From Neocallimastix lanati (nom. inval.) (lineage: Eukaryota; Neocallimastigomycota; Neocallimastigomycetes; Neocallimastigales; Neocallimastigaceae), in the NCBI GenBank assembly GCA_016946835.1, contig JACVTC010000045.1, forward strand, positions 652,501-716,500: a DNA stretch of 64,000 nucleotides, read 5' to 3'. Position numbers and translations under genes: made by a program. Of this stretch, positions 1 through 64,000 are shown piece after piece (the stretch's first letter is position 1; each line of letters begins with the position of its first letter). The notes below the pieces were generated by a model. It did not search any database and was not told the DNA's origin. It was given only the letters and a program-made list of their open reading frames with translations.

Positions 1-1189
1 CATTTTGAAAGTTTTAATAAATAGATAAATAAATAATAAAATAAAAAAATAATAAATTTATTACAAAATTTATGAAAATACAAAGTTTAAAAATGATAAA
101 TAATAATTAAATATTTTTTATTTTTTATATATTTATTTATAAAAAAAATAATTATTAATTTTAGATTAAGGAATTAATAAATAAAAATAAAAATTATATT
201 AAAATTTAATTATAATAATAAACTTATGATAAAATATTTTATTTTAATTTTTTTTTATTTGTTTTTATTTTTCTTTTATTTTGCTTAATTTTTTTTTTAT
301 TTTTTTTTATTTTTAAATTGGGTATTATTATTTATTATTTAATTATTTATTTATTATTATTTCTAAATAAATATTCTTTTATTATTTTTTTTATTTATTA
401 TTAATTATTAAATTTTTATTATTTTTTATTATTTTATTATTTATTATTTATTGATAAAATCTTTTTTAATATTATATATTATTCAATTATTATATTATTA
501 TATATTATTTATTATTTGTTAGAAACAAAACTGTATATTTATATAAACTTATATAAAAATTTATTTATATATACTATATATTTTTTTAAAAAAAAAATAT
601 TTTTAAATTATTTATTTAATTATTTATTTAAATTATATAAATTATTTATTTGTTTTAATATTAATTTATATATATATTAAAATTTTAAAAAAATTCGGCA
701 AAATGTGGCGTTCTTAAATAAAATTTATATAGATAATAAATTTATGTTAATTATTTATATTTTAAAGTATAATTTTATGTTAAAAATCATAAATTTATGT
801 AATAATAATAAATAAAAAATTTACTAGTATTAACATATATTAATGTATTTAATGAATAAAATTTTGATACTAAAAAATCTTTTTATTATTTTTTTATATA
901 TTTTAAATTTTTTATTCTATGTTGGAGTAAATAAAATTTTATCAATCATAACAAAAAATATAATTTTATTTATTATCTTTAATAGATAAAGTTTTATTAT
1001 ATATTTAAAAAAGACTAGTATTTGAATTATTAATTGTTTATTATTACTTTAAAATTAATACTAAATAAAATATATTTTTTTCCTTTAATTATATATTTAT
1101 AAATATAATTATTTAAATATTTTATATTTAAATATTGCATCAGTTTTTTTATTGAAAATTTAATGATTTCTTTAGAATTTTAATGAAAA

Positions 1190-1370
1190 AGTAAATTAAA
1201 TAAAATAAAAAATAGTTGAATATTAATATAAAGTAGAGATTGAATAAAATAAAATAAAATAAAATAAATTGTAAAAATATTAATATAAAGTACATATTGA
1301 ATAAAATAAAATGAAATAAGTTGAAATAAAATAAAATAAAATAAAATAAATAGCAAAAAACAAATAATAT
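1190..1370. repeat. Minisatellite, AAAATAAAAT runs with AATATAAAGTA spacer
   Basis: Blocks of AAAAT-type repeats are separated by a recurring spacer (AATATTAATATAAAGTA followed by GATTGAATAAA or ATTGAATAAA). The same spacer-and-run arrangement makes up the larger array at 27640-28170, so the two are members of one satellite family in this genome. Confidence 0.6.
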
Positions 1371-2431
1371 GTAATAAATTAGTAAAGATTAAATATAAAT
1401 AAATAGTAGGAAATAAAAAATAAGAAATAAAAATTAAAAAGTAAAAAAAAAAAAGAAAAAAAAATAGGAAATAACAAATAAGAAATAAAAACAAAAAAAA
1501 TATAAAATATAATATATGGAATATTAATCAAAATTAATGAATAAGAAATAAAAAATTAACAGAAAAAATGGATGTTTTAAATAAAAAAAAATATAAAAAT
1601 GATATATAAGAAATAACAAACAGTAAATATAATATAAAAAAATAAAATATAAAAAAAAATATATACATATATATGTATATATTACAGAAATAGTAATGTT
1701 AATTATAGCTTCATAATTTTATTTTTAAAAAAGAAAAAACCAAATAATATCAAAAAGTTTGAAATATAATAGTTAATTTCAAAAATAAAAATAAATTTAC
1801 AAAAAGTAAAAAATAAAAATATAAAATTTATTTAATAATAATAAATATAAATTCTAATTAATTATTAATAAGTTCTCTATATAAATTATTTATTCATAAT
1901 ACATCGAGTATATGATTAAAAAAAATTATTTTTAATGATTTTATTTTTTTCTCTTTTATTAATTTATTATTTATTATTTATAAATAAGTTTATTTTTTTT
2001 ATTATTTAATTATTAATTATTTAATTATTAATTATTTATTACTTATTAATAAATACTCATTTTATTCTATTATTTATTATTTATTATTTATTATTAAGCA
2101 CCTTATTTATTCTTTTTATTATTTAATATTCAATAATTTATTATTTATTATATATAATTTATTATTTATTATTTATTATATATTATATATTATTCCATTA
2201 TTTATTATTTATTATTTATTAATAAATACTCTTTATTATTTATTATTCATTATATATTATCATATAATTTATTATTTATTATTTATTAATTATTAATTAT
2301 TATTGAAATTAAGGTTTTTAAGATTTAAATTTTTTAATATATTTTATTCTTATTATGGTAATTACAAAGATTTAATAATACATGAATTTTTAACTTTATT
2401 TATACTAATTAATTAGTGGCGTATTTTTGTC

Positions 2432-2459
2432 ATGTGGCTTTATTTTTATCAAGCCACAT
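2432..2459. repeat. Perfect inverted repeat, 9-bp arms
   Basis: ATGTGGCTT at 2432-2440 is the reverse complement of AAGCCACAT at 2451-2459, with a 10-base loop. It lies in a small patch that is visibly less A+T-rich than its surroundings. No gene or element boundary could be tied to it. Confidence 0.5.
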
Positions 2460-2599
2460 TTGTAAATGTGGCGCTTGTTGTAAACATTGGTTGACTACTT
2501 TTATTTTTATTTATATTAAATTTATATTATTATTTATTTTTTATAATTTATTTTTTAATTATTCTATCAATTATTATTTATTATTTGTTATATATAAAT

Positions 2600-3030
2600 A
2601 AATTCTCTTTAATATTTAATATTTATTAATATTTATATAATATTTATTATTTATTATTTATTATTTATTATTTATTATTTACTATTTATTATTTATTATT
2701 TATTATTTATTATTTATTATTTATTACTTATTATTTATTACTTATTATTTATTATTTACTATTTATTATTTATTATTTATTATTTATTATTTATTATTTA
2801 TTATTTATTATTTTTATATTTATTATTTATTTATTATTTATTATTTATTATTTAATTAATTATTCATTATATATTATATATTATATATTATATTTATTAT
2901 TTATTTATTATTTATTATTTATTATTTAATTAATTATTCATTATATATTATATATTATATATTATATTTATTATTTATTATTTATTATTATTTATTATTT
3001 ATTATTTATTATTAATAATAATAAACATTT
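2600..3030. repeat. TTATTTATTA simple-sequence array
   Basis: A nearly uninterrupted array of TTATTTATTA-type units with interspersed TATATTATAT blocks. A segment of roughly 65 bases ending in a TATATTATATT run is present twice in tandem (about 2820-2895 and 2895-2970), so the array has grown by local duplication. Confidence 0.75.
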
Positions 3031-3255
3031 TTTATTATTTAATGAAGTATATGAACTTTAATTATTATTATTTTAATTTTATTTAAAATATTTTTAAAAT
3101 AATTTTTTTTCAATTAAATTTTACATAAAAAAATTTTATTTATGTAATTCATGTGGATTCATCCGTTTTCATAAATTTAAATTAAAAAACATAAATAAAT
3201 GTTTAAAATCTATTCAAATAAATAAAAAATAAAAAATTTTTTTTTATTTCATATT

Positions 3256-3496
3256 TATTAAACACCAAAAACAAATATTGAGAAAATTAGATATATTTTT
3301 AGAATAACATTTTATATATAATACTTAATATTTAATTTTATTTATCTTTATTTTTTATAATTACAAAAGTGTATGTATTTTTAACAAGGTTACATTTTAT
3401 TTCTTTTATAATTTTATTTAAATATAATAATATTCTGATTGGGTAAAATATATTAAAGTCATTATTAAGTATTTATTTTTTTTTTATATTCTAACA
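3256..3496 (-). repeat. 3' LTR of copia copy 1
   Basis: Read on the minus strand it begins TGTTAGAATA and ends TTAATA. It is preceded in the element by a purine-rich tract (TTTTAGGAGGAA), the expected plus-strand primer. It is nearly identical to 9409-9650 and to the LTRs at 48783-49021 and 53661-53899. Confidence 0.92.
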
Positions 3497-6400
3497 TTCC
3501 TCCTAAAATATGACTTTCCTAAAATGTCATATTTTTAATTTATATTATTTCAAATAAAATATAAATCATCAATTTTTGTTAATAAGGAATTTCTAAATTT
3601 ATACATTAATGTCCCATTTAAATACTTCGTAAACCCATCAGCGAAATTGTTTTCAGATTTTATATATTTAAGATAGATTTTATTTTCTTTGACTATTTCT
3701 CTTATGTAATGAACCCTAATGTCTACATGTTTAGTTTTTGGGTTGATAGTTTGATTTGTAGCGTTATAAATAGCTGCTTTATTGTCAACATTTACTTCAA
3801 TATTTTTAATATTTAAGTTCAATTCTTCGAATAAATTTAAGTACCATATACATTGTTTACCGCATTCACTAAGACTGTAATATTCGGACTCGGCTGTTGA
3901 AGTTGATATTGATTTTTGTAACTTTGAACACCAGCTTGTTGGTGCACCACCAAATGTTATTAAGAATCCTGTTGTTGAACGTCTAGTTTCCAAGTCACCT
4001 CCGTAATCCGAATCGACATATGCTTTAACATTCGGATTATTTGTGAAATTTATTCCATATTTTTTAGTTCCTTTTAAATATCTTAATATTCTCATTACGT
4101 TATTCCAGTCTTCCATATTTGGTTCCTTTGCCCTTCTAGCTGCTTTTGATACTGAGAAGATAATGTCGGGTCTTGTACATATACTGAGATATAATAAATT
4201 TCCTATTATGCTTCTATATTTTGTTTCATCTACTTTTACCTTCCTAAGATCTTCATTTTCAATTGGAGTCATAATTCTAAGAGGTGTACAATTTTTCATA
4301 TTAAACTTAGAAAGTAATTCATCTATATATCTGTGTTGATGTAAAAAGTAACCATTTTTATGTTTTATAAATTTTATTCCAATAATATAATCAACATTAC
4401 CTATATCTTTCATTTTGAACTTTTTCTCAATTAATAATTTTACACTTTCTATTGTTTTCTTTGATCCTGATATTAAAATATCATCCACATATATAGCTAA
4501 CATACTTAAAAGTTATTTTTTGTTAAATTTAACGTACAGACAAGGTTCACTTATAAGTCTTTTATATCCAATTTTTATTAGATAGCCATTTAATTTATCA
4601 TTCCACTTGGCACCACTTTGTTTCAGTCCATATATTGCCTTCTTCAATTTCCAAAATTTCTTATTGTAATCTTCATGTCCTTTGGGTGGTTTCATATACA
4701 AATCTTCATTTAATTCAGCATTTAAATAGGCGGTAGTTATATCTATTTGGTTTATTTCAAAATTGTTCTGAGTGGCAATTGCTGTAAAGATTCTTATTGA
4801 ATCCTGTTTTAATGTAGGTGCAAAGGTTTCTTTATAATCTATGCAGTATTCTTGCGTAAATCCCTTTGCTACTAATCTTGATTTTCTTTTGATTATTTCT
4901 CCATTTGAGTTTCGTTTGAATTTGAAAATCCATCTTGATGATATTAAGTTTGCGTTCTTAGGTATTTTATCAATTGTTTCATATACTTTTAGATTTCTCA
5001 TATTGTCGAGTTCATTATCAACTGATTTTGACCATTCATTTTTATCATTTAAATTAAAGATATCATCATAATTATTTGGTTCGCGTAATTCTTTTAATGA
5101 TTTTTGTTTTTTGTTATTTGAATTTAATATGAAGTTTTCATTTCTATTTCTTTTTCCTAAATGTATGGAAGATTCTATGTTAAATAATTTGTTATTCGTT
5201 AAGTTATTAATGATTCGTTGTTCATTGTTGTTATCTTTATTATTGTTTGAATTATATCTGTCTATATTTGAATTATTATGATTGTATTTATTACTGACAG
5301 TGATCATATTGTCGTTTTTATAAATATTATTATTTATTTTGTTATTATTGCTGTTGGTAGTGTTGTTGTTGCTGTTTGTGTTATCGTTGTTATTAATTTT
5401 ATTGTTACTTGTGTTATTGTTATTATTATTGTCGTTGTTGTCAATGTTATTATCTTGAGATTCTATATTATTATTATAATCTTTGTTTTGATTATTATTA
5501 ATATTTTTGGTGTTGTTATTATTGTTGTTTCTTCTTTTGTTATATGTTCTTTTATTTTTTATTTGAATGTTTTTACTTGGTATATTATTTTCATTTATTT
5601 GAGTATTATTGTCTAATATTTGAATATTATTTGACTTATTGTCATTATATTGATAATACGGATTATTATTGTTAGTATTATTAAAGTCTTTGCCATGGTT
5701 TATATCATACGTGTTATCATAAAAGTAGGTATTATCATTCCTCCTTATTATATTATTGGGAATAAAATTTGAGATGTCATTATCGCAATGAGATAAATGT
5801 GAATTTCCTGGTGTAAATTCAAAGAATTCAACATTTTGTGAAATTAAAATTTTATTATTTGTTATATCAAGAATTTTGTATGCTGTGGGATTATCAACAT
5901 ACCCCAAGAATATGCCAGGAGATGAGTTATTTTGAAATTTGGTACGGAATAGTTTTGGAACATAATAAAAAACTTTACATCCGAAGACACGTATGTTTGA
6001 ATAATCAACTTTGTTATTGGTTAAAAGTTCATATGGAATTTTATTATTTATCCCTTTATGAGGGATTCGATTATGAATGTAGTTCGAAGTAGAGACGGCG
6101 TCTTCCCAAAATTGTAAGCTAAGTTTTGCGTCATTTAACATTGACTTTGCAGAATTGATTATAGTGCCGTTGAATCGTTCAATCCTACCATTTTGTTGTG
6201 GGTGGTAGGGAACAGTAAATTGATGTTGTATTCCAAAGTCAATGCAAAATTGTTTGAAATTTTTGTTGTTAAATTCGGTACCATTATCTGTACGGATATA
6301 TTGAATTCTTTTGTTAAATTGATTTTTTATTTTATTAAACCAATTAAGGAAGTGATAAAAAGTTTCTGATTTACTCTTCATAAAGAGAGTCCACCCAAAT

Positions 6401-8744
6401 CTTGAATGGTCATCCAAAATGGTTAAGATATATTTATTGTCATAGATAGAGTTTTGTATTGGACCTATAAGATCCATGTGTATGAGTTGAAATATATTTT
6501 TGGCTCTATTATGTGATGATTTGAAGGGCCTATTTTAAAGTTTTGAATAACTACAAATAGGGCACTTTGAGTTTATGTTGATTTTTAAAATTTTATTTTT
6601 GATACTATTGATATTAAAATGGGCAAAACGACGATGCCATAAATTTAGTTTATCAATTGATTTTAAATGTGTATAATTGATTTCAACCAAATTATTATTA
6701 TGTTGGTTGTTTTGAAAATTTAATGGTTGAGTTGAAATCCAAAATTTAAATGTATTAGATTGGTTCGATTTAATTGATAATATTCTTTGATTGTGTTCGT
6801 CATAAATTAATGCATATGATTTATTATTAGTATTATTGAAAATTATTTTGTATCCTTGTTGTGTAAGATTTCCAATTGATAATAAATTTTTATTTATTTT
6901 TGGTGAGTAATAAACATTCTTAATGATTATTTTGTGATTATTAATGTATCCTATGAGATCTCCTTTAAATTGTGTTGATATGACTTGATTATTAGCTAAA
7001 TAAACTTTGTCATTGCACTTTTGAATATTATGTAATTTATTTAAATGACCAGTAATATTTATTGATGCACCGGAGTCCAATATCCAACACATAATTTCTT
7101 TTTGTTTATTTTCTTCGTTTTGTTTATTTACTTCGGCAAAATTAATATCAAGGTTTTCTTGAGAATTGTAATCCTTGGTAAAAGAATCGGCATAGCTTGT
7201 ATCGTTCCTTTCTTTTTCCATGAAATTTGCATAATTTCTACGTTTATTAGATTTTCTTTTAAAATTATTTCTTCTTCTTTTGAAAATTTTTCTTCTTTTG
7301 TTATTATTTTTATCATCTTTTCTAATTTTACAGTCATAAAAGAAATGGCCCCATTTACTACAGTAATTACATCTACCATTTTTGGTCTTTTTAGTAGATG
7401 TTTTTATTTTAGTAAGTTTTTTCTTATTTGTATTAATGTTAGTATTATTTTCTATTGAAAATATATTTTTATTATTTTGATTATTTGCTAAGGATTCTTT
7501 TAGGTTTGAAGAGATTATTTCAGGCAATACATCCTTAACATATTCACTGCATTTATTCCAATCATTTTTAAATTGAAACACATTAATCCAACGGAGTTCT
7601 TCTGGGAGACTTCTGTTAAGGATGCTCACTTTAACACTTGATTCAATGTCATTATCTATTTTCTCGAGTTCATCAAGTGTGTTCTGTAGTTCAGCAATAA
7701 ATATATTAATGTCCACTTCTAGGTTATACTTCAAATTATCGAGTTTGGTTTTAAGTTTTAATTTACGCGTGTTGATGTTTTTGGTAAAAGATCTTTTTAG
7801 AATCTTCCACAATTCAAAGGCGGTTTTATTTGATCCTTGCACAATGTCTTGTGTTTTTTCTCCAATATTGTTTAGGACGATCCATTTTGTTGTGATATCG
7901 TTATTGATATCAACTACATTGGTGTTTTGTCATACACCAATGTGTCATCAAATTCATCTTCGATATACTCAGATAGGTCATCTTGTATATCTCTCTTCCT
8001 TAATTTCTTAACTTTTTCTTTGGTGATATAGCCAACTAGGTTGTTAATTGATAATAGATGAAGGATTTTGGTTCTCAATCTATTATAGTTTTCAGTATTT
8101 AATTCAACTACTCTGTTAAAATTTTCAGAGTAGTTAAATTTAATTGTTGGCCTGATGTCAATGGGTTCTTCAATGGTAATTACTTCATTTCTATTGTTTC
8201 TTCTTGTGTTAGCCATTGTGGAGAATTTTAAATTAATTTATTTTTTAATAATTTATTAATATTTTATATTATGCGAATATTTTTTTTATTTAAAATTTTA
8301 AAGAATAATTGATGAGGGATATGTTGTATGTCTGGATTGTTTATTTATACATATACAATATATTGATTAAAACCTTATTCTATTTTCATTAAATAAATGT
8401 AAATTGAAATATATATTGTTTAATATTTCCTTGATAATTTATAATGAACTTTAATAATATATTTTTTGATAATTGGTTAAGTTATATTTATTACTTAATA
8501 AAAAAAGGTTATAAAATAATATATTTCAGAATTATGATTGGTTTCTATTTTTATCTTATTTTTTAATGTAATATTTTTCATTATGCTATTTGAAATTAAT
8601 TTAATTAAACATTTATATTATTGGTTTTTTATGTTTGAAAAAGATATTTATATTTGATTTACATTTATTAATATTGGAATTAAAAATATATATGTTTTTT
8701 TTTTTTTTTTTAATTTTATTGTTAATAATTGACAATAATATTTT

Positions 8745-9030
8745 CAGTTCAAATTAATTATTTGACTGACCATATGATTTTCAGTTCAAATTAATTATTT
8801 GACTGACTATACTATTTTTACAGTTCAAATTAATTATTTGACTGACCATATGATTTTCAGTTCAAATTATAATTGACTGACTATTTTATTATTTTATTTT
8901 ATTATTAATTTTTTTTTTTTTTTTTTTATTTTATTTCAATATAAAATTTTATTGATAATACTAATTTTCAGTTCAAATTATAATTGACTGACTATATTAT
9001 TTTTTCAGTTCGAATTATAATTTGACTGAC
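8745..9030 (-). repeat. Hairpin repeat array in the leader of copia copy 1 (6 units)
   Basis: Six spaced units of the form CAGTTCAAAT..ATTTGACTG lie between the primer site and gag. Each unit can fold on itself: CAGT-CAAAT pairs with ATTTG-ACTG around a short loop with one bulged T. Shorter units (CAGTTCAA..TTGACTG) keep the pairing. The second copy has about eight units, so the array varies in number. Confidence 0.8.
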
Positions 9031-9120
9031 TATAATATATATGTATATTTTTATATACAATGAATGAATAATGATATTATTAAATTGTATTAATCCCTCA
9101 TTAATTTATTTATTTATTTA

Positions 9121-9154
<34 letters not shown>

Positions 9155-9373
9155 TTTTGATAATATATTTTGATTTAATTATTAAGAAAATAACAAAGTT
9201 AATTATGTAGATTCATAATTAATTAAATTATTTATTTGATAATTCAAAATTAGATGTTATTATTGATAAATATAAAAATGATTTTTAATATTAAAAATAA
9301 GAAAGCATTAGTTCAATTTATTTATAAGATGAATATATTTATATATTAATTATGTAAATTATAACTTAACTTA

Positions 9374-9408
9374 TGGTTAAGCTCAGTTGTAGACTGAGAC
9401 TCTTAATC
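9374..9408 (-). promoter_or_regulatory. Primer binding site matching a half tRNA-Lys(CUU)
   Basis: The 35 bases next to the 5' LTR read, on the plus strand, like the 5' half of a tRNA: a D-arm-like AGCTCAGTTG-TAGA segment, then GACTCTTAATC, the anticodon loop of tRNA-Lys(CUU). Copia, Ty5 and relatives are known to prime from a tRNA cut in the anticodon arm. Here the complementarity runs back from the anticodon stem into the D arm. Confidence 0.7.
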
Positions 9409-9650
9409 TATTAAACACCAAAAACAAATATTGAGAAAATTAGATATATTTTTAGAATAACATTTTATATATAATACTTAATATTTAATTTTATTTATCT
9501 TTTATTTTTTATGATTACAAAAGTGTATATATTTTTTAACAAGGTTACATTTTATTTCTTTTATAATTTTATTTAAATATAATAATATTCTGATTGGGTA
9601 AAATATATTAAAGTCATTATTAAGTATTTATTTTTTTTTATATTCTAACA
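9409..9650 (-). repeat. 5' LTR of copia copy 1
   Basis: A 242-bp LTR, near-identical to 3256-3496. The primer site adjoins it directly at 9408, and the target duplication ATATT follows at 9651-9655. Confidence 0.92.
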
Positions 9651-10212
9651 ATATTATAAAAGTATTTAAAATTTTTTTTCTATTAATATAAATTATACAT
9701 ATATTTATTTTTATTATAAATTTTATTTATTTATTTATTTATTTTATCTCAATAATAAAATTTAAAATGAAGTAAACCATTTAATGAGTTACTAAAAAAA
9801 ATAATAAAAACTAAAATAAAGCCATTTTTTTATTATTTTATTTTTTTTTTTAATTTTTTATTTTTTAAATTTGAAATTAATAATATCGTAATAACAGTTG
9901 AAGTTTAAAAAATATTTTAAAAAGATTTTATAAAAAATATAATATTTATTATTATTTAATATTTATTAATTATTAATAAATAAAAAATAATGTTCTTTTT
10001 CACAAAAGTATTAAATAGGATAAAGATAAAGGAATAGATATCAATAATAAATTTTATAGTATTAATAATTTATAGATATTAATAAAAAATAAATAATAAT
10101 AATTAATAAAGAATAATTAATGAGCGGTATTTTATATTTAATTAATAAAATTTTAAAATGAAAAGTAGGGGTTAAGGCTTAAAAAAGTCAAAAGTTAAGT
10201 ATTTTCAAAAGT
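9651..10212. other. A+T-rich upstream flank
   Basis: No gene is seen. This is the distal upstream region of the secreted-protein gene at 10516. It is almost wholly A and T apart from a slightly mixed segment after about 10140. Confidence 0.5.
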
Positions 10213-10254
10213 TATAAATATGAAACAGAATTAATATACACTTCTCTTTCAACA
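10213..10254 (+). promoter_or_regulatory. Candidate core promoter of the scaffoldin-like gene
   Basis: TATAAATA at 10213-10220 is followed about 30 bases later by a pyrimidine-rich CTTCTCTTTCAAC, the spacing expected of a TATA box and an initiation site. A plausible 5'-UTR intron follows (GTGTAA at 10308 to TTTGATAG ending 10488), leaving a short leader before the ATG at 10516. In DNA this A+T-rich a TATA match alone is weak, so the initiator-like tract and spacing carry the call. Confidence 0.4.
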
Positions 10255-10515
10255 AAAATTAAGAGATTTTTTTTCTTCATTTTGTTCTTTTCTATTATAT
10301 TATCTAGGTGTAAATATTTTTTTTTTGTTTTGTTTTATTTTTTTTTTTTTTTATTCTTCATTTGAAAAATTATTTTCTTAATTTTTGAAAGTGAATTTTT
10401 TTATATTGAATTGTAAAAATTTATATAATAAATAACATAATTATAGAGTAATAGAAAAAGAATAGTTTACAATAGTTATTTTTGATAGAACCAAAATAAA
10501 GGAGCAATTCAAAAC

Positions 10516-13199
10516 ATGTGGAATAAAAAATATTTAAGGTAAAATATTTTTTTTATTTTTATTTTTTTTGTTTCTTTTTCATTTTTTAAACGTTTTATAT
10601 TAAAAAGAAAAAAGATACGAAAAGAAAAAAATTTTTTAAAAAAATTGAGATAATTTTAAATAATAATAAGCATAAAAAAAATTTATAGAAAAATAATTTA
10701 TTCTATTTTTAAAGTTAAAGAGAAATAAAAAAATATTAAAGAAGGAAAGAATATAAAAAATGAAAGTTATCTTCAATAATTAAAAGGATGGAATATTGAT
10801 TTTAATAGTTTAAAGTTTTATTATTATTTGTTTTATTAATGATTTCTCTTTTAGTTAATAGTTTATTATGAATTAATAACTGGGATATAAAAATTTTTTT
10901 TTATTACTTTTATTTATTTTTTTTTTTTTTTGATAAAATATATTTATTAATTTTTTTTATTTTACTTGATTATTATTTATATAGCCTTCTAGGCTTATTT
11001 CTAATAAGTCTTAGAAGAATTTCAGCAGCAACAGGTTTTCTATTTAATTTTAATTAATATTTAAATAAATTTATATAAATATATATATGTATATAATTAA
11101 TAATAATTTCTAATAAATTAAAAAACTTATATGAAAATTTATATATTAAATTTATATTAAATAGAAACATGCACGCCAACTTACGCTGGGTCTACTTATA
11201 CTATACCTAATTGTAAGTAACACCGGGAAATATTTATGATATCTAGTAGTAAAAAAATTTTTTTAAAAAAAAATAAAGACGACATTAAAAGATTTGAAAA
11301 ATGTACTTGAAAATAAAATAAAATATAATAAAATAAAATAAAAAAAAATTCTTTAAATAAATAATAAAAATTTTAGAAAAAAATTGAACAAAAATAAAAA
11401 AAAAAAAGATTATTAATTTATTTAAAATTTCTATTAATATATTTTTTTTATTTATTGAAATAGGTAAGGATGGATACTATTTATTAAAAAATGGTGGTAG
11501 CGCCGCTGTTGCGTCAGCAACAGATTTAGGGGGATGTACAAACGGTAGTAAATGTAATCTATATAAATGTGAAACAACCAGTGGAAAAACAACTTGTAGT
11601 GCGGATACCTCCGTAACGGGTTATGTTGTATATGGTGGTGACGAGAAAGCCTTATTATTATGTACGGCAGGGGCATGTCAAAATGTCGCTGACGCCGAAG
11701 GTACTTACCTTAATGCAGGTTACGATAAAGGTACGAAAGGTGTTATTTTATGTGGTGACGAAGGTTGTGACACTTTAACGACAACAGATGCTATTTACTT
11801 GGATGCCACTTCCGCTATTGCGACCGATCCCACCAAGTTTACGAAGTTGATTACCTGTACCGGAGGAAAGTGTTCCTCCGAAGATCCCTTCGCACCCAAT
11901 ATCGTGTTGGACTATGCCTCGAAGAAAGGGAATGGCAAATACGAACAACTTATTAAATGTGTAGAAGGTACTCCCACTCGTGCCAAGCGTAGTGGCAGTG
12001 AGAATAGCAATAATAGTGACAGTGGCAGCGGAAGCTCTTCAGGTGAAGGTAAATCGACTGGCGTTTCTGATACTTGTATGGTCATGGAGCATGGAGCAAC
12101 GGAAACTAAAGTTACCCATTACGTTTCGGATACTGGGGACATTAGTGATAACATTGGGGATCAATTAATTACCTGTACTTCTGACGGTTGTTTCATTGAT
12201 GAGACCCCAGACGAAGGATACTATATTAATTCAGATCCCGAAGACGATGACATGATCATTCAATGTGAAAAAGAAGGAGAAAACGATTATGATTGTTTCC
12301 AGATAGATAGTAGTACTTTTTCGGATGACTGTGAAAATCCAGGAGAAATAATGATTACTGGTTCAGGTAGTGAAGGAAAGGCTTCCCTTTGTATATCCGA
12401 TAAAAAAGAAGAAGCAAAGGAAATTAAATCGGATAATGAGGATGAATATATATTTATTACGGTGGATGATAAAACTTTCCCTGGAGTCACTACAGAAGGA
12501 AAAATATGTGTAAAGATTAGTGGTGACGAAGGAAGTGTTACGAAGGCAAGTAATAATTTTTGTACTGGTGAAGAAATTAAGGAATGTAAGGTGAGTACGG
12601 GTTCAAATTGTATGATCGAAACCTACTATCTAATAGATTCAACAGACAAAATTATCAGTAAAGGAACTGGTTCATTATTCTATTGTGCTGTCGAAAATGA
12701 AGCCTGCACAAAAATCTTCAATATCGGTATCTACATCGAAGATAAAGAAAATATCTATTACTGTAGTAAACAGGATACACTATCCTGTGAAAAAAGAAAA
12801 TATGAAGATACCTGTGATGAGTCAACAACTGGAAGAATTATTTATAAGGATCCAATCTTATCCATCTGTGTCAATGATGGTGTAGAAATTGAGTTGAGTC
12901 TAAGTAACAATGGATATTATGTTGTTGCCGGAAGTACTGGAAATATATTTACAGAAGATGCTAATAAATATTCCATAATAAAAATTGACGGAAAAGTGAT
13001 TACTCTCGACACCAAATATAAGAATAATTCAAAGTATATCTATGTCAATAGTGGTAATAGTGGTAAATACAAAATCATGGATAGTAAAGAAAGTTGTCCA
13101 AAGAAGGATAGTATCTTTGATAAAGACAGTATTTTAGAACTTAAATGCACTAATGGAGAGTGTACAGAGCCTACCAGTCCAGAACCTGCAAGTCCATAA
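10516..13199 (+). CDS. Secreted scaffoldin-like Cys/Gly-Tyr repeat protein (4 exons)
   Basis: Spliced model: exons 10516-10538, 10985-11034, 11165-11212 and 11464-13199. Phases agree at every junction and give 618 residues. Acceptors are ATATAG, AAATAG and AAATAG. Donors are GTAAAA, GTTTTC (weak) and GTAAGT. Exons 1-2 encode a signal peptide (MWNKKYL, then LLGLFLIS, ending SAAT). The body repeats a loose unit of about 40 residues, LI-x-C-x4-5-C ... G-Y/T-Y-(I/L), e.g. LITCTSDGC then GYYINSD. A Ser/Gly/Asn linker after RAKR sits near residues 210-240, and the tail is a Pro/Ser/Glu-rich SPEPASP. Such Cys/Gly-Tyr repeats recall the scaffoldins of anaerobic-fungal cellulosomes, but those are much larger, so this is a small relative or another wall-associated protein. 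The exons are clearly richer in G+C than the surroundings. Confidence 0.72.
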
Positions 13200-13794
13200 T
13201 AATATAAATTTTTTTTATTGTAATTCTTAATTCAATTAATAATATAATTGAATATTAAAATTTTTATTTATTTTTTAAAAAGTAATATATATTTATTATA
13301 AAAACAAAATTTAAAATTTTTTTTGCAAATATTTATAAAATTTAAAATATACAAAAAAATTTTTTTCATTTTACAATTAAAAAATTATAAAAAATATATT
13401 TATTAAAAATAAAAAAATATTATTTATTGTTAATAAAAACTGTTTTAAAATTAAGAATTTTATAATTTTTTATTTTTTATAATTGTATTATTAATAATTT
13501 ATAAAAAAATTTTTATTCATTTTTATTAATTATTTTTTACCTTTTGATAAAAAAAGATATTACCTTAAGAGATTTTTTATATAAATGAAAAATAAAATAA
13601 AACATGTAAACCAGAATTAAGCTGTTTTTATTTTTATATAATAAAAAACTTAAAATAAAACATTAAAAAATTTTACATAAATCTTCAATGACTTATCAAC
13701 TGTATTATATTAATTTTTACTTTTTATTTTATTTATTTTTTTTTTTATTTTGAAAGTTAAAAATTTTAATTTATTAATATTTTTTTATTTAATA

Positions 13795-14167
13795 ATTGAA
13801 TAATTGAATAATAAATAATAAATAATAAATAATAAATAATTGAATAATAAATAATAAATAAATAATAAAAAGAATAAATAATAAATAAATAAATAATAAA
13901 TAATAAATAATTTAATAATAAATAATAAATAAATATATAAATAAATAATAAATATAAATATAAATATAAATATAAATAAATAATAAATATAAATATAAAT
14001 ATAAATTTAAATTATAAATATTAAATATAAATATAATAAATAAATATAAAATATAAATATAAATTATAGATATATATTATATTATAAATTTAAATTATAA
14101 ATATAAATAATAAATTATATATAATAAATAATAAATAATAAATTATAAATATAAATAATAAATAATA

Positions 14168-14200
<33 letters not shown>

Positions 14201-14310
14201 TAATAAATAATAAATAATAAATAATAAATAATTGAATAATAAATAATAAGAAAATAAATAATAAATAAATAGTAATAATAATAATAAATAATAAATAATA
14301 AATAGTAAAC
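13795..14310. repeat. AATAAATAAT / ATAAAT microsatellite array
   Basis: About 500 bases of AATAAT, AATAAATAAT, ATAAATATAA and AAT units. The open frame 14090-14359 on the minus strand is a translation of this array and is not a gene. Confidence 0.8.
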
Positions 14311-14689
14311 CAAAATTTTCACTATTATAGTGTATTATAAAATGAATTAAATGAAACAAAGAAATAAGAATAAAAGATATTTCAATAAACTAAAACAAAA
14401 ATAATTAAAATAAATTTAAAATGTTGGAAAAAGATATTTTAAATATTAAATAATTCGATTGAGTCCACTTAAAAATTTTCTATTAAATATTGGATTACTT
14501 GTTCTTTAGCTATCCTCATCTAAGATAAATTTAAAGTAAGAAAATATAAAAATTTTACCAATTAAAAAAGGTCACCTCCATCTTATACCCATTTTGAAAC
14601 AAAAAAAGAATAAAAATTTGAAAGATTTTTAAAATCAATAATGTACTTTACAATTACTATTTCAAATAAAAATTCATCAAAATATTATT

Positions 14690-14970
14690 TCTTTTTTTTT
14701 TTTTTTTTTTTTTGTTCAATCCTAAGGAAAAAGTGCGGAGTAAAAAGGAATTGAAGTAAGGACAAAGAAAATGGGAATACGAATTTCTTAAAGTAGAAAG
14801 GCATAAATTTAGGATTATTTCTTTTAGATATAATTTTGAAGCTCATGTTGCCAAAACTTGTCAAATGGATGGAAGACACGACTGTCCAGAAACGGTGTCC
14901 TTTTTGTTAAAGAAAATATAGTAATCATCGATTGGAACTTTGGTTTTTTCTAAAGGATATCATTTCCGTA
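14690..14970 (-). other. Less A+T-rich patch ending in a 24-base poly(A) (minus strand)
   Basis: Read on the minus strand, a moderately complex segment ends in an uninterrupted run of about 24 A residues (T run at 14692-14715). One frame carries an open stretch including TPFLDSRVFHPFDKFW, but it is short and not recognised. A poly(A)-ended patch in an otherwise featureless region would fit a retroposed transcript or SINE. No clear target duplication was found. Confidence 0.25.
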
Positions 14971-15390
14971 AATTTTATATATGAAATACTGTAATGGATA
15001 TTGAAATTTTAAAAAAAAAAATTAAAAATAGATGAACTTATTTTAGGCATATGAATAATTTTATAAAATTTTTTAAATATTTAATAAATATTTAATTTAA
15101 TTTTTATTACATTATATTTTTATTTTTTTTTTTGATATTTTTATAAGAATACATTTCTATATAATTATAAAATTATTAAGTGTTTTATGTAAAAATAATA
15201 ATTTAAATATTTTTTATTTTTATAATATATATAATATATATCATCAATCATATTTAAATGGTTTTATTTTATTTAAATAAATTATTAATATTTTTTTATA
15301 TTTCTAAATAAAAAATTATTAAATTACATAATTTTAAATTGAATGGAATTAATTAGTATAAATCTTTTAAATATATTATTTTTTTTATTT

Positions 15391-16179
15391 TTAATTGATA
15401 TTTTTATTAATAATTTTAGTATTAGTTTTTTTATTTACTAATTTCTTTCTGATGGAATTTCTTTTTATGTTTTTATAGAGCCTTTTTAAATACTTCTTTC
15501 CATAATGACAGAGACTTCCGGCTCTTTGTTTATAGTAATAATATATTCCTTCATCGGGAGCCTTATATATTTTTGGATGGTGCTGGTAGCAATTTTTTCT
15601 GAATATTTTATCTTCCTGATATCTTATATTGGTTGGAAATCGTAGATTATGATCATCCAAAAATTCTCTTCGAAAGATGCTATCGCTGACAAAGCCTTCT
15701 ATTTTCGTAAAATTTTTATGATGAATATACTTATCCGATCCATTAATGCTTTTTACAAAGGTACCAACGACAACATCATAATTTTTTGTATATTTGTATA
15801 AATTTTCAAAAAACCGTTTATCAACATAGTCATCACTATCCAGGAATCCAATAAATTCACCGTTTGCGATATTGATACCAGTATTTCTACTTATGGATGG
15901 TCCTTTATTTTCATCCAAATGAATTATTTTAATTCGATAATCTTCTTTTTTAAGTTTATTCAATATATTAAGTGAATTATCAGAGGATGAATCATCAATA
16001 CATATTATTTCTAATTCCTTTAAAGTTTGGTTCAATACCGACTGAATTGAGCGTTCTAAATAAAGTTCTGTATTATATACTGGTATAATAACAGAAATCT
16101 TAATTTTTGAATAACATTTTCCTTCTAATAAAATAATAATAAAAATATACAATAAAAAAATTCTTTTTAATATAAACAT
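15391..16179 (-). CDS. GT2 family glycosyltransferase, secretory
   Basis: A 262-residue family-2 glycosyltransferase (GT-A fold), predicted to transfer a sugar from a nucleotide-sugar donor inside the secretory pathway. Residues 1-24 form a signal peptide or N-terminal anchor (FILKRIFLLYIFIIILLEG). The catalytic domain follows at once: SVIIPVYN at 29-36, IDDSSSDNS at 61-69, NKGPSISRNTG at 91-101, the metal-binding DSDD at 114-117, and QED at 188-190. YYYYKQRAGS at 213-222 is a conserved end motif, and the tail is Lys/Asn-rich. It is a close relative of 22902-23675, and of a decayed tail at 58370-58590. Short GT2 enzymes of this kind are abundant in bacterial polysaccharide loci, and the added signal peptide suggests redeployment to the ER/Golgi. 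Donor and acceptor cannot be told from sequence. Confidence 0.88.
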   Translation of the reverse strand: MFILKRIFLLYIFIIILLEGKCYSKIKISVIIPVYNTELYLERSIQSVLNQTLKELEIICIDDSSSDNSLNILNKLKKEDYRIKIIHLDENKGPSISRNTGINIANGEFIGFLDSDDYVDKRFFENLYKYTKNYDVVVGTFVKSINGSDKYIHHKNFTKIEGFVSDSIFRREFLDDHNLRFPTNIRYQEDKIFRKNCYQHHPKIYKAPDEGIYYYYKQRAGSLCHYGKKYLKRLYKNIKRNSIRKKLVNKKTNTKIINKNIN

Positions 16180-17358
16180 TTTTTAAAAATATAATTATTC
16201 TTATAAAAATTTTATTTTAATTGTTTTTAAAATTTTATTATTTATTTTATTTAATTTAATAATTTATTATGATTGTATTTATTTAGCTATTGAATTTAAC
16301 TTTCAATTTAAAAATATTTTAGAGCTTTTAATATTAATATTACAGTATAATTTAATATAAAAGTAAAAATGAGATTAATTATTTTTTTTTATTAAAGAAA
16401 TAAGACTTGGTTAATTATTAATTTTTTTTAAATAATAAAAAATTTAACTCTAATTTAATTAAAAATAATAATAAATTTTTTTTTTATAAAAACTTTATAA
16501 TGATAATTTAATTTTTAAAACTTAAATGAATTGCTTATATTGAAGTTAAAAAAATTAAAATAAACAAATTAAATAATTTTTTTCAATTATTAATTTCTGA
16601 ATTAAAATATTTAGTAAAATTTTAGAATAATTTATAATTTGTAATATTTATAAAAAATTAAATAAAAATAGCGAATTTCAATTTTTTTTTTTTCAAAATT
16701 AAATAAACTTTCATAATAAAAATTTTAAAATTCATAAAATATAATAAAATTTTATTATTTGATGTAATATTTTATATATTTTAATTTTTATTTAATTTAA
16801 TAAAAACTATTTTAAATTATTAACTTTCAAATCATTTATTAATAATATATCTAAATAAATAAATTTTAATAAATTCAACTCTATAAAAAACAATAAATAT
16901 TAATAAAGTATTAAAGTTTTATTTTTTTAAATAAACATAAATAATATTTGCTAAAATATAATTAATCTCTGTTATTTTTTAAAATTTAAAAAAACTATTC
17001 TAATATATAATAATAAAATTTTTAAAATTAGTACAGTTGAATATTATAATATGGATATGTTGATAATCTATTAATTATAATAATAAAGTTAACGTATAAA
17101 TTATAAAGTAAATCCTTAATTGTATTATTTAATTTTCTTTAATTTTTAATTATTTTAAATATGAATATAATAATAATAAATTATTCTTATATAAATATTG
17201 TACTTTTAATAAAGAAATTAACTAAATATTTTCAATAATATTATTAATACTTCAAATATTTTAATAGTAAAAATTTTTATTTTTAATTTTATTATAGTAA
17301 TATTTCTTGGAGTTTGATAAAAATATTACTACTAATTTTTCATATTCTTTTTTTTTTT
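16180..17358. other. A+T-rich intergenic region
   Basis: Lies between two genes read on the minus strand. It is nearly pure A and T, and no gene, RNA or element is seen. Confidence 0.6.
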
Positions 17359-19332
17359 TTAAATAGTTCTCTTTTTCTTTATTTTTCTGTTATTTTTCTT
17401 TTTTTTTTTTAGCTCCTTCAACTTCTGTTTATCGTTTTCAATTCTTATCTTCACATTATATATTTCACTTAATTCATTATTATCGTTATGCCATATACTA
17501 TCAATATATTCATATCCGGGTTTACTCAAATTCCAAGGCTTAAATGCGATATAATGAATTATTTTTTCATTAGAAATATATTTATTATTTCCATAAAATA
17601 CTTTTTTTAGAGTATTATATATATTAGATTCTAAAGTTACTTTAATATTATTTTCTAGAAAATATACTTGCATAATATCTTGATCTGGGCAGCTATTATA
17701 ATATGAAAATGATTTATCGTATTTATATGCTAAATTTAACATTTTATCAATATGTGATTTATCCAACATATTTTTATTTATAAATATTACACCATTATTT
17801 ATGTTTGTATTTATTTCATCATGTATGTTATTCCATATTTCTTTATTTTCTACTTTATATTTTTCATGTGTAAAGCATATTATATTTTCATTATTATTGA
17901 ATAATTCACAAATATTTGAAAGTACTAGTGTATCCGAATCAATATATAAAACTTTATCATAATCTGTTAAACCAAAAATCTCAAATTTTATTAAAGGTGG
18001 TATAAACCTTTTTGGTATGAACTTCTTATTTATTTTATCATACTTTAAAGTATCAATTTTCAAAAATTTTACATTAGGAAATTTAAATAATATTCTTTGT
18101 TTAGATTCATTTGATAAAATACTGTATTTGTCATCATGTATTACGAGAATATCTCCATTAAACCAATTATTATGTTTATAAAATGAATATAACATTGTTT
18201 CGAAACCTATAATGTAATTGTCATTTACTATTGTACATAAACAATATTTATAATTTATTAATTTAAATTTTTCATCTAATTTCAATTTAAAATCAGGAAA
18301 TTCACTAATAAAACTTTTTAAAATTAAATTATATTTTTTATTATCTATATTATATAATGATATATCTATTGAATCTTTAATAATATCTTTGGAGTAATCA
18401 TAAATTTTAGAGGATTGACGTAATGTTTTATTTTCAATAATATTAAAACACCATTGCCAAGATTCATCGGATGAAGGAGATAATTTCATAAATAAATCTT
18501 CATCAAAAAATCTTTTGTCTGTAAATGTATTTATTGGATATAAAATACCACCAAATCCATTCATAGGTTTTCCTGTATTAACAATCATATTTTTTATAGC
18601 ATTTAATTTACCTACTTCTGTTTTTATATATAAATATTTATATGATTCCCATTTATATTCAGATGTTAAGTATTGATTTGAAGCACCGAAAATTATATCA
18701 TTAGGATAAATTTTATGATCTTCTAAAAACATTTTTAACCACCATTTTTTTCTGATAATATAATCATCGCAAATTAATATTGGATTATTAGGATATTTCT
18801 TTAAGGTCGGTATCAATCTTTTATGGCTAATTATATTTCTTTCATACCATAAGATTTCAATCAAATCCGGATATTTATTTATAAAATCCACTAAATCAAC
18901 AGGTAAATCATTTTCTTTATTAGGAAATTCAGGAATAGCTAATACTAAAACAATATGATACATTGAAAATGGTACAGATTGATTTACCAATGATTCAAGA
19001 ACAATTTTTACATATTTAATTCTTGCAGGATACGATGTCAAAGAAACAATAACTTTTTCTTGGTTTTTATATAAAGAATCATTTTTAAAATGATTATCTA
19101 ATAGTTCATTATTTATTGTTGTAACTACATTTTGTTTATTATAATTTTCTTCTAAATATAAAATACTTGTTTCATTTAAGTTTTTAAATGAATACTGTAA
19201 TTCATATTTTTTAGTAAGTTCTTTGCATGTCAAACAATGTTTAAATAGACCATTTTTAGATATACCATTAATTCTTTCTATTAAAAAACAGAGTATATGA
19301 TTAATTAAAAATAATTTATAAAAAATTTTCAT
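17359..19332 (-). CDS. Two-domain glycosyltransferase: SLTSYP-type N-domain plus GT8 C-domain
   Basis: A 657-residue protein with a signal peptide/anchor at about 1-24. The N-terminal enzyme domain (about 92-310) shows VSLTSYPARI at 96-105, LICDD at 186-190 and SSDESWQW at 287-294. These belong to a glycosyltransferase type seen in bacterial polysaccharide clusters. The C-terminal domain (about 362-610) is GT8: CTIVNDNYIIG, the DSD metal site at 466-468, NNGVIFIN at 512-519, DQDI at 550-553 and HYIAFKPW at 593-600. Both catalytic cores look complete, so one chain may add two sugars in turn. A C-x2-C-x2-L-x-K-x-Y motif at 33-43 recurs in the GT10 gene. The tail is a Lys/Asn run. A decayed plus-strand copy lies at 36050-37115. 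Confidence 0.85.
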   Translation of the reverse strand: MKIFYKLFLINHILCFLIERINGISKNGLFKHCLTCKELTKKYELQYSFKNLNETSILYLEENYNKQNVVTTINNELLDNHFKNDSLYKNQEKVIVSLTSYPARIKYVKIVLESLVNQSVPFSMYHIVLVLAIPEFPNKENDLPVDLVDFINKYPDLIEILWYERNIISHKRLIPTLKKYPNNPILICDDYIIRKKWWLKMFLEDHKIYPNDIIFGASNQYLTSEYKWESYKYLYIKTEVGKLNAIKNMIVNTGKPMNGFGGILYPINTFTDKRFFDEDLFMKLSPSSDESWQWCFNIIENKTLRQSSKIYDYSKDIIKDSIDISLYNIDNKKYNLILKSFISEFPDFKLKLDEKFKLINYKYCLCTIVNDNYIIGFETMLYSFYKHNNWFNGDILVIHDDKYSILSNESKQRILFKFPNVKFLKIDTLKYDKINKKFIPKRFIPPLIKFEIFGLTDYDKVLYIDSDTLVLSNICELFNNNENIICFTHEKYKVENKEIWNNIHDEINTNINNGVIFINKNMLDKSHIDKMLNLAYKYDKSFSYYNSCPDQDIMQVYFLENNIKVTLESNIYNTLKKVFYGNNKYISNEKIIHYIAFKPWNLSKPGYEYIDSIWHNDNNELSEIYNVKIRIENDKQKLKELKKKKKNNRKIKKKRTI

Positions 19333-20599
19333 TTGATAATAAATATTAATTTGTATAATAGCAATTCAAATTCAATTGTCTGAAGATATAAAATTTATGA
19401 AGAATAATTATTTATTATTTATATTTTTAGAATGAGAATAGTTTATCACAATTAAAAATTAAAAATTTTAAAATTTAATTTGGTTTCAAAAATATCGAAA
19501 TGTTTAAACTAATAAAATACTTAAGTTATTTTACAAGAAATTTAATAGTTCACATTATTTTCTGAATTTTAAGTTGTATTCTCTTATTCTTAAATAATTA
19601 TTTTTAATTATAGATTTTAAATTAAAGTTTCTTTGTTTATTTTCTTGAAATTTAATATGTGTAATTCACTTGTTGAATAAAATTTGAAATATAAATTAAA
19701 ATCGGCATTTTAAATTATTATTAAAATAAATCTTTCAAAATTAAAAACTCTACATATTAGTTTAAAAATATTATTTATTTAAAATATAAAAATAATTTTC
19801 ATTTTTTATTTATTTTTTATTTAAATTGTTTTAGAATTTTTTAATTAAATTATTCAAATTTAATTTTATTATTATAATTAAAAATAAATAAAAAATTAAA
19901 AAAAATAATCATTATGTATATTTAGATTCTTTATTCTGAACAAAATTAAATAAAAAAATTAAATAATATATCATTTTTAATATTTTATAGTTTAAATTAT
20001 AATAAATGAATATAATATAAAATAATACAATGTTATATTATTTAGAATGTATTTTATTATTATTATTAGTACTATATATTTTATATGATTTATAATAAAA
20101 TAATAAAATTTTTTAAATTAATATATTTATATAATTTTAAACATATTTTTTTCTAATCTATTGTGAAAAACAAATTTATAAATCTAAGACAAACACTGTA
20201 TTAATAAAAACAATATAACAAAGTATTTTATGTTATGAGTAATATTATAAAAATGTTTATTAATAATTTTTATTATGAGGATATATATATTTTCTAAGAG
20301 ATATTTTTACATTAAATTTATTTCATATTTTTATATCTTAGTTAATATTATTTAATTTACTTAGAGATTAATTATTGGTTGATATAAATTAATAATATAA
20401 ATAAATGTATGTAACGATTTCGTCTCTAACATTTTTATTTATATAAATTTTATAATTAATTCTTTATTCATGTATTTATATATATATATTAAGATAATAT
20501 TCACTAATTTATATCTTTATTAAAATCTTATCATATATTATTACTTTTATTATTTTTTATTTGTATTTTGTATTTATTTTTAAAAATTTAAAATACAAC
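19333..20599. other. A+T-rich intergenic region
   Basis: Upstream of the two-domain glycosyltransferase. No gene or element is recognised. Confidence 0.55.
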
Positions 20600-21950
20600 T
20601 GTTTTTTTTTATATTAAGAACTAAACATTCTTCTTAATATTTGCTTCTTATTCACATTCTTACTCATTACAAATACAGATTTTCTTTTCAATTTGTCCCT
20701 TTTCAATGTTATTATCAATTATTTTTTTTGATATTATATATAGTTGACTAAACAGTCTATTCATACTTTCTTCAGTTAACTGGATTAATTTTGTTCTAAC
20801 ATTAATACTGTTAATGGTATTTATTTTTTTGAATGCTACATAAAATGATTCCTCATTACTATCGGTTATATAATAATACTTCGTAACTTCAATATTTGCT
20901 TTTGTCGTAATTAAGAATATCTTGCCACCATCATGGCAGTAGTTCTCTTTATTCAATATTTAAACAAAAGTTTCTTTAGTTATACCACAAAATTACCTAC
21001 ATATGACATCGTTATATTACATTTATGTAAAGCACTTCCTTTAGACCAAAAAGTTTTCTCACTTCTGACCAAAATTTTTTAAGAGGAACCCTAACCTGAT
21101 TCATGGGATGAAGTTATATTATGCTGAATAGAATTTTAATTTAAACCACGGTACAAACGAAATCTAAATTTCCAGTTATATCGGAATTCAATTTAAAGAA
21201 ATAATATCCCTATTCTGTTTCAGCCATTCACTTGCCATCCTCATATCTAAATAATAGAATTTTAATATAAATTCCGTTAACAATATGTGAATTATTGGTA
21301 AATGAACAGACTTCACTGATCGAATATTTCAGTTATTACATTTATTTATTTCTACCTCAGTTAAATCATAATTATCAAAAATTTCACAGTTAATATTCAA
21401 TTTTATCATATGGCCTTCAAATAAATTAAGAACTGATTTATTTTTAGTGTTATAAGTATCCTTTACTTAATCACCTTCAACTGGAATACCTTCATATTAC
21501 TATTCTGTATCTCCCTTTTTATATTCATTAATACTACTAATAACAACCATTTCTTATCATCAATACAAACATTCCCACCTTTCATGACTTTATTAAATGT
21601 GATTTCACCATTATTAATTTTTCCACTTGGTACTTGGATTAACCCTAACCCCTATATCATTAAATTATATGATAATTTTTTCATTAGCACTGCTGTGGTT
21701 AATGTATATGCCATTTTTATTTCTATTAATTATTGAATAAACTTTATTTCCATTATTTCCACTCTATAGAAACATGTAATTTCCTCACCATTAATAACAA
21801 TTTAGTTTTTATCTCTATATAAGTTGAGATCAATACATGTAGTTTTAAGCCATGTATTATTATATAAAATTGCAGGTTCATTTATATTATTATTGGCCAT
21901 CACAAATAGTTATAATAATTTCATTTTCAGTACATTTATATGATATTACT
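20600..21950 (-). pseudogene. Decayed scaffoldin-like Cys-repeat protein gene
   Basis: On the minus strand, short frames in changing phase give fragments such as LKTTCIDLNLY, INGEEITCF, NGIYINHSSANEK and STENEIIITICDG. They share the Cys, Gly-Tyr and Asn-rich repeat style of the protein at 10516-13199 (compare GYYINSD and LITCTSDG). No continuous frame remains. The longest open piece, 20660-20956 (98 residues, starting MNKENYCHDGGKIF), is its best-preserved part and probably not a gene of its own. Base composition is richer in G and C than the neighbours, as for the intact gene. Orientation and repeat style are seen; descent from the same family is inferred. Confidence 0.5.
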
Positions 21951-21994
21951 GAGTTTGATGTACTATCTTATAGGATAGTACATCAAACTCAGTA
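21947..21994. repeat. Perfect 21-bp inverted repeat with 6-base loop
   Basis: The left arm (from 21947, core CTGAGTTTGATGTACTATC) is perfectly complementary to the right arm ending at 21994, around TTATAG. It is followed immediately by AGGGTTAGGGTTATAGG, two telomere-like TTAGGG units, and then a second, shorter inverted repeat (ATAGGTACT .. AGTACCTAT, about 22003-22034). It stands at the 5' side of the decayed scaffoldin-like gene. It could be a strong hairpin, the scar of a hairpin-ended element, or a fill-in inverted duplication. Confidence 0.75.
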
Positions 21995-22034
21995 GGGTTA
22001 GGGTTATAGGTACTGGATATATATACCTAGTACC

Positions 22035-22901
22035 TATATAGCAAACATTTAATGTTCTATTTAAATTTTTTTAAAGGAGAGATAATTTTTTGATTTTTAT
22101 TAAATTTATTGATATTTTAATTTTCATTTATAAAAAACATATTAAATATCATATTTTGATATAAAAAATATATATTATTATGATTATAAAAAAAAATAAT
22201 TTTTACAAAAATTAATTTATAAAGTATGAAATATTTAAATTTTTTTTATATTATAAATTCAGTAAATAATAATTCTTTTCATAAGAAAAATATAATCCTT
22301 TTTAATTCATGCTTTAATTTAATTTATATTATTAACAAAAATATGACTTTCTGTTTATTTTAAAACTATAATATTATTATAATTTTTTATATAATTAATA
22401 TATAAAATTTTAGTTTAAAATTTTGAAAATTTTGTAAGATATTTTATTAAAAATATAATTAAAATATTAAATATTTTCAGAATTTTTAATATTAAATTAA
22501 TATTTTTAGATAAAGGAAGTAGTTATCTTTAAAATTATTTATATAAAAAAAATACAAAAATATATATTAATTAATAATTTTATTATTTTTATTTTAAAGC
22601 TCATTTAATTAATAATTTCTAATTATTAATAGAAATTTTAATATTTCAAATATTTTGAGTTAGACATTATACAATAAATACTAATTGAAATTATTAAATT
22701 AATATTTATTTTCAAATAAATATTTATCAATTTTTAAAAAATATGAAATTTTATTAAATCTTAAATTACACTTTTTATTAATAAAGGTAAAAATCATAAA
22801 TTTTTAAAGGTTATGGAATATTTTTTATATTCTTATAGAAAATTTAATTAAATATAAATATAACAATTAATTCTTTAAGTATTAAAATATCAAAAATTAA
22901 A
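22035..22901. other. A+T-rich upstream region of the GT2 gene
   Basis: Nothing recognisable before the ATG at 22902. Confidence 0.5.
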
Positions 22902-23675
22902 ATGAAATTATTTAATAATTTATTATTAATTATTTATTTAACATTAGAAGTATTATTGAGTAGAACATTTTCTATACCATTATCGATTATTGTACCTGTG
23001 TACAATACAGGTCCTTTCCTGGATAGATGTATAAAATCAATTTTAAATCAAACTTTTAAGGATTACGAATTAATTTTTGTTGATGATGCGTCAACTGATA
23101 ATTCATTAAATAAATTAAAAAAATACAGGGAAACTGATAATAGAATCAAAATTATTCATTCAGAAATAAATAAAGGGCCTGGTGGAACAAGAAATATAGG
23201 AATAGACAATGCAGAAGGAGAATTCGTAGGATTTGTTGATAGTGATGATTATATTGATAAGTCATTTTTCGAAATACTAATGAAAAATTCATATGATAAT
23301 GATATTGTAGTAGGTCGTATAGTCAGAAGTACAAATATTTCAGATTACTATATAAAAGAAAGACATACTAAATGGGCAGTTGTTGATAAAATTTGGAGAA
23401 AAAATTTTATAAAAAAAAATAATATCAGGTTTAATGAAACAATGAGACATGGTAGAGAAGATGATGAATTTAATAATGAAGCTTATAAATTCAATCCTAA
23501 AATTTTAAAATTACCAGATGAAGGAATTTATTATTATTACAAAAGAAGAACTGGTTCTAATCAAAATTTTTCTAAAGATCAAATAAAAAAATTTGAAAGA
23601 AATGCTAAAAGAGAATTTAAAAAACAAAAAAAAAGTAAAAAAAAAATAGAAAAAAATAAAGAAAAGCTTGATTAA
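22902..23675 (+). CDS. GT2 family glycosyltransferase, secretory
   Basis: 257 residues, a paralogue of 15391-16179. Residues 1-24 are a signal peptide or N-terminal anchor (LLLIIYLTLEVLLS). Catalytic-domain landmarks: LSIIVPVYN at 27-35, FVDDASTDNS at 59-68, NKGPGGTRNIG at 90-100, DSDD at 113-116, a GREDDEF segment that supplies the acidic catalytic region, and PDEGIYYYYKRRTGS near the end. The tail from about residue 232 is Lys-rich. The ATG is the first in frame and sits in an A-rich context (AAAATTAAAATG). Enzymes of this type usually extend surface polysaccharides in bacteria. The N-terminal signal implies that this one works inside the fungal secretory pathway. The exact sugar is unknown. 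Confidence 0.88.
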   Translation: MKLFNNLLLIIYLTLEVLLSRTFSIPLSIIVPVYNTGPFLDRCIKSILNQTFKDYELIFVDDASTDNSLNKLKKYRETDNRIKIIHSEINKGPGGTRNIGIDNAEGEFVGFVDSDDYIDKSFFEILMKNSYDNDIVVGRIVRSTNISDYYIKERHTKWAVVDKIWRKNFIKKNNIRFNETMRHGREDDEFNNEAYKFNPKILKLPDEGIYYYYKRRTGSNQNFSKDQIKKFERNAKREFKKQKKSKKKIEKNKEKLD

Positions 23676-24590
23676 ATTTTAAAAATTGATTTATATTTAT
23701 GATTTTTTTGAGATATTAGTATATTTCTTATTATAATTTAAAATATGAATATGAATAATTAAGAATAAAAGTGAAAATATTATATTTAATTATATATATA
23801 TAAAAAATTTTATAATTTTTTTTCATATTTAGTAAGTATATAATTATTTTAAAATTTTATAATCTTAGTAATAATAAATAAAAAATTTATAAAAAAATTT
23901 GACAGTAATTTTTTGAATTACAGCACAAAAAGGAAAAATTTTATATAATCTTTTGAAGTGATTTTATTTTTTAAAAAAGATTTTAGATCATATAAAATTT
24001 ATATTTAATTTGGTATTTCAAAAAAAAACAAAAATCAAAATTTAAATATTTTTGTAAGAAACGTTGAATAAATTTTTTAAAACTAAATTTAAAATACCAA
24101 TATTTAATTAATCTAGTTGCTGGAGCACTTATATAATTAATATATTTACAGTAAAACTTTCGTATTTCTCCAGGAAGCATACTATTATGTTTGTGAATTG
24201 TTAATCTATATGTTTTTTTTGTTATTGAAAAATATGAAAGTATTTGTATTTTTTTGATTATATGAGAAATAATACAAGATGAATCTATACAATTTTTAAA
24301 GTATAGAATCATTGTCTAAGTTCAAAAACTAACTATAGAAGGTATGAATAGTTCATTAGACTTATTATAAATAATGTTATTTTAAGTCTTATTTAAATCC
24401 AAACAAATCTCATTTCAAAGCAATTTAACTTTTTTAATTATTCCTCTAATTTTGATAATTTGATAAGGAATATTATTTTGAATATAATGAAATTTCTAAA
24501 TAATGTATTTTTCAATCTTTCCAATTCTTTTAAGACAATATTATTTTTTAAAATATCCATAAATAATTATTTAAATTTATATGTAAAAAT
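23676..24590. other. A+T-rich region with one weak ORF
   Basis: No gene is convincingly supported. The minus-strand frame 23983-24312 is listed separately. The stretch after 24340 leads into the LTR remnant at about 24590. Confidence 0.4.
23983..24312 (-). CDS. Hypothetical ORF, 109 residues, unrecognised
   Basis: The frame encodes a Lys/Tyr/Phe-rich product that also contains His, Pro, Cys and Trp (for example MLPGEIRKFYCKY and SAPATRLIKYWY), a more protein-like mix than the low-complexity frames nearby. It has no recognised domain, signal peptide or membrane segment. It could be a piece of a decayed gene or a chance frame. No neighbour suggests a role. Confidence 0.22.
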   Translation of the reverse strand: MILYFKNCIDSSCIISHIIKKIQILSYFSITKKTYRLTIHKHNSMLPGEIRKFYCKYINYISAPATRLIKYWYFKFSFKKFIQRFLQKYLNFDFCFFLKYQIKYKFYMI

Positions 24591-24926
24591 AATTCTAGTT
24601 TACATACTTTATAATTTATTTTATAAATGATCATATTAAAAATGAAAACATTATTTTATATTACAAAATTATATTTCTATTAAACTCTAATTTTTACCCA
24701 AAATTAAATTTGAGGGAGAATGTTAGAAATATAAATATAAAGTTTCATAAATATATTAATTTAAGTAGTAAAGTTACACATATTAATATATCTTTGTAAG
24801 ATATATAACCAATAATAATAAAAAGACACATATTATGATAAATATAAATACCATAAAAATGTATAAAATTAGAGACTATACTATTCTTTATTCTTATATA
24901 ATAAAAAAGAGATTTTTACTTTTCAA
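24590..24926 (+). mobile_element. 3' remnant of an LTR element (family B): internal end plus one LTR
   Basis: TGTTAGAAAT at 24721 begins an LTR of about 206 bp that aligns by eye with the LTRs at 34104-34311 and 38266-38474 (shared words such as CTATTCTTTATTCTTATATAATAAAAAA and AATACCATAAAAA). It is preceded by the purine tract TTTGAGGGAGAA and by A+T-rich internal sequence matching the end of the element at 34104-38474. No 5' half is present. An old fossil. Confidence 0.75.
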
Positions 24927-25709
24927 ATTTTATATTATACAATAAAGAAAATTGTTTAAATCTAGATTTCTAGTGAAAGTGGAATATTAATAAAAATATA
25001 TGTTTAAAAAGTCATGTTTCAAATCATATAATAATGAATTTGAAATTTGGTAAAGCATTTACAATTACAAATAATATTAAATTAAACGTTTATAACATAC
25101 GATAAAATAAAATATATTTATATATAAATAAATAAATTTAAGTTTAAAATTCTTTCTATATTTATTAATATTTCATTTTAAAATAAATGTAAACAAATAT
25201 TAAAGGGAATACTAAAATAGAAAATATATATTATATATTTATTTAATTTAAAATATCTTTTAAATAATTACACTAAAATTAATATTATGTATAAATATTT
25301 CCTTTAAATTAATAGTATGTAATAAATTTCTTTGTCTGTTTATATTCATAGATTCTCAATAAATGTATATAATATCTTTATTGAATATTAATGAATATAA
25401 AACAAATCTGAAATACACATTTTAATAATTGTGTGTTTCTTACTTTTAAAGTATATTTAATAATTTATTATTTATTAATTTCTTATTTATTAAATTTATT
25501 TATTTATTTACTACTTAGTTATTGATAAATTAATTATATTTTATTTTATATTTATTAAAATTAATTATTAATGATTTAATATATATATATTTTTTTAAAT
25601 ACATATAATAAATATAAAAAATCAATATAAATTTTTTTAAAAGATTTATTAAATTATTGTATATATTAATTTTATATTTATTCAGTTTTTTATTTGTATT
25701 TTTATAAAA
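24927..25709. other. A+T-rich intergenic region
   Basis: Downstream of the GT10 gene, which is read on the minus strand. Nothing recognised. Confidence 0.55.
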
Positions 25710-27078
25710 TCAACATAATAAACAAGCTCTTTCTTTTTTTGATATATCTTTTCTATCCCATTCAGTTAAAAAAGGATTAATCCATATATTATTAATTCTT
25801 TGTAATAGTAGACATATAGGATTTAATTTTTTAATCTCCATTAATCGTTTTAAATTTTCACCTAAATCTCCTTCTTTTGCTTTTTTTTTCCATTCTAAAT
25901 ATTTTTCATATTCTTTATCATTTTTATCTAAATATATTAAATACTTGGCTAATTCATTAGGATTTTTAAATTTTCTTACATCTATATAAGAATACTTATC
26001 AGGCGCAAAATCAGCAATATTCTGAGCACCATAATAAACAGGAACAGAACCTTCTATGAGTGGTTGAAAAAATTTTTCAGTAACATAATCCCGATCAACC
26101 GAATTTTCAAATGCTAAGGTAAATTTATATTTCCTAATAATATTCAATTTTGTTTCATATTGATCTTTACCTTTATCTTCTTTTCTTTCATCTTTATTGT
26201 GAAGACACTTACCATATGAATCAATCTTCACATAATTCATTAATTCTTTAATATATATTAATCTTTCTTTAGATTGGCAATTAGAAATAAATACAGCTGC
26301 AATAGCTTTATTTCCTTTTATTTTCTCTTTTACTGATATCGGCGATTTCTCAAAATGAAATGGTACATATGTAATAGGAACATCAGAATCAAGATGATAT
26401 TCTAAACTATAATCAAAATATTTTCTTTTAGTGATCATAACCCTATACCTTACTATTGATTCCATAGAAGTTAATATTAATTTTTGGCGATTTTTATCAT
26501 ATTTAAAATTTTCAATATTATTTATTTCTTTTAAATTATCTAAAACATTTAAATTAATAATATCACTTTCTTTAACATTATTAACATATTTCCAGGAAAA
26601 TGGACAATTTTTTCCTTCAGGATCTTCTTTATAATGATAATTTTTACCTTTATAATATATTTTATAATCAACTTCTTTTTTACTCAAAATATTTTTTGCA
26701 ATTATTCTTGAATCATTTTCCATAAATATTAATTTTTTTAAATAAAATATTTATTAAATTATTATTATAATAAACAATAAATTATAAAAAATCTATAACT
26801 TATTATATACCTATAATTAATTAAATTTTCATTTTTATACGTTTTCTCTAAAACAGAGCATTTTTTACAAATTTTTTTTAATTTTATCTTTTTATTAGAG
26901 CATCTTTTCATACATCGTAATTGTAACTTGGAATAACCTATCAACAATTAAAATTTTATTTAATAATATAATTGATTTTAATGATTAAATAATTAGATTT
27001 CATACTTTTAGAGATGGCATTATTAGTAAAAAAAATAGAAATAATCAATAAAGAGAAAATTAAAAATTTAATATTCAT
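25710..27078 (-). CDS. GT10 alpha-fucosyltransferase-like enzyme (3 exons)
   Basis: Proposed exons, minus strand: 27078-27006, 26937-26811 and 26706-25710. They join in phase to 398 residues. Exon 1 is a signal peptide (MNIKFLIFSLLIISIFF, then TNNAISK). Exon 2 is a basic stem with C-x2-C-x2-L-x-K-x-Y. Exon 3 is the enzyme. Donors are GTATGA and GTATAT; acceptors are TTGATAG and the weaker ATTCAAG. Family marks: FTLAFENS at about 262-269, DYVTEKFFQPL from about 273, GSVPVYYGAQNIADFAP and SYIDVRKF, the GDP-fucose-binding core of GT10. The product would be a lumenal fucosyltransferase. An unspliced start at 26723 would leave it without a signal, which the spliced model corrects. Linkage formed is unknown. 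Confidence 0.8.
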
Positions 27079-27639
27079 ATTTATTATTAATATTTATATA
27101 ATTGAAATATAATAAATATTGATTAATAATATATTATATTCTAATATTATAATATTTTCCTTATATTAATAAATATTTTATTATATTTTAAATGCGTTTT
27201 TTAATTTAATATTACGTAAAAAATTTATATCCCAACGAAAAATTAATTTTATTTATTTTATACAAAGATTTTTTTGTTCTAATCAATGTTATTAATAAAA
27301 TTTATTTAATACTAAATGAATTATATTTCCAATTGTTTTAAGTTAGATAAATTATTTTTATTATTTAATAATTAATATTTAATAATAAAAAAAGAAATAA
27401 ATAATAAATTTAAATATATATAAAAATTTTAATTTTAAATTGTATGAATGTGGTTCATTTCGCCAATTTTTAAAATACAAATTTTCAATACACCATTTAT
27501 TTTTAATGGCTTGTAAAATTTTTTGTTAACGCCATAAAAAATTATAATACAATTAATTTTAAAATAAATAAATGTATAAATTAATAAATAAATAGATAAA
27601 TAAATAAAGAATATAATAATAAAAATATATAAAATAAAA
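27079..27639. other. A+T-rich intergenic region upstream of the GT10 gene
   Basis: Nothing recognised. A short, less A+T-rich patch at 27435-27540 is not coding in any convincing way. Confidence 0.5.
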
Positions 27640-28170
27640 TAAAATAAATAGTAGAATATGAATATAAAGTACAGATTGAATAAAATAAAATAATATAAAA
27701 TAAAATAAAATAAATAGTAGAATATGAATATAAAGTACATATTTAATAAAATAAAATAAAATAAATAGTAGATTATGAATATAAAGTACATATTTAATAA
27801 AATAAAATAAAATAAATAGTAGATTATGAATATAAAGTACGTATTTAATAAAATAAAATAAAATAAATAGTAGAATGTGAATATAAATTACAGATTGAAT
27901 AAAATAAAATAAAATAAAATAAAATAAAATAAAATAAAATAAAATAAAATAAAATAAAATAAAATAAAATAAAATAAAATAAAATAAAATAAAATAAAAT
28001 AAAATAAAATAAAATAAAATAAAATAAAATAAAATAAAATAAAATAAAATAAAATAAAATAAAATAAAATAAAATAAAATAAAATAAAATAAAATAAAAT
28101 AAAATAAAATAAATAGTAGAATATTAAAAATAAAGTACAGATTGAATAAAATAAAATAAAATAAAATAAA
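27640..28170. repeat. Higher-order satellite with a long pure AAAAT tract
   Basis: Five or six blocks of the form AAATAGTAGAATATGAATATAAAGTA-(CAGATTGAAT) alternate with AAAAT runs at spacings of about 55-65 bases. The array encloses a pure AAAAT tract from about 27900 to 28113, roughly 42 uninterrupted units. The same spacer occurs at 1190-1370. The minus-strand frame 27435-27791 is a by-product of this array. Confidence 0.85.
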
Positions 28171-28627
28171 ATAAATATCTATTATTAATTTTTATTAAAG
28201 AATATTAAAGATCAATGTTTTCGAAATGAAAATTTTTTACATTTTTATTATATTCAATTAATGATGTAGTTTAATATTATTGGTAGTTAATAATCTCATT
28301 AAATATAAATGATTTTTTGCTTTCTAACATATATAATTAAATAAAACATTTTATTTTTAAAAATAAATTGTCTTTAATATTCTTTAATAAAAAAAAATAA
28401 TAAATATTTATTTTATTATATATACTTGTACTTTTATAATATTACATTTAATATTTATTTTATTTTATATACTTGTACTTATATTATTACATTCTTTATT
28501 TATTTATTTATTTATTTTACAAATAATTGAAAAACTAATTTTTCAAAATTAATATTACGAATAATATTGGACAATTAATATAATAATTATAATTATATAA
28601 TTAAAAAATATTTATAAAAATATAGAA
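28171..28627. other. A+T-rich upstream region of the MULE-like gene
   Basis: Contains a short tandem duplication at about 28405-28490 (ATATACTTGTACTTTTATAATATTACAT, twice, imperfect). No terminal inverted repeat belonging to the transposase-like gene could be seen by eye. Confidence 0.4.
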
Positions 28628-30052
28628 ATGGAAGAAAATTTAATTATTGATATAAGTGAATCCAACAAAGGAAAAGAACAAATTATTATTAATAAAAAAT
28701 ATAAATTTAATTTTTCATATAAAAGAAAAGATAATTCCAAAGTGTATAAATGTACAGAATATAAAAAAATAAATAAATGTAAATCTTTTATTATTTTAAA
28801 TGATAAGAAAGAAATTTTAAAGTATAATAGTTCACATAATCATCCTGAAAATGAATACGATGTATCCCTATCTATAATGAAACATAAAATTAAAGATGGA
28901 ATTGAAAAAAGTTCAATTCCTTTTGGTATAAAAATAAAACCCCTATATAATAAAATTTCTAAAGAAATGGGACTTATATGTCCAGAATATAATTCAATTA
29001 GATCCCAAATATCAAGAAATTTAAATAAAAAACTACCATCCAATGTAACAACATTTGCTGAAATTCCAAGTGAATCTGAATATTATAAAACAAAGCGAGG
29101 TGAAAATTTTATGATATTCAAAAATTCTAATTTAATAATTTTTCAATCCCCTTTTCAAGCAAAATTATTTAGGGAATATAATGATGATATATTTGTTGAT
29201 GGTACATTTTTTATTGCCCCTAAATTTAGTTATCAAGTATTTATTACAAGAACTTATGCTAAAGAATTAGATAGTTTTTACACTACTTCTTTTGCAATAT
29301 TAAAAAATAAAGAACAAGAAACATATAAAATGTTATTTGAAAAATTGAAAGAAAATGCTAATACATGTGACAATAATATTAGAATTGAACCAAAAAATTT
29401 GCATTGTGATTTTGAAAGGGCCATATCTAAAGCAGCAAAAACAATATTTCCTAATACAAATATTAAATATTGCATTTGGCATTATAAAAAATCACTAGAA
29501 ATTAAAAAAAATAAATTATGCTATAATGAAGTAAAAAATAATAATAATATATTTATTTATTATAAAGCTATTTCAAATTTACCATTTATAAATCCTGAAT
29601 ATATATTTGATATTTATGTTATAATTAAAATTAAATCCATTAAAAACAATTATTGTCAATTTTTAAAATTTTTAGAATATTTTTATAAAACATATTTAAT
29701 TGCTTATGATATGAAAATTTGGAATTATTATAATAATATAGAACATATAACAAACAATGCTTCAGAATCACTCAATAATTATTTAAATAATTTATTTCCA
29801 ACAAAACCATCTTTTTATGAATTAATAGATAAATTAAATGAACTTGAACATTTATCATATTATGATTATCAAAGAAAAATAAGAGGAATTTGGAAAATAA
29901 AAAAAAGAGCAATAAATAAAGCTAATGAAATCAGTGTCTTAATTGAACGCTTCAAAAGTATTGAAGCCAAGTTAATTGATGCTAAATGTGATAGAAATAA
30001 AATTATTAATTTGTGGTTTGATTGTTTAACTAATTTAAATAATATAATATAA
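28628..30052 (+). CDS. FLYWCH zinc-finger / MULE transposase-like protein
   Basis: 474 residues, open throughout. The N-terminus carries a FLYWCH-type finger: a basic Tyr-rich strand, C42, C51 and H70-x-H72. The middle is a MULE (Mutator-type) DDE domain: VDGTF with D191, LHCDFERA with D261, the CxxH-like YCIWH at 281-285, and NNASESLNNYL with E380. These three acidic residues and the C/H pair are the expected catalytic set, so the enzyme looks able to cut and join DNA. No membrane segment is seen. Terminal inverted repeats were not found, so it may be an intact transposase gene whose ends are not visible by eye, or a host-adopted FLYWCH-MULE gene. It lies just before an old copia fossil. Confidence 0.82.
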   Translation: MEENLIIDISESNKGKEQIIINKKYKFNFSYKRKDNSKVYKCTEYKKINKCKSFIILNDKKEILKYNSSHNHPENEYDVSLSIMKHKIKDGIEKSSIPFGIKIKPLYNKISKEMGLICPEYNSIRSQISRNLNKKLPSNVTTFAEIPSESEYYKTKRGENFMIFKNSNLIIFQSPFQAKLFREYNDDIFVDGTFFIAPKFSYQVFITRTYAKELDSFYTTSFAILKNKEQETYKMLFEKLKENANTCDNNIRIEPKNLHCDFERAISKAAKTIFPNTNIKYCIWHYKKSLEIKKNKLCYNEVKNNNNIFIYYKAISNLPFINPEYIFDIYVIIKIKSIKNNYCQFLKFLEYFYKTYLIAYDMKIWNYYNNIEHITNNASESLNNYLNNLFPTKPSFYELIDKLNELEHLSYYDYQRKIRGIWKIKKRAINKANEISVLIERFKSIEAKLIDAKCDRNKIINLWFDCLTNLNNII

Positions 30053-30590
30053 ATATTACTTTATAATAAATAATTAAGAAATGAGGAATGACCAAATGAA
30101 ATAATCAGAATTCTGTCATTCAATAATTTAATTTATAAAGCATATTAAATTTATACAGTTTTAATAAATATTCAAATACAATGTATAATTTATAGTTTTA
30201 TCATTATAATTATTATTTCGCTTAATAATTTTTAAAAGAAAAGAATTATTATTAATAAAATTTATATTTTTAATAACATTTGTAATTTTATATAATTTTT
30301 TATTAATAAAATTTAAATAAAAAAATTATTATTATTAGTTTTATATTTTTAATAACATTATTTTTTTACTTTTGTATTCATCAAAAAAATATTTAAATTT
30401 GGATTAACAAAATAGTAATATAATCAATCGCAATCTTTATAATTAATTTTGTATTATATATAAGAACAAAATTAAAGCATTTTTTTTGGAATATTTTAAA
30501 GAAATTTCATTAGTGATTAATACAATTCAACAATTTTATTAATAACAAATCAATAGAATGAGATATATTAAAATTAATATTAATATATTC
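30053..30590. other. A+T-rich intergenic region
   Basis: Between the MULE-like gene and the old copia fossil. Nothing recognised. Confidence 0.5.
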
Positions 30591-33500
30591 AAAATATAAA
30601 TTTTTCAATTAGAGCGAATATATTAAGGAAGTATCCTATGAAATCGTTTCATTAAACTTAAAGGAATCGATAAATAATAATCAAAATAATCAAAATAATA
30701 AAAATATATTTTCAGTAGAAAATAATAATAATATTATTACAAAAAAGAAATAATATTATAAAACAAAAGCATCTACTAAAATGCTAAAAATGGTAGATGT
30801 AATTACTATGGCAAATTGTGTCATTTCTATTATGACAGTAAAAAAAAAGAAGAAATAATTAAAATAATAATAAAAGATAAATAGCTTGTAAACGTGGCTG
30901 AAATAATTTTAAAAAAAAGTACAAAATAAACATAGAAGTTATAATAATTTTAATGAAAACGAAAATGATGACACTAGCTATGAAGATGTTTTCATCAAGA
31001 ATAGCATTTCTCATTATAATATTGACTTTAATTTATCTACAATAAACAAATTTAATTACAACAATAAACATAATGAAATGATGTCTTGGATATTAGACTC
31101 CGGAGAGTCAATATATATCACAAATCAATTAAATTAATTAAATAATAATCAGAAATGCAAAGAAAAAATTTCCAATAGATAAAAAACAAATTATATCATC
31201 ACAATTTAATGGAAAACTTATATATGCATTTGCAATCATTAAATAATTATTAAGAATATTTACTACTCTACTACTCAACGAAAAAAATTTTTTTTGTCAA
31301 TTGGAAATCTCACACAACAAAGGTACAAAATAATTTTTAATAGTACTAATAATAAATTATATACATTAATTTATAATCAACAAAATCAAAGAAAATTAAA
31401 AGTTTAATTAAATCAATCTAACACATTTAAATTTTGATTTTCGACTTAAACATTAAATTTTAATAATATTACCAATAATAATCCGTATTATCAATATAAT
31501 AATAATAAGTCAAATAATTTGTAAATATTAAACAATAATACTCAAATTAATGCAAGTAATATACTAAGCAAAAAACAATCAAATAAAAAATAAAAGAACG
31601 AAAAAAATAAGAAGAAACAATAATAATAGAAACATCAAAAATTTTAATAATAATTAAAATTAATATAATAATAACAAAATAGAATTTCAAGATAATAATA
31701 ATAAAAACAATAATAATAATATCAATAACAAAAATGATAACAATAAATTCAATACTAAAAACATCTTCAACAGTAATAATAACAATATAAATAATAATAA
31801 TAATCATAACAACAATATGATCACTTACATCAATAAAAACAATCAAGATAGTTCAAATACTGTTAGCTAAAATAAATTAATAATAATTATAACAAAACGA
31901 ACAACAAAACATAAATAGATTAATGAATAATGAACTTTTAGAATAGAATAGAATATATTTATTAAAAAGAAATATAAAGGAGAATTCATAGTAAATTTAA
32001 GTAATAAAAAATAGAGATTATTATCATCATTGTGCGAACGGAATAATTAAATACTTCATTTAATCTTTAAAAATGAATGATTAAAACCTGTCGATTATGA
32101 ATTCATTATGAGAAATTTAAAAGTATATGAAACAATAGATACAATAAATAAAAAAGCAAAATTATTATAACCATTATGATTTTTAATTTCAAACACAACT
32201 TACAAGGAGAAATAAAAAAAGAAAATTAAGATTGGTAGTAAAGAGATTTACGCAAGAATACGGCATAGATTATAAAGAAACCTTTGTACCTACCTTAAAA
32301 CAGAATTCAATAAAAATATTAACAACGATAGCTACTCAGAACAACATCGAAATAAATCAAATAGATAAATTTGTTGCCTATTTAAAAGCTGAGCTAAATG
32401 AAGATCTGTATATGAAACTACCCAAAGGACATGAAAATTACAATTAGAAATTTTGGAAATTAGAGAAGGCAATATATAGATTTAAACAAAGTTGTGCCAA
32501 GTGGAATGATAAATTAAACGATATAATAAAATTTAGATATAAAGGACTTATAAGTGAACGTTGTTTGTACGTTAAATTTAATAAAGGAAAATTTTTAAGC
32601 AAGATAACTATATATGTGGATGATATTTTAATATCAAAATCAAAGAAAACAATAAAACGTGTGAAATTGTTAATTAAGAAAAAATTCATAATTAAAGATA
32701 GAGGTAATATTGATTATATCATTAGAATAAAATTTTTAAAACATAAAAATTGTTACTTTTCATATAAGTATAAATATATAGATATATTACTAAGTTTAAT
32801 ATAAAAAATTGCGTACCTCCTATAAATATTAATCTAATTGAAAATAAAGATATCTAAAGATATCAGAATTATAAAAGTAGATAAAACAAAATATAAAAGT
32901 ATAATTTAAAATTTATTATTTTGTAGTATACGTAGTAGGCTCGACATTATCTACCCCGCATCAAAAACAGATAGAAGAGTAAAACAACCAAATATAAAAG
33001 ACTGTAATATGGAATAAGAATATTAATATATCTAAAAGTACTAACAAATATTGAATAAATTTCACAAACAATTTGCATATTAAAGCATTTGTTGATTCGG
33101 ATTACCGAGGTGACTTAGAAATTAGACTTTCAACAACAAGGTTTTTAATAATATTCGGTACCAGCAAGCTGATGTTCAAAATTGCAAAAATCCATATCGA
33201 CCTTAACAGCAGATTCTAAATATTACAGTCTAAGTGAATGTAGAAAACAATGTATATGATACTAAAATTTATTCAAAGAATTAAACACAAATATTAAAAA
33301 ATATTGATGTACATTTTGACAATATAGCAGCAACTTATAATATAAAAAATTAAATAATCAATCCAGAAACTAAAAATGTAGATATTAAGGTTCATTACAT
33401 TAGAGAAATAGTCAAAGAAAATAAAATCAATCTTAAAAACGTAAAATTTGAAAATAATTTGACTAATGGATTTACAAACTATTTAAACGAAACATTAATT

Positions 33501-33790
33501 GATAAATTTAGAAATTCTTTATTAAACAAAGTTAATGATATAATTTTTAATTAAAATAATATAAATAAAAATATGAAATTTAAGAAAATTATATTTTAGG
33601 AGTAATGTTATAATATTAAAAAAAATTCAATAATTTCTTTAATATATCTTACCCAATCAGATTATTATCATATTTACATAAAATATAAAGAAGAAATAAA
33701 ATGTACTTCCATAATACAATATAGAATTATGTAATTATGAAAATAAAGATATATAAAAATTAAAAATTAAAAATTAAATATTTTATATAA
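30590..33790 (+). mobile_element. Old Ty1/copia fossil, copy 3 (family A)
   Basis: A heavily decayed relative of the elements at 3256-9650 and 48783-53899, on the plus strand. Recognisable parts in order: the end of gag with a degenerate zinc knuckle (about 30780-30850), a protease trace (WILDSGES near 31087), the Asn-rich linker (31480-31850), reverse transcriptase (about 32230-32810, with TIYVDDILIS), RNase H (about 33080-33540), the purine tract TTTTAGGAGTAA and a partial LTR (about 33605-33790, with TATCTTACCCAATCAGA). No 5' LTR was found. It is broken in many places and much older than the other two copies. Confidence 0.85.
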
Positions 33791-33934
33791 ATTAAAATAT
33801 ATTTATTTTTCTTTTTATTTATTAGAATTAAACAATTAAAATATTTATTATTTCATGATTTTAACATGATTAATAAGAAGTTTTCAACTTTATTCTATAA
33901 TTTCATATTAAGTTAAACTCTTATTCTATAATTT

Positions 33935-34082
33935 AAACAATTTTACCAAAAATAATACCTGACGTAAAAGTTATTAAACCAGAAGAAATTAGTAATAAAG
34001 ATGTAATTAATATCTTTATTGCTAAATTCGATTATTTTGATTTATTATTAGAAATTTTTGTAAAATTTGAAGATTAATTTTT
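33935..34082 (+). pseudogene. C-terminal fragment of an unrecognised gene
   Basis: One frame reads openly for about 43 codons to a TAA at 34080-34082 (PDVKVIKPEEISNKDV .. FDYFDLLLEI, ending KFED). The amino-acid mix is protein-like. No upstream exon or ATG is evident, so this is either a terminal exon or a fragment. Its last 10 codons and 3' flank are repeated at 38475 beyond the LTR element. Confidence 0.35.
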
Positions 34083-34103
34083 TTTTGGTTATTAATTAAC
34101 TTA

Positions 34104-34311
34104 TGTTAGAAACAAAAATATAAAGATTTATTATTTTATTAATTAAAAGAGAAATGTTATATAAATTAATATATTAGTATAAGATATGTGACCAATAGTA
34201 ACAAATAGCCACATATTATATTTATTATAAATACCATAAAAAGTATAAAATTATGTATATATACTATTCTTTATTCTTATATAATAAAAAATGAGATTTA
34301 TACTTTTCACA
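34104..34311 (+). repeat. 5' LTR of the family B element
   Basis: 208 bp, starting TGTTAG and ending CA, directly followed by a primer site. Nearly identical to 38266-38474 and related to the solo-like LTR at 24721-24926. Confidence 0.85.
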
Positions 34312-34344
34312 GATTAAGAGTCTCAACTCTTCAGTTGAACTATC
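34312..34344 (+). promoter_or_regulatory. Half tRNA-Lys(CUU)-like primer binding site, family B
   Basis: GATTAAGAGTCTCAACTC followed by TTCAGTTGAACTATC is the complement of a tRNA 5' half: TAGTTCAACTG (D arm) then GACTCTTAATC (Lys-CUU anticodon loop). The first 14 bases equal those of the family A site, but the D-arm half differs, so the two families keep the same primer choice with different flanks. Confidence 0.65.
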
Positions 34345-34635
34345 AATAAAGCTAAGTTGAAATATATAAAATATAAAATCATTTTATCATTAATAATCAA
34401 ACTAATAAAAATATATTTTTATTATTTTTATAAAATTTATTATAGAAACAAAACGTAATAACCAATATCGATAAGAAAATATTACAGAACAATTGTGAGA
34501 ATGTTAAAGATATAAAATTTAAAATAAAATGCTTATTGTAATGGGTCATAGTTATTATTAATTTTCTAAAAATAAAAAAATGATATAAATACATATACAT
34601 ATAATTAGATAAAAAGAAAATATTAAAATAAAATA

Positions 34636-34930
34636 ATAGTCAACTAGTCTATCTAAGTTGAGAATTATTGAAAATAAAAAATAAATGTCAACTAGCTAAG
34701 TTGTGAATAATTGATAATAAAATAAAAATAATTGTCAACTAGCTAGGTTGATAAACAATAAAAATAAAAATAATTGTTGATTAGGTTATCTAAGTTGTAA
34801 ATAATTAACTATAAAATGATTGTCAACTAGATTAACTAAATTGAAAATAATAGTAAATAAAAATAAAAATAATAGTCTAACTAGTGAAGTTTTAAATAAT
34901 TAAATTTAAAATAATAGTCATTTTAAGTTA
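34636..34930 (+). repeat. Hairpin repeat array in the leader of the family B element
   Basis: Five to seven degenerate units built on GTCAACTAGCTAAGTTG, each an imperfect palindrome (CAAC..GTTG), spaced by about 40-50 A+T-rich bases. It occupies the same place, between primer site and body, as the unrelated-sequence hairpin array of family A. Confidence 0.65.
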
Positions 34931-35436
34931 TTAAGAGTAAGAATTATCAATTACAAATAATCTGTTTATTCAAGTTAATTAATAATAACTATCTTTAACT
35001 AAATATTAATGAAACACGTAAAATAAAAAATATTAACAACTAATTGAAAAAGAGACAAATAAAAATGATTTATAAAAATTAATATTAACATTAATATATA
35101 ATATAAACATAATTTATTTTTAATATAAATAAATATATAATTACTAAAATAATAAAATTATTAAATATTAAATAATATATCCTCACACACAAAATCCGTT
35201 CTGACAATATACAATTCAAAATAATATAAAAAAATTTAATATAGATATAATATGAATTAACTTAATTTTTAATATACAATATAATACCATCAAGAAAAAT
35301 TAACAAATAATTAATGTTGAAACTAGAAACAATCCACAGAAAATATAATAAAAGAAATTTTAATAATTAAAGTTTTACACTAAAATTTTAACAAATAATG
35401 TTCAAGAAATCAATTAAAACTAAAGTATCCGAGAAA

Positions 35437-35469
<33 letters not shown>

Positions 35470-36049
35470 CTTTTATATTTAATAAAATTTTAATTTATTA
35501 TAATATTCATTTTTATTTAATACATTTCAAATTTTAATTTATAATAATTTTAAAATGTTCAATTATATCAATCTATTAAAAATAATATTAATGATATATT
35601 AAATTAAAATTAAATTAAATTCAATCCAATCCATAATATAAATTTCATTATTTTTGCTAAACTTTAATTAATAATATTTAATCCAATCCATCAATTTTAA
35701 TAACAATTTAAAATTTTTTCAAAAAAATTATATTATTAATAATATATATTTATAAAAATCTAGTTTACCATTTATTAATTTATTAATCCAATTTTTGTTA
35801 AATCTCGAAACCTGTAATATATTTTTTTAATGACATATTTATTCATATAAGACCCATTTATATATCAATAATAATAATATGGAAGATTACATTTAGATAA
35901 TCTATATAAAATAATTTAAAATATATTATTTGAATTATTTATTATTCTCCAAATATTCGTAAATTATTCGTTAAAAAAAAAAAAAAAAAAAAAGAGTAAA
36001 AATAATGAAAAATGTATTACTGTAAATAATATTTATTCTAAACATCTTA

Positions 36050-37115
36050 AAAATAAAAGAATAATGAGTTATTTGTAAATCAAATAAAAACTTTCATAAA
36101 TTAAAATAATTAAATGATAAAGAAGCACTAAAAGAATCTTTTTATTAAATACTAAAGGAGAAAATTTAAATAATTAATATATAAAAATAAAGTATGTAAA
36201 TTATAAATAAATATCCAAATTTGATTGAAATCTTATTATAAATAAATATCCAAATTTGATTGAAATCTTATTATAAATAAATATCCAAATTTGATTGAAA
36301 TCTTATTATAAATAAATATCCAAATTTGATTGAAATCTTATTATAAATAAATATCCAAATTTGATTGAAATCTTATTATAAATAAATATCCAAATTTGAT
36401 TGAAATCTTATGGCATGAAAGAAATATATTTAATCTTTAAAAGATGATACTAACCTTATAAAAAACAATCCAATAATCTAATATTGATTTGTGATTACCG
36501 CATCATATGAAAACAATGAAGAATAAAAATGTTTTTAGAAAAACACAAAAATACAATGATAATATAATTTTTTTGTGCTTCAAATCAATAATTAACATCT
36601 AAATATAAATGGGAATCATATATATATTTATATATATAAAAAAAAAAAAGTAGGAGATTTAAATGCTATTAAAAATATGATCGTTAACACCAGAAAACCT
36701 ATGAATAGATTTGAAGGTATTTTATAACCAATAAATACATTTACCTATAAAAGATTTTTTGAGAAAGATTTTTTATGAAATTAACTCATTCATCCGATGA
36801 ATCTTCCCAATGGTGTTTAAATATTATTGAAAATAAGAAGTTACGTTTATTCTTCACAATTTATTATTATTTAAAAGATATTACTTTAAATTAACAAATA
36901 AATTACAAATGCGATATAGATTTTGAAACAGTGTTATATTTATTTCATAAAAATAATAATTAATTTAATGGAGATATTCTAGTAATACGTGATGACAAAT
37001 ACATTATTTTATCAAATGAATTAAATTTTATTATATATAATTAGTAAAAAAAAGAAAAAAATAAAAAACATATATTATTTAAATACAGCTATATACAATA
37101 CTCTTAATATAATCA
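36050..37115 (+). pseudogene. Decayed copy of the two-domain glycosyltransferase gene, inside the LTR element
   Basis: The plus strand matches the gene at 17359-19332 with many changes. Landmarks: AAATATCC..TTGATTGAAATCTTATGG (gene: KYPDLIEILW), YKWESY-like AAATGGGAATCATAT at about 36605, GDLNAIKNMIVN-like sequence, TGAATAGATTTGAAGG (MNGFGG), TCATCCGATGAATC (SSDES), and GGAGATATTCTAGTAATACGTGATGACAAATA (GDILVIHDDKY) at about 36968. Pieces of the gene between these are missing. A 35-base segment of the KYPDLIEIL region has become a six-copy tandem array (36201-36410). Several stops and shifts leave it non-coding. It is oriented with the LTR element. Confidence 0.8.
36201..36410 (+). repeat. 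Six identical 35-bp tandem units
   Basis: Period 35, starting at 36201, 36236, 36271, 36306, 36341 and 36376. The copies appear identical. The unit is drawn from the glycosyltransferase pseudogene around it. 35 is not a multiple of three, so the expansion could not have kept a reading frame, and the sameness of the units points to recent growth or homogenisation. Confidence 0.9.
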
Positions 37116-37227
37116 ATATATATATAAATAAAAAAAATTATATTAGTATAAATGTAATAATCAATAATAAACCAATATTATAAATTATATATTGTTATAG
37201 TTTTGTAAATTTTTTTATTTATTTTCA

Positions 37228-37950
37228 GCTTGCTTTAATCAATCTTTTAAAGAACAAGTTAATGCTCAGTTTGGATTTTTCTAACCAGTTAAAACTGTTG
37301 ATCCAAAGGTTGATATAGCTATTGATATACTTAATAGATTAAAGAAATATATCAAACAACCGAAGACAATATTAAAAAGATGATTAATTGTATGAAAACT
37401 ACTATGAACGAACAAAAGCAATTTGCCTTTGTTTCTAAAGATGCAAAATTAAAAGGAGATGAAGTTGTTTTATAAAAAAAAAAAAAAAAAAAAGGTTAAA
37501 TCTTGTTAGTTATTCTTTAAGTTCAAGTTCTAAAGATATTGATTATTTATACTTACCAGCTATGGAAAATTTCCATGAATGGCTAAAATCTTTCTTAGAT
37601 AAAGCTATTCGTGATGCCTAAGATTCTGTTTACAATTATAATAATGTTCGTACTGAAATGGATATTACTACTCAAATGATTGCTCAAACAAAATAAAGAT
37701 TAAGTACCGAAATTAATAGCATTAAAGAATGTAGACATGCTACCTCAATTTTAAGGGAACATGAACAATCTTATAAAATAAAGAAGGATAAATATGAATT
37801 ATTATGTGAAGAAGTTATTAAAAATATTGAATTATTAGAAGCTAAGGGTAAGGCTGATATACCAAATTACCTTCAATTTATGTATGATTCTATGAATATT
37901 TTCTATCATCAATCAATAAATTATTTCCCAGAAAGTGATTCATATAAATA
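37228..37950 (+). pseudogene. BAR-domain-like gene fragment inside the LTR element
   Basis: After a convincing 3' splice site (TTTATTTATTTTCAG ending about 37227) a broken frame reads CFNQSFKEQVNAQFGFF, then KTVDPKVDIAIDIL, YLPAMENFHEWLKSFL, NNVRTEMDITTQMIAQTK, KKDKYELLCEEVIKNIELLEAK and IPNYLQFMYDSMNIFYHQSI. The long amphipathic helices and the ending resemble BAR or sorting-nexin-type membrane-curvature proteins; that family call is by eye only. Several in-frame stops and one A run interrupt it. The retained splice site shows that it was copied from DNA or unspliced RNA. Confidence 0.55.
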
Positions 37951-38265
37951 AAAAATAATAATAATAATAAAATAAAATAAAAAGACATAATAATAATTTA
38001 AATAAAGAAAGATTAATAAATAATAGTAATAATAAAAAGTAACTCCAATCCAATTTGAATGTAAGGGGAAACGTTAGAATCTGAAATATATAAAAATAAT
38101 TTCTTTAGTTTACAAATAAAAATAAAATAAATCTTTTTCATGTACTTTATAATATGTTATTTGTATTATTATTATTAAAAATAAAATATTATTTTATATA
38201 GTAATACATTTGCAATAATTCTCTTCAACTCTAACTTTTACCAAAAGTTAGATTTGAGGGAGGAA

Positions 38266-38474
38266 TGTTAGAAACAAAAATATAAAGATTTATTATTATA
38301 TTAATTAAAGGAGAAATGTTATATAAATTAATATATTAGTATAAGATATGTGACTAATAGTAACAAATAGCCACATATTATATTTACTATAAATACCATA
38401 AAAAAGTATAAAATTATGTATATATACTATTCTTTACTCTTATATAATAAAAAATGAGATTTATACTTTTCACA
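38266..38474 (+). repeat. 3' LTR of the family B element
   Basis: 209 bp, TGTTAGAAAC to TTTTCACA, preceded by TTTGAGGGAGGAA. It is followed at 38475-38527 by a near-copy of the 53 bases that precede the first LTR. Confidence 0.85.
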
Positions 38475-38527
38475 GAAATTCTTGTAAAATTTGAATATTA
38501 ATTTTTTTTTGGTTATTAATTAACTTA

Positions 38528-39929
38528 TTTATACTAATATAAATTATTTGATATATTAAAAAAATCTATTTAACTAATAAATGAACATTCTTTTTTTGAT
38601 ATTAACAAAGAAAAATATTGGAATTACTATACAAAGTGAAAATTTACCGAACAATTAGAAAAATTTTCAAACCATTAGTTTCTTTTGTCAGAAATAAAAG
38701 AAATTAAAATAATTTAATAATTGTTTATATTATAAAAATAAAATTATCTATGTTTTTCTATAAATAATTAATTAAATTATATAAATAATTGTATTATTAC
38801 AATAGATAATTTATATGCTTGAATTTTTACCTTTTCATAATATAATATAAAAAGGAATATTGTATTTTGATATGTGGATTTATTTGAAATATGATATACC
38901 TAATAAAACTGTTTATGTAAAGATGAAATATTTTATATTAAATAAATAAATAATAATTAAAAATAATTAATTAATAATATTTAAATAAAAAATTATAATA
39001 ATTTTAATATTTAAAATAATAACAATTTCAATCATTTAGCTATTTTTTATTTCATTTAAATTAATAAATTTTCATTAATTAAAAATTCTAATTAATTAAA
39101 TTTATTTAAATATATAAAATTTTCAATTATAATATATAAAAATTTTAAATTATTATTTTCTAATAAAATATCAATTATTAAATTAATAGTAATAATATTT
39201 TTAAATTTTTAAAATTAAAAATAAAATATAACTAAAAATGTTTTATTTTAATACGAATTATTTAATAATTATTTTTTTTATATTTATAGATTTTTTAAAA
39301 TATTATTAAAAATTATGAATAAAAAATAATACTTTTAAAATCATTATAAATGAAGTAAATAAATATTTATTTTTTATTTATTATATTTAAAAATTAATAA
39401 ATAAAAAAAAATAATAGATCAAAAAATTAAGAAACACTTTAAAAGTAGTGTTTTGTTTTTAATAAGTTATAATGATAACAAAAAATATATAAAAAATTTT
39501 ATTTCTTATTATTAAACAAAAAAATCTTTAAAAATTAAAAATAAACTAAAAATTAAAATAAAAATAAAATATAAAAATATAAAAGAGTATTAAAATTTTT
39601 ATTTTCATTATTATTTTAAAAAAAAATATTTTCATATTATAAAGAAAACAAAAAATAAATTTAAAAATTAAATAAAAAAAAAAATAATAATACTTAATAA
39701 TTATTAAAACATTATTTAATTAAATGCAATGCCATAATCATATAAAATAATAAAAAAATTAAAAAAATAATAACATAAATATAATTGAGAGAAATTTTAT
39801 AATTTAATACTTATTTTCCTTTAATATTTAACTTAATTGAATAAAAAGTTATTTAATTATTAAAAAAATAATTTTTTTAATAAAACTTAAAAAAAATTAA
39901 TTTTAAAGTTAATTATAAATATTAATAAA
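38528..39929. other. A+T-rich intergenic region
   Basis: Upstream of the nitroreductase gene. No gene, RNA or element is recognised. Confidence 0.55.
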
Positions 39930-41510
39930 ATGAAAGAAAAATTTAATGAAATTAAAGAAGTGAATATGCAAAAAATTCAACAGAAGTATATAAAATTAAA
40001 TAAAAGTTCTAAAAAATATAAAAAAATAGTTTCATTATTTAAAAATATTACTTTTTATTTTATAATAATAATATCTTTTTTCATATATAAAAAACCATTT
40101 GAAAACAAATTACTAGAAAAGAATAAAGAAATAGAAAATATAAAAATACAATTAAATAAAATAATAATAGAAAAAGATCAATTAAATTCAAAAATTCAAA
40201 TACAAAATACTACACTTCAAAATCAAATTCTTTTATTACAGAATCAAAATACTAAATATGAGAGTGATATTATTTTAAATAAAAATATTAATAATGAACT
40301 AAAATATAAATTAAAATTATATCAAAATGATTTAGAAAATAAAAATAAGGAATTTCAACATAAATCTGATATTTTTATGAAACAAATTACAAATTTTGAA
40401 AATATTGTTATTAGATATAAGAAAGAAATTAATGAAAAAGAATTTATTATTAATTCTTTAAGAGATCGTATTAACTTTAATGTAAAAGAATTAAAAGAAG
40501 TACAATCTCAAACTTTAAAAAATAATTCTACTAATCTATTAACTGAGAAGGAAAACCACAACGAAAATAAATTATCTTTTCTTGACAAAGAATATTTATA
40601 TGATAAAAATTTTTATAACGTATATAATATGGAATCAAATGAAACTTTTAATAAACTAGGATATTCACTTGTTTTCCAAACTCATTCATTGGAAAAAGGA
40701 TTATCCCATTTTAAATTAAGACCTTTTGGAGAGAATAAAATTAAATCAATAATAAATACTTTGAAAGCAGAATTAAAATATAATAATCATGAACGTCATT
40801 TCTATTTTATTAATGGAATTAACACATTAAGAGAATACAAAAATATTTATGAAAAGTATAAGTGGACAAAAAGGTCTGAATATAAAATAGTAAAAAGATT
40901 TTTAAAATATTATAAACATATCGAAGAACAAAAAACTGGAGCATATATATTAACTAAAGAAGAATTAAAAAGTGATTATAACATTGATTATAAAAAATTT
41001 ATTAAGTCAAGACATTCAACAAGAAATTACAAAAATTTAAAATTAAAATTTGATGACATTAAAAAAGCAGTAGAAATGGCGAAATATACTCCTTCAGCTT
41101 GCAATAGGCAATATATTAAATTACATTATTACCCCACTGGTAAAATGAAGCAGAATGTAATAGATTATAGTGTAGGAAAAGGTGGTTTATATTTAGAAGG
41201 TGTAAACACTTTTATTATTACATTTGATGTAAATGGTTTAAGAGGAGTGGGAGAAAGAAATCAAGGATATTTTAATGCTGGATTATTTTCAACTAATTTA
41301 GTCAATGCATTTCATTCTCTTGGAATTGGAACTTGCTTTATACAATTTAATAATTCTTCAGAGCAAGAAGAAAAATTAAAAAAAATTAATGATATTCCTT
41401 CAAATGAAAGAATTGCTGTTATTCTCTATGCTGGATATTATGATGATAAATCTATATTTTCTAGAAGTCCACGAAGAGATTTTGAAGATTATTTTATTGA
41501 ACATAAATAA
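39930..41510 (+). CDS. Membrane-anchored coiled-coil nitroreductase-family protein
   Basis: 526 residues. One membrane span at about 41-53 (TFYFIIIISFFIY) follows a short basic cytosolic-like tail, giving a type II layout. Residues about 58-200 form a Lys/Glu/Asn/Gln coiled coil. Residues 240-345 carry HSLEKGLSHFK (252-262) and FGENK, a module that precedes the nitroreductase fold in bacterial exopolysaccharide-locus proteins. The FMN-binding nitroreductase domain begins at SRHSTRNY (360-367), with YTPSACNRQY, GIGTCFIQ and AVILYAGYYDD later. The substrate is unknown; in bacteria such proteins sit beside pyruvyl transferases, as here (43401-45339). The start ATG has an A-rich context and lacks a competing upstream frame. 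A decayed paralogue flanks the copia insertion at 48783-53899. Confidence 0.82.
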   Translation: MKEKFNEIKEVNMQKIQQKYIKLNKSSKKYKKIVSLFKNITFYFIIIISFFIYKKPFENKLLEKNKEIENIKIQLNKIIIEKDQLNSKIQIQNTTLQNQILLLQNQNTKYESDIILNKNINNELKYKLKLYQNDLENKNKEFQHKSDIFMKQITNFENIVIRYKKEINEKEFIINSLRDRINFNVKELKEVQSQTLKNNSTNLLTEKENHNENKLSFLDKEYLYDKNFYNVYNMESNETFNKLGYSLVFQTHSLEKGLSHFKLRPFGENKIKSIINTLKAELKYNNHERHFYFINGINTLREYKNIYEKYKWTKRSEYKIVKRFLKYYKHIEEQKTGAYILTKEELKSDYNIDYKKFIKSRHSTRNYKNLKLKFDDIKKAVEMAKYTPSACNRQYIKLHYYPTGKMKQNVIDYSVGKGGLYLEGVNTFIITFDVNGLRGVGERNQGYFNAGLFSTNLVNAFHSLGIGTCFIQFNNSSEQEEKLKKINDIPSNERIAVILYAGYYDDKSIFSRSPRRDFEDYFIEHK

Positions 41511-43400
41511 ATTATTAATATTAAAAAAATTTATTATTTATTATTTATTTTTAAATATTTTATACAAAAAATTTTTTTAATTATATTGTATTTTAATATT
41601 ATTATATAAACAAAATTATATAAAATTATATGAATTTCAAAAAAAAAATCCTTTTTTTTAAATTAAATTTAAAGTTTAAATTTTATTTTTTTAATATTAA
41701 TTTAATTTTACTTAAATTATAAATTAAAAAGGTATAATAAGCCAAAAAAATTATATAAGATTTAAAATTTAGCATGAAGAAATAAATTTTTATAATAAAT
41801 TTTTAAAAATTATTAATATTAAATAATATTTATATAATTTAATTAATAATCTATTATAAATGGTTCTTTGAGTATTTTTTTATTTAGTTTATTTTTAGAT
41901 CTAATCTTTATATATATATAAAAGTTTTAATTTTTTTTTTTGAAATAAAAGAATACAAAAATTTATATTGGAATACTATTTATGATATATTTTATTTGGT
42001 ATTACCATATTTAGTAAAGACAGTTTAAAATAAAAAAATATATTCTTACCATATTGTATAGTATCATATAACATTATTAGGCATCCAACAAGAAAAAGAA
42101 GAGAAATATCAATAGTAAATAAATAGTAAAAAGCATTTCATGAAATTTGTATCCATTAAAAAATAATTTTTCTTTTAGGATATCACCTTATATATCGACA
42201 TCCACCAAATATAATTTAAATGTATATCTAGAGGTAGACTTAAGCTGTTATGAAGAGAAAAAAAATCTACAATATATTATATTATTAATATGGGCCAAAC
42301 ATCAATAGCAAAATATTCAAACCTATAATAATGAGTATAAATACATATCTTTGAAAGTAATTTTTATAAATTAAATTATTATGCTCTAAATTGTATATTG
42401 TTAAAAAATTTCTTCGAAGAAATATATATATAAAACAAAAAAAAAAAAAATTAAAATAGATAAAAAAGTAGTAATTTACAATAATATAAATGAAATATTA
42501 ATTATAAAATCTAATAATGTAAATTTAATATATTTCATAATAAAAGTGTTGAAAATTGAAAATTGAATTAATTTAGAATGTATTAAATATGAAATTAATA
42601 ATATCATTTTAAAATAATTTATTTTAATAAATCCATAAAATATAAAATCATGTTTTTAATTTATAATGCTATTTAGTTTTTTAATCAATTTTTATTATAT
42701 TTTATCTTAATAAAAATATGAAATTTACATTAACAAGTATATCTAAAATTATTAAAATTTAAAATAAATTTTTGTTTAAATTTTTGATAAATTTTAATTC
42801 TAAGATTAAGAATTTCAATTTCGATTGATTGAATTATATGAAATTATTTCATATATAAAAATGGTAAATAAAATTAAATTATTTAAAATTAATATTTAAA
42901 TATTAATTATTATTTATATATTTATATAAAAATTTTAGCAAACATCGTTTTCAAGCTAATATAAAATAAAATTTTATTGATTGAGAATTAAATAATATAT
43001 GCAATTTAATATTTCATATTTATATTTAAATTATTTTTTTTATTATAAAATATGAAAAACATTAACAAAATTGATACAAATATTAACGCTATAATTATTA
43101 ATATCAAAAGCTACTTATTTTATTTAAACTACTTTTAACAATTTTATACAATAAAATATTTTCATATAAATTATTAAATTTATTACATATTGAACTATAA
43201 ATATTTATTAATAATAATTTATATTAAAATTATATTATTAAAAAGGTGTCATTACTAAAAATTGCAATTTATATTTTATAAGAAAATTGTATGCTTAATA
43301 ATTTGTAATCTTTTATTATGAATATATATTATTTCTATTTTAACATAATAATTGCTTACATTTCTGTTAAATAAGAATTTTTTAAATTTTAATTAAATTT
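41511..43400. other. Intergenic region with an unexplained mixed patch
   Basis: Mostly A and T. The stretch at about 42050-42350 has more G and C than its flanks but gives only short broken frames on both strands. It could be a decayed gene piece; no family is recognised. Confidence 0.4.
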
Positions 43401-45339
43401 TTATAAATTGGACTGCAAAAATTGTATACCTTCTTGACGTTTTTGTTCAATTATTTTATCAACTAATGAATAGTCAATTGGTGGTAATTTTTCCAAATTA
43501 ACTTCGGTTAAATCGTAGAATAATCTATTCATAAGACCTAAATCAGACAATAACGATGTAAATCTTTCTTTACCTCTATTTTTATTACATAAACATATAA
43601 AATCTTTATGAAATATAATAGAAAAACAAACCCCATGAAAGGAATCAGTAATTACACGCTGAGAGGATTGAATACCTTTTAAAAAATCGTTAATACTGGT
43701 ATTTCCTATGTTTATCCAATGTTGAATAGGATTTACTCTTTCTAGTATGGAATTAATTTGATTAGCTATTTTTTCTGATCTATCTAGAATATATATCAAA
43801 TTAGAAGTACTAAGATTCAGTGTTGATCGATCCAATAATTTATTCCAATAGTTGTTTTTTAAATAGAATACAGGATCAAATATTGCTTTGGCCTCTGCCT
43901 TAAAAGTATTTTTACATATTTTTACACCACTTTTTTCACGAACTGTGATTTTATTAAAAGATTTAATATACTTTCTAATTTTTCTTAATAGTTTCCGAGA
44001 TCCTTCCCAATGATCTGTACCAAAACTAGCTGCGCATGCAATTTTATTTTTATTTTTTTCTACGAAAGAAAGAAAAAAAACTTCGTATGAATTTTTTGTA
44101 TACTCATAACGCCAAACCTGGTCACTTCCAACAACAAAATTATTATAATATTTGTTTAATGATTTTAATTTATCTATATTTCCATTATATCCATTGATTC
44201 CTCCAGAAAATAGGTTTTCATCAATAAATTGAGTAAATGAAATTTTATCAATTGCTTTTCCAATCAAATATGGGTTATATCCTAACTTCAATAGAATTGT
44301 TTGTAAGGAGTATGCAGTTAAGATTGCACCATAATTTTTACCGTAAAAAAAATTAAAAATAGCAACATTCTTTTTTGTGTTTATTATTCGTGAATAAGCT
44401 TCTTTATATCCTGTATTTTCTATTAAATAAAAAAATAACTTTTTGTTATAATACTCATATGACGGATGATACATAAGAGACAGATACTTTTTTGAGTAAT
44501 ATGGACGATAACTTTCATTTAAACAGATTTTACTTAAAAATCCTTTCATAAAGTAATTAGTTGAAAGTGTTTCAGATAGACATTCTTGCTCAGAAGTAAA
44601 AGAATGTGAAAGATTCCCATAACCGTTTTCATCATTATTAACTAATACTGAAATTTCTTTTTTATTATTAAATGAGGTTTTTGCTAATCTCCATTTGCTA
44701 TCTTTATCTGAACAATCAGTACTATTTATAGATGAAAGAGTATCATTATCACATAAATCATTTTTATTTTCATTTATTTTTCTTAACTTTAAATCATTTA
44801 AATATACTTGTTCCTCAGTAGTAAAATTTGTATCATTTTTTAATTCTTCATGAATTATTTTCTTTTTATTTTCATTTTCTTCTGATAAAGATTTATTTTC
44901 ATGTTTTTCCAAATTATATTTTAAAATGCATTTACCAATATAATCGTTGTTCTTAGAGATATCACTATTTTAAATCATATTTTTATACCAATAAACAAAT
45001 GAAATAATAATATAGATATTTTTAGTTTTAAATTAAATATATTTAATTTATGTGTATATAAAACTTTCTTACTGATTTTCTAAATTATCATTTTTCTTTT
45101 TAGTAGTTTCACTTATTTTTCCTTCGGAGCTATTATTACATAATAACAAATTTAAATGTAAAATAAAAAGTATAATAATAAATATATTAATATTTTGCAA
45201 TAAATTATAATTTTTATTTTTATATAAAAACAATATTTAATAGTTACTATAACGGTATTTCATTTTCAATTTTTTCACTACGAAATGTTAGTATCAAAGT
45301 AAAATTGAATAAAAATAAAAAATAAAATTTCAATTTCAT
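43401..45339 (-). CDS. Polysaccharide pyruvyl transferase-like enzyme (3 exons)
   Basis: Proposed exons, minus strand: 45339-45248, 45129-45073 and 44964-43401, summing to 1713 bases in one frame (570 residues). Donors are GTAACT and GTAAGA; acceptors are AATAATAG and AAAATAG. Exon 1 is a signal peptide (MKLKFYFLFLFNFTLILTF). Residues about 50-240 are an acidic, Asn/Ser-rich stem of unknown role. The enzyme domain shows YGAILTAYSLQ at about 261-271, VVGSDQVW at 328-335, CAASFGTDHW, a VREKSG motif, FDPVF, and TDSFHG at 489-494, which together mark the pyruvyl transferase (CsaB/WcaK-like) family. It would add pyruvate ketals to lumenal glycans. The family is essentially bacterial, though yeasts have Pvg1. 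The open frame continues upstream of 44912 without an ATG, which led to the exon search. Confidence 0.8.
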
Positions 45340-46395
45340 TGTAATTTTTAATTATTACCAATAGATTAATTATATAACTATATATAAAATAATATTTTCA
45401 TAGTTTTAAAAGATAAAACTATAATTGATTAAAATAATTAAAAAAAATTAAATATATTAATTAAAAATTTTTTTCTTTTATAAATATTTTTTTGTTTTTT
45501 AAACAAATAAGTATTAAAAAAATTTAAATTTTTTAATTTAAATAAATTATTAAATTTTTTGTTATTTATATTAAAATATTTTAAAAAAAATAATTCATTA
45601 AATGATTTTGAATATTTTTTATTCTCTTTGATTAATAAAATATAGAGAAATTAAACTTATATTTTCTATAAATTTGAAAATAAAATATTTATATATTTAA
45701 ATGAATAAATTACTAAAAAAAATTTTTTTTAAAATGAATAAATTACTAAAAAAAATTTTTTTAAATAATTAATAAACTATCAATCAATTGTTCCTTTATG
45801 AAAATTTTCAAATGTGAATTAAATTTTAGTTTAATAATTTTAGAAAGTTTAAAATAAAATTAAAAAATGAATATTTTATAGTTAAAATATATTTGAATAA
45901 ATAATTTTATTTAAAAAGTTATTTTTATATTTTAATATAAATTATTATATTTACTCAAAAAATAAATATAATAAATTAATATTATTAATTAAAAATATTT
46001 TGTTGAGTTTTAATTTATATGTATATAATATGATTAAAACTCATGAAAATATTTACAAATAAATTTATTTTAAAATTGAGAGTTTATTTTTATTAAAAAT
46101 ATTAACATATAAATAATTTACGTAGTGTTTTTTTTTAATATTTATATATATTATATAATATTTTGAATTTTTATTTTAATTATTAATATTTTACATTTAT
46201 TTAAATTAGTTTTATCAAACATATATTTGTAATAGATTTCATATTTTCATAACAATATAATTTGTTATTTATATTTTTATTATTTTTGAGTAAATTAGAA
46301 TAAATTTTAGCAATCTTATTTATTACATTTATATAAAAAATAAATAAACTATAATTTTTCAATATAATAAATATATTATTATATTATTACTTGAT
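45340..46395. other. A+T-rich intergenic region
   Basis: No gene is seen. A segment of about 33 bases (AATGAATAAATTACTAAAAAAAATTTTTTT) is duplicated in tandem at about 45700-45765. Confidence 0.5.
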
Positions 46396-47060
46396 AATTC
46401 CCCTCAAATCCAACAATAGAGAAACGATATGTTGGATTTAATTCAATTATAATTTATTTTTTGGAGTAATGAATTTCTTAATTAATTCATTAATTAATTA
46501 TTTTTATTTTTGTGAATATATCAATAAGATTTTCTTCCGCTGTGATATACTTCAGCTTATTTCTTTTTTTTTTTTATGAAATCTCTTATGTAATGATAAT
46601 TAATGTCTATATTTTTCGACCTCGGATTTATATATTTATTTTTACAGCAGCAAATCGCTGCCTTATTATCGAAATTGATAGGTACATGGTTAATATTTAT
46701 ATTTTTTATATTTAAACTATTAATATATACAAACCGTGTTTATCACAATCGCTTACACTAAAATATTTATTTTCAACAATTGCGATTGTCACAAATTTCT
46801 GAAATTTTTATTATTAACTAAAATTAGAAAAATCAATCATCATTAAAAATTTCAAAGATGATCTTCTTGCATTAAAATCCCTTTCATAATCAGCATTTAC
46901 AAATATTTTTACATATTTCTGTTTTGTGAAGTTGACTCTATCATATATTGTATATTTCTGGTATTTAAATATTAATTCAATATTTATTCAATCTTTAAAA
47001 GAAGTATTTTTATTCCTTCTCGCTGACCTATTAGCAACAATCATTAAATTTTGTTAATAA
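46396..47060 (-). mobile_element. Copia fossil, 3' end only (RNase H region)
   Basis: On the minus strand, a purine tract (reverse of CCCCTCAAATCC at 46398) is preceded by decayed RNase H coding sequence. This includes a trace of the HxDIRxHxIRE segment (near 46580-46620), the NKAAI segment (about 46645-46680), and ADYERDFNARRSS near 46880, corresponding to DSDYGGDLETRRSTT in copy 1. Clearly more diverged than the full copies. No LTR could be defined. Broken in many places. Confidence 0.7.
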
Positions 47061-47294
47061 AAATTTTTTATAATAAAAATTTAAAAATAATAATAATTAC
47101 TATAAAAATAATATTAATAATTTTATTAACAATAATTCATATAGCAAAAATTTAATTATTAAAGAAATATTAAGAGAATATTAAATTTATAAATAATAAT
47201 ATATTATTGATCATTTCAAACTTAATACTGATAATAAAAATATTATTATTAATTTAAATAATAAAATTTCAAGAAAATTTTACTTTTCTTACTT

Positions 47295-47985
47295 TTCTCT
47301 ATCTTAAAAAGGCTATGATTCAGTACCTATCTTTAATATTATGACCAGTTTATATAAATTAAGAATTATAGGTAAATGTCATCTGTTTTTAATGAATCTT
47401 TATCTATCCTCTAAAGCTCGTGCTTTTTTTAATGAGAATCTTTAAGAAGAATTTTCGATTAATCGTGGAGTTATACAAGGATGCCATCTATCATCTGTTT
47501 TATTTAATTTGTTCATTAATGATGTACTGGATAATTGTGATAAGTATGGTGAATATTTAGATTCTCAATATTGTTGTGGTGTACTTTTTGCGGATTATAC
47601 TGTATTAGTTGTTCTATCTAAACAAGCTCTTAAGAAAATTTTGAATAAAGTTAATGAATGGGCTATTAAAAATTAAATGACTTTTGAAATTAATAAGTGT
47701 GCTACTCTTGTTGTAAAACCGATTAACTTTGTTAAACAGATAAATTATGAATATCCATCTTTCTTAATTGGTAGTAACAAATTACCTAAAAATGACAACT
47801 ATACTTATCTTGGTATTCCTTTTGATGGATCTTTATCACTGAATCCTATACAATCCAAATGAAACAAAAATTTATATGTCAAGTTAAATTCGTACTTTAA
47901 ATTTCTTATTAATAAATCTATTCCTCTCCCATTGAAGAAATATGTTTTAATTTCGTTAATTATTAGTTCTCTTCAATATTAACTA
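47295..47985 (+). pseudogene. LINE-type reverse transcriptase fragment, broken
   Basis: A non-LTR retrotransposon reverse transcriptase piece: YDSVPIFNIMTSLYKL, LYLSSKARAFF, INRGVIQGCHLSSVLFNLFINDVL, then VLFADYTVLV (the catalytic FADD now reads FADY), VNEWAIKN, INKCATLVVKP, and YTYLGIPFDGSLS. The order fits RT blocks 3-7 followed by the LG(I/V) region. In-frame stops occur after FNENL, after WAIKN and after NPIQSK, so it is inactive, and the changed catalytic Asp agrees. Neither the endonuclease domain, nor the 5' end, nor a poly(A) tail is present. It abuts a copia fossil. Confidence 0.8.
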
Positions 47986-48559
47986 TATTAATTATTCAAT
48001 ATAATATCAATCAAATATATACTTAAAAAAAAATATAATTATATTTAAGAATTATTTATTATTAATATAAAATTCTTTTATATATATAATATGTATAATA
48101 CAATCAATTAAATATGTAAATCTATAATAATAATTAAAAATAATTTTAAAAAAATGAATAAAAATTGATCAACATTATTAAAAACTTATAAAAATATGAT
48201 AAAGTCTCCAATTCTTTAATAATATTATTATATAATAAATTATTATATTATTATTTAGTTTTCTATATTTAAATATTAATTTTTAAAAATTATAATTTAT
48301 ATAATTGAAATTTTAAAAATATTAATAGAATTATTTATTACACTGTTAATTATTATATATTACCGTAATAAAAAATAGGAAAAGTGAACAAAAAATATAT
48401 AAAATGCATTCTAACCTATAGGAACGTATTAAAAATTATATAATCAAAAATAAATATAAAATTACTTCTCAATTTATTAAGAATTATTAATAATATAAAT
48501 TTTAGAAAAAAATAATATCTTGAATATATATTACAAAAAAAAAAGAAATAAAAAATATA
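47986..48559. other. A+T-rich intergenic region
   Basis: Nothing recognised with confidence. It may include the very decayed start of the nitroreductase-like pseudogene that becomes visible after 48560. Confidence 0.4.
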
Positions 48560-48730
48560 TAAAGTAAATTAATAACATTGTCAATGAAAAAGTTAAATTA
48601 AAATTTAAAGTACACTACAAAATAGTATTCTTCAAAATCAAATTACATTATTACAAAATTAAATTAAGGAATAAAAACATAAAACTAATAATTTTGAAAA
48701 TATCATGAATATCTATACGAACCAGGTTCT
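48560..48730 (+). pseudogene. Decayed coiled-coil part of a nitroreductase-like gene
   Basis: The plus strand gives LQNSILQNQITLLQN and then NNFENIMNIY. These match TLQNQILLLQN and TNFENIVIRY of the intact gene at 39930-41510, in the same order. The matching nucleotide run ATTCTTCAAAATCAAATTACATTATTACA is plain by eye. Stops break the frame. The rest of the copy appears beyond the copia insertion, at 54395-54780. Confidence 0.65.
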
Positions 48731-48782
48731 ACTCTGGATGTTAGTACCTTGGCAAGCATACATAAGGTTCCTGTTTCGAACT

Positions 48783-49021
48783 TGTTAGAATATAAAAAAA
48801 ATAAATTCTTAATAATGACTTTAATATATTTTACCCAATCAGAATATTATTATATTTAAATAAAATTATAAAAGAAATAAAATGTAACCTTGTTAAAAAC
48901 ATATACACTTTTGTAATCATAAAAAATAAAGATAAATAAAATTAAATATTAAGTATTATATATAAAATGTTATTCTAAAAATATATCTAATTTTCTCAAT
49001 ATTTGTTTTTGGTGCTTAATA
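48783..49021 (+). repeat. 5' LTR of copia copy 2
   Basis: TGTTAGAATA to GTGCTTAATA, with the primer site GATTAAGAGTCTCAG directly after it. Confidence 0.93.
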
Positions 49022-49275
49022 GATTAAGAGTCTCAGTCTACAACTGAGCTTAACCATAAGTTAAGTTTTAATTTACATAATTAATATATAAATATATTCA
49101 TCTTATAAATAAATTGAACTAATGCTTTCTTATTTTTAATATTAAAAATCATTTTTATATTTATCAATAATAACATCTAATTTTGAATTATCAAAGAAAT
49201 AATTTAATTAATTATGAATCTACATAATTAACTTTGTTATTTTCATAATAATTAAATCAAAATATATTATCAAAA

Positions 49276-49331
<56 letters not shown>

Positions 49332-49401
49332 TGAGGGATTAATACAATTTAATAATATCATTATTCATTCATTGTATATAAAAATATACATATATATTAT
49401 A

Positions 49402-49754
49402 GTCAGTCAAATTATAATTCAAACTGAAAAAATAATATAGTCAGTCAATTATAATTTGAACTGAAAATTAGTATTATCAATAAAATTTTATATTGAAATA
49501 AAATAAAAAAAAAAAATTAATAATAAAATAAAATAATAAAATAGTCAGTCAATTATAATTTGAACTGAAAATCATATGGTCAGTCAAATAATTAATTTGA
49601 ACTGTAAAAATAGTATAGTCAGTCAAATTATAACATGAACTGAAAAATGACATAGTCAGTCAAATAATTAATTTGAACTGAAAATCATATGGTCAGTCAA
49701 ATAATTAATTTGAACTGAAAATCATATGGTCAGTCAAATAATTAATTTGAACTG
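49402..49754 (+). repeat. Hairpin repeat array in the leader of copia copy 2 (about 8 units)
   Basis: Units of AGTCAGTCAAATAATTAATTTGAACTG and shorter forms, each able to fold as a stem-loop. The array is the reverse-orientation counterpart of 8745-9030, with two more units. Confidence 0.8.
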
Positions 49755-52700
49755 AAAATATTATTGTCAATTATTAACAATAAAATTAAAAAAAAAAAAA
49801 AAAAAAACATATATATTTTTAATTCCAATATTAATAAATGTAAATCAAGTATAAATACCTTTTTCAAACATAAAAAACCAATAATATAAATGTTTAATTA
49901 AATTAATTTCAAATAGCATAATGAAAAATATTACATTAAAAAATAAGATAAAAATAGAAACCAATCATAATTCTGAAATATATTATTTTATAACCTTTTT
50001 TTATTAAGTAATAAATATAACTTAACCAATTATCAAAAATATATATTATTAAAGTTCATTATAAATTATCAAGGAAATATTAAACAATATATATTTCAAT
50101 TTACATTTATTTAATGAAAATAGAATAAGGTTTTAATCAATATATTGAATATGTATAAATAAACAATCCAGACATACAACATATCCCTCATCAATTATTC
50201 TTTAAAATTTAAAAAAAAAAAAAAAAAAATATTCGCATAATATAAAATATTAATAAATTATTAAAAAAAAAATAAATTAATTTAAAATTCTCCACAATGG
50301 CTAACACAAGAAGAAACAATAGAAATGAAGTAATTACCACTGAAGAACCCATTGACATCAGGCCAATCAAAGAATATTATCAATTAAATCGAACCAATCT
50401 AATACATTTAAATTTTGGATTTCAACTCAACCATTAAATTTTCAAAACAACCAACATAATAATAATTTGGTTGAAATCAATTATACACATTTAAAATCAA
50501 TTGATAAACTAAATTTATGGCACCGTCGTTTTGCCCATTTTAATATCAATAGTATCAAAAATAAAATTTTAAAAATAAACATAAACTCAAAGTGCCCTAT
50601 TTGTAGTTATTCAAAACTTAAAAATAAGCCCTTCAAATCATCACATAATAGAGCCAAAAATATATTTCAACTCATACACATGGATCTTATAGGTCCAATA
50701 CAAAACTCTATCTATGACAATAAATATATCTTAACCATTTTGGATGACCATTCAAGATTTGGGTGGACTCTCTTTATGAAGAGTAAATCAGAAACTTTTT
50801 ATTACTTCCTTAATTGGTTTAATAAAATAAAAAATCAATTTAACAAAAGAATTCAATATATCCGTACAGATAATGGTACCGAATTTAACAACAAAAATTT
50901 CAAACAATTTTGCATTGACTTTGGAATACAACATCAATTTACTGTTCCCTACCACCCACAACAAAATGGTAGGATTGAACGATTCAACGGCACTATAATC
51001 AATTCTGCAAAGTCAATGTTAAATGACGCAAAACTTAGCTTACAATTTTGGGAAGATGCCGTCTCTACTTCGAACTACATTCATAATCGAATCCCTCATA
51101 AAGGGATAAATAATAAAATTCCATATGAACTTTTAACCAATAACAAAGTTGATTATTCAAACATACGTGTCTTCGGATGTAAAGTTTTTTATTATGTTCC
51201 AAAACTATTCCGTACCAAATTTCAAAATAACTCATCTCCTGGCATATTCTTGGGGTATGTTGATAATCCCACAGCATACAAAATTCTTGATATAACAAAT
51301 AATAAAATTATAATTTCATGAAATGTTGAATTCTTTGAATTTACACCAGGAAATTCACATTTATCTCATTGCGATAATGACATCTCAAATTTTATTCCCA
51401 ATAATATAATAAGGAGGAATGATAATACCTACTTTTATGATAACACATATGATATAAACCATGGCAAAGACTTTAATAATACTAACAATAATAATCCGTA
51501 TTATCAATATAATAACAATAAGTCAAATAATATTCAAATATTAGACAATAATACTCAAATAAATGAAAATAATATACCAAGTAAAAACATTCAAATAAAA
51601 AATAAAAGAAAATATAACAAAAGAAGAAACAACAATAATAACAACACCAAAAATATTAATAATAATCAAAACAAAGATTATAATAATAATATAGAATCTC
51701 AAGATAATAACATTGACAACAACGACAATAATAATAACAATAACACAAGTAACAATAAAATTAATAACAACGATAACACAAACAGCAACAACAACACTAC
51801 CAACAGCAATAATAACAAAATAAATAATAATATTAATAAAAACGACAATATGATCACTGTCAGTAATAAAAACAATCATAATAATTCAAATATAGACAGA
51901 TATAATTCAAACAATAATAAAGATAACAACAATGAACAACGAATCATTAATAACTTAACGAATAACAAATTATTTAATATAGAATCTTCCATACATTTAG
52001 GAAAAAGAAATAGAAATGAAAACTTCATATTAAATTCAAATAACAAAAAACAAAAATCATTAAAAGAATTACGCGAACCAAATAATTATGATGATATCTT
52101 TAATTTAAATGATAAAAATGAATGGTTAAAATCAGTTGATAATGAACTCGACAATATGAGAAATCTAAAAGTATATGAAACAATTGATAAAATACCTAAG
52201 AACGCAAACTTAATATCATCAAGATGGATTTTCAAATTCAAACGAAACTCAAATGGAGAAATAATCAAAAGAAAATCAAGATTAGTAGCAAAGGGATTTA
52301 CGCAAGAATACGGCATAGATTATAAAGAAACCTTTGCACCTACCTTAAAACAGGATTCAATAAGAATCTTTACAGCAATTGCCACTCAGAACAATTTTGA
52401 AATAAACCAAATAGATATAACTGCCGCCTATTTAAATGCTGAATTAAATGAAGATTTATATATGAAACCACCCAAAGGACATGAAGATTACAATAAGAAA
52501 TTTTGGAAATTGAAGAAGGCAATATATGGACTGAAACAAAGTGGTGCCAAGTGGAATGATAAATTAAATGGCTATCTTATAAAAATTGGATATAAAAGAC
52601 TTATAAGTGAACCTTTTCTGTACGTTAAATTTAATAAAGGAAAACTTTTAAGTATGTTAGCTATATATGTGGATGATATTTTAATATCAGGATCAAAGAA

Positions 52701-53660
52701 AACAATAGAAAGTGTAAAATTATTAATTGAGAAAAAGTTCAAAATGAAAGATATAGGTAATGTTGATTATATTATTGGAATAAAATTTACAAAACATAAA
52801 AATGGTTACTTTTTACATCAACACAGATATATAGATGAATTACTTTCTAAGTTTAATATGAAAAATTGTACACCTCTTAGAATTATGACTCCAATTGAAA
52901 ATGAAGATCTTAGGAAGGTAAAAGTAGATGAAACAAAATATAGAAGCATAATAGGAAATTTATTATATCTCAGTATATGTACAAGACCCGACATTATCTT
53001 CTCAGTATCAAAAGCAGATAGAAGGGCAAAGGAACCAAATATGGAAGACTGGAATAACGTAATGAGAATATTAAGATATTTAAAAGGAACTAAAAAATAT
53101 GGAATAAATTTCACAAATAATCCGAATGTTAAAGCGTATGTCGATTCGGATTACGGAGGTGACTTGGAAACTAGACGTTCAACAACAGGATTCTTAATAA
53201 CATTTGGCGGTGCACCAACAAGCTGGTGTTCAAAGTTACAAAAATCAATATCGACTTCAACAGCCGAGTCCGAATATTACAGTCTTAGTGAATGCGGTAA
53301 ACAATGTATATGGTACTTAAATTTATTCGAAGAATTGAACTTAAATATTAAAAATATTGAAGTAAATGTTGACAATAAAGCAGCTATTTATAACGCTACA
53401 AATCAAACTATCAACCCAAAAACTAAACATGTAGACATTAGGGTTCATTACATAAGAGAAATAGTCAAAGAAAATAAAATCTATCTTAAATATATAAAAT
53501 CTGAAAACAATCTCGCTGATGGGTTTACGAAGTATTTAAATGGGACATTAATGGATAAATTTAGAAATTCCTTATTAACAAAAATTGATGATTTATATTT
53601 TATTTGAAATAATATAAATAAAAAATATGACATTTTAGGAAAGTCATATTTTAGGAGGAA

Positions 53661-53899
53661 TGTTAGAATATAAAAAAAATAAATTCTTAATAATGACTTT
53701 AATATATTTTACCCAATCAGAATATTATTATATTTAAATAAAATTATAAAAGAAATAAAATGTAACCTTGTTAAAAACATATACACTTTTGTAATCATAA
53801 AAAATAAAGATAAATAAAATTAAATATTAAGTATTATATATAAAATGTTATTCTAAAAATATATATAATTTTCTCAATATTTGTTTTTGGTGCTTAATA
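53661..53899 (+). repeat. 3' LTR of copia copy 2
   Basis: Starts right after the purine tract and ends at GGTGCTTAATA. The target duplication GAACT follows. Confidence 0.93.
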
Positions 53900-53904
53900 G
53901 AACT

Positions 53905-54394
53905 CGCCATATTACTTATTTACAGGTTTTCATTGGAAATGTTTTTATTCAATACGATAGTTAGGGTTACAGATAAATATGTTCCTCATACTATTTGAAT
54001 AGGTACTGGACTAATTGAAAGGGATGAGTACATGATTTTATGTGTCCATGTAGATATATTCTACTAAATAGCAAATTTCTGACAATTATGCAATTTCCAG
54101 AAAGTTAATACAAAATACAATAAGTAAATTTATACTGGCCTCACTTCAAAGTATCACTCGGAGAAGGGGTTAGATAGGATTAAGGATTAACAAAATTCTC
54201 AGCAGTAATATGCATACTAGAGTACCAATGCTGAAACACTCAGTAAGTTCGTCCAGTAAGGAAAATTTTGCTTTATAAAAGGACTTTGTGACTTATTTAT
54301 TATTCCCATTGCTGGAGGCTGAAACTAAGAGAGATACATGTTAGATATAAAGAAAACAATAAAATGAATAACTATGAATAAAAAATAAATATAT
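53905..54394. other. Unrecognised, less A+T-rich segment beside copia copy 2
   Basis: About 450 bases with more G and C than usual intergenic DNA and no long frame on either strand. It contains GTTAGGGTTACAG and AATAGGTACTGGA, words also seen beside the palindrome at 21994-22020 (GGGTTAGGGTTATAGGTACTGGA). It may be another decayed secreted-protein gene. Nature unknown. Confidence 0.35.
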
Positions 54395-54780
54395 TTATAT
54401 TTCTATTAATAAACTAAAAAAATACATTAATTAAGCTGAAAAAGATTTGAAAATACAGCAATCTGAACTGGTAGCAACATATAAAAAAAATAAACAAACG
54501 TGCTTGAAAATATAAATATATATGATATAAATTTGTTCCAAATGCGTAATACGAAATTAAAAGATGATATTAATAATTTAGGATATTCTCTTTTTTCAAT
54601 ACCCTTTTTTTAGAAAAGGGATTAACTCACTTTAAACACATACAATTTAATAACATAAATTAAAACATTAATTAATATATTGAAAAGCATAATTAAAATA
54701 TAGCAATTAGGAATATAATTTTCATTTATTAATTTCATAAATACATTAAGAAAATACAAAAAATATTAAAATTGACATTC
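54395..54780 (+). pseudogene. Decayed central part of a nitroreductase-like gene
   Basis: LGYSLFS, FLEKGLTHFK and INTLRKYKK-like segments match LGYSLVF, HSLEKGLSHFK and INTLREYKN of the gene at 39930-41510, in order and on the same strand. The frame is broken repeatedly. No FMN domain follows. Together with 48560-48730 it shows that a second copy once stood here, now split by a copia element and other sequence. Confidence 0.7.
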
Positions 54781-55038
54781 CGTTTTAATAAATAATAATT
54801 TATTTTTCAAAACATTCCAAATTTTTTATTTGTCTTAATTTAGAAAATGTTAAAATTTAAAATTTATTATTAGAATTATAATGGAATTTAATATTATTTA
54901 TATGATTAATTAAATAATTCTATATATAAAAAAAATAATATTTCTTAATATAAAAATATATATATTAATATGGTTAATTTAAAGATATTTAATTTTGTAA
55001 AAAATTTATAAATTTATTTTATAATAAAATTATAATAT
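54781..55038. other. A+T-rich gap
   Basis: Downstream end of the minus-strand glycosyltransferase gene. Nothing recognised. Confidence 0.5.
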
Positions 55039-56127
55039 TTAGTTGAATTTTTCATTAATCAATGAATTAAACATTTCTTCTTTCTCTTTTGTACGATTAT
55101 TATATTTAAAATATTGCCCCTTAATAAAATTAATAGAAAAATTAATTTCTTTATTTAAACCAAAGCTAGCATCGGGTTTTTTATATTTTCTTTTGATATA
55201 TTCTTCTGTTGATTTTGTAATAAAATGATTTAAATAAACAGGTAAATCGAAGTAAGCTTCCTTATCATTTAAATAATTTTTTACTCTCTTTTTTTTTAAA
55301 TTAACAAAGGTTAATTCTCTATTGAGTAAACCGGAAGCATTAATGATTAAATCTTTTTTATATTCTTTACATTTAATTATAGTTTTTACTCTTGTAGAAT
55401 ATTGGGAGTTTTTTCTACTTCCAAATCTCTCATTAACTGTCTTATTTTCATAATGCAAATATCCATTATCTCCATAAACTCTCCATTGTACTCTAATTCC
55501 GTCATATTTATTAAAATCATTTAAAAATTCATAAATGTCATTATATTTAGATTCTATTGAAAGAAATTCATCAATATCAAAAAAAAATATCCAATCATTA
55601 TTTTTGTAATTATTGTAATAACAATCATGATATGATTCTGCCTGCACTGATTTTTTTTCTTTTATTTCTTTAGGCCCAATTTCTTTATTAGTTTTAACTA
55701 TTCCTCTTCTATTAATAACTTTAACAAATCCATTTATAATATAATCATTTATGACATCCTCAAATTTTTCTCCATCTACTTTATTATTATCATAGAGGAC
55801 AATTTTATTTACTCCAAGATTCTTATACCATTCTACCCATTCTCTGATGTATAGATTTTCGTCCCTTCCAATAGCACAAAGTGTTATTCTAAGAGGTTTA
55901 TTGTTATCAATTACAGTACTTTTATTATTCTTTTTCTCTGTCTTTAAATATTTGATGTTATTATATAATAAAATATTGTCATAATTTTTATTTAAGCATA
56001 ATAAACTTCCGTCATTATTTGGAGAATTATGACTATTATTACTTTCTATTAAAATACCACAAGCAGAAATGCACTTAAAACCCACCAATAGCACAAAAAT
56101 ATATTTTAATTCAGGAAAATATTTCAT
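55039..56127 (-). CDS. GT92 / GT2-like glycosyltransferase, secretory
   Basis: 362 residues. A signal peptide or anchor spans about 7-23 (LKYIFVLLVGFKCISAC), followed by an Asn/Ser stem to about 78. The enzyme domain has ITLCAIGRDENLYIREWVEWY at 81-101, VNKIVLYDNN at 106-115, QAESYHDCYYNN at 162-173, and FFFDIDEF at 181-188, whose DxD coordinates the metal and nucleotide-sugar. VYLNHFITKS sits near 295-305, and a basic region ends the protein. This motif set is typical of the Glyco_tranf_2_4/GT92 group, which in eukaryotes often galactosylates glycans and in bacteria occurs in surface-polysaccharide loci. The ATG at 56127 is the first in frame and begins the signal. Which sugar is moved is unknown. 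Confidence 0.83.
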   Translation of the reverse strand: MKYFPELKYIFVLLVGFKCISACGILIESNNSHNSPNNDGSLLCLNKNYDNILLYNNIKYLKTEKKNNKSTVIDNNKPLRITLCAIGRDENLYIREWVEWYKNLGVNKIVLYDNNKVDGEKFEDVINDYIINGFVKVINRRGIVKTNKEIGPKEIKEKKSVQAESYHDCYYNNYKNNDWIFFFDIDEFLSIESKYNDIYEFLNDFNKYDGIRVQWRVYGDNGYLHYENKTVNERFGSRKNSQYSTRVKTIIKCKEYKKDLIINASGLLNRELTFVNLKKKRVKNYLNDKEAYFDLPVYLNHFITKSTEEYIKRKYKKPDASFGLNKEINFSINFIKGQYFKYNNRTKEKEEMFNSLINEKFN

Positions 56128-56945
56128 TTTTTATATGGTTTAATATTTATATTTTTACAAATAATACCTACTACTGTAAATGATTTTTTAATTTTGTAAT
56201 ATATGAATAATGAATATTTAAATATAAGTATTTTTATTAATATATATTTAATAGTTTCAAAATTAAATTTATAAAAGAAATATTTTTTTAACTTATATAT
56301 TCCTTATATATTATAATTTTTTTTTATTTAAATAATTTATGAATAAAAAAATGTAATAAAAATTCAATTGTTAAAAATTAATATTTATTTCAATTATTAA
56401 TACTTTAATAAATTATTTTTATACTTATCTTTACTTTATAAAATTTATGAATTTATTAAATTTATTAATTTAAATCATATTTAAATATAACTTAGCGGAA
56501 AATAAAAATTTTCAAAAAAAAAAAAAAAATAATTATAATAATAATTAAATATAATATTAAATTCAATATAATTGAAATTTAAAATAAATAATTATAATCA
56601 TTTTATACTTATTTATGAAATTAATAATTTAGATATTGATATTTATAAATTTAGTTTTTCTTAATACTAAATAATATTTTATTAATAAAAATTTTTTCAA
56701 TAATAATTATAAATTTATAAAATAAATAAATTTCTTTTTTTAATATTTATTAATATGTTAATTTTATAAAATTTAATTATAGTTTACATTAATTTTTTAT
56801 AAAAAAAATATGAGTTTATTTTAAAAAAAATTAAAATATTTAAATTTTTTAAAAGATTCTAATTTAAATAAATAATTATTCATTTTGAAAGAAAAAAATT
56901 TTTTTTTAATAATTATATTTTAATATATATTACAATTAATATATT
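56128..56945. other. A+T-rich intergenic region
   Basis: Nothing recognised. Confidence 0.55.
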
Positions 56946-57110
56946 TCAAATCTGATTGCGCTTATCCTTAATAATTTGATTTATTAATAGTATTAATTCT
57001 CAAGTTATAGTAGAAATGGACTACTATTTTTATTCTAAATGATCTTTCTAGTAATGTAATAAATCTATCTGCAAGATTGTTTTCTGACTTTATGCTTTAT
57101 CAAGATTAAC
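56946..57110 (-). mobile_element. Copia fossil, RNase H tail only
   Basis: The minus strand around 57005-57105 reads like KSENNLAD..FI and then a decayed MDKFRNSLL counterpart. It matches the last 40 residues of the copia polyprotein at 53500-53590. No LTR, primer tract or further pol can be seen. Old. Confidence 0.6.
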
Positions 57111-58369
57111 TAATACTTAAAATTATAATAGAAAATAAATTTTGTAATAATAATTATATCTTATTAATAAAAATTAATAATATTAAAAGTTTTAAAAAAT
57201 TAAAATTTAATAATATAAATAGATTTATTTTTTAAAAAACTTTACTTAAATATTTTTTTTACTAAACAATTGGCATAAAGTATTTAATTTCAAATAATCT
57301 TTAATTGATTTTTTATGTAAATTATATATTATTTAAAAAATTAAATATTAATAATTCAATAAAAATGAAAAAATTAAAATTTATATTTTCGGTTTGTTAA
57401 AATTAAAATTTTTAAATTAAAATATTATTATTAAAAAAAAAATATAAAATTTGTTTTATAATTTTAAATTAAATCAGCAATAAATAGATTTTTGAAATAT
57501 TATTTCAAATATTCATAATAATTAAAATATAAATAAAGGAAATTATTTTTATTTTAATATATTTAATAAATAATAAAAATGATATTTTAAATAATTCGTA
57601 CCGTTTCCTTGTTTATTATTGAAAATTTTAAATATTTAAACAATTATAAACTATTTATATTTTTATACGTAAATAATTGAAACTTGATTTTTTATTAAAT
57701 TTTTAGTATAATTTTATTAAATATTATTGATATTTATAGAAATGGCGTAAATTTTATAAATTAAAATATAAATATTAATAATTATAAAAAAAATATATAA
57801 AATAATATTAATTTAAATTAAATTTTCTTCTTTGGTAAATTGATATTGAATATGAATGATAATTAAAGAAATGCAATATATAACATAAAAATTAAAAAAT
57901 GAATATTTACATGAAGTGTAGGAAGCAGAAAAATTCAGAATATCACTGATAAAAATTATTATAAAAAATAATTTATAAAAAATTAAATTAAAACCAATAT
58001 TTATATAATATAATTTTTCTAGTATTAAAAATATTATTTAATATAAATTATAATAACTAAAATGTAATCTCTATTAATACTTTATTAATATTTACGTTAT
58101 AAATATATAAAGTAACAATTATAAAGAAATGAGTATTAATGTTTAATTTTTAATTAAAAAATTTTCCAATTAATATATTCAAAAATATTTTAATTAATAT
58201 TTTATTTTATTATAATATTAAATATAATAATTTAAAATAAAATTATTAACGATATAAAATATAAAAACTGAAATATTCATATTTCATTTTTATTTCTTAA
58301 TTTATATAAACAAAAAAAATAGTAAATTATTTAATTGGTTTTCTAAATTTTTTTAAAGAATTTAATAAT
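57111..58369. other. A+T-rich intergenic region
   Basis: Nothing recognised. Confidence 0.55.
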
Positions 58370-58590
58370 TTTTTTTTTCATTTTTTAAATTTATATTAAT
58401 TTCTTTTTCTTTTTAATAATTTTTTTATTTTTATTTGGATTTATTTTTTGTTTTCTGAGTTCGTTAAAGGCTTTTTTAATTAATTATATCTATTGTTCTT
58501 CATTAAAAGTTTGAAAGAGAGCCTTCTCTTTCTTTATAATAATAAAAAATTCCTTCATTGGAAGATACAAAAATTTATATTTTTATAAAT
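58370..58590 (-). pseudogene. Decayed tail of a GT2 glycosyltransferase gene
   Basis: On the minus strand, CTTCCAATGAAGGAATTTTTTATTATTATAAAG corresponds to the PDEGIYYYYKRRTGS region of the GT2 genes at 15391-16179 and 22902-23675. A Lys/Asn-rich tail follows, as in those genes. A one-base shift and a stop break it. The catalytic part is absent, so this is the remnant of a third GT2 copy. Confidence 0.6.
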
Positions 58591-59376
58591 CATATAAATA
58601 AAATTTTTAATAATCAATAAAAAAAAATAATATATATATATTTTACTTTCTATCACATTATTATTAAATTATATTTTTTACAAAATAAAAATATTCTGAG
58701 ATATTAAGATTTTCAATATCGGCAGAATAAAAAATAAAACTTAATTAAAAAAATATAAAAAAAAATATATTTATATGATAATAAAAATGAAAAACTGATT
58801 TATTATAATATATATGTCATTATATATTCATATTTTCTTGATCTAATAAAATAGTTTAATTAATAAAACAAAACCATAAAAAAGTAAATATTTATTTTTA
58901 TTTTTTTTTTTTTTTTAAAAAAAATTAAACTAAATTAATATTTTTTTATGTTTGCCTATATCACAATAAATTTTTTTAAAGTTAAAAGAAATTTTTAATA
59001 AACATAAATTTAATATATTTCATACTATAAAAGTTGTTTTGAAACTTTTAGTTATAAAATTTAATTTAAAAAAAGTTATTTTTTATTTAAAATATTAAAT
59101 TTTTAAAATTTGTTTATTCCAATAAAAGTATACATATAAAAATAATATAAAAAGAACAAAAATAAAATAAAATAAAATAAAATTTAGTTCTAACAAAAAA
59201 AAATACTTTAAATACTTAATTAAATTTAATTTATATTATAAAAATTTATAATCTATTTCTATAAAAAATATTGAATATTCCGATTAATAATTAATAAAGT
59301 ATAAATAAAATATCTATAAAATGTTTCTTTACTAAAATAATTCTATATATAAAAAATATTAAATTTTCATTTTTTT
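58591..59376. other. A+T-rich intergenic region
   Basis: Nothing recognised. Confidence 0.5.
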
Positions 59377-60629
59377 TTACACAACAAAATTTTTTAAAAT
59401 AGGTGTGATGGATAAGAGATAACTTACAAGTAAACTACTTCCACATATAACCATCCAAAAAGTGGGACATCCTATAGATGAACTTAATTTTATATCTAAA
59501 AATTCTTCCTGCTTTATGTGGGCATATCTCGATAGTAATTTTTTCAGAATCATATGAGAGAGATACATACCGAAAATTAAAGCCGACAATTTTGAAATGA
59601 TTCTTATGGCCCGTTCTGAAAAATTAATTCTTCCAATTTCATGCTTAAAGAAGATAAAAAGTACTACAGTATAGAATGCCACGGTTAGAGTATAACTGTC
59701 ACGAAAATCCTTAGAATAACGTCCAGTTTTCATTTCCAGACGATAGGTCATACCAAAAATAAGAAAAATATCAGCTAATCCTAAAATATAGAGTAGTACT
59801 CGAATTTTGAATGATTTAATAGTGACATGCTTAACAATATGATAACCGGCAACGAAATACCCTACAAATTCCAAAGTAAAATGATAATGCCAACGGCTGG
59901 TCCATGTATTCAGTTCGTCTTGAGCTTCCTTCTATTGATAAGAACTAAAAATATTTTTAAGCGTTGGAATTAATGATCCCCAGAAGACACAGAGACCAAA
60001 AAAATATCTGGCAAGGTTAACATCATCCGAAAAAAGACGTAAAAACGGTGAAATAAGATAGCAGCTAATGATCATAAAAATGAACCAGAGATACTCTTCA
60101 CCAACGAAAAAAAGCTTTAAGAATTCGGAAGGTTTATTTTTTTTATAGAGAAAAATATTAATTAGTGCATTAATGGTTGACCAAAAGGCAAATGCTGTGG
60201 CCGGTCTCAAAATATTATGTCGAAACAATTTTTTAAAGGAGAAGGTCCTGGAGGGGTCGAGGATGAATGTTCCGGAAAGAAGGACGAACATTGGAACGGC
60301 GAAACGAGTCATACAATTATAGAAACAAATGATCATTACATTGGAGTCCTTTCGTTTGAGGTGAGTTTTTTCACATCCATACCCAGCACTATGGAGTAAA
60401 ATAATTCCAAGCATAGAGAAGATACGAGCACAGTCAGTCCAGTACAAACGTTTTCTTTTTTTGGGTTGAAGGGATGGAAGACTTTCATTGAGGGTAGCTT
60501 CACTTCCAGTCACAAAAGAATTTAAATTTGAAATATTTATTTGTTTTTGATTCTCCTGAGGTCTTGATATAGTTTGAATGTTTGAAACGAATTCATCATT
60601 TATTCTAGTTTTTTTGAATTGTAGTATTG
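59377..60629 (-). pseudogene. Acyltransferase-3 family membrane protein with one in-frame TAG
   Basis: The minus-strand frame encodes a polytopic O-acyltransferase (Acyl_transf_3; OafA/WecH-like). It opens with RLYWTDCARIFSMLGIILLHSAGYG, whose D..R and following His are the family's catalytic start. Hydrophobic spans include RFAVPMFVLLSGTFIL, TAFAFWSTINALINIFLY, YLWFIFMIISCYLISPFL, FVGYFVAGYH and others to FWMVICGSSLLVSYLL. The frame is continuous except for one TAG at 59934-59932 (SSYQ-stop-KEAQDELNTW). Family alignment by eye suggests no intron there. Upstream, the open frame runs to 60629 without an ATG. TTTAACTAG just before it looks like a splice acceptor, so a first exon is missing. Either a fresh pseudogene, a base error, or a read-through gene. 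Its role would be acetylating a lumenal or surface glycan. Confidence 0.75.
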
Positions 60630-62184
60630 CTAGTTAAATCCATATAAAGAAACAACAAAAAATTGTTAATAAAATTAAAATCAAATATCAAAATTGTTTT
60701 AAAAACAAAAGTCATATATTTTTTATTTTATACAATAATATTATTTTAATGATTTAGATTTCTGTCTCCTATTGACTCATTTTGTACATATATCTTTTTT
60801 TTAAAACAACTATTAAATAAATAATCATATCATATATATAATTATTATTTTATTAATTAAAATTATATATAATTTGAAAAAAAAAATTTTAATAAATAAA
60901 AAAATAAATATATAATAAAAGAGATATGAGATGAATTATTTTTTTTTTAATATAATAATAATTTAATATTTTAAATATTTGATATATCTTTTTCATTTAA
61001 ATAATTATAAAAGTTTTATCCTAAAGTTATTTCTAGTATAAATAATATACGTAATATCTCATGAGATAAATCGTTATAATAGCTTTTTTAAAGATAAAAT
61101 TTAGTTATATCTATTTTTATACTTTTAGTAAAATATAATTTTTATTTTGAATATAAAATATTTATAATTTATTATATATTTAAGATTTCTATTTTAATTA
61201 AAAATAAAATTTTTATTTTTACTATTTTATAATATATTTTTAGAAAGTTTATCTTTTTATTTGCATTATATATAAATAAAATAAATATATATAAATATTT
61301 AAAAATAATTATTAACTTTTTTTTTTATTATATTCAAATACAAATTGCATAATTAGTAAAAATTATTTATTTATAGATATAGATTAAAAAAAATAATTCA
61401 TATAAATAATTTATAAATTTTATTATTATTTAAATATTTTATTTTATTTCTTTATATAAAGTTAAAAGTAATAATAATTAAATAATTCTTTACTAATATT
61501 TTCTGTTTATATATATTACGTTACATTAAGATGATCAAAAATGTAACTTATATAATAAATTTAATAAATATAATAAATATAAATTTTAATTCTAATTATC
61601 GAGACTAATTAAAATATAAAAAATGAAAAGTACATTTCATAATAATTTAATATTATTTGAATATGTATATTAATAATAAAATAAGCCAAAAAAAAAAGAG
61701 AATACTTTATATTATAATATATTATTACTAATTAACAAATTTAAATTTTTTTAAAAAAAAAATATAATTATATACAATATATATATACTTTACATACTTT
61801 TAATGTTTTATTTATTTATTTAAAAAGTATTTTAATCTTATATTATTAATAAAGGAATTAAACTTATTTAAATTATTAATTTATTTATTATTCTATTGTT
61901 TTTTAATTCTTACTAAAATAAAAGTACTACTTATATTTATAATATATAAAATTATTCTAATGTATTATAACAGTTAAAATAAAGATATTAAATTTATTTT
62001 TAAATGTTTTTTTTACTAATTAAATTTCTTATTATTTTAAATTACTGTAATACATTTTCTCTTTAAAATTTAAAGTTATGTTTTGTATAAAAATATTTCA
62101 TTCAAATTTTTAATTTACTAAAGAACTTGTTATCAATTAATGCAAGTAATATTTCATAATAAAATTCTTCTTATATTATTTCTT
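60630..62184. other. A+T-rich region; first exon of the acyltransferase may lie in its left end
   Basis: No gene is recognised. An ATG-initiated stretch with a hydrophobic product lies at about 60640-60715 on the minus strand, but in a different frame from the acyltransferase, so it was not joined. Confidence 0.4.
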
Positions 62185-62400
62185 TCTAACATTTCCCCTT
62201 CAAATTTAGATTAGTTTTAAGCCTAATTTTCAAATTTAAATTAACGTTTTTGAAGAGGATAGCATTTCTAAATTTTTCCATAAAGGTATTATTCAGGAAT
62301 TTCTTAAATCCATTCACTAAATTACATTCGAATTTAAGGTAATACAGTTCAATCATAAGATATTAAAGTTTTTAATAAACTAAAAATTATTATATATACA
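62185..62400 (-). mobile_element. Copia fossil, 3' end only
   Basis: On the minus strand, the end of RNase H (the reverse of 62255-62335 reads like ECNLVNGFKKFLNNTFMEKFRN, the counterpart of the copia polyprotein's last residues) is followed by a purine tract (reverse of TTTCCCCTTCAAATTTAG at 62193) and the LTR start TGTTAGAAAG. The LTR body could not be followed. Old. Confidence 0.65.
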
Positions 62401-63676
62401 AATTTAGACCTTATATAATTATATTTTAGAATAATTATATTATTATAAAAAATGAAATTAAATAAATCTTTTTCATTTGCTTTATTTTATTTTATTTTAT
62501 TTTTTTTTCAATAAATGATATTAAAACACAGTTTTATATTTAAAAAATTATAAGAATTAACACTTTAACAAGTTTAACAAATTTAGTTCTATCAATTAAT
62601 AATAAAATATTAAATGTAATTGAAAAATTGAAATAATAAAAAAAATACTGTATTAATCAAAAAATAATTGTTTAATATTATTTTAAGTTATTTATATTTT
62701 TTTATAGAATCTTAATTGAAATTTTATTTCAATAATTAATATATATAAAAAGATTAATCACTCTTAAAAATTTTTAAAAAAAATTTTTATCTCTAAGAAA
62801 TAATTATTTTAATATTATTTGAATTATATATAATTAATTTTTATTAATTAATTTTTTTTATATTTATATCTTTAAATATTATTTATTTATTTATTCATTA
62901 AAGTTATAAAATTTTTTTTCAAATTATTTATTTATTTAATTATTAATACCCTTCAATTATATATTAATAATAATCGTAATATTGTAAATTAAATAATTAA
63001 GTTACTCTTGAAATTTTAAATTACATTATAATATGAAAGAGAATCTGTTTCAGTTTTTTTATTAAAAAAGTTTTTATATAAAATATGTATATATTATTAT
63101 TTTTATAATAATAAAAAAAAAGAAATTAAATAAATTAAATATTAATAAATATTATAAAAAAAATAAATATATTTAAAATATCATTATTAGAGAGTATTAA
63201 ATTTATGTTATAATAGGATAAAAATTTTATTAAATATATATTATTTAAAAAAATAAATTATTTATTATCAATATATTTTTTTTCTTTAAATGCTTATTTA
63301 TTCAATTTAAAGTTTAAATATTTTTTTTTTTATTATCATTTTTTTAATACTATTTTCTTAAATAATATTTTTTATATTATTTTTTTATATTATTTTTTAA
63401 ATATATAAAAAAAATAAACAATAAATAATAAATAATATTAAATAAATAAATATAATTTAATTTTATATTTTATTTATATTATTAATATTAAAAAAAAATA
63501 AAAATATTTAACTAGAAAAAAATTAATTATAATTTTATTTCTTAAAAAATTAAAACTGTAAATTTATTATTTATATATAAATAACTTTATATTTAATCAT
63601 TTATTTATGATAAGACATACTTATTTTAATACTTTATAAATTATATACCTATTTTTATATTATTAAATAAATAAAA
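62401..63676. other. A+T-rich upstream region of the Stealth gene
   Basis: Nothing recognised before the ATG at 63677. Confidence 0.5.
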
Positions 63677-64000
63677 ATGAACCTATTGACATTTAGGAAT
63701 ATATTTTATTTATATATTAAATTATTATTAAATTTTATTATTAATAGCAAGAGTAGTAACCTTTCCCAAATTCATAATAATAATTTATATCTTGTGGATC
63801 AAACTAAAATAAAAAATAATCATGAAAAAATATTAAGTGTTCAAATAAATAGCACTACAAACTCAAATGAAGAATATGATCTAAATTTAATATTAAATTA
63901 TAAAGGAGGACCTATTGAACCAGAATGGCAATGGGTTAAAAATGTATCGATTGTATATACCTGGGTGGATGGCTCTGATGTAAATTTTCAAGATCTGAAA
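63677..64000 (+). CDS. Stealth-family sugar-phosphate transferase, 5' part (runs off window)
   Basis: The first 108 codons are open to the window edge. The N-terminus is a signal peptide or anchor (about 9-23, IFYLYIKLLLNFIIN), then an Asn/Ser-rich stem. At about 88-108 comes WVKNVSIVYTWVDGSDVNFQDL, which carries the Stealth CR1 signature (IVYTWVDGSD). Stealth proteins move a hexose-1-phosphate onto a glycan: bacterial capsule polymerases and animal GlcNAc-1-phosphotransferase (GNPTAB) share this block. A full protein needs CR2-CR4 downstream, which cannot be seen here. It agrees with the glycan theme of the window. The ATG is the first in frame after an A+T-rich leader. Confidence 0.78.
   Translation, partial: MNLLTFRNIFYLYIKLLLNFIINSKSSNLSQIHNNNLYLVDQTKIKNNHEKILSVQINSTTNSNEEYDLNLILNYKGGPIEPEWQWVKNVSIVYTWVDGSDVNFQDLK

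Follow-up and report, generated by a model that had tools for sequence, protein, structure and literature searches.

The window analysed here is a 64,000-nucleotide stretch of DNA, apparently from an anaerobic gut fungus, and is a slice of the 1.24-Mb contig C390. A preliminary description claimed that it holds a dispersed neighbourhood of glycan enzymes; this observation was confirmed, and the neighbourhood extends past the window. The families named were recovered as Pfam profile matches: two GT2 enzymes, GT8, GT10, nitroreductase, pyruvyl transferase, GT92 and acyltransferase-3. The Pfam-matched frames of the GT10 and pyruvyl transferase genes span 25710-26750 and 43401-44969, and both genes are given below as spliced models, with E-values of profile or tblastn matches in brackets.

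15391..16182, minus strand: GT2a glycosyltransferase, N-terminal signal by hydropathy (PF00535, 8e-41)
17359..19365, minus strand: two-part SLTSYP/GT8 enzyme, N-terminal signal and half a Cys module, HCLTC (PF01501, 1e-11)
22848..23675, plus strand: GT2b glycosyltransferase, N-terminal signal, within the fungal GT2 group (PF00535, 1e-36)
27006..27078, minus strand: GT10 exon 1, start codon and signal peptide
26811..26937, minus strand: GT10 exon 2, Cys module C-x3-C-x10-C-x2-C, common to GDSL-type, GT92, GT-D and FkbM-type proteins
25710..26706, minus strand: GT10 exon 3, eukaryote-type fucosyltransferase catalytic domain (PF00852, 6e-42)
28601-30052: FLYWCH/MULE gene (Pfam match)
36343..37101, plus strand: decayed SLTSYP/GT8 copy with many stops (tblastn, 36% over 299 aa, 5e-32)
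39891..41510, plus strand: nitroreductase-family protein, N-terminal membrane anchor, hydrophobic stretch at residue 40 (PF00881, 1e-14)
45248..45339, minus strand: pyruvyl transferase exon 1, signal peptide, spliced model without stops
45073..45129, minus strand: pyruvyl transferase exon 2, spliced model
43401..44964, minus strand: pyruvyl transferase exon 3, entire catalytic domain (PF04230, 2e-26)
55039..56130, minus strand: GT92-family glycosyltransferase, N-terminal signal, without the Cys leader (PF01697, 9e-18)
58398..58559, minus strand: scrap of a decayed, third GT2 (tblastn, 46% over 54 aa, 3e-7)
59377..60633, minus strand: acyltransferase-3 family gene (Pfam match), one in-frame TAG, open relatives on contigs C90 and C390
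63671..64000, plus strand: Stealth-family phosphotransferase, 5' part, N-terminal signal, running past the window end

The genes lie kilobases apart on both strands, and the contiguous, co-oriented gene order of capsule loci is not found in the window. Copia-like elements, judged by eye from the reading frames, lie at 3550-8237 and 50356-53607. A nitroreductase-like piece at 54470-54763 gave a weak tblastn match and was taken as chance.

N-terminal signals or membrane spans had been reported for the complete genes. Judged from hydropathy alone, a hydrophobic stretch lies near the N-terminus in seven of the seven complete glycan genes tested, a set outside which the acyltransferase falls, and at the Stealth start, the weakest case (1.87). 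In the GT10 and pyruvyl transferase genes this stretch is encoded by separate upstream exons (27006-27078 and 45248-45339), and both spliced models are stop-free with GT-AG introns. The GT10 introns measure 68 and 104 bp, with no stop inside the frame. For the pyruvyl transferase, the modelled introns are confined to the leader and the catalytic core is a single exon; exon 1 was listed by script in the window copy and found by eye in the copies on C90 and at 866 kb on C390.

The genes had been described as bacterial in type. This holds for the pyruvyl transferase, nitroreductase and GT2 enzymes, which have bacterial relatives, but not for GT10, which is of eukaryote type; Stealth matches both kinds about equally, GNPT-type and bacterial CpsY structures alike at 1e-27 to 1e-21. 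The GT10 catalytic profile scores 143.8 bits against a cut-off of 23.9, the best solved relative of the catalytic exon is the glycoprotein 3-alpha-L-fucosyltransferase 9s6a (8e-35), and no match was found among plasmid records. The pyruvyl transferase scores 94 bits with PF04230 against a cut-off of 25.3, covers positions 1-276 of the 280 in the profile, and matches bacterial plasmid proteins down to 5e-43. Several bacterial pyruvyl transferases are distant, at 13-34% identity. Scanning bacteria with the alignment of this enzyme yielded one relative, a low number explained by the use of just two peptide patterns. The cited text gives R148 and H308 as PEP-binding residues of CsaB (PMC10435577). 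All 13 bacterial rows retain Arg 154 and His 255 (numbered within the aligned segment), which we equate with R148 and H308 by our own judgement from an alignment without a CsaB row. For the SLTSYP half of the GT8 protein, Pfam gave no match and the PDB none that is credible; at 28-31% identity it is matched by three plasmid records, two of them annotated as glycosyltransferases and one without annotation there. A structure prediction for the SLTSYP/GT8 protein from a two-row alignment had a mean pLDDT of 35 and was discarded.

In a GT2 tree, a single group takes in 26 of the 27 fungal rows (ultrafast bootstrap 94, SH-aLRT 95). The rows near this group are Ruminococcus albus, Lachnospiraceae L082 and a plasmid protein of Escherichia coli, each of them a long branch. 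With ten bacterial rows, the nearest of which are such long branches, the tree does no more than suggest a transfer from rumen bacteria in particular. The proposed co-occurrence in bacteria was borne out for three of the families: relatives of the pyruvyl transferase, nitroreductase and GT2 enzymes adjoin or lie a few genes apart in exopolysaccharide-type loci, those of rumen bacteria included, and Paracoccus and Gemmobacter have the pyruvyl transferase and nitroreductase joined in a single protein. A bacterial capsule pathway as such is absent, judged by its initiating sugar-phosphate transferase: PF02397 has no match in the genome, whereas 9 of 14 control genomes matched, and the locus is therefore not a transplanted capsule pathway. 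Bacterial-type catalytic domains could also reflect bacterial DNA contaminating the assembly, an explanation of negligible probability that we rejected because of the modelled introns in two leaders and the low G+C content of the genes (19-33%); the megabase contigs, the paralogues on several contigs and the hydrophobic leaders likewise speak against it.

Outside the window, C390 carries 22 of the 94 intact members of the glycan families, against 0.56 expected by length; this count leaves out partial copies and four GT92-GT8 fusion proteins, which belong to two families. C390 has all nine families, and seven are represented on it beyond the window as well; among 20,000 random placements, no 1.2-Mb bin held more than six families, and six were reached once. 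The neighbourhood is thus real and non-random. GT-D, a family absent from the window, has three of its six intact copies on C390 or C90, the C90 copy having been known before the GT-D search. There was no excess on C390 outside the window for Stealth (P 0.13), GT10 or SLTSYP-GT8. Most intact acyltransferase genes (19 of 23) lie off C390 and C90, and four of five GT10 copies lie elsewhere. As a weak control, the xylanase family GH11 has none of its 127 domains on C390 or C90 (about 1.9 expected) and 8 of 127 on ten family-rich contigs (7.0 expected).

Part of the region has a paralogous counterpart. Six anchors occur in the same order and on the same strand in C90 738-1044 kb and C390 442-752 kb, and the block is partly colinear; the SLTSYP-GT8 gene of the window has its best C90 relative outside the anchor order. 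GT2a has a C90 paralogue at 955 kb (83% identical, dN/dS 0.17), and the pyruvyl transferase (79%, dN/dS 0.36), SLTSYP-GT8 (81%, dN/dS 0.28) and Stealth (dN/dS 0.19) also have C90 counterparts. Against the C90 block, a diverged second copy in which linkage has been retained, dN/dS is 0.17-0.36 for GT2a, the pyruvyl transferase and two Stealth genes, values that show constraint. The range is 0.17-0.38 for pairs of pyruvyl transferase, Stealth, GT2a, nitroreductase and SLTSYP-GT8 and for the acyltransferase pair of C390 556 kb and C90. Values are 0.46-0.51 for GT2b pairs, 0.29 for the GT92 pair and 0.23-0.40 for GT10 pairs. The nitroreductase has an open paralogue at 929 kb on C390 (84%). One stop interrupts the acyltransferase of the window, and one the GT92 anchor on C90.

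Copies of this kind are the ground of the main competing explanation, by which a few transferred genes landed by chance and multiplied on C390, C90 and kindred contigs while serving separate pathways, their co-location being the outcome of duplicated blocks that decay slowly. The small fungal GT2s, 26 of them, form one group, and one gain followed by many duplications would therefore suffice. Families can come to lie together through tandem and segmental duplication even if they do not act jointly; many decayed SLTSYP copies lie on the same contigs, the acyltransferase copies at 547 and 556 kb on C390 are 99% identical in DNA with zero synonymous changes, and the window contains the two copia-like elements. 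Multiplication alone does not readily account for nine families on one contig, for kept copies with dN/dS well below 1, or for the same leader and module on unrelated catalytic domains, and we consider it unlikely.

The module in question is a stretch of ~40 residues with four cysteines that follows the signal in GT10, the only full copy in the window. GT92, GT-D, GDSL-type and FkbM-type proteins bear it too, and a GT92-GT8 fusion has it at the C-terminus. Searching the genome gave at least 26 copies, with 26 of 26 matches on nine contigs; the search was not exhaustive, missing exon 2 of the window GT10 and the GT-D copy on C90. The leader DNA of a GT92 and a GDSL-type gene is 73% identical over 298 bp (2e-45), and GT10 and GDSL-type leaders match in both DNA (2e-17) and protein (3e-17); E-values for leader DNA are only roughly comparable, coming from databases of different size. 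In a control, the GT92 leader gave AT-rich matches down to 2e-10 with other fungal loci and the window, the best being the 5' part of the nitroreductase gene. The GT10-GT92 leader DNA match (2e-7) was therefore not counted, and the two matches to GDSL-type genes were kept. The catalytic DNA of the window GT92 gene is 70% identical to that of the GT92 gene at 752 kb on C390, which has the Cys leader. Leader DNA common to genes with unrelated catalytic domains indicates that leaders have been shuffled between unrelated enzymes. The spread of the module over unrelated glycan enzymes is new. Together with the clustering of these enzymes and their secretion signals, it points to a fungal system for building glycans of which little is known; among the matches listed in open PubMed Central texts, none dealt with this cluster.

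Two other readings of the module deserve some weight, although we doubt both. It may be a mere secretion leader or propeptide, spread by recombination and with no docking or anchoring role. The extent of the leader shared by GT92 and GDSL-type genes, which begins ~86 bp before the ATG and stops soon after the module, would fit this, but at the very C-terminus of the GT92-GT8 fusion the module cannot serve as a leader, and the spacing of its cysteines is nearly constant among GT10, GT92, GDSL-type and FkbM-type copies. Alternatively, it may be a targeting tag on enzymes that modify the fungus's own secreted plant-degrading glycoproteins, the parts of its cellulosomes, rather than a free polymer; this is the reading preferred below with a different substrate. 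The hydrophobic leaders are compatible with such a role, as is the fusion of gut-fungal dockerins at either enzyme end (PMC8262932, as far as the cited text goes). Module-bearing GDSL-type proteins also resemble cellulose-binding GDSL enzymes: their best solved relatives are called cellulose-binding. Plant material is therefore a possible substrate, a point against the preferred reading. Against this second reading of the module, a Pfam search with two copies, at E up to 10, gave no match to any family, dockerin PF02013 included, and the xylanase family is not linked to C390 or C90.

Taken as a whole, the earlier interpretation stood for the non-random neighbourhood, the bacterial relatives of some enzymes and the signals, and was not supported for GT10, Stealth and the capsule pathway. 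The reading we prefer, at a probability of about 60%, is that the window is a slice of a fungal glycan-enzyme compartment whose lumenal enzymes, a subset of them marked by the module, share a common glycan. The GT2, pyruvyl transferase, nitroreductase and GT-D catalytic domains are of bacterial exopolysaccharide type, as those of the SLTSYP enzyme and acyltransferase may be; along with eukaryote-type domains such as GT10, they would have been given secretory leaders, amplified within the region and partly lost to decay. The proteins would work jointly in the ER/Golgi lumen, the glycosyltransferases lengthening and branching a secreted or surface glycan onto which other members put pyruvyl, acyl and sugar-phosphate groups. 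Leader shuffling has carried the four-cysteine module from gene to gene, and its most likely role would be to anchor or dock the enzymes that bear it.

A bolder extension, which we regard as speculative and improbable, makes the module a second, independent gut-fungal docking system and the nitroreductase a redox partner of the pyruvyl transferase, as the bacterial fusions of the two suggest. By docking, glycosyltransferases, esterases and methyltransferases unrelated to one another would come together in the lumen as a complex for glycan assembly, which enzymes would join once recombination inside the compartment supplied the module. If the compartment reading is right, bacterial surface-polysaccharide chemistry has in part been reconstructed by the fungus in its own secretory pathway, at chromosome scale, with new enzymes recruited through a swapped leader that carries a small cysteine module. 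It would offer a concrete case of transferred cytosolic bacterial enzymes, such as the pyruvyl transferase, turned into eukaryotic lumenal ones. It would also lead one to expect surface glycans of an unusual kind, pyruvylated and acylated, and provide a sequence tag for finding more members.

In Lachnospiraceae L082, R. albus pRUMAL01, Butyrivibrio fibrisolvens pNP243 and Pseudorhodobacter L084, relatives of the GT2, pyruvyl transferase and nitroreductase enzymes lie close together. Compared with such exopolysaccharide and capsule loci, the fungal genes are kilobases apart and have signals and modelled leader introns, in a genome without a match to the initiating transferase. Schizosaccharomyces pombe Pvg1 is described in the cited text as a fungal ketal-pyruvyl transferase that adds pyruvate to N-glycans of the secretory route (PMC6801904), and its structure is given as 5ax7 (PMC10435577). 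The window pyruvyl transferase had no credible match to solved chains, 5ax7 not being among the two returned at E up to 10; its proposed likeness to Pvg1 is one of type, a fungal ketal-pyruvyl transferase that would act on secretory glycans. The window GT10 resembles core alpha-1,3-fucosyltransferases through its catalytic exon and has the compartment leader, whereas the C24 copy (L017) has a hydrophobic anchor instead. The window Stealth protein is like GNPT and CpsY phosphotransferases in sequence and differs in its many copies here, with 52 Stealth_CR2 domain matches in the genome. Gut-fungal cellulosome dockerins, in the account cited above, are fused at the N- or C-terminus of enzymes, and the Cys module is likewise small and placed at either terminus of unrelated secreted enzymes; unlike dockerins, it sits on glycan-building and glycan-modifying enzyme types, with its copies from the one search confined to nine contigs.

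The window (G000:C390:652501-716500, from a genome of 199 Mb in 762 contigs) is low in G+C (8–27% per 2 kb), which, with 127 genome matches to xylanase family GH11, is consistent with an anaerobic gut fungus. Pfam recovered every family named in the preliminary description at its position, with two qualifications: the SLTSYP half of the two-part SLTSYP-GT8 enzyme has no Pfam model, and the Stealth gene is truncated by the window end. Two near-alike copia-like elements, identified by reading frames, lie on opposite strands (3550–8237 and 50356–53607), and 11388–13199 holds a cysteine-rich, repetitive 603-aa open frame with a hydrophobic start, which may resemble gut-fungal scaffoldin repeats.

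Leaders were called from hydropathy alone, without a signal-peptide predictor. The earlier claim of N-terminal signals held for GT2a (15391..16182, minus strand), GT2b (22848..23675, plus strand), SLTSYP-GT8 (17359..19365, minus strand), GT92, and Stealth, whose main frames have a hydrophobic N terminus; in the nitroreductase, such a stretch lies at residue 40. The main frames of GT10 and the pyruvyl transferase seemingly lack a leader, but upstream exons were modelled for both. The predicted spliced genes, whose GT-AG introns measure 68 and 104 bp in GT10 and 118 and 108 bp in the pyruvyl transferase, are stop-free and begin with a hydrophobic leader; in these models, the introns are confined to the leader, and the catalytic domain is a single exon. 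Exon 1 of the pyruvyl transferase was located by script in the window and by eye from the sequence in its counterparts on contig C90 and at 866 kb of C390, the contig of the window; after exon 2 of the C90 gene, no clear donor was seen.

The families were mapped across the whole genome, merging domains of one gene and counting GT92-GT8 fusions once, as GT92. This gave 102 members in nine families, including GT-D, a glycosyltransferase family first spotted in a C90 flank and afterwards searched genome-wide. The count leaves out copies with stops, fragments, an SLTSYP copy on C13 that is only half intact, copies lying on short contigs (C204, C213, C265, C289, C345, C395, C526, and C586; on C265, the stretch of Stealth does not differ from that of C390), and two GT92-like proteins with a partial pyruvyl domain. 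L012 (C212, 1283 kb) and L013 (C379, 951 kb) encode proteins of 685 and 684 aa in which a Glyco_tranf_2_4 (GT92-like) domain is fused with the C-terminal portion of a domain of pyruvyl transferase type.

Family members on C390, out of those in the genome
Pyruvyl transferase: 2 of 3
Nitroreductase: 2 of 2
GT-D: 2 of 6
GT10: 1 of 5
GT92: 4 of 7
Acyltransferase: 3 of 23 (interrupted window copy not counted)
GT2: 13 of 29
Stealth: 2 of 24
SLTSYP-GT8: 1 of 3

With window members excluded, the rest of C390 holds 22 of 94 members against 0.56 expected, and C90 holds 11 of 102 against 0.91. Because members within a family are not independent, families were counted as well: all nine occur on C390, eight of them having been selected because the window has them, and seven are also present outside the window. 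When the distinct contigs of each family were placed at random 20,000 times, no 1.2-Mb bin received more than six families, and six were reached only once. Taken singly, Stealth, GT10, and SLTSYP-GT8 are not significantly enriched on the part of C390 beyond the window, and the majority of acyltransferases lie elsewhere. None of the 127 GH11 domains falls on C390 or C90, a weak control because only ∼1.9 are expected by length. Decayed GT-D copies at ∼4.0 kb of C457 and ∼4.0 kb of C711 lie ∼2 kb from GH11 xylanase matches. An acyltransferase next to a GT2 is a repeated pair (L031 and L032 at C390 556 and 547 kb; L033 at C114 99 kb), and the L031 and L032 acyltransferases are 99% identical with zero synonymous changes.

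C390 442–752 kb and C90 738–1044 kb share six anchors in the same order and strand (Stealth, GT2a, pyruvyl transferase, acyltransferase, Stealth, GT92), the first five pairs at 80 to 90% DNA identity; this order is not kept by SLTSYP-GT8 of the window, whose best relative on C90 lies at 838 kb. Against C90, dN/dS (Nei–Gojobori, own script) was 0.36 for the pyruvyl transferase, 0.19 and 0.29 for Stealth, 0.17 for GT2a, 0.28 for SLTSYP-GT8, and 0.17 for the acyltransferase of C390 556 kb; it was 0.35 between the two C390 nitroreductases and 0.46 to 0.51 for GT2b pairs. The window acyltransferase has one in-frame TAG and its copies on C90 and at C390 556 kb are open; the C90 GT92 anchor has one TAA. 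Content between anchors differs: in the C90 counterpart, a GT-D gene adjoins the pyruvyl transferase, and GT10, the nitroreductase, and the window GT92 gave no hit. Near the C90 cluster, L078 (984–992 kb) has an exon-like UDP-glucose/GDP-mannose dehydrogenase piece at 2430–2807.

GT10 exon 2 encodes the Cys module, C-x3-C-x10-C-x2-C-x2-L. Searching with a 45-residue copy from the C390 752-kb GT92 gave 26 genome matches (E 1e-23 to 0.37, the query's own site included): five each on C390, C90, and C212, three each on C75 and C511, two on C114, and one each on C102, C649, and C710. Because neither GT10 itself nor the GT-D copy of C90 was recovered, 26 is a lower bound. Twenty-four of the 26 lie on ten contigs already listed with at least two of the families, together 5.5% of the genome (C511 taken as 1.09 Mb). 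Sequence was read for nine.

Cys module carriers among the nine matches read
L081: GT92
L099–L102 and L104: GDSL-type (Pfam GDSL model for L100 and L101 only; L099 by match to solved GDSL enzymes; L102 and L104 partial, assigned by eye)
L105 and L106: FkbM methyltransferase (Pfam run on a piece of L106)
L103: GT92-GT8 fusion, module at the C terminus

Thus, five unrelated catalytic families, GT10 and GT-D included, carry the module, besides the C-terminal case. The GT-D version has one residue fewer between cysteines 1 and 2 and eight more positions of variable length or identity are not implied to be fixed, only half of the module is present in SLTSYP-GT8, and two module copies matched no Pfam family at E up to 10. 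In L105 (C390 1171 kb) and L106 (C390 907 kb), the module is fused to an FkbM-type methyltransferase, and no hydrophobic leader was seen within the stretch read.

Leaders have been shuffled between genes, since leaders and catalytic domains match different partners. For the GT92 at C390 752 kb, similarity to the window GT92 is limited to catalytic DNA (70% over 825 bp), and similarity to a C90 gene of GDSL type is limited to the leader (73%, 298 bp, 2e-45), from ∼86 bp before the ATG to just past the module. The window GT10 leader likewise matches a GDSL-type leader (51% of 69 residues, 3e-17), and for its catalytic exon the matches are to GT10 genes of C24 and C25 (59–63%); the one on C24 (L017) has another hydrophobic anchor.

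The pyruvyl transferase matched 26 plasmid records, the best (5e-43) annotated there as a coenzyme F420-reducing hydrogenase subunit, and also a Lachnospiraceae locus whose other genes include GT2, Wzy-like, and Wzx-like ones (named from frame reading). The nitroreductase matched 35. Among eight whose surroundings were read, four (Pseudorhodobacter, E. coli, L. plantarum, and Allorhizobium) place it in a locus of exopolysaccharide type that also has a pyruvyl transferase and a glycosyltransferase, two (Paracoccus and Gemmobacter) in one protein with a pyruvyl transferase, and two (both Rhizobium) elsewhere. A GT2 adjoins a pyruvyl transferase on Ruminococcus albus and Butyrivibrio fibrisolvens plasmids. 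Some bacterial pyruvyl transferases are remote, since identity to the fungal enzyme is 13% in Pseudorhodobacter, 19% in Butyrivibrio, and up to 34% in Paracoccus. A GT2 tree was built from ten bacterial and 27 fungal rows, the latter drawn from 39 genome matches after setting aside duplicates, fragments, and any match that lacked a fetched locus. Of the fungal rows, 26 cluster as a single group (ultrafast bootstrap 94, SH-aLRT 95), near which bacterial rows sit on long branches; the remaining row is a GT2-GT4 fusion. The same 26-row group was recovered in a quick tree with eight additional longer bacterial rows. The bacterial-type origin proposed earlier was not supported for GT10, which has no plasmid match and whose best solved relative is a glycoprotein 3-alpha-L-fucosyltransferase. 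A genome search for an initiating sugar-phosphate transferase gave no match.

As families, GT2, GT8, GT10, GT92, and GT-D are sugar transferases, pyruvyl transferases work with PEP, and Stealth proteins transfer sugar phosphate. The genes, leaders, clustering, constraint, and common module are observed here; in the likeliest reading, the enzymes would assemble and decorate a secreted or surface glycan in the lumen, and the Cys module would be an anchor or docking tag. Supply of PEP and reduced cofactor to the lumen is a problem for this lumenal reading. Acyltransferase-3 proteins acylate surface sugars (PMC9558356).

Bacterial gene transfer into gut fungi is well known (PMC11291939, PMC6712302). 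One account includes glycosyltransferases among 58 transferred carbohydrate-active enzymes (PMC11291939), so transferred glycosyltransferases per se are not new. The main text of PMC6712302 does not mention pyruvyl, nitroreductase, Stealth, or glycosyltransferase, nor does that of PMC8778642 mention Stealth, pyruvyl, or FkbM. In transcriptomes of gut fungi, GT2 is reported to be one of the most abundant families of glycosyltransferases (PMC6054980). By PDB search, the window pyruvyl transferase has no detectable sequence relationship to the pyruvyl enzyme of fission yeast, a fungus in which pyruvylated N-glycans are known (PMC6801904).
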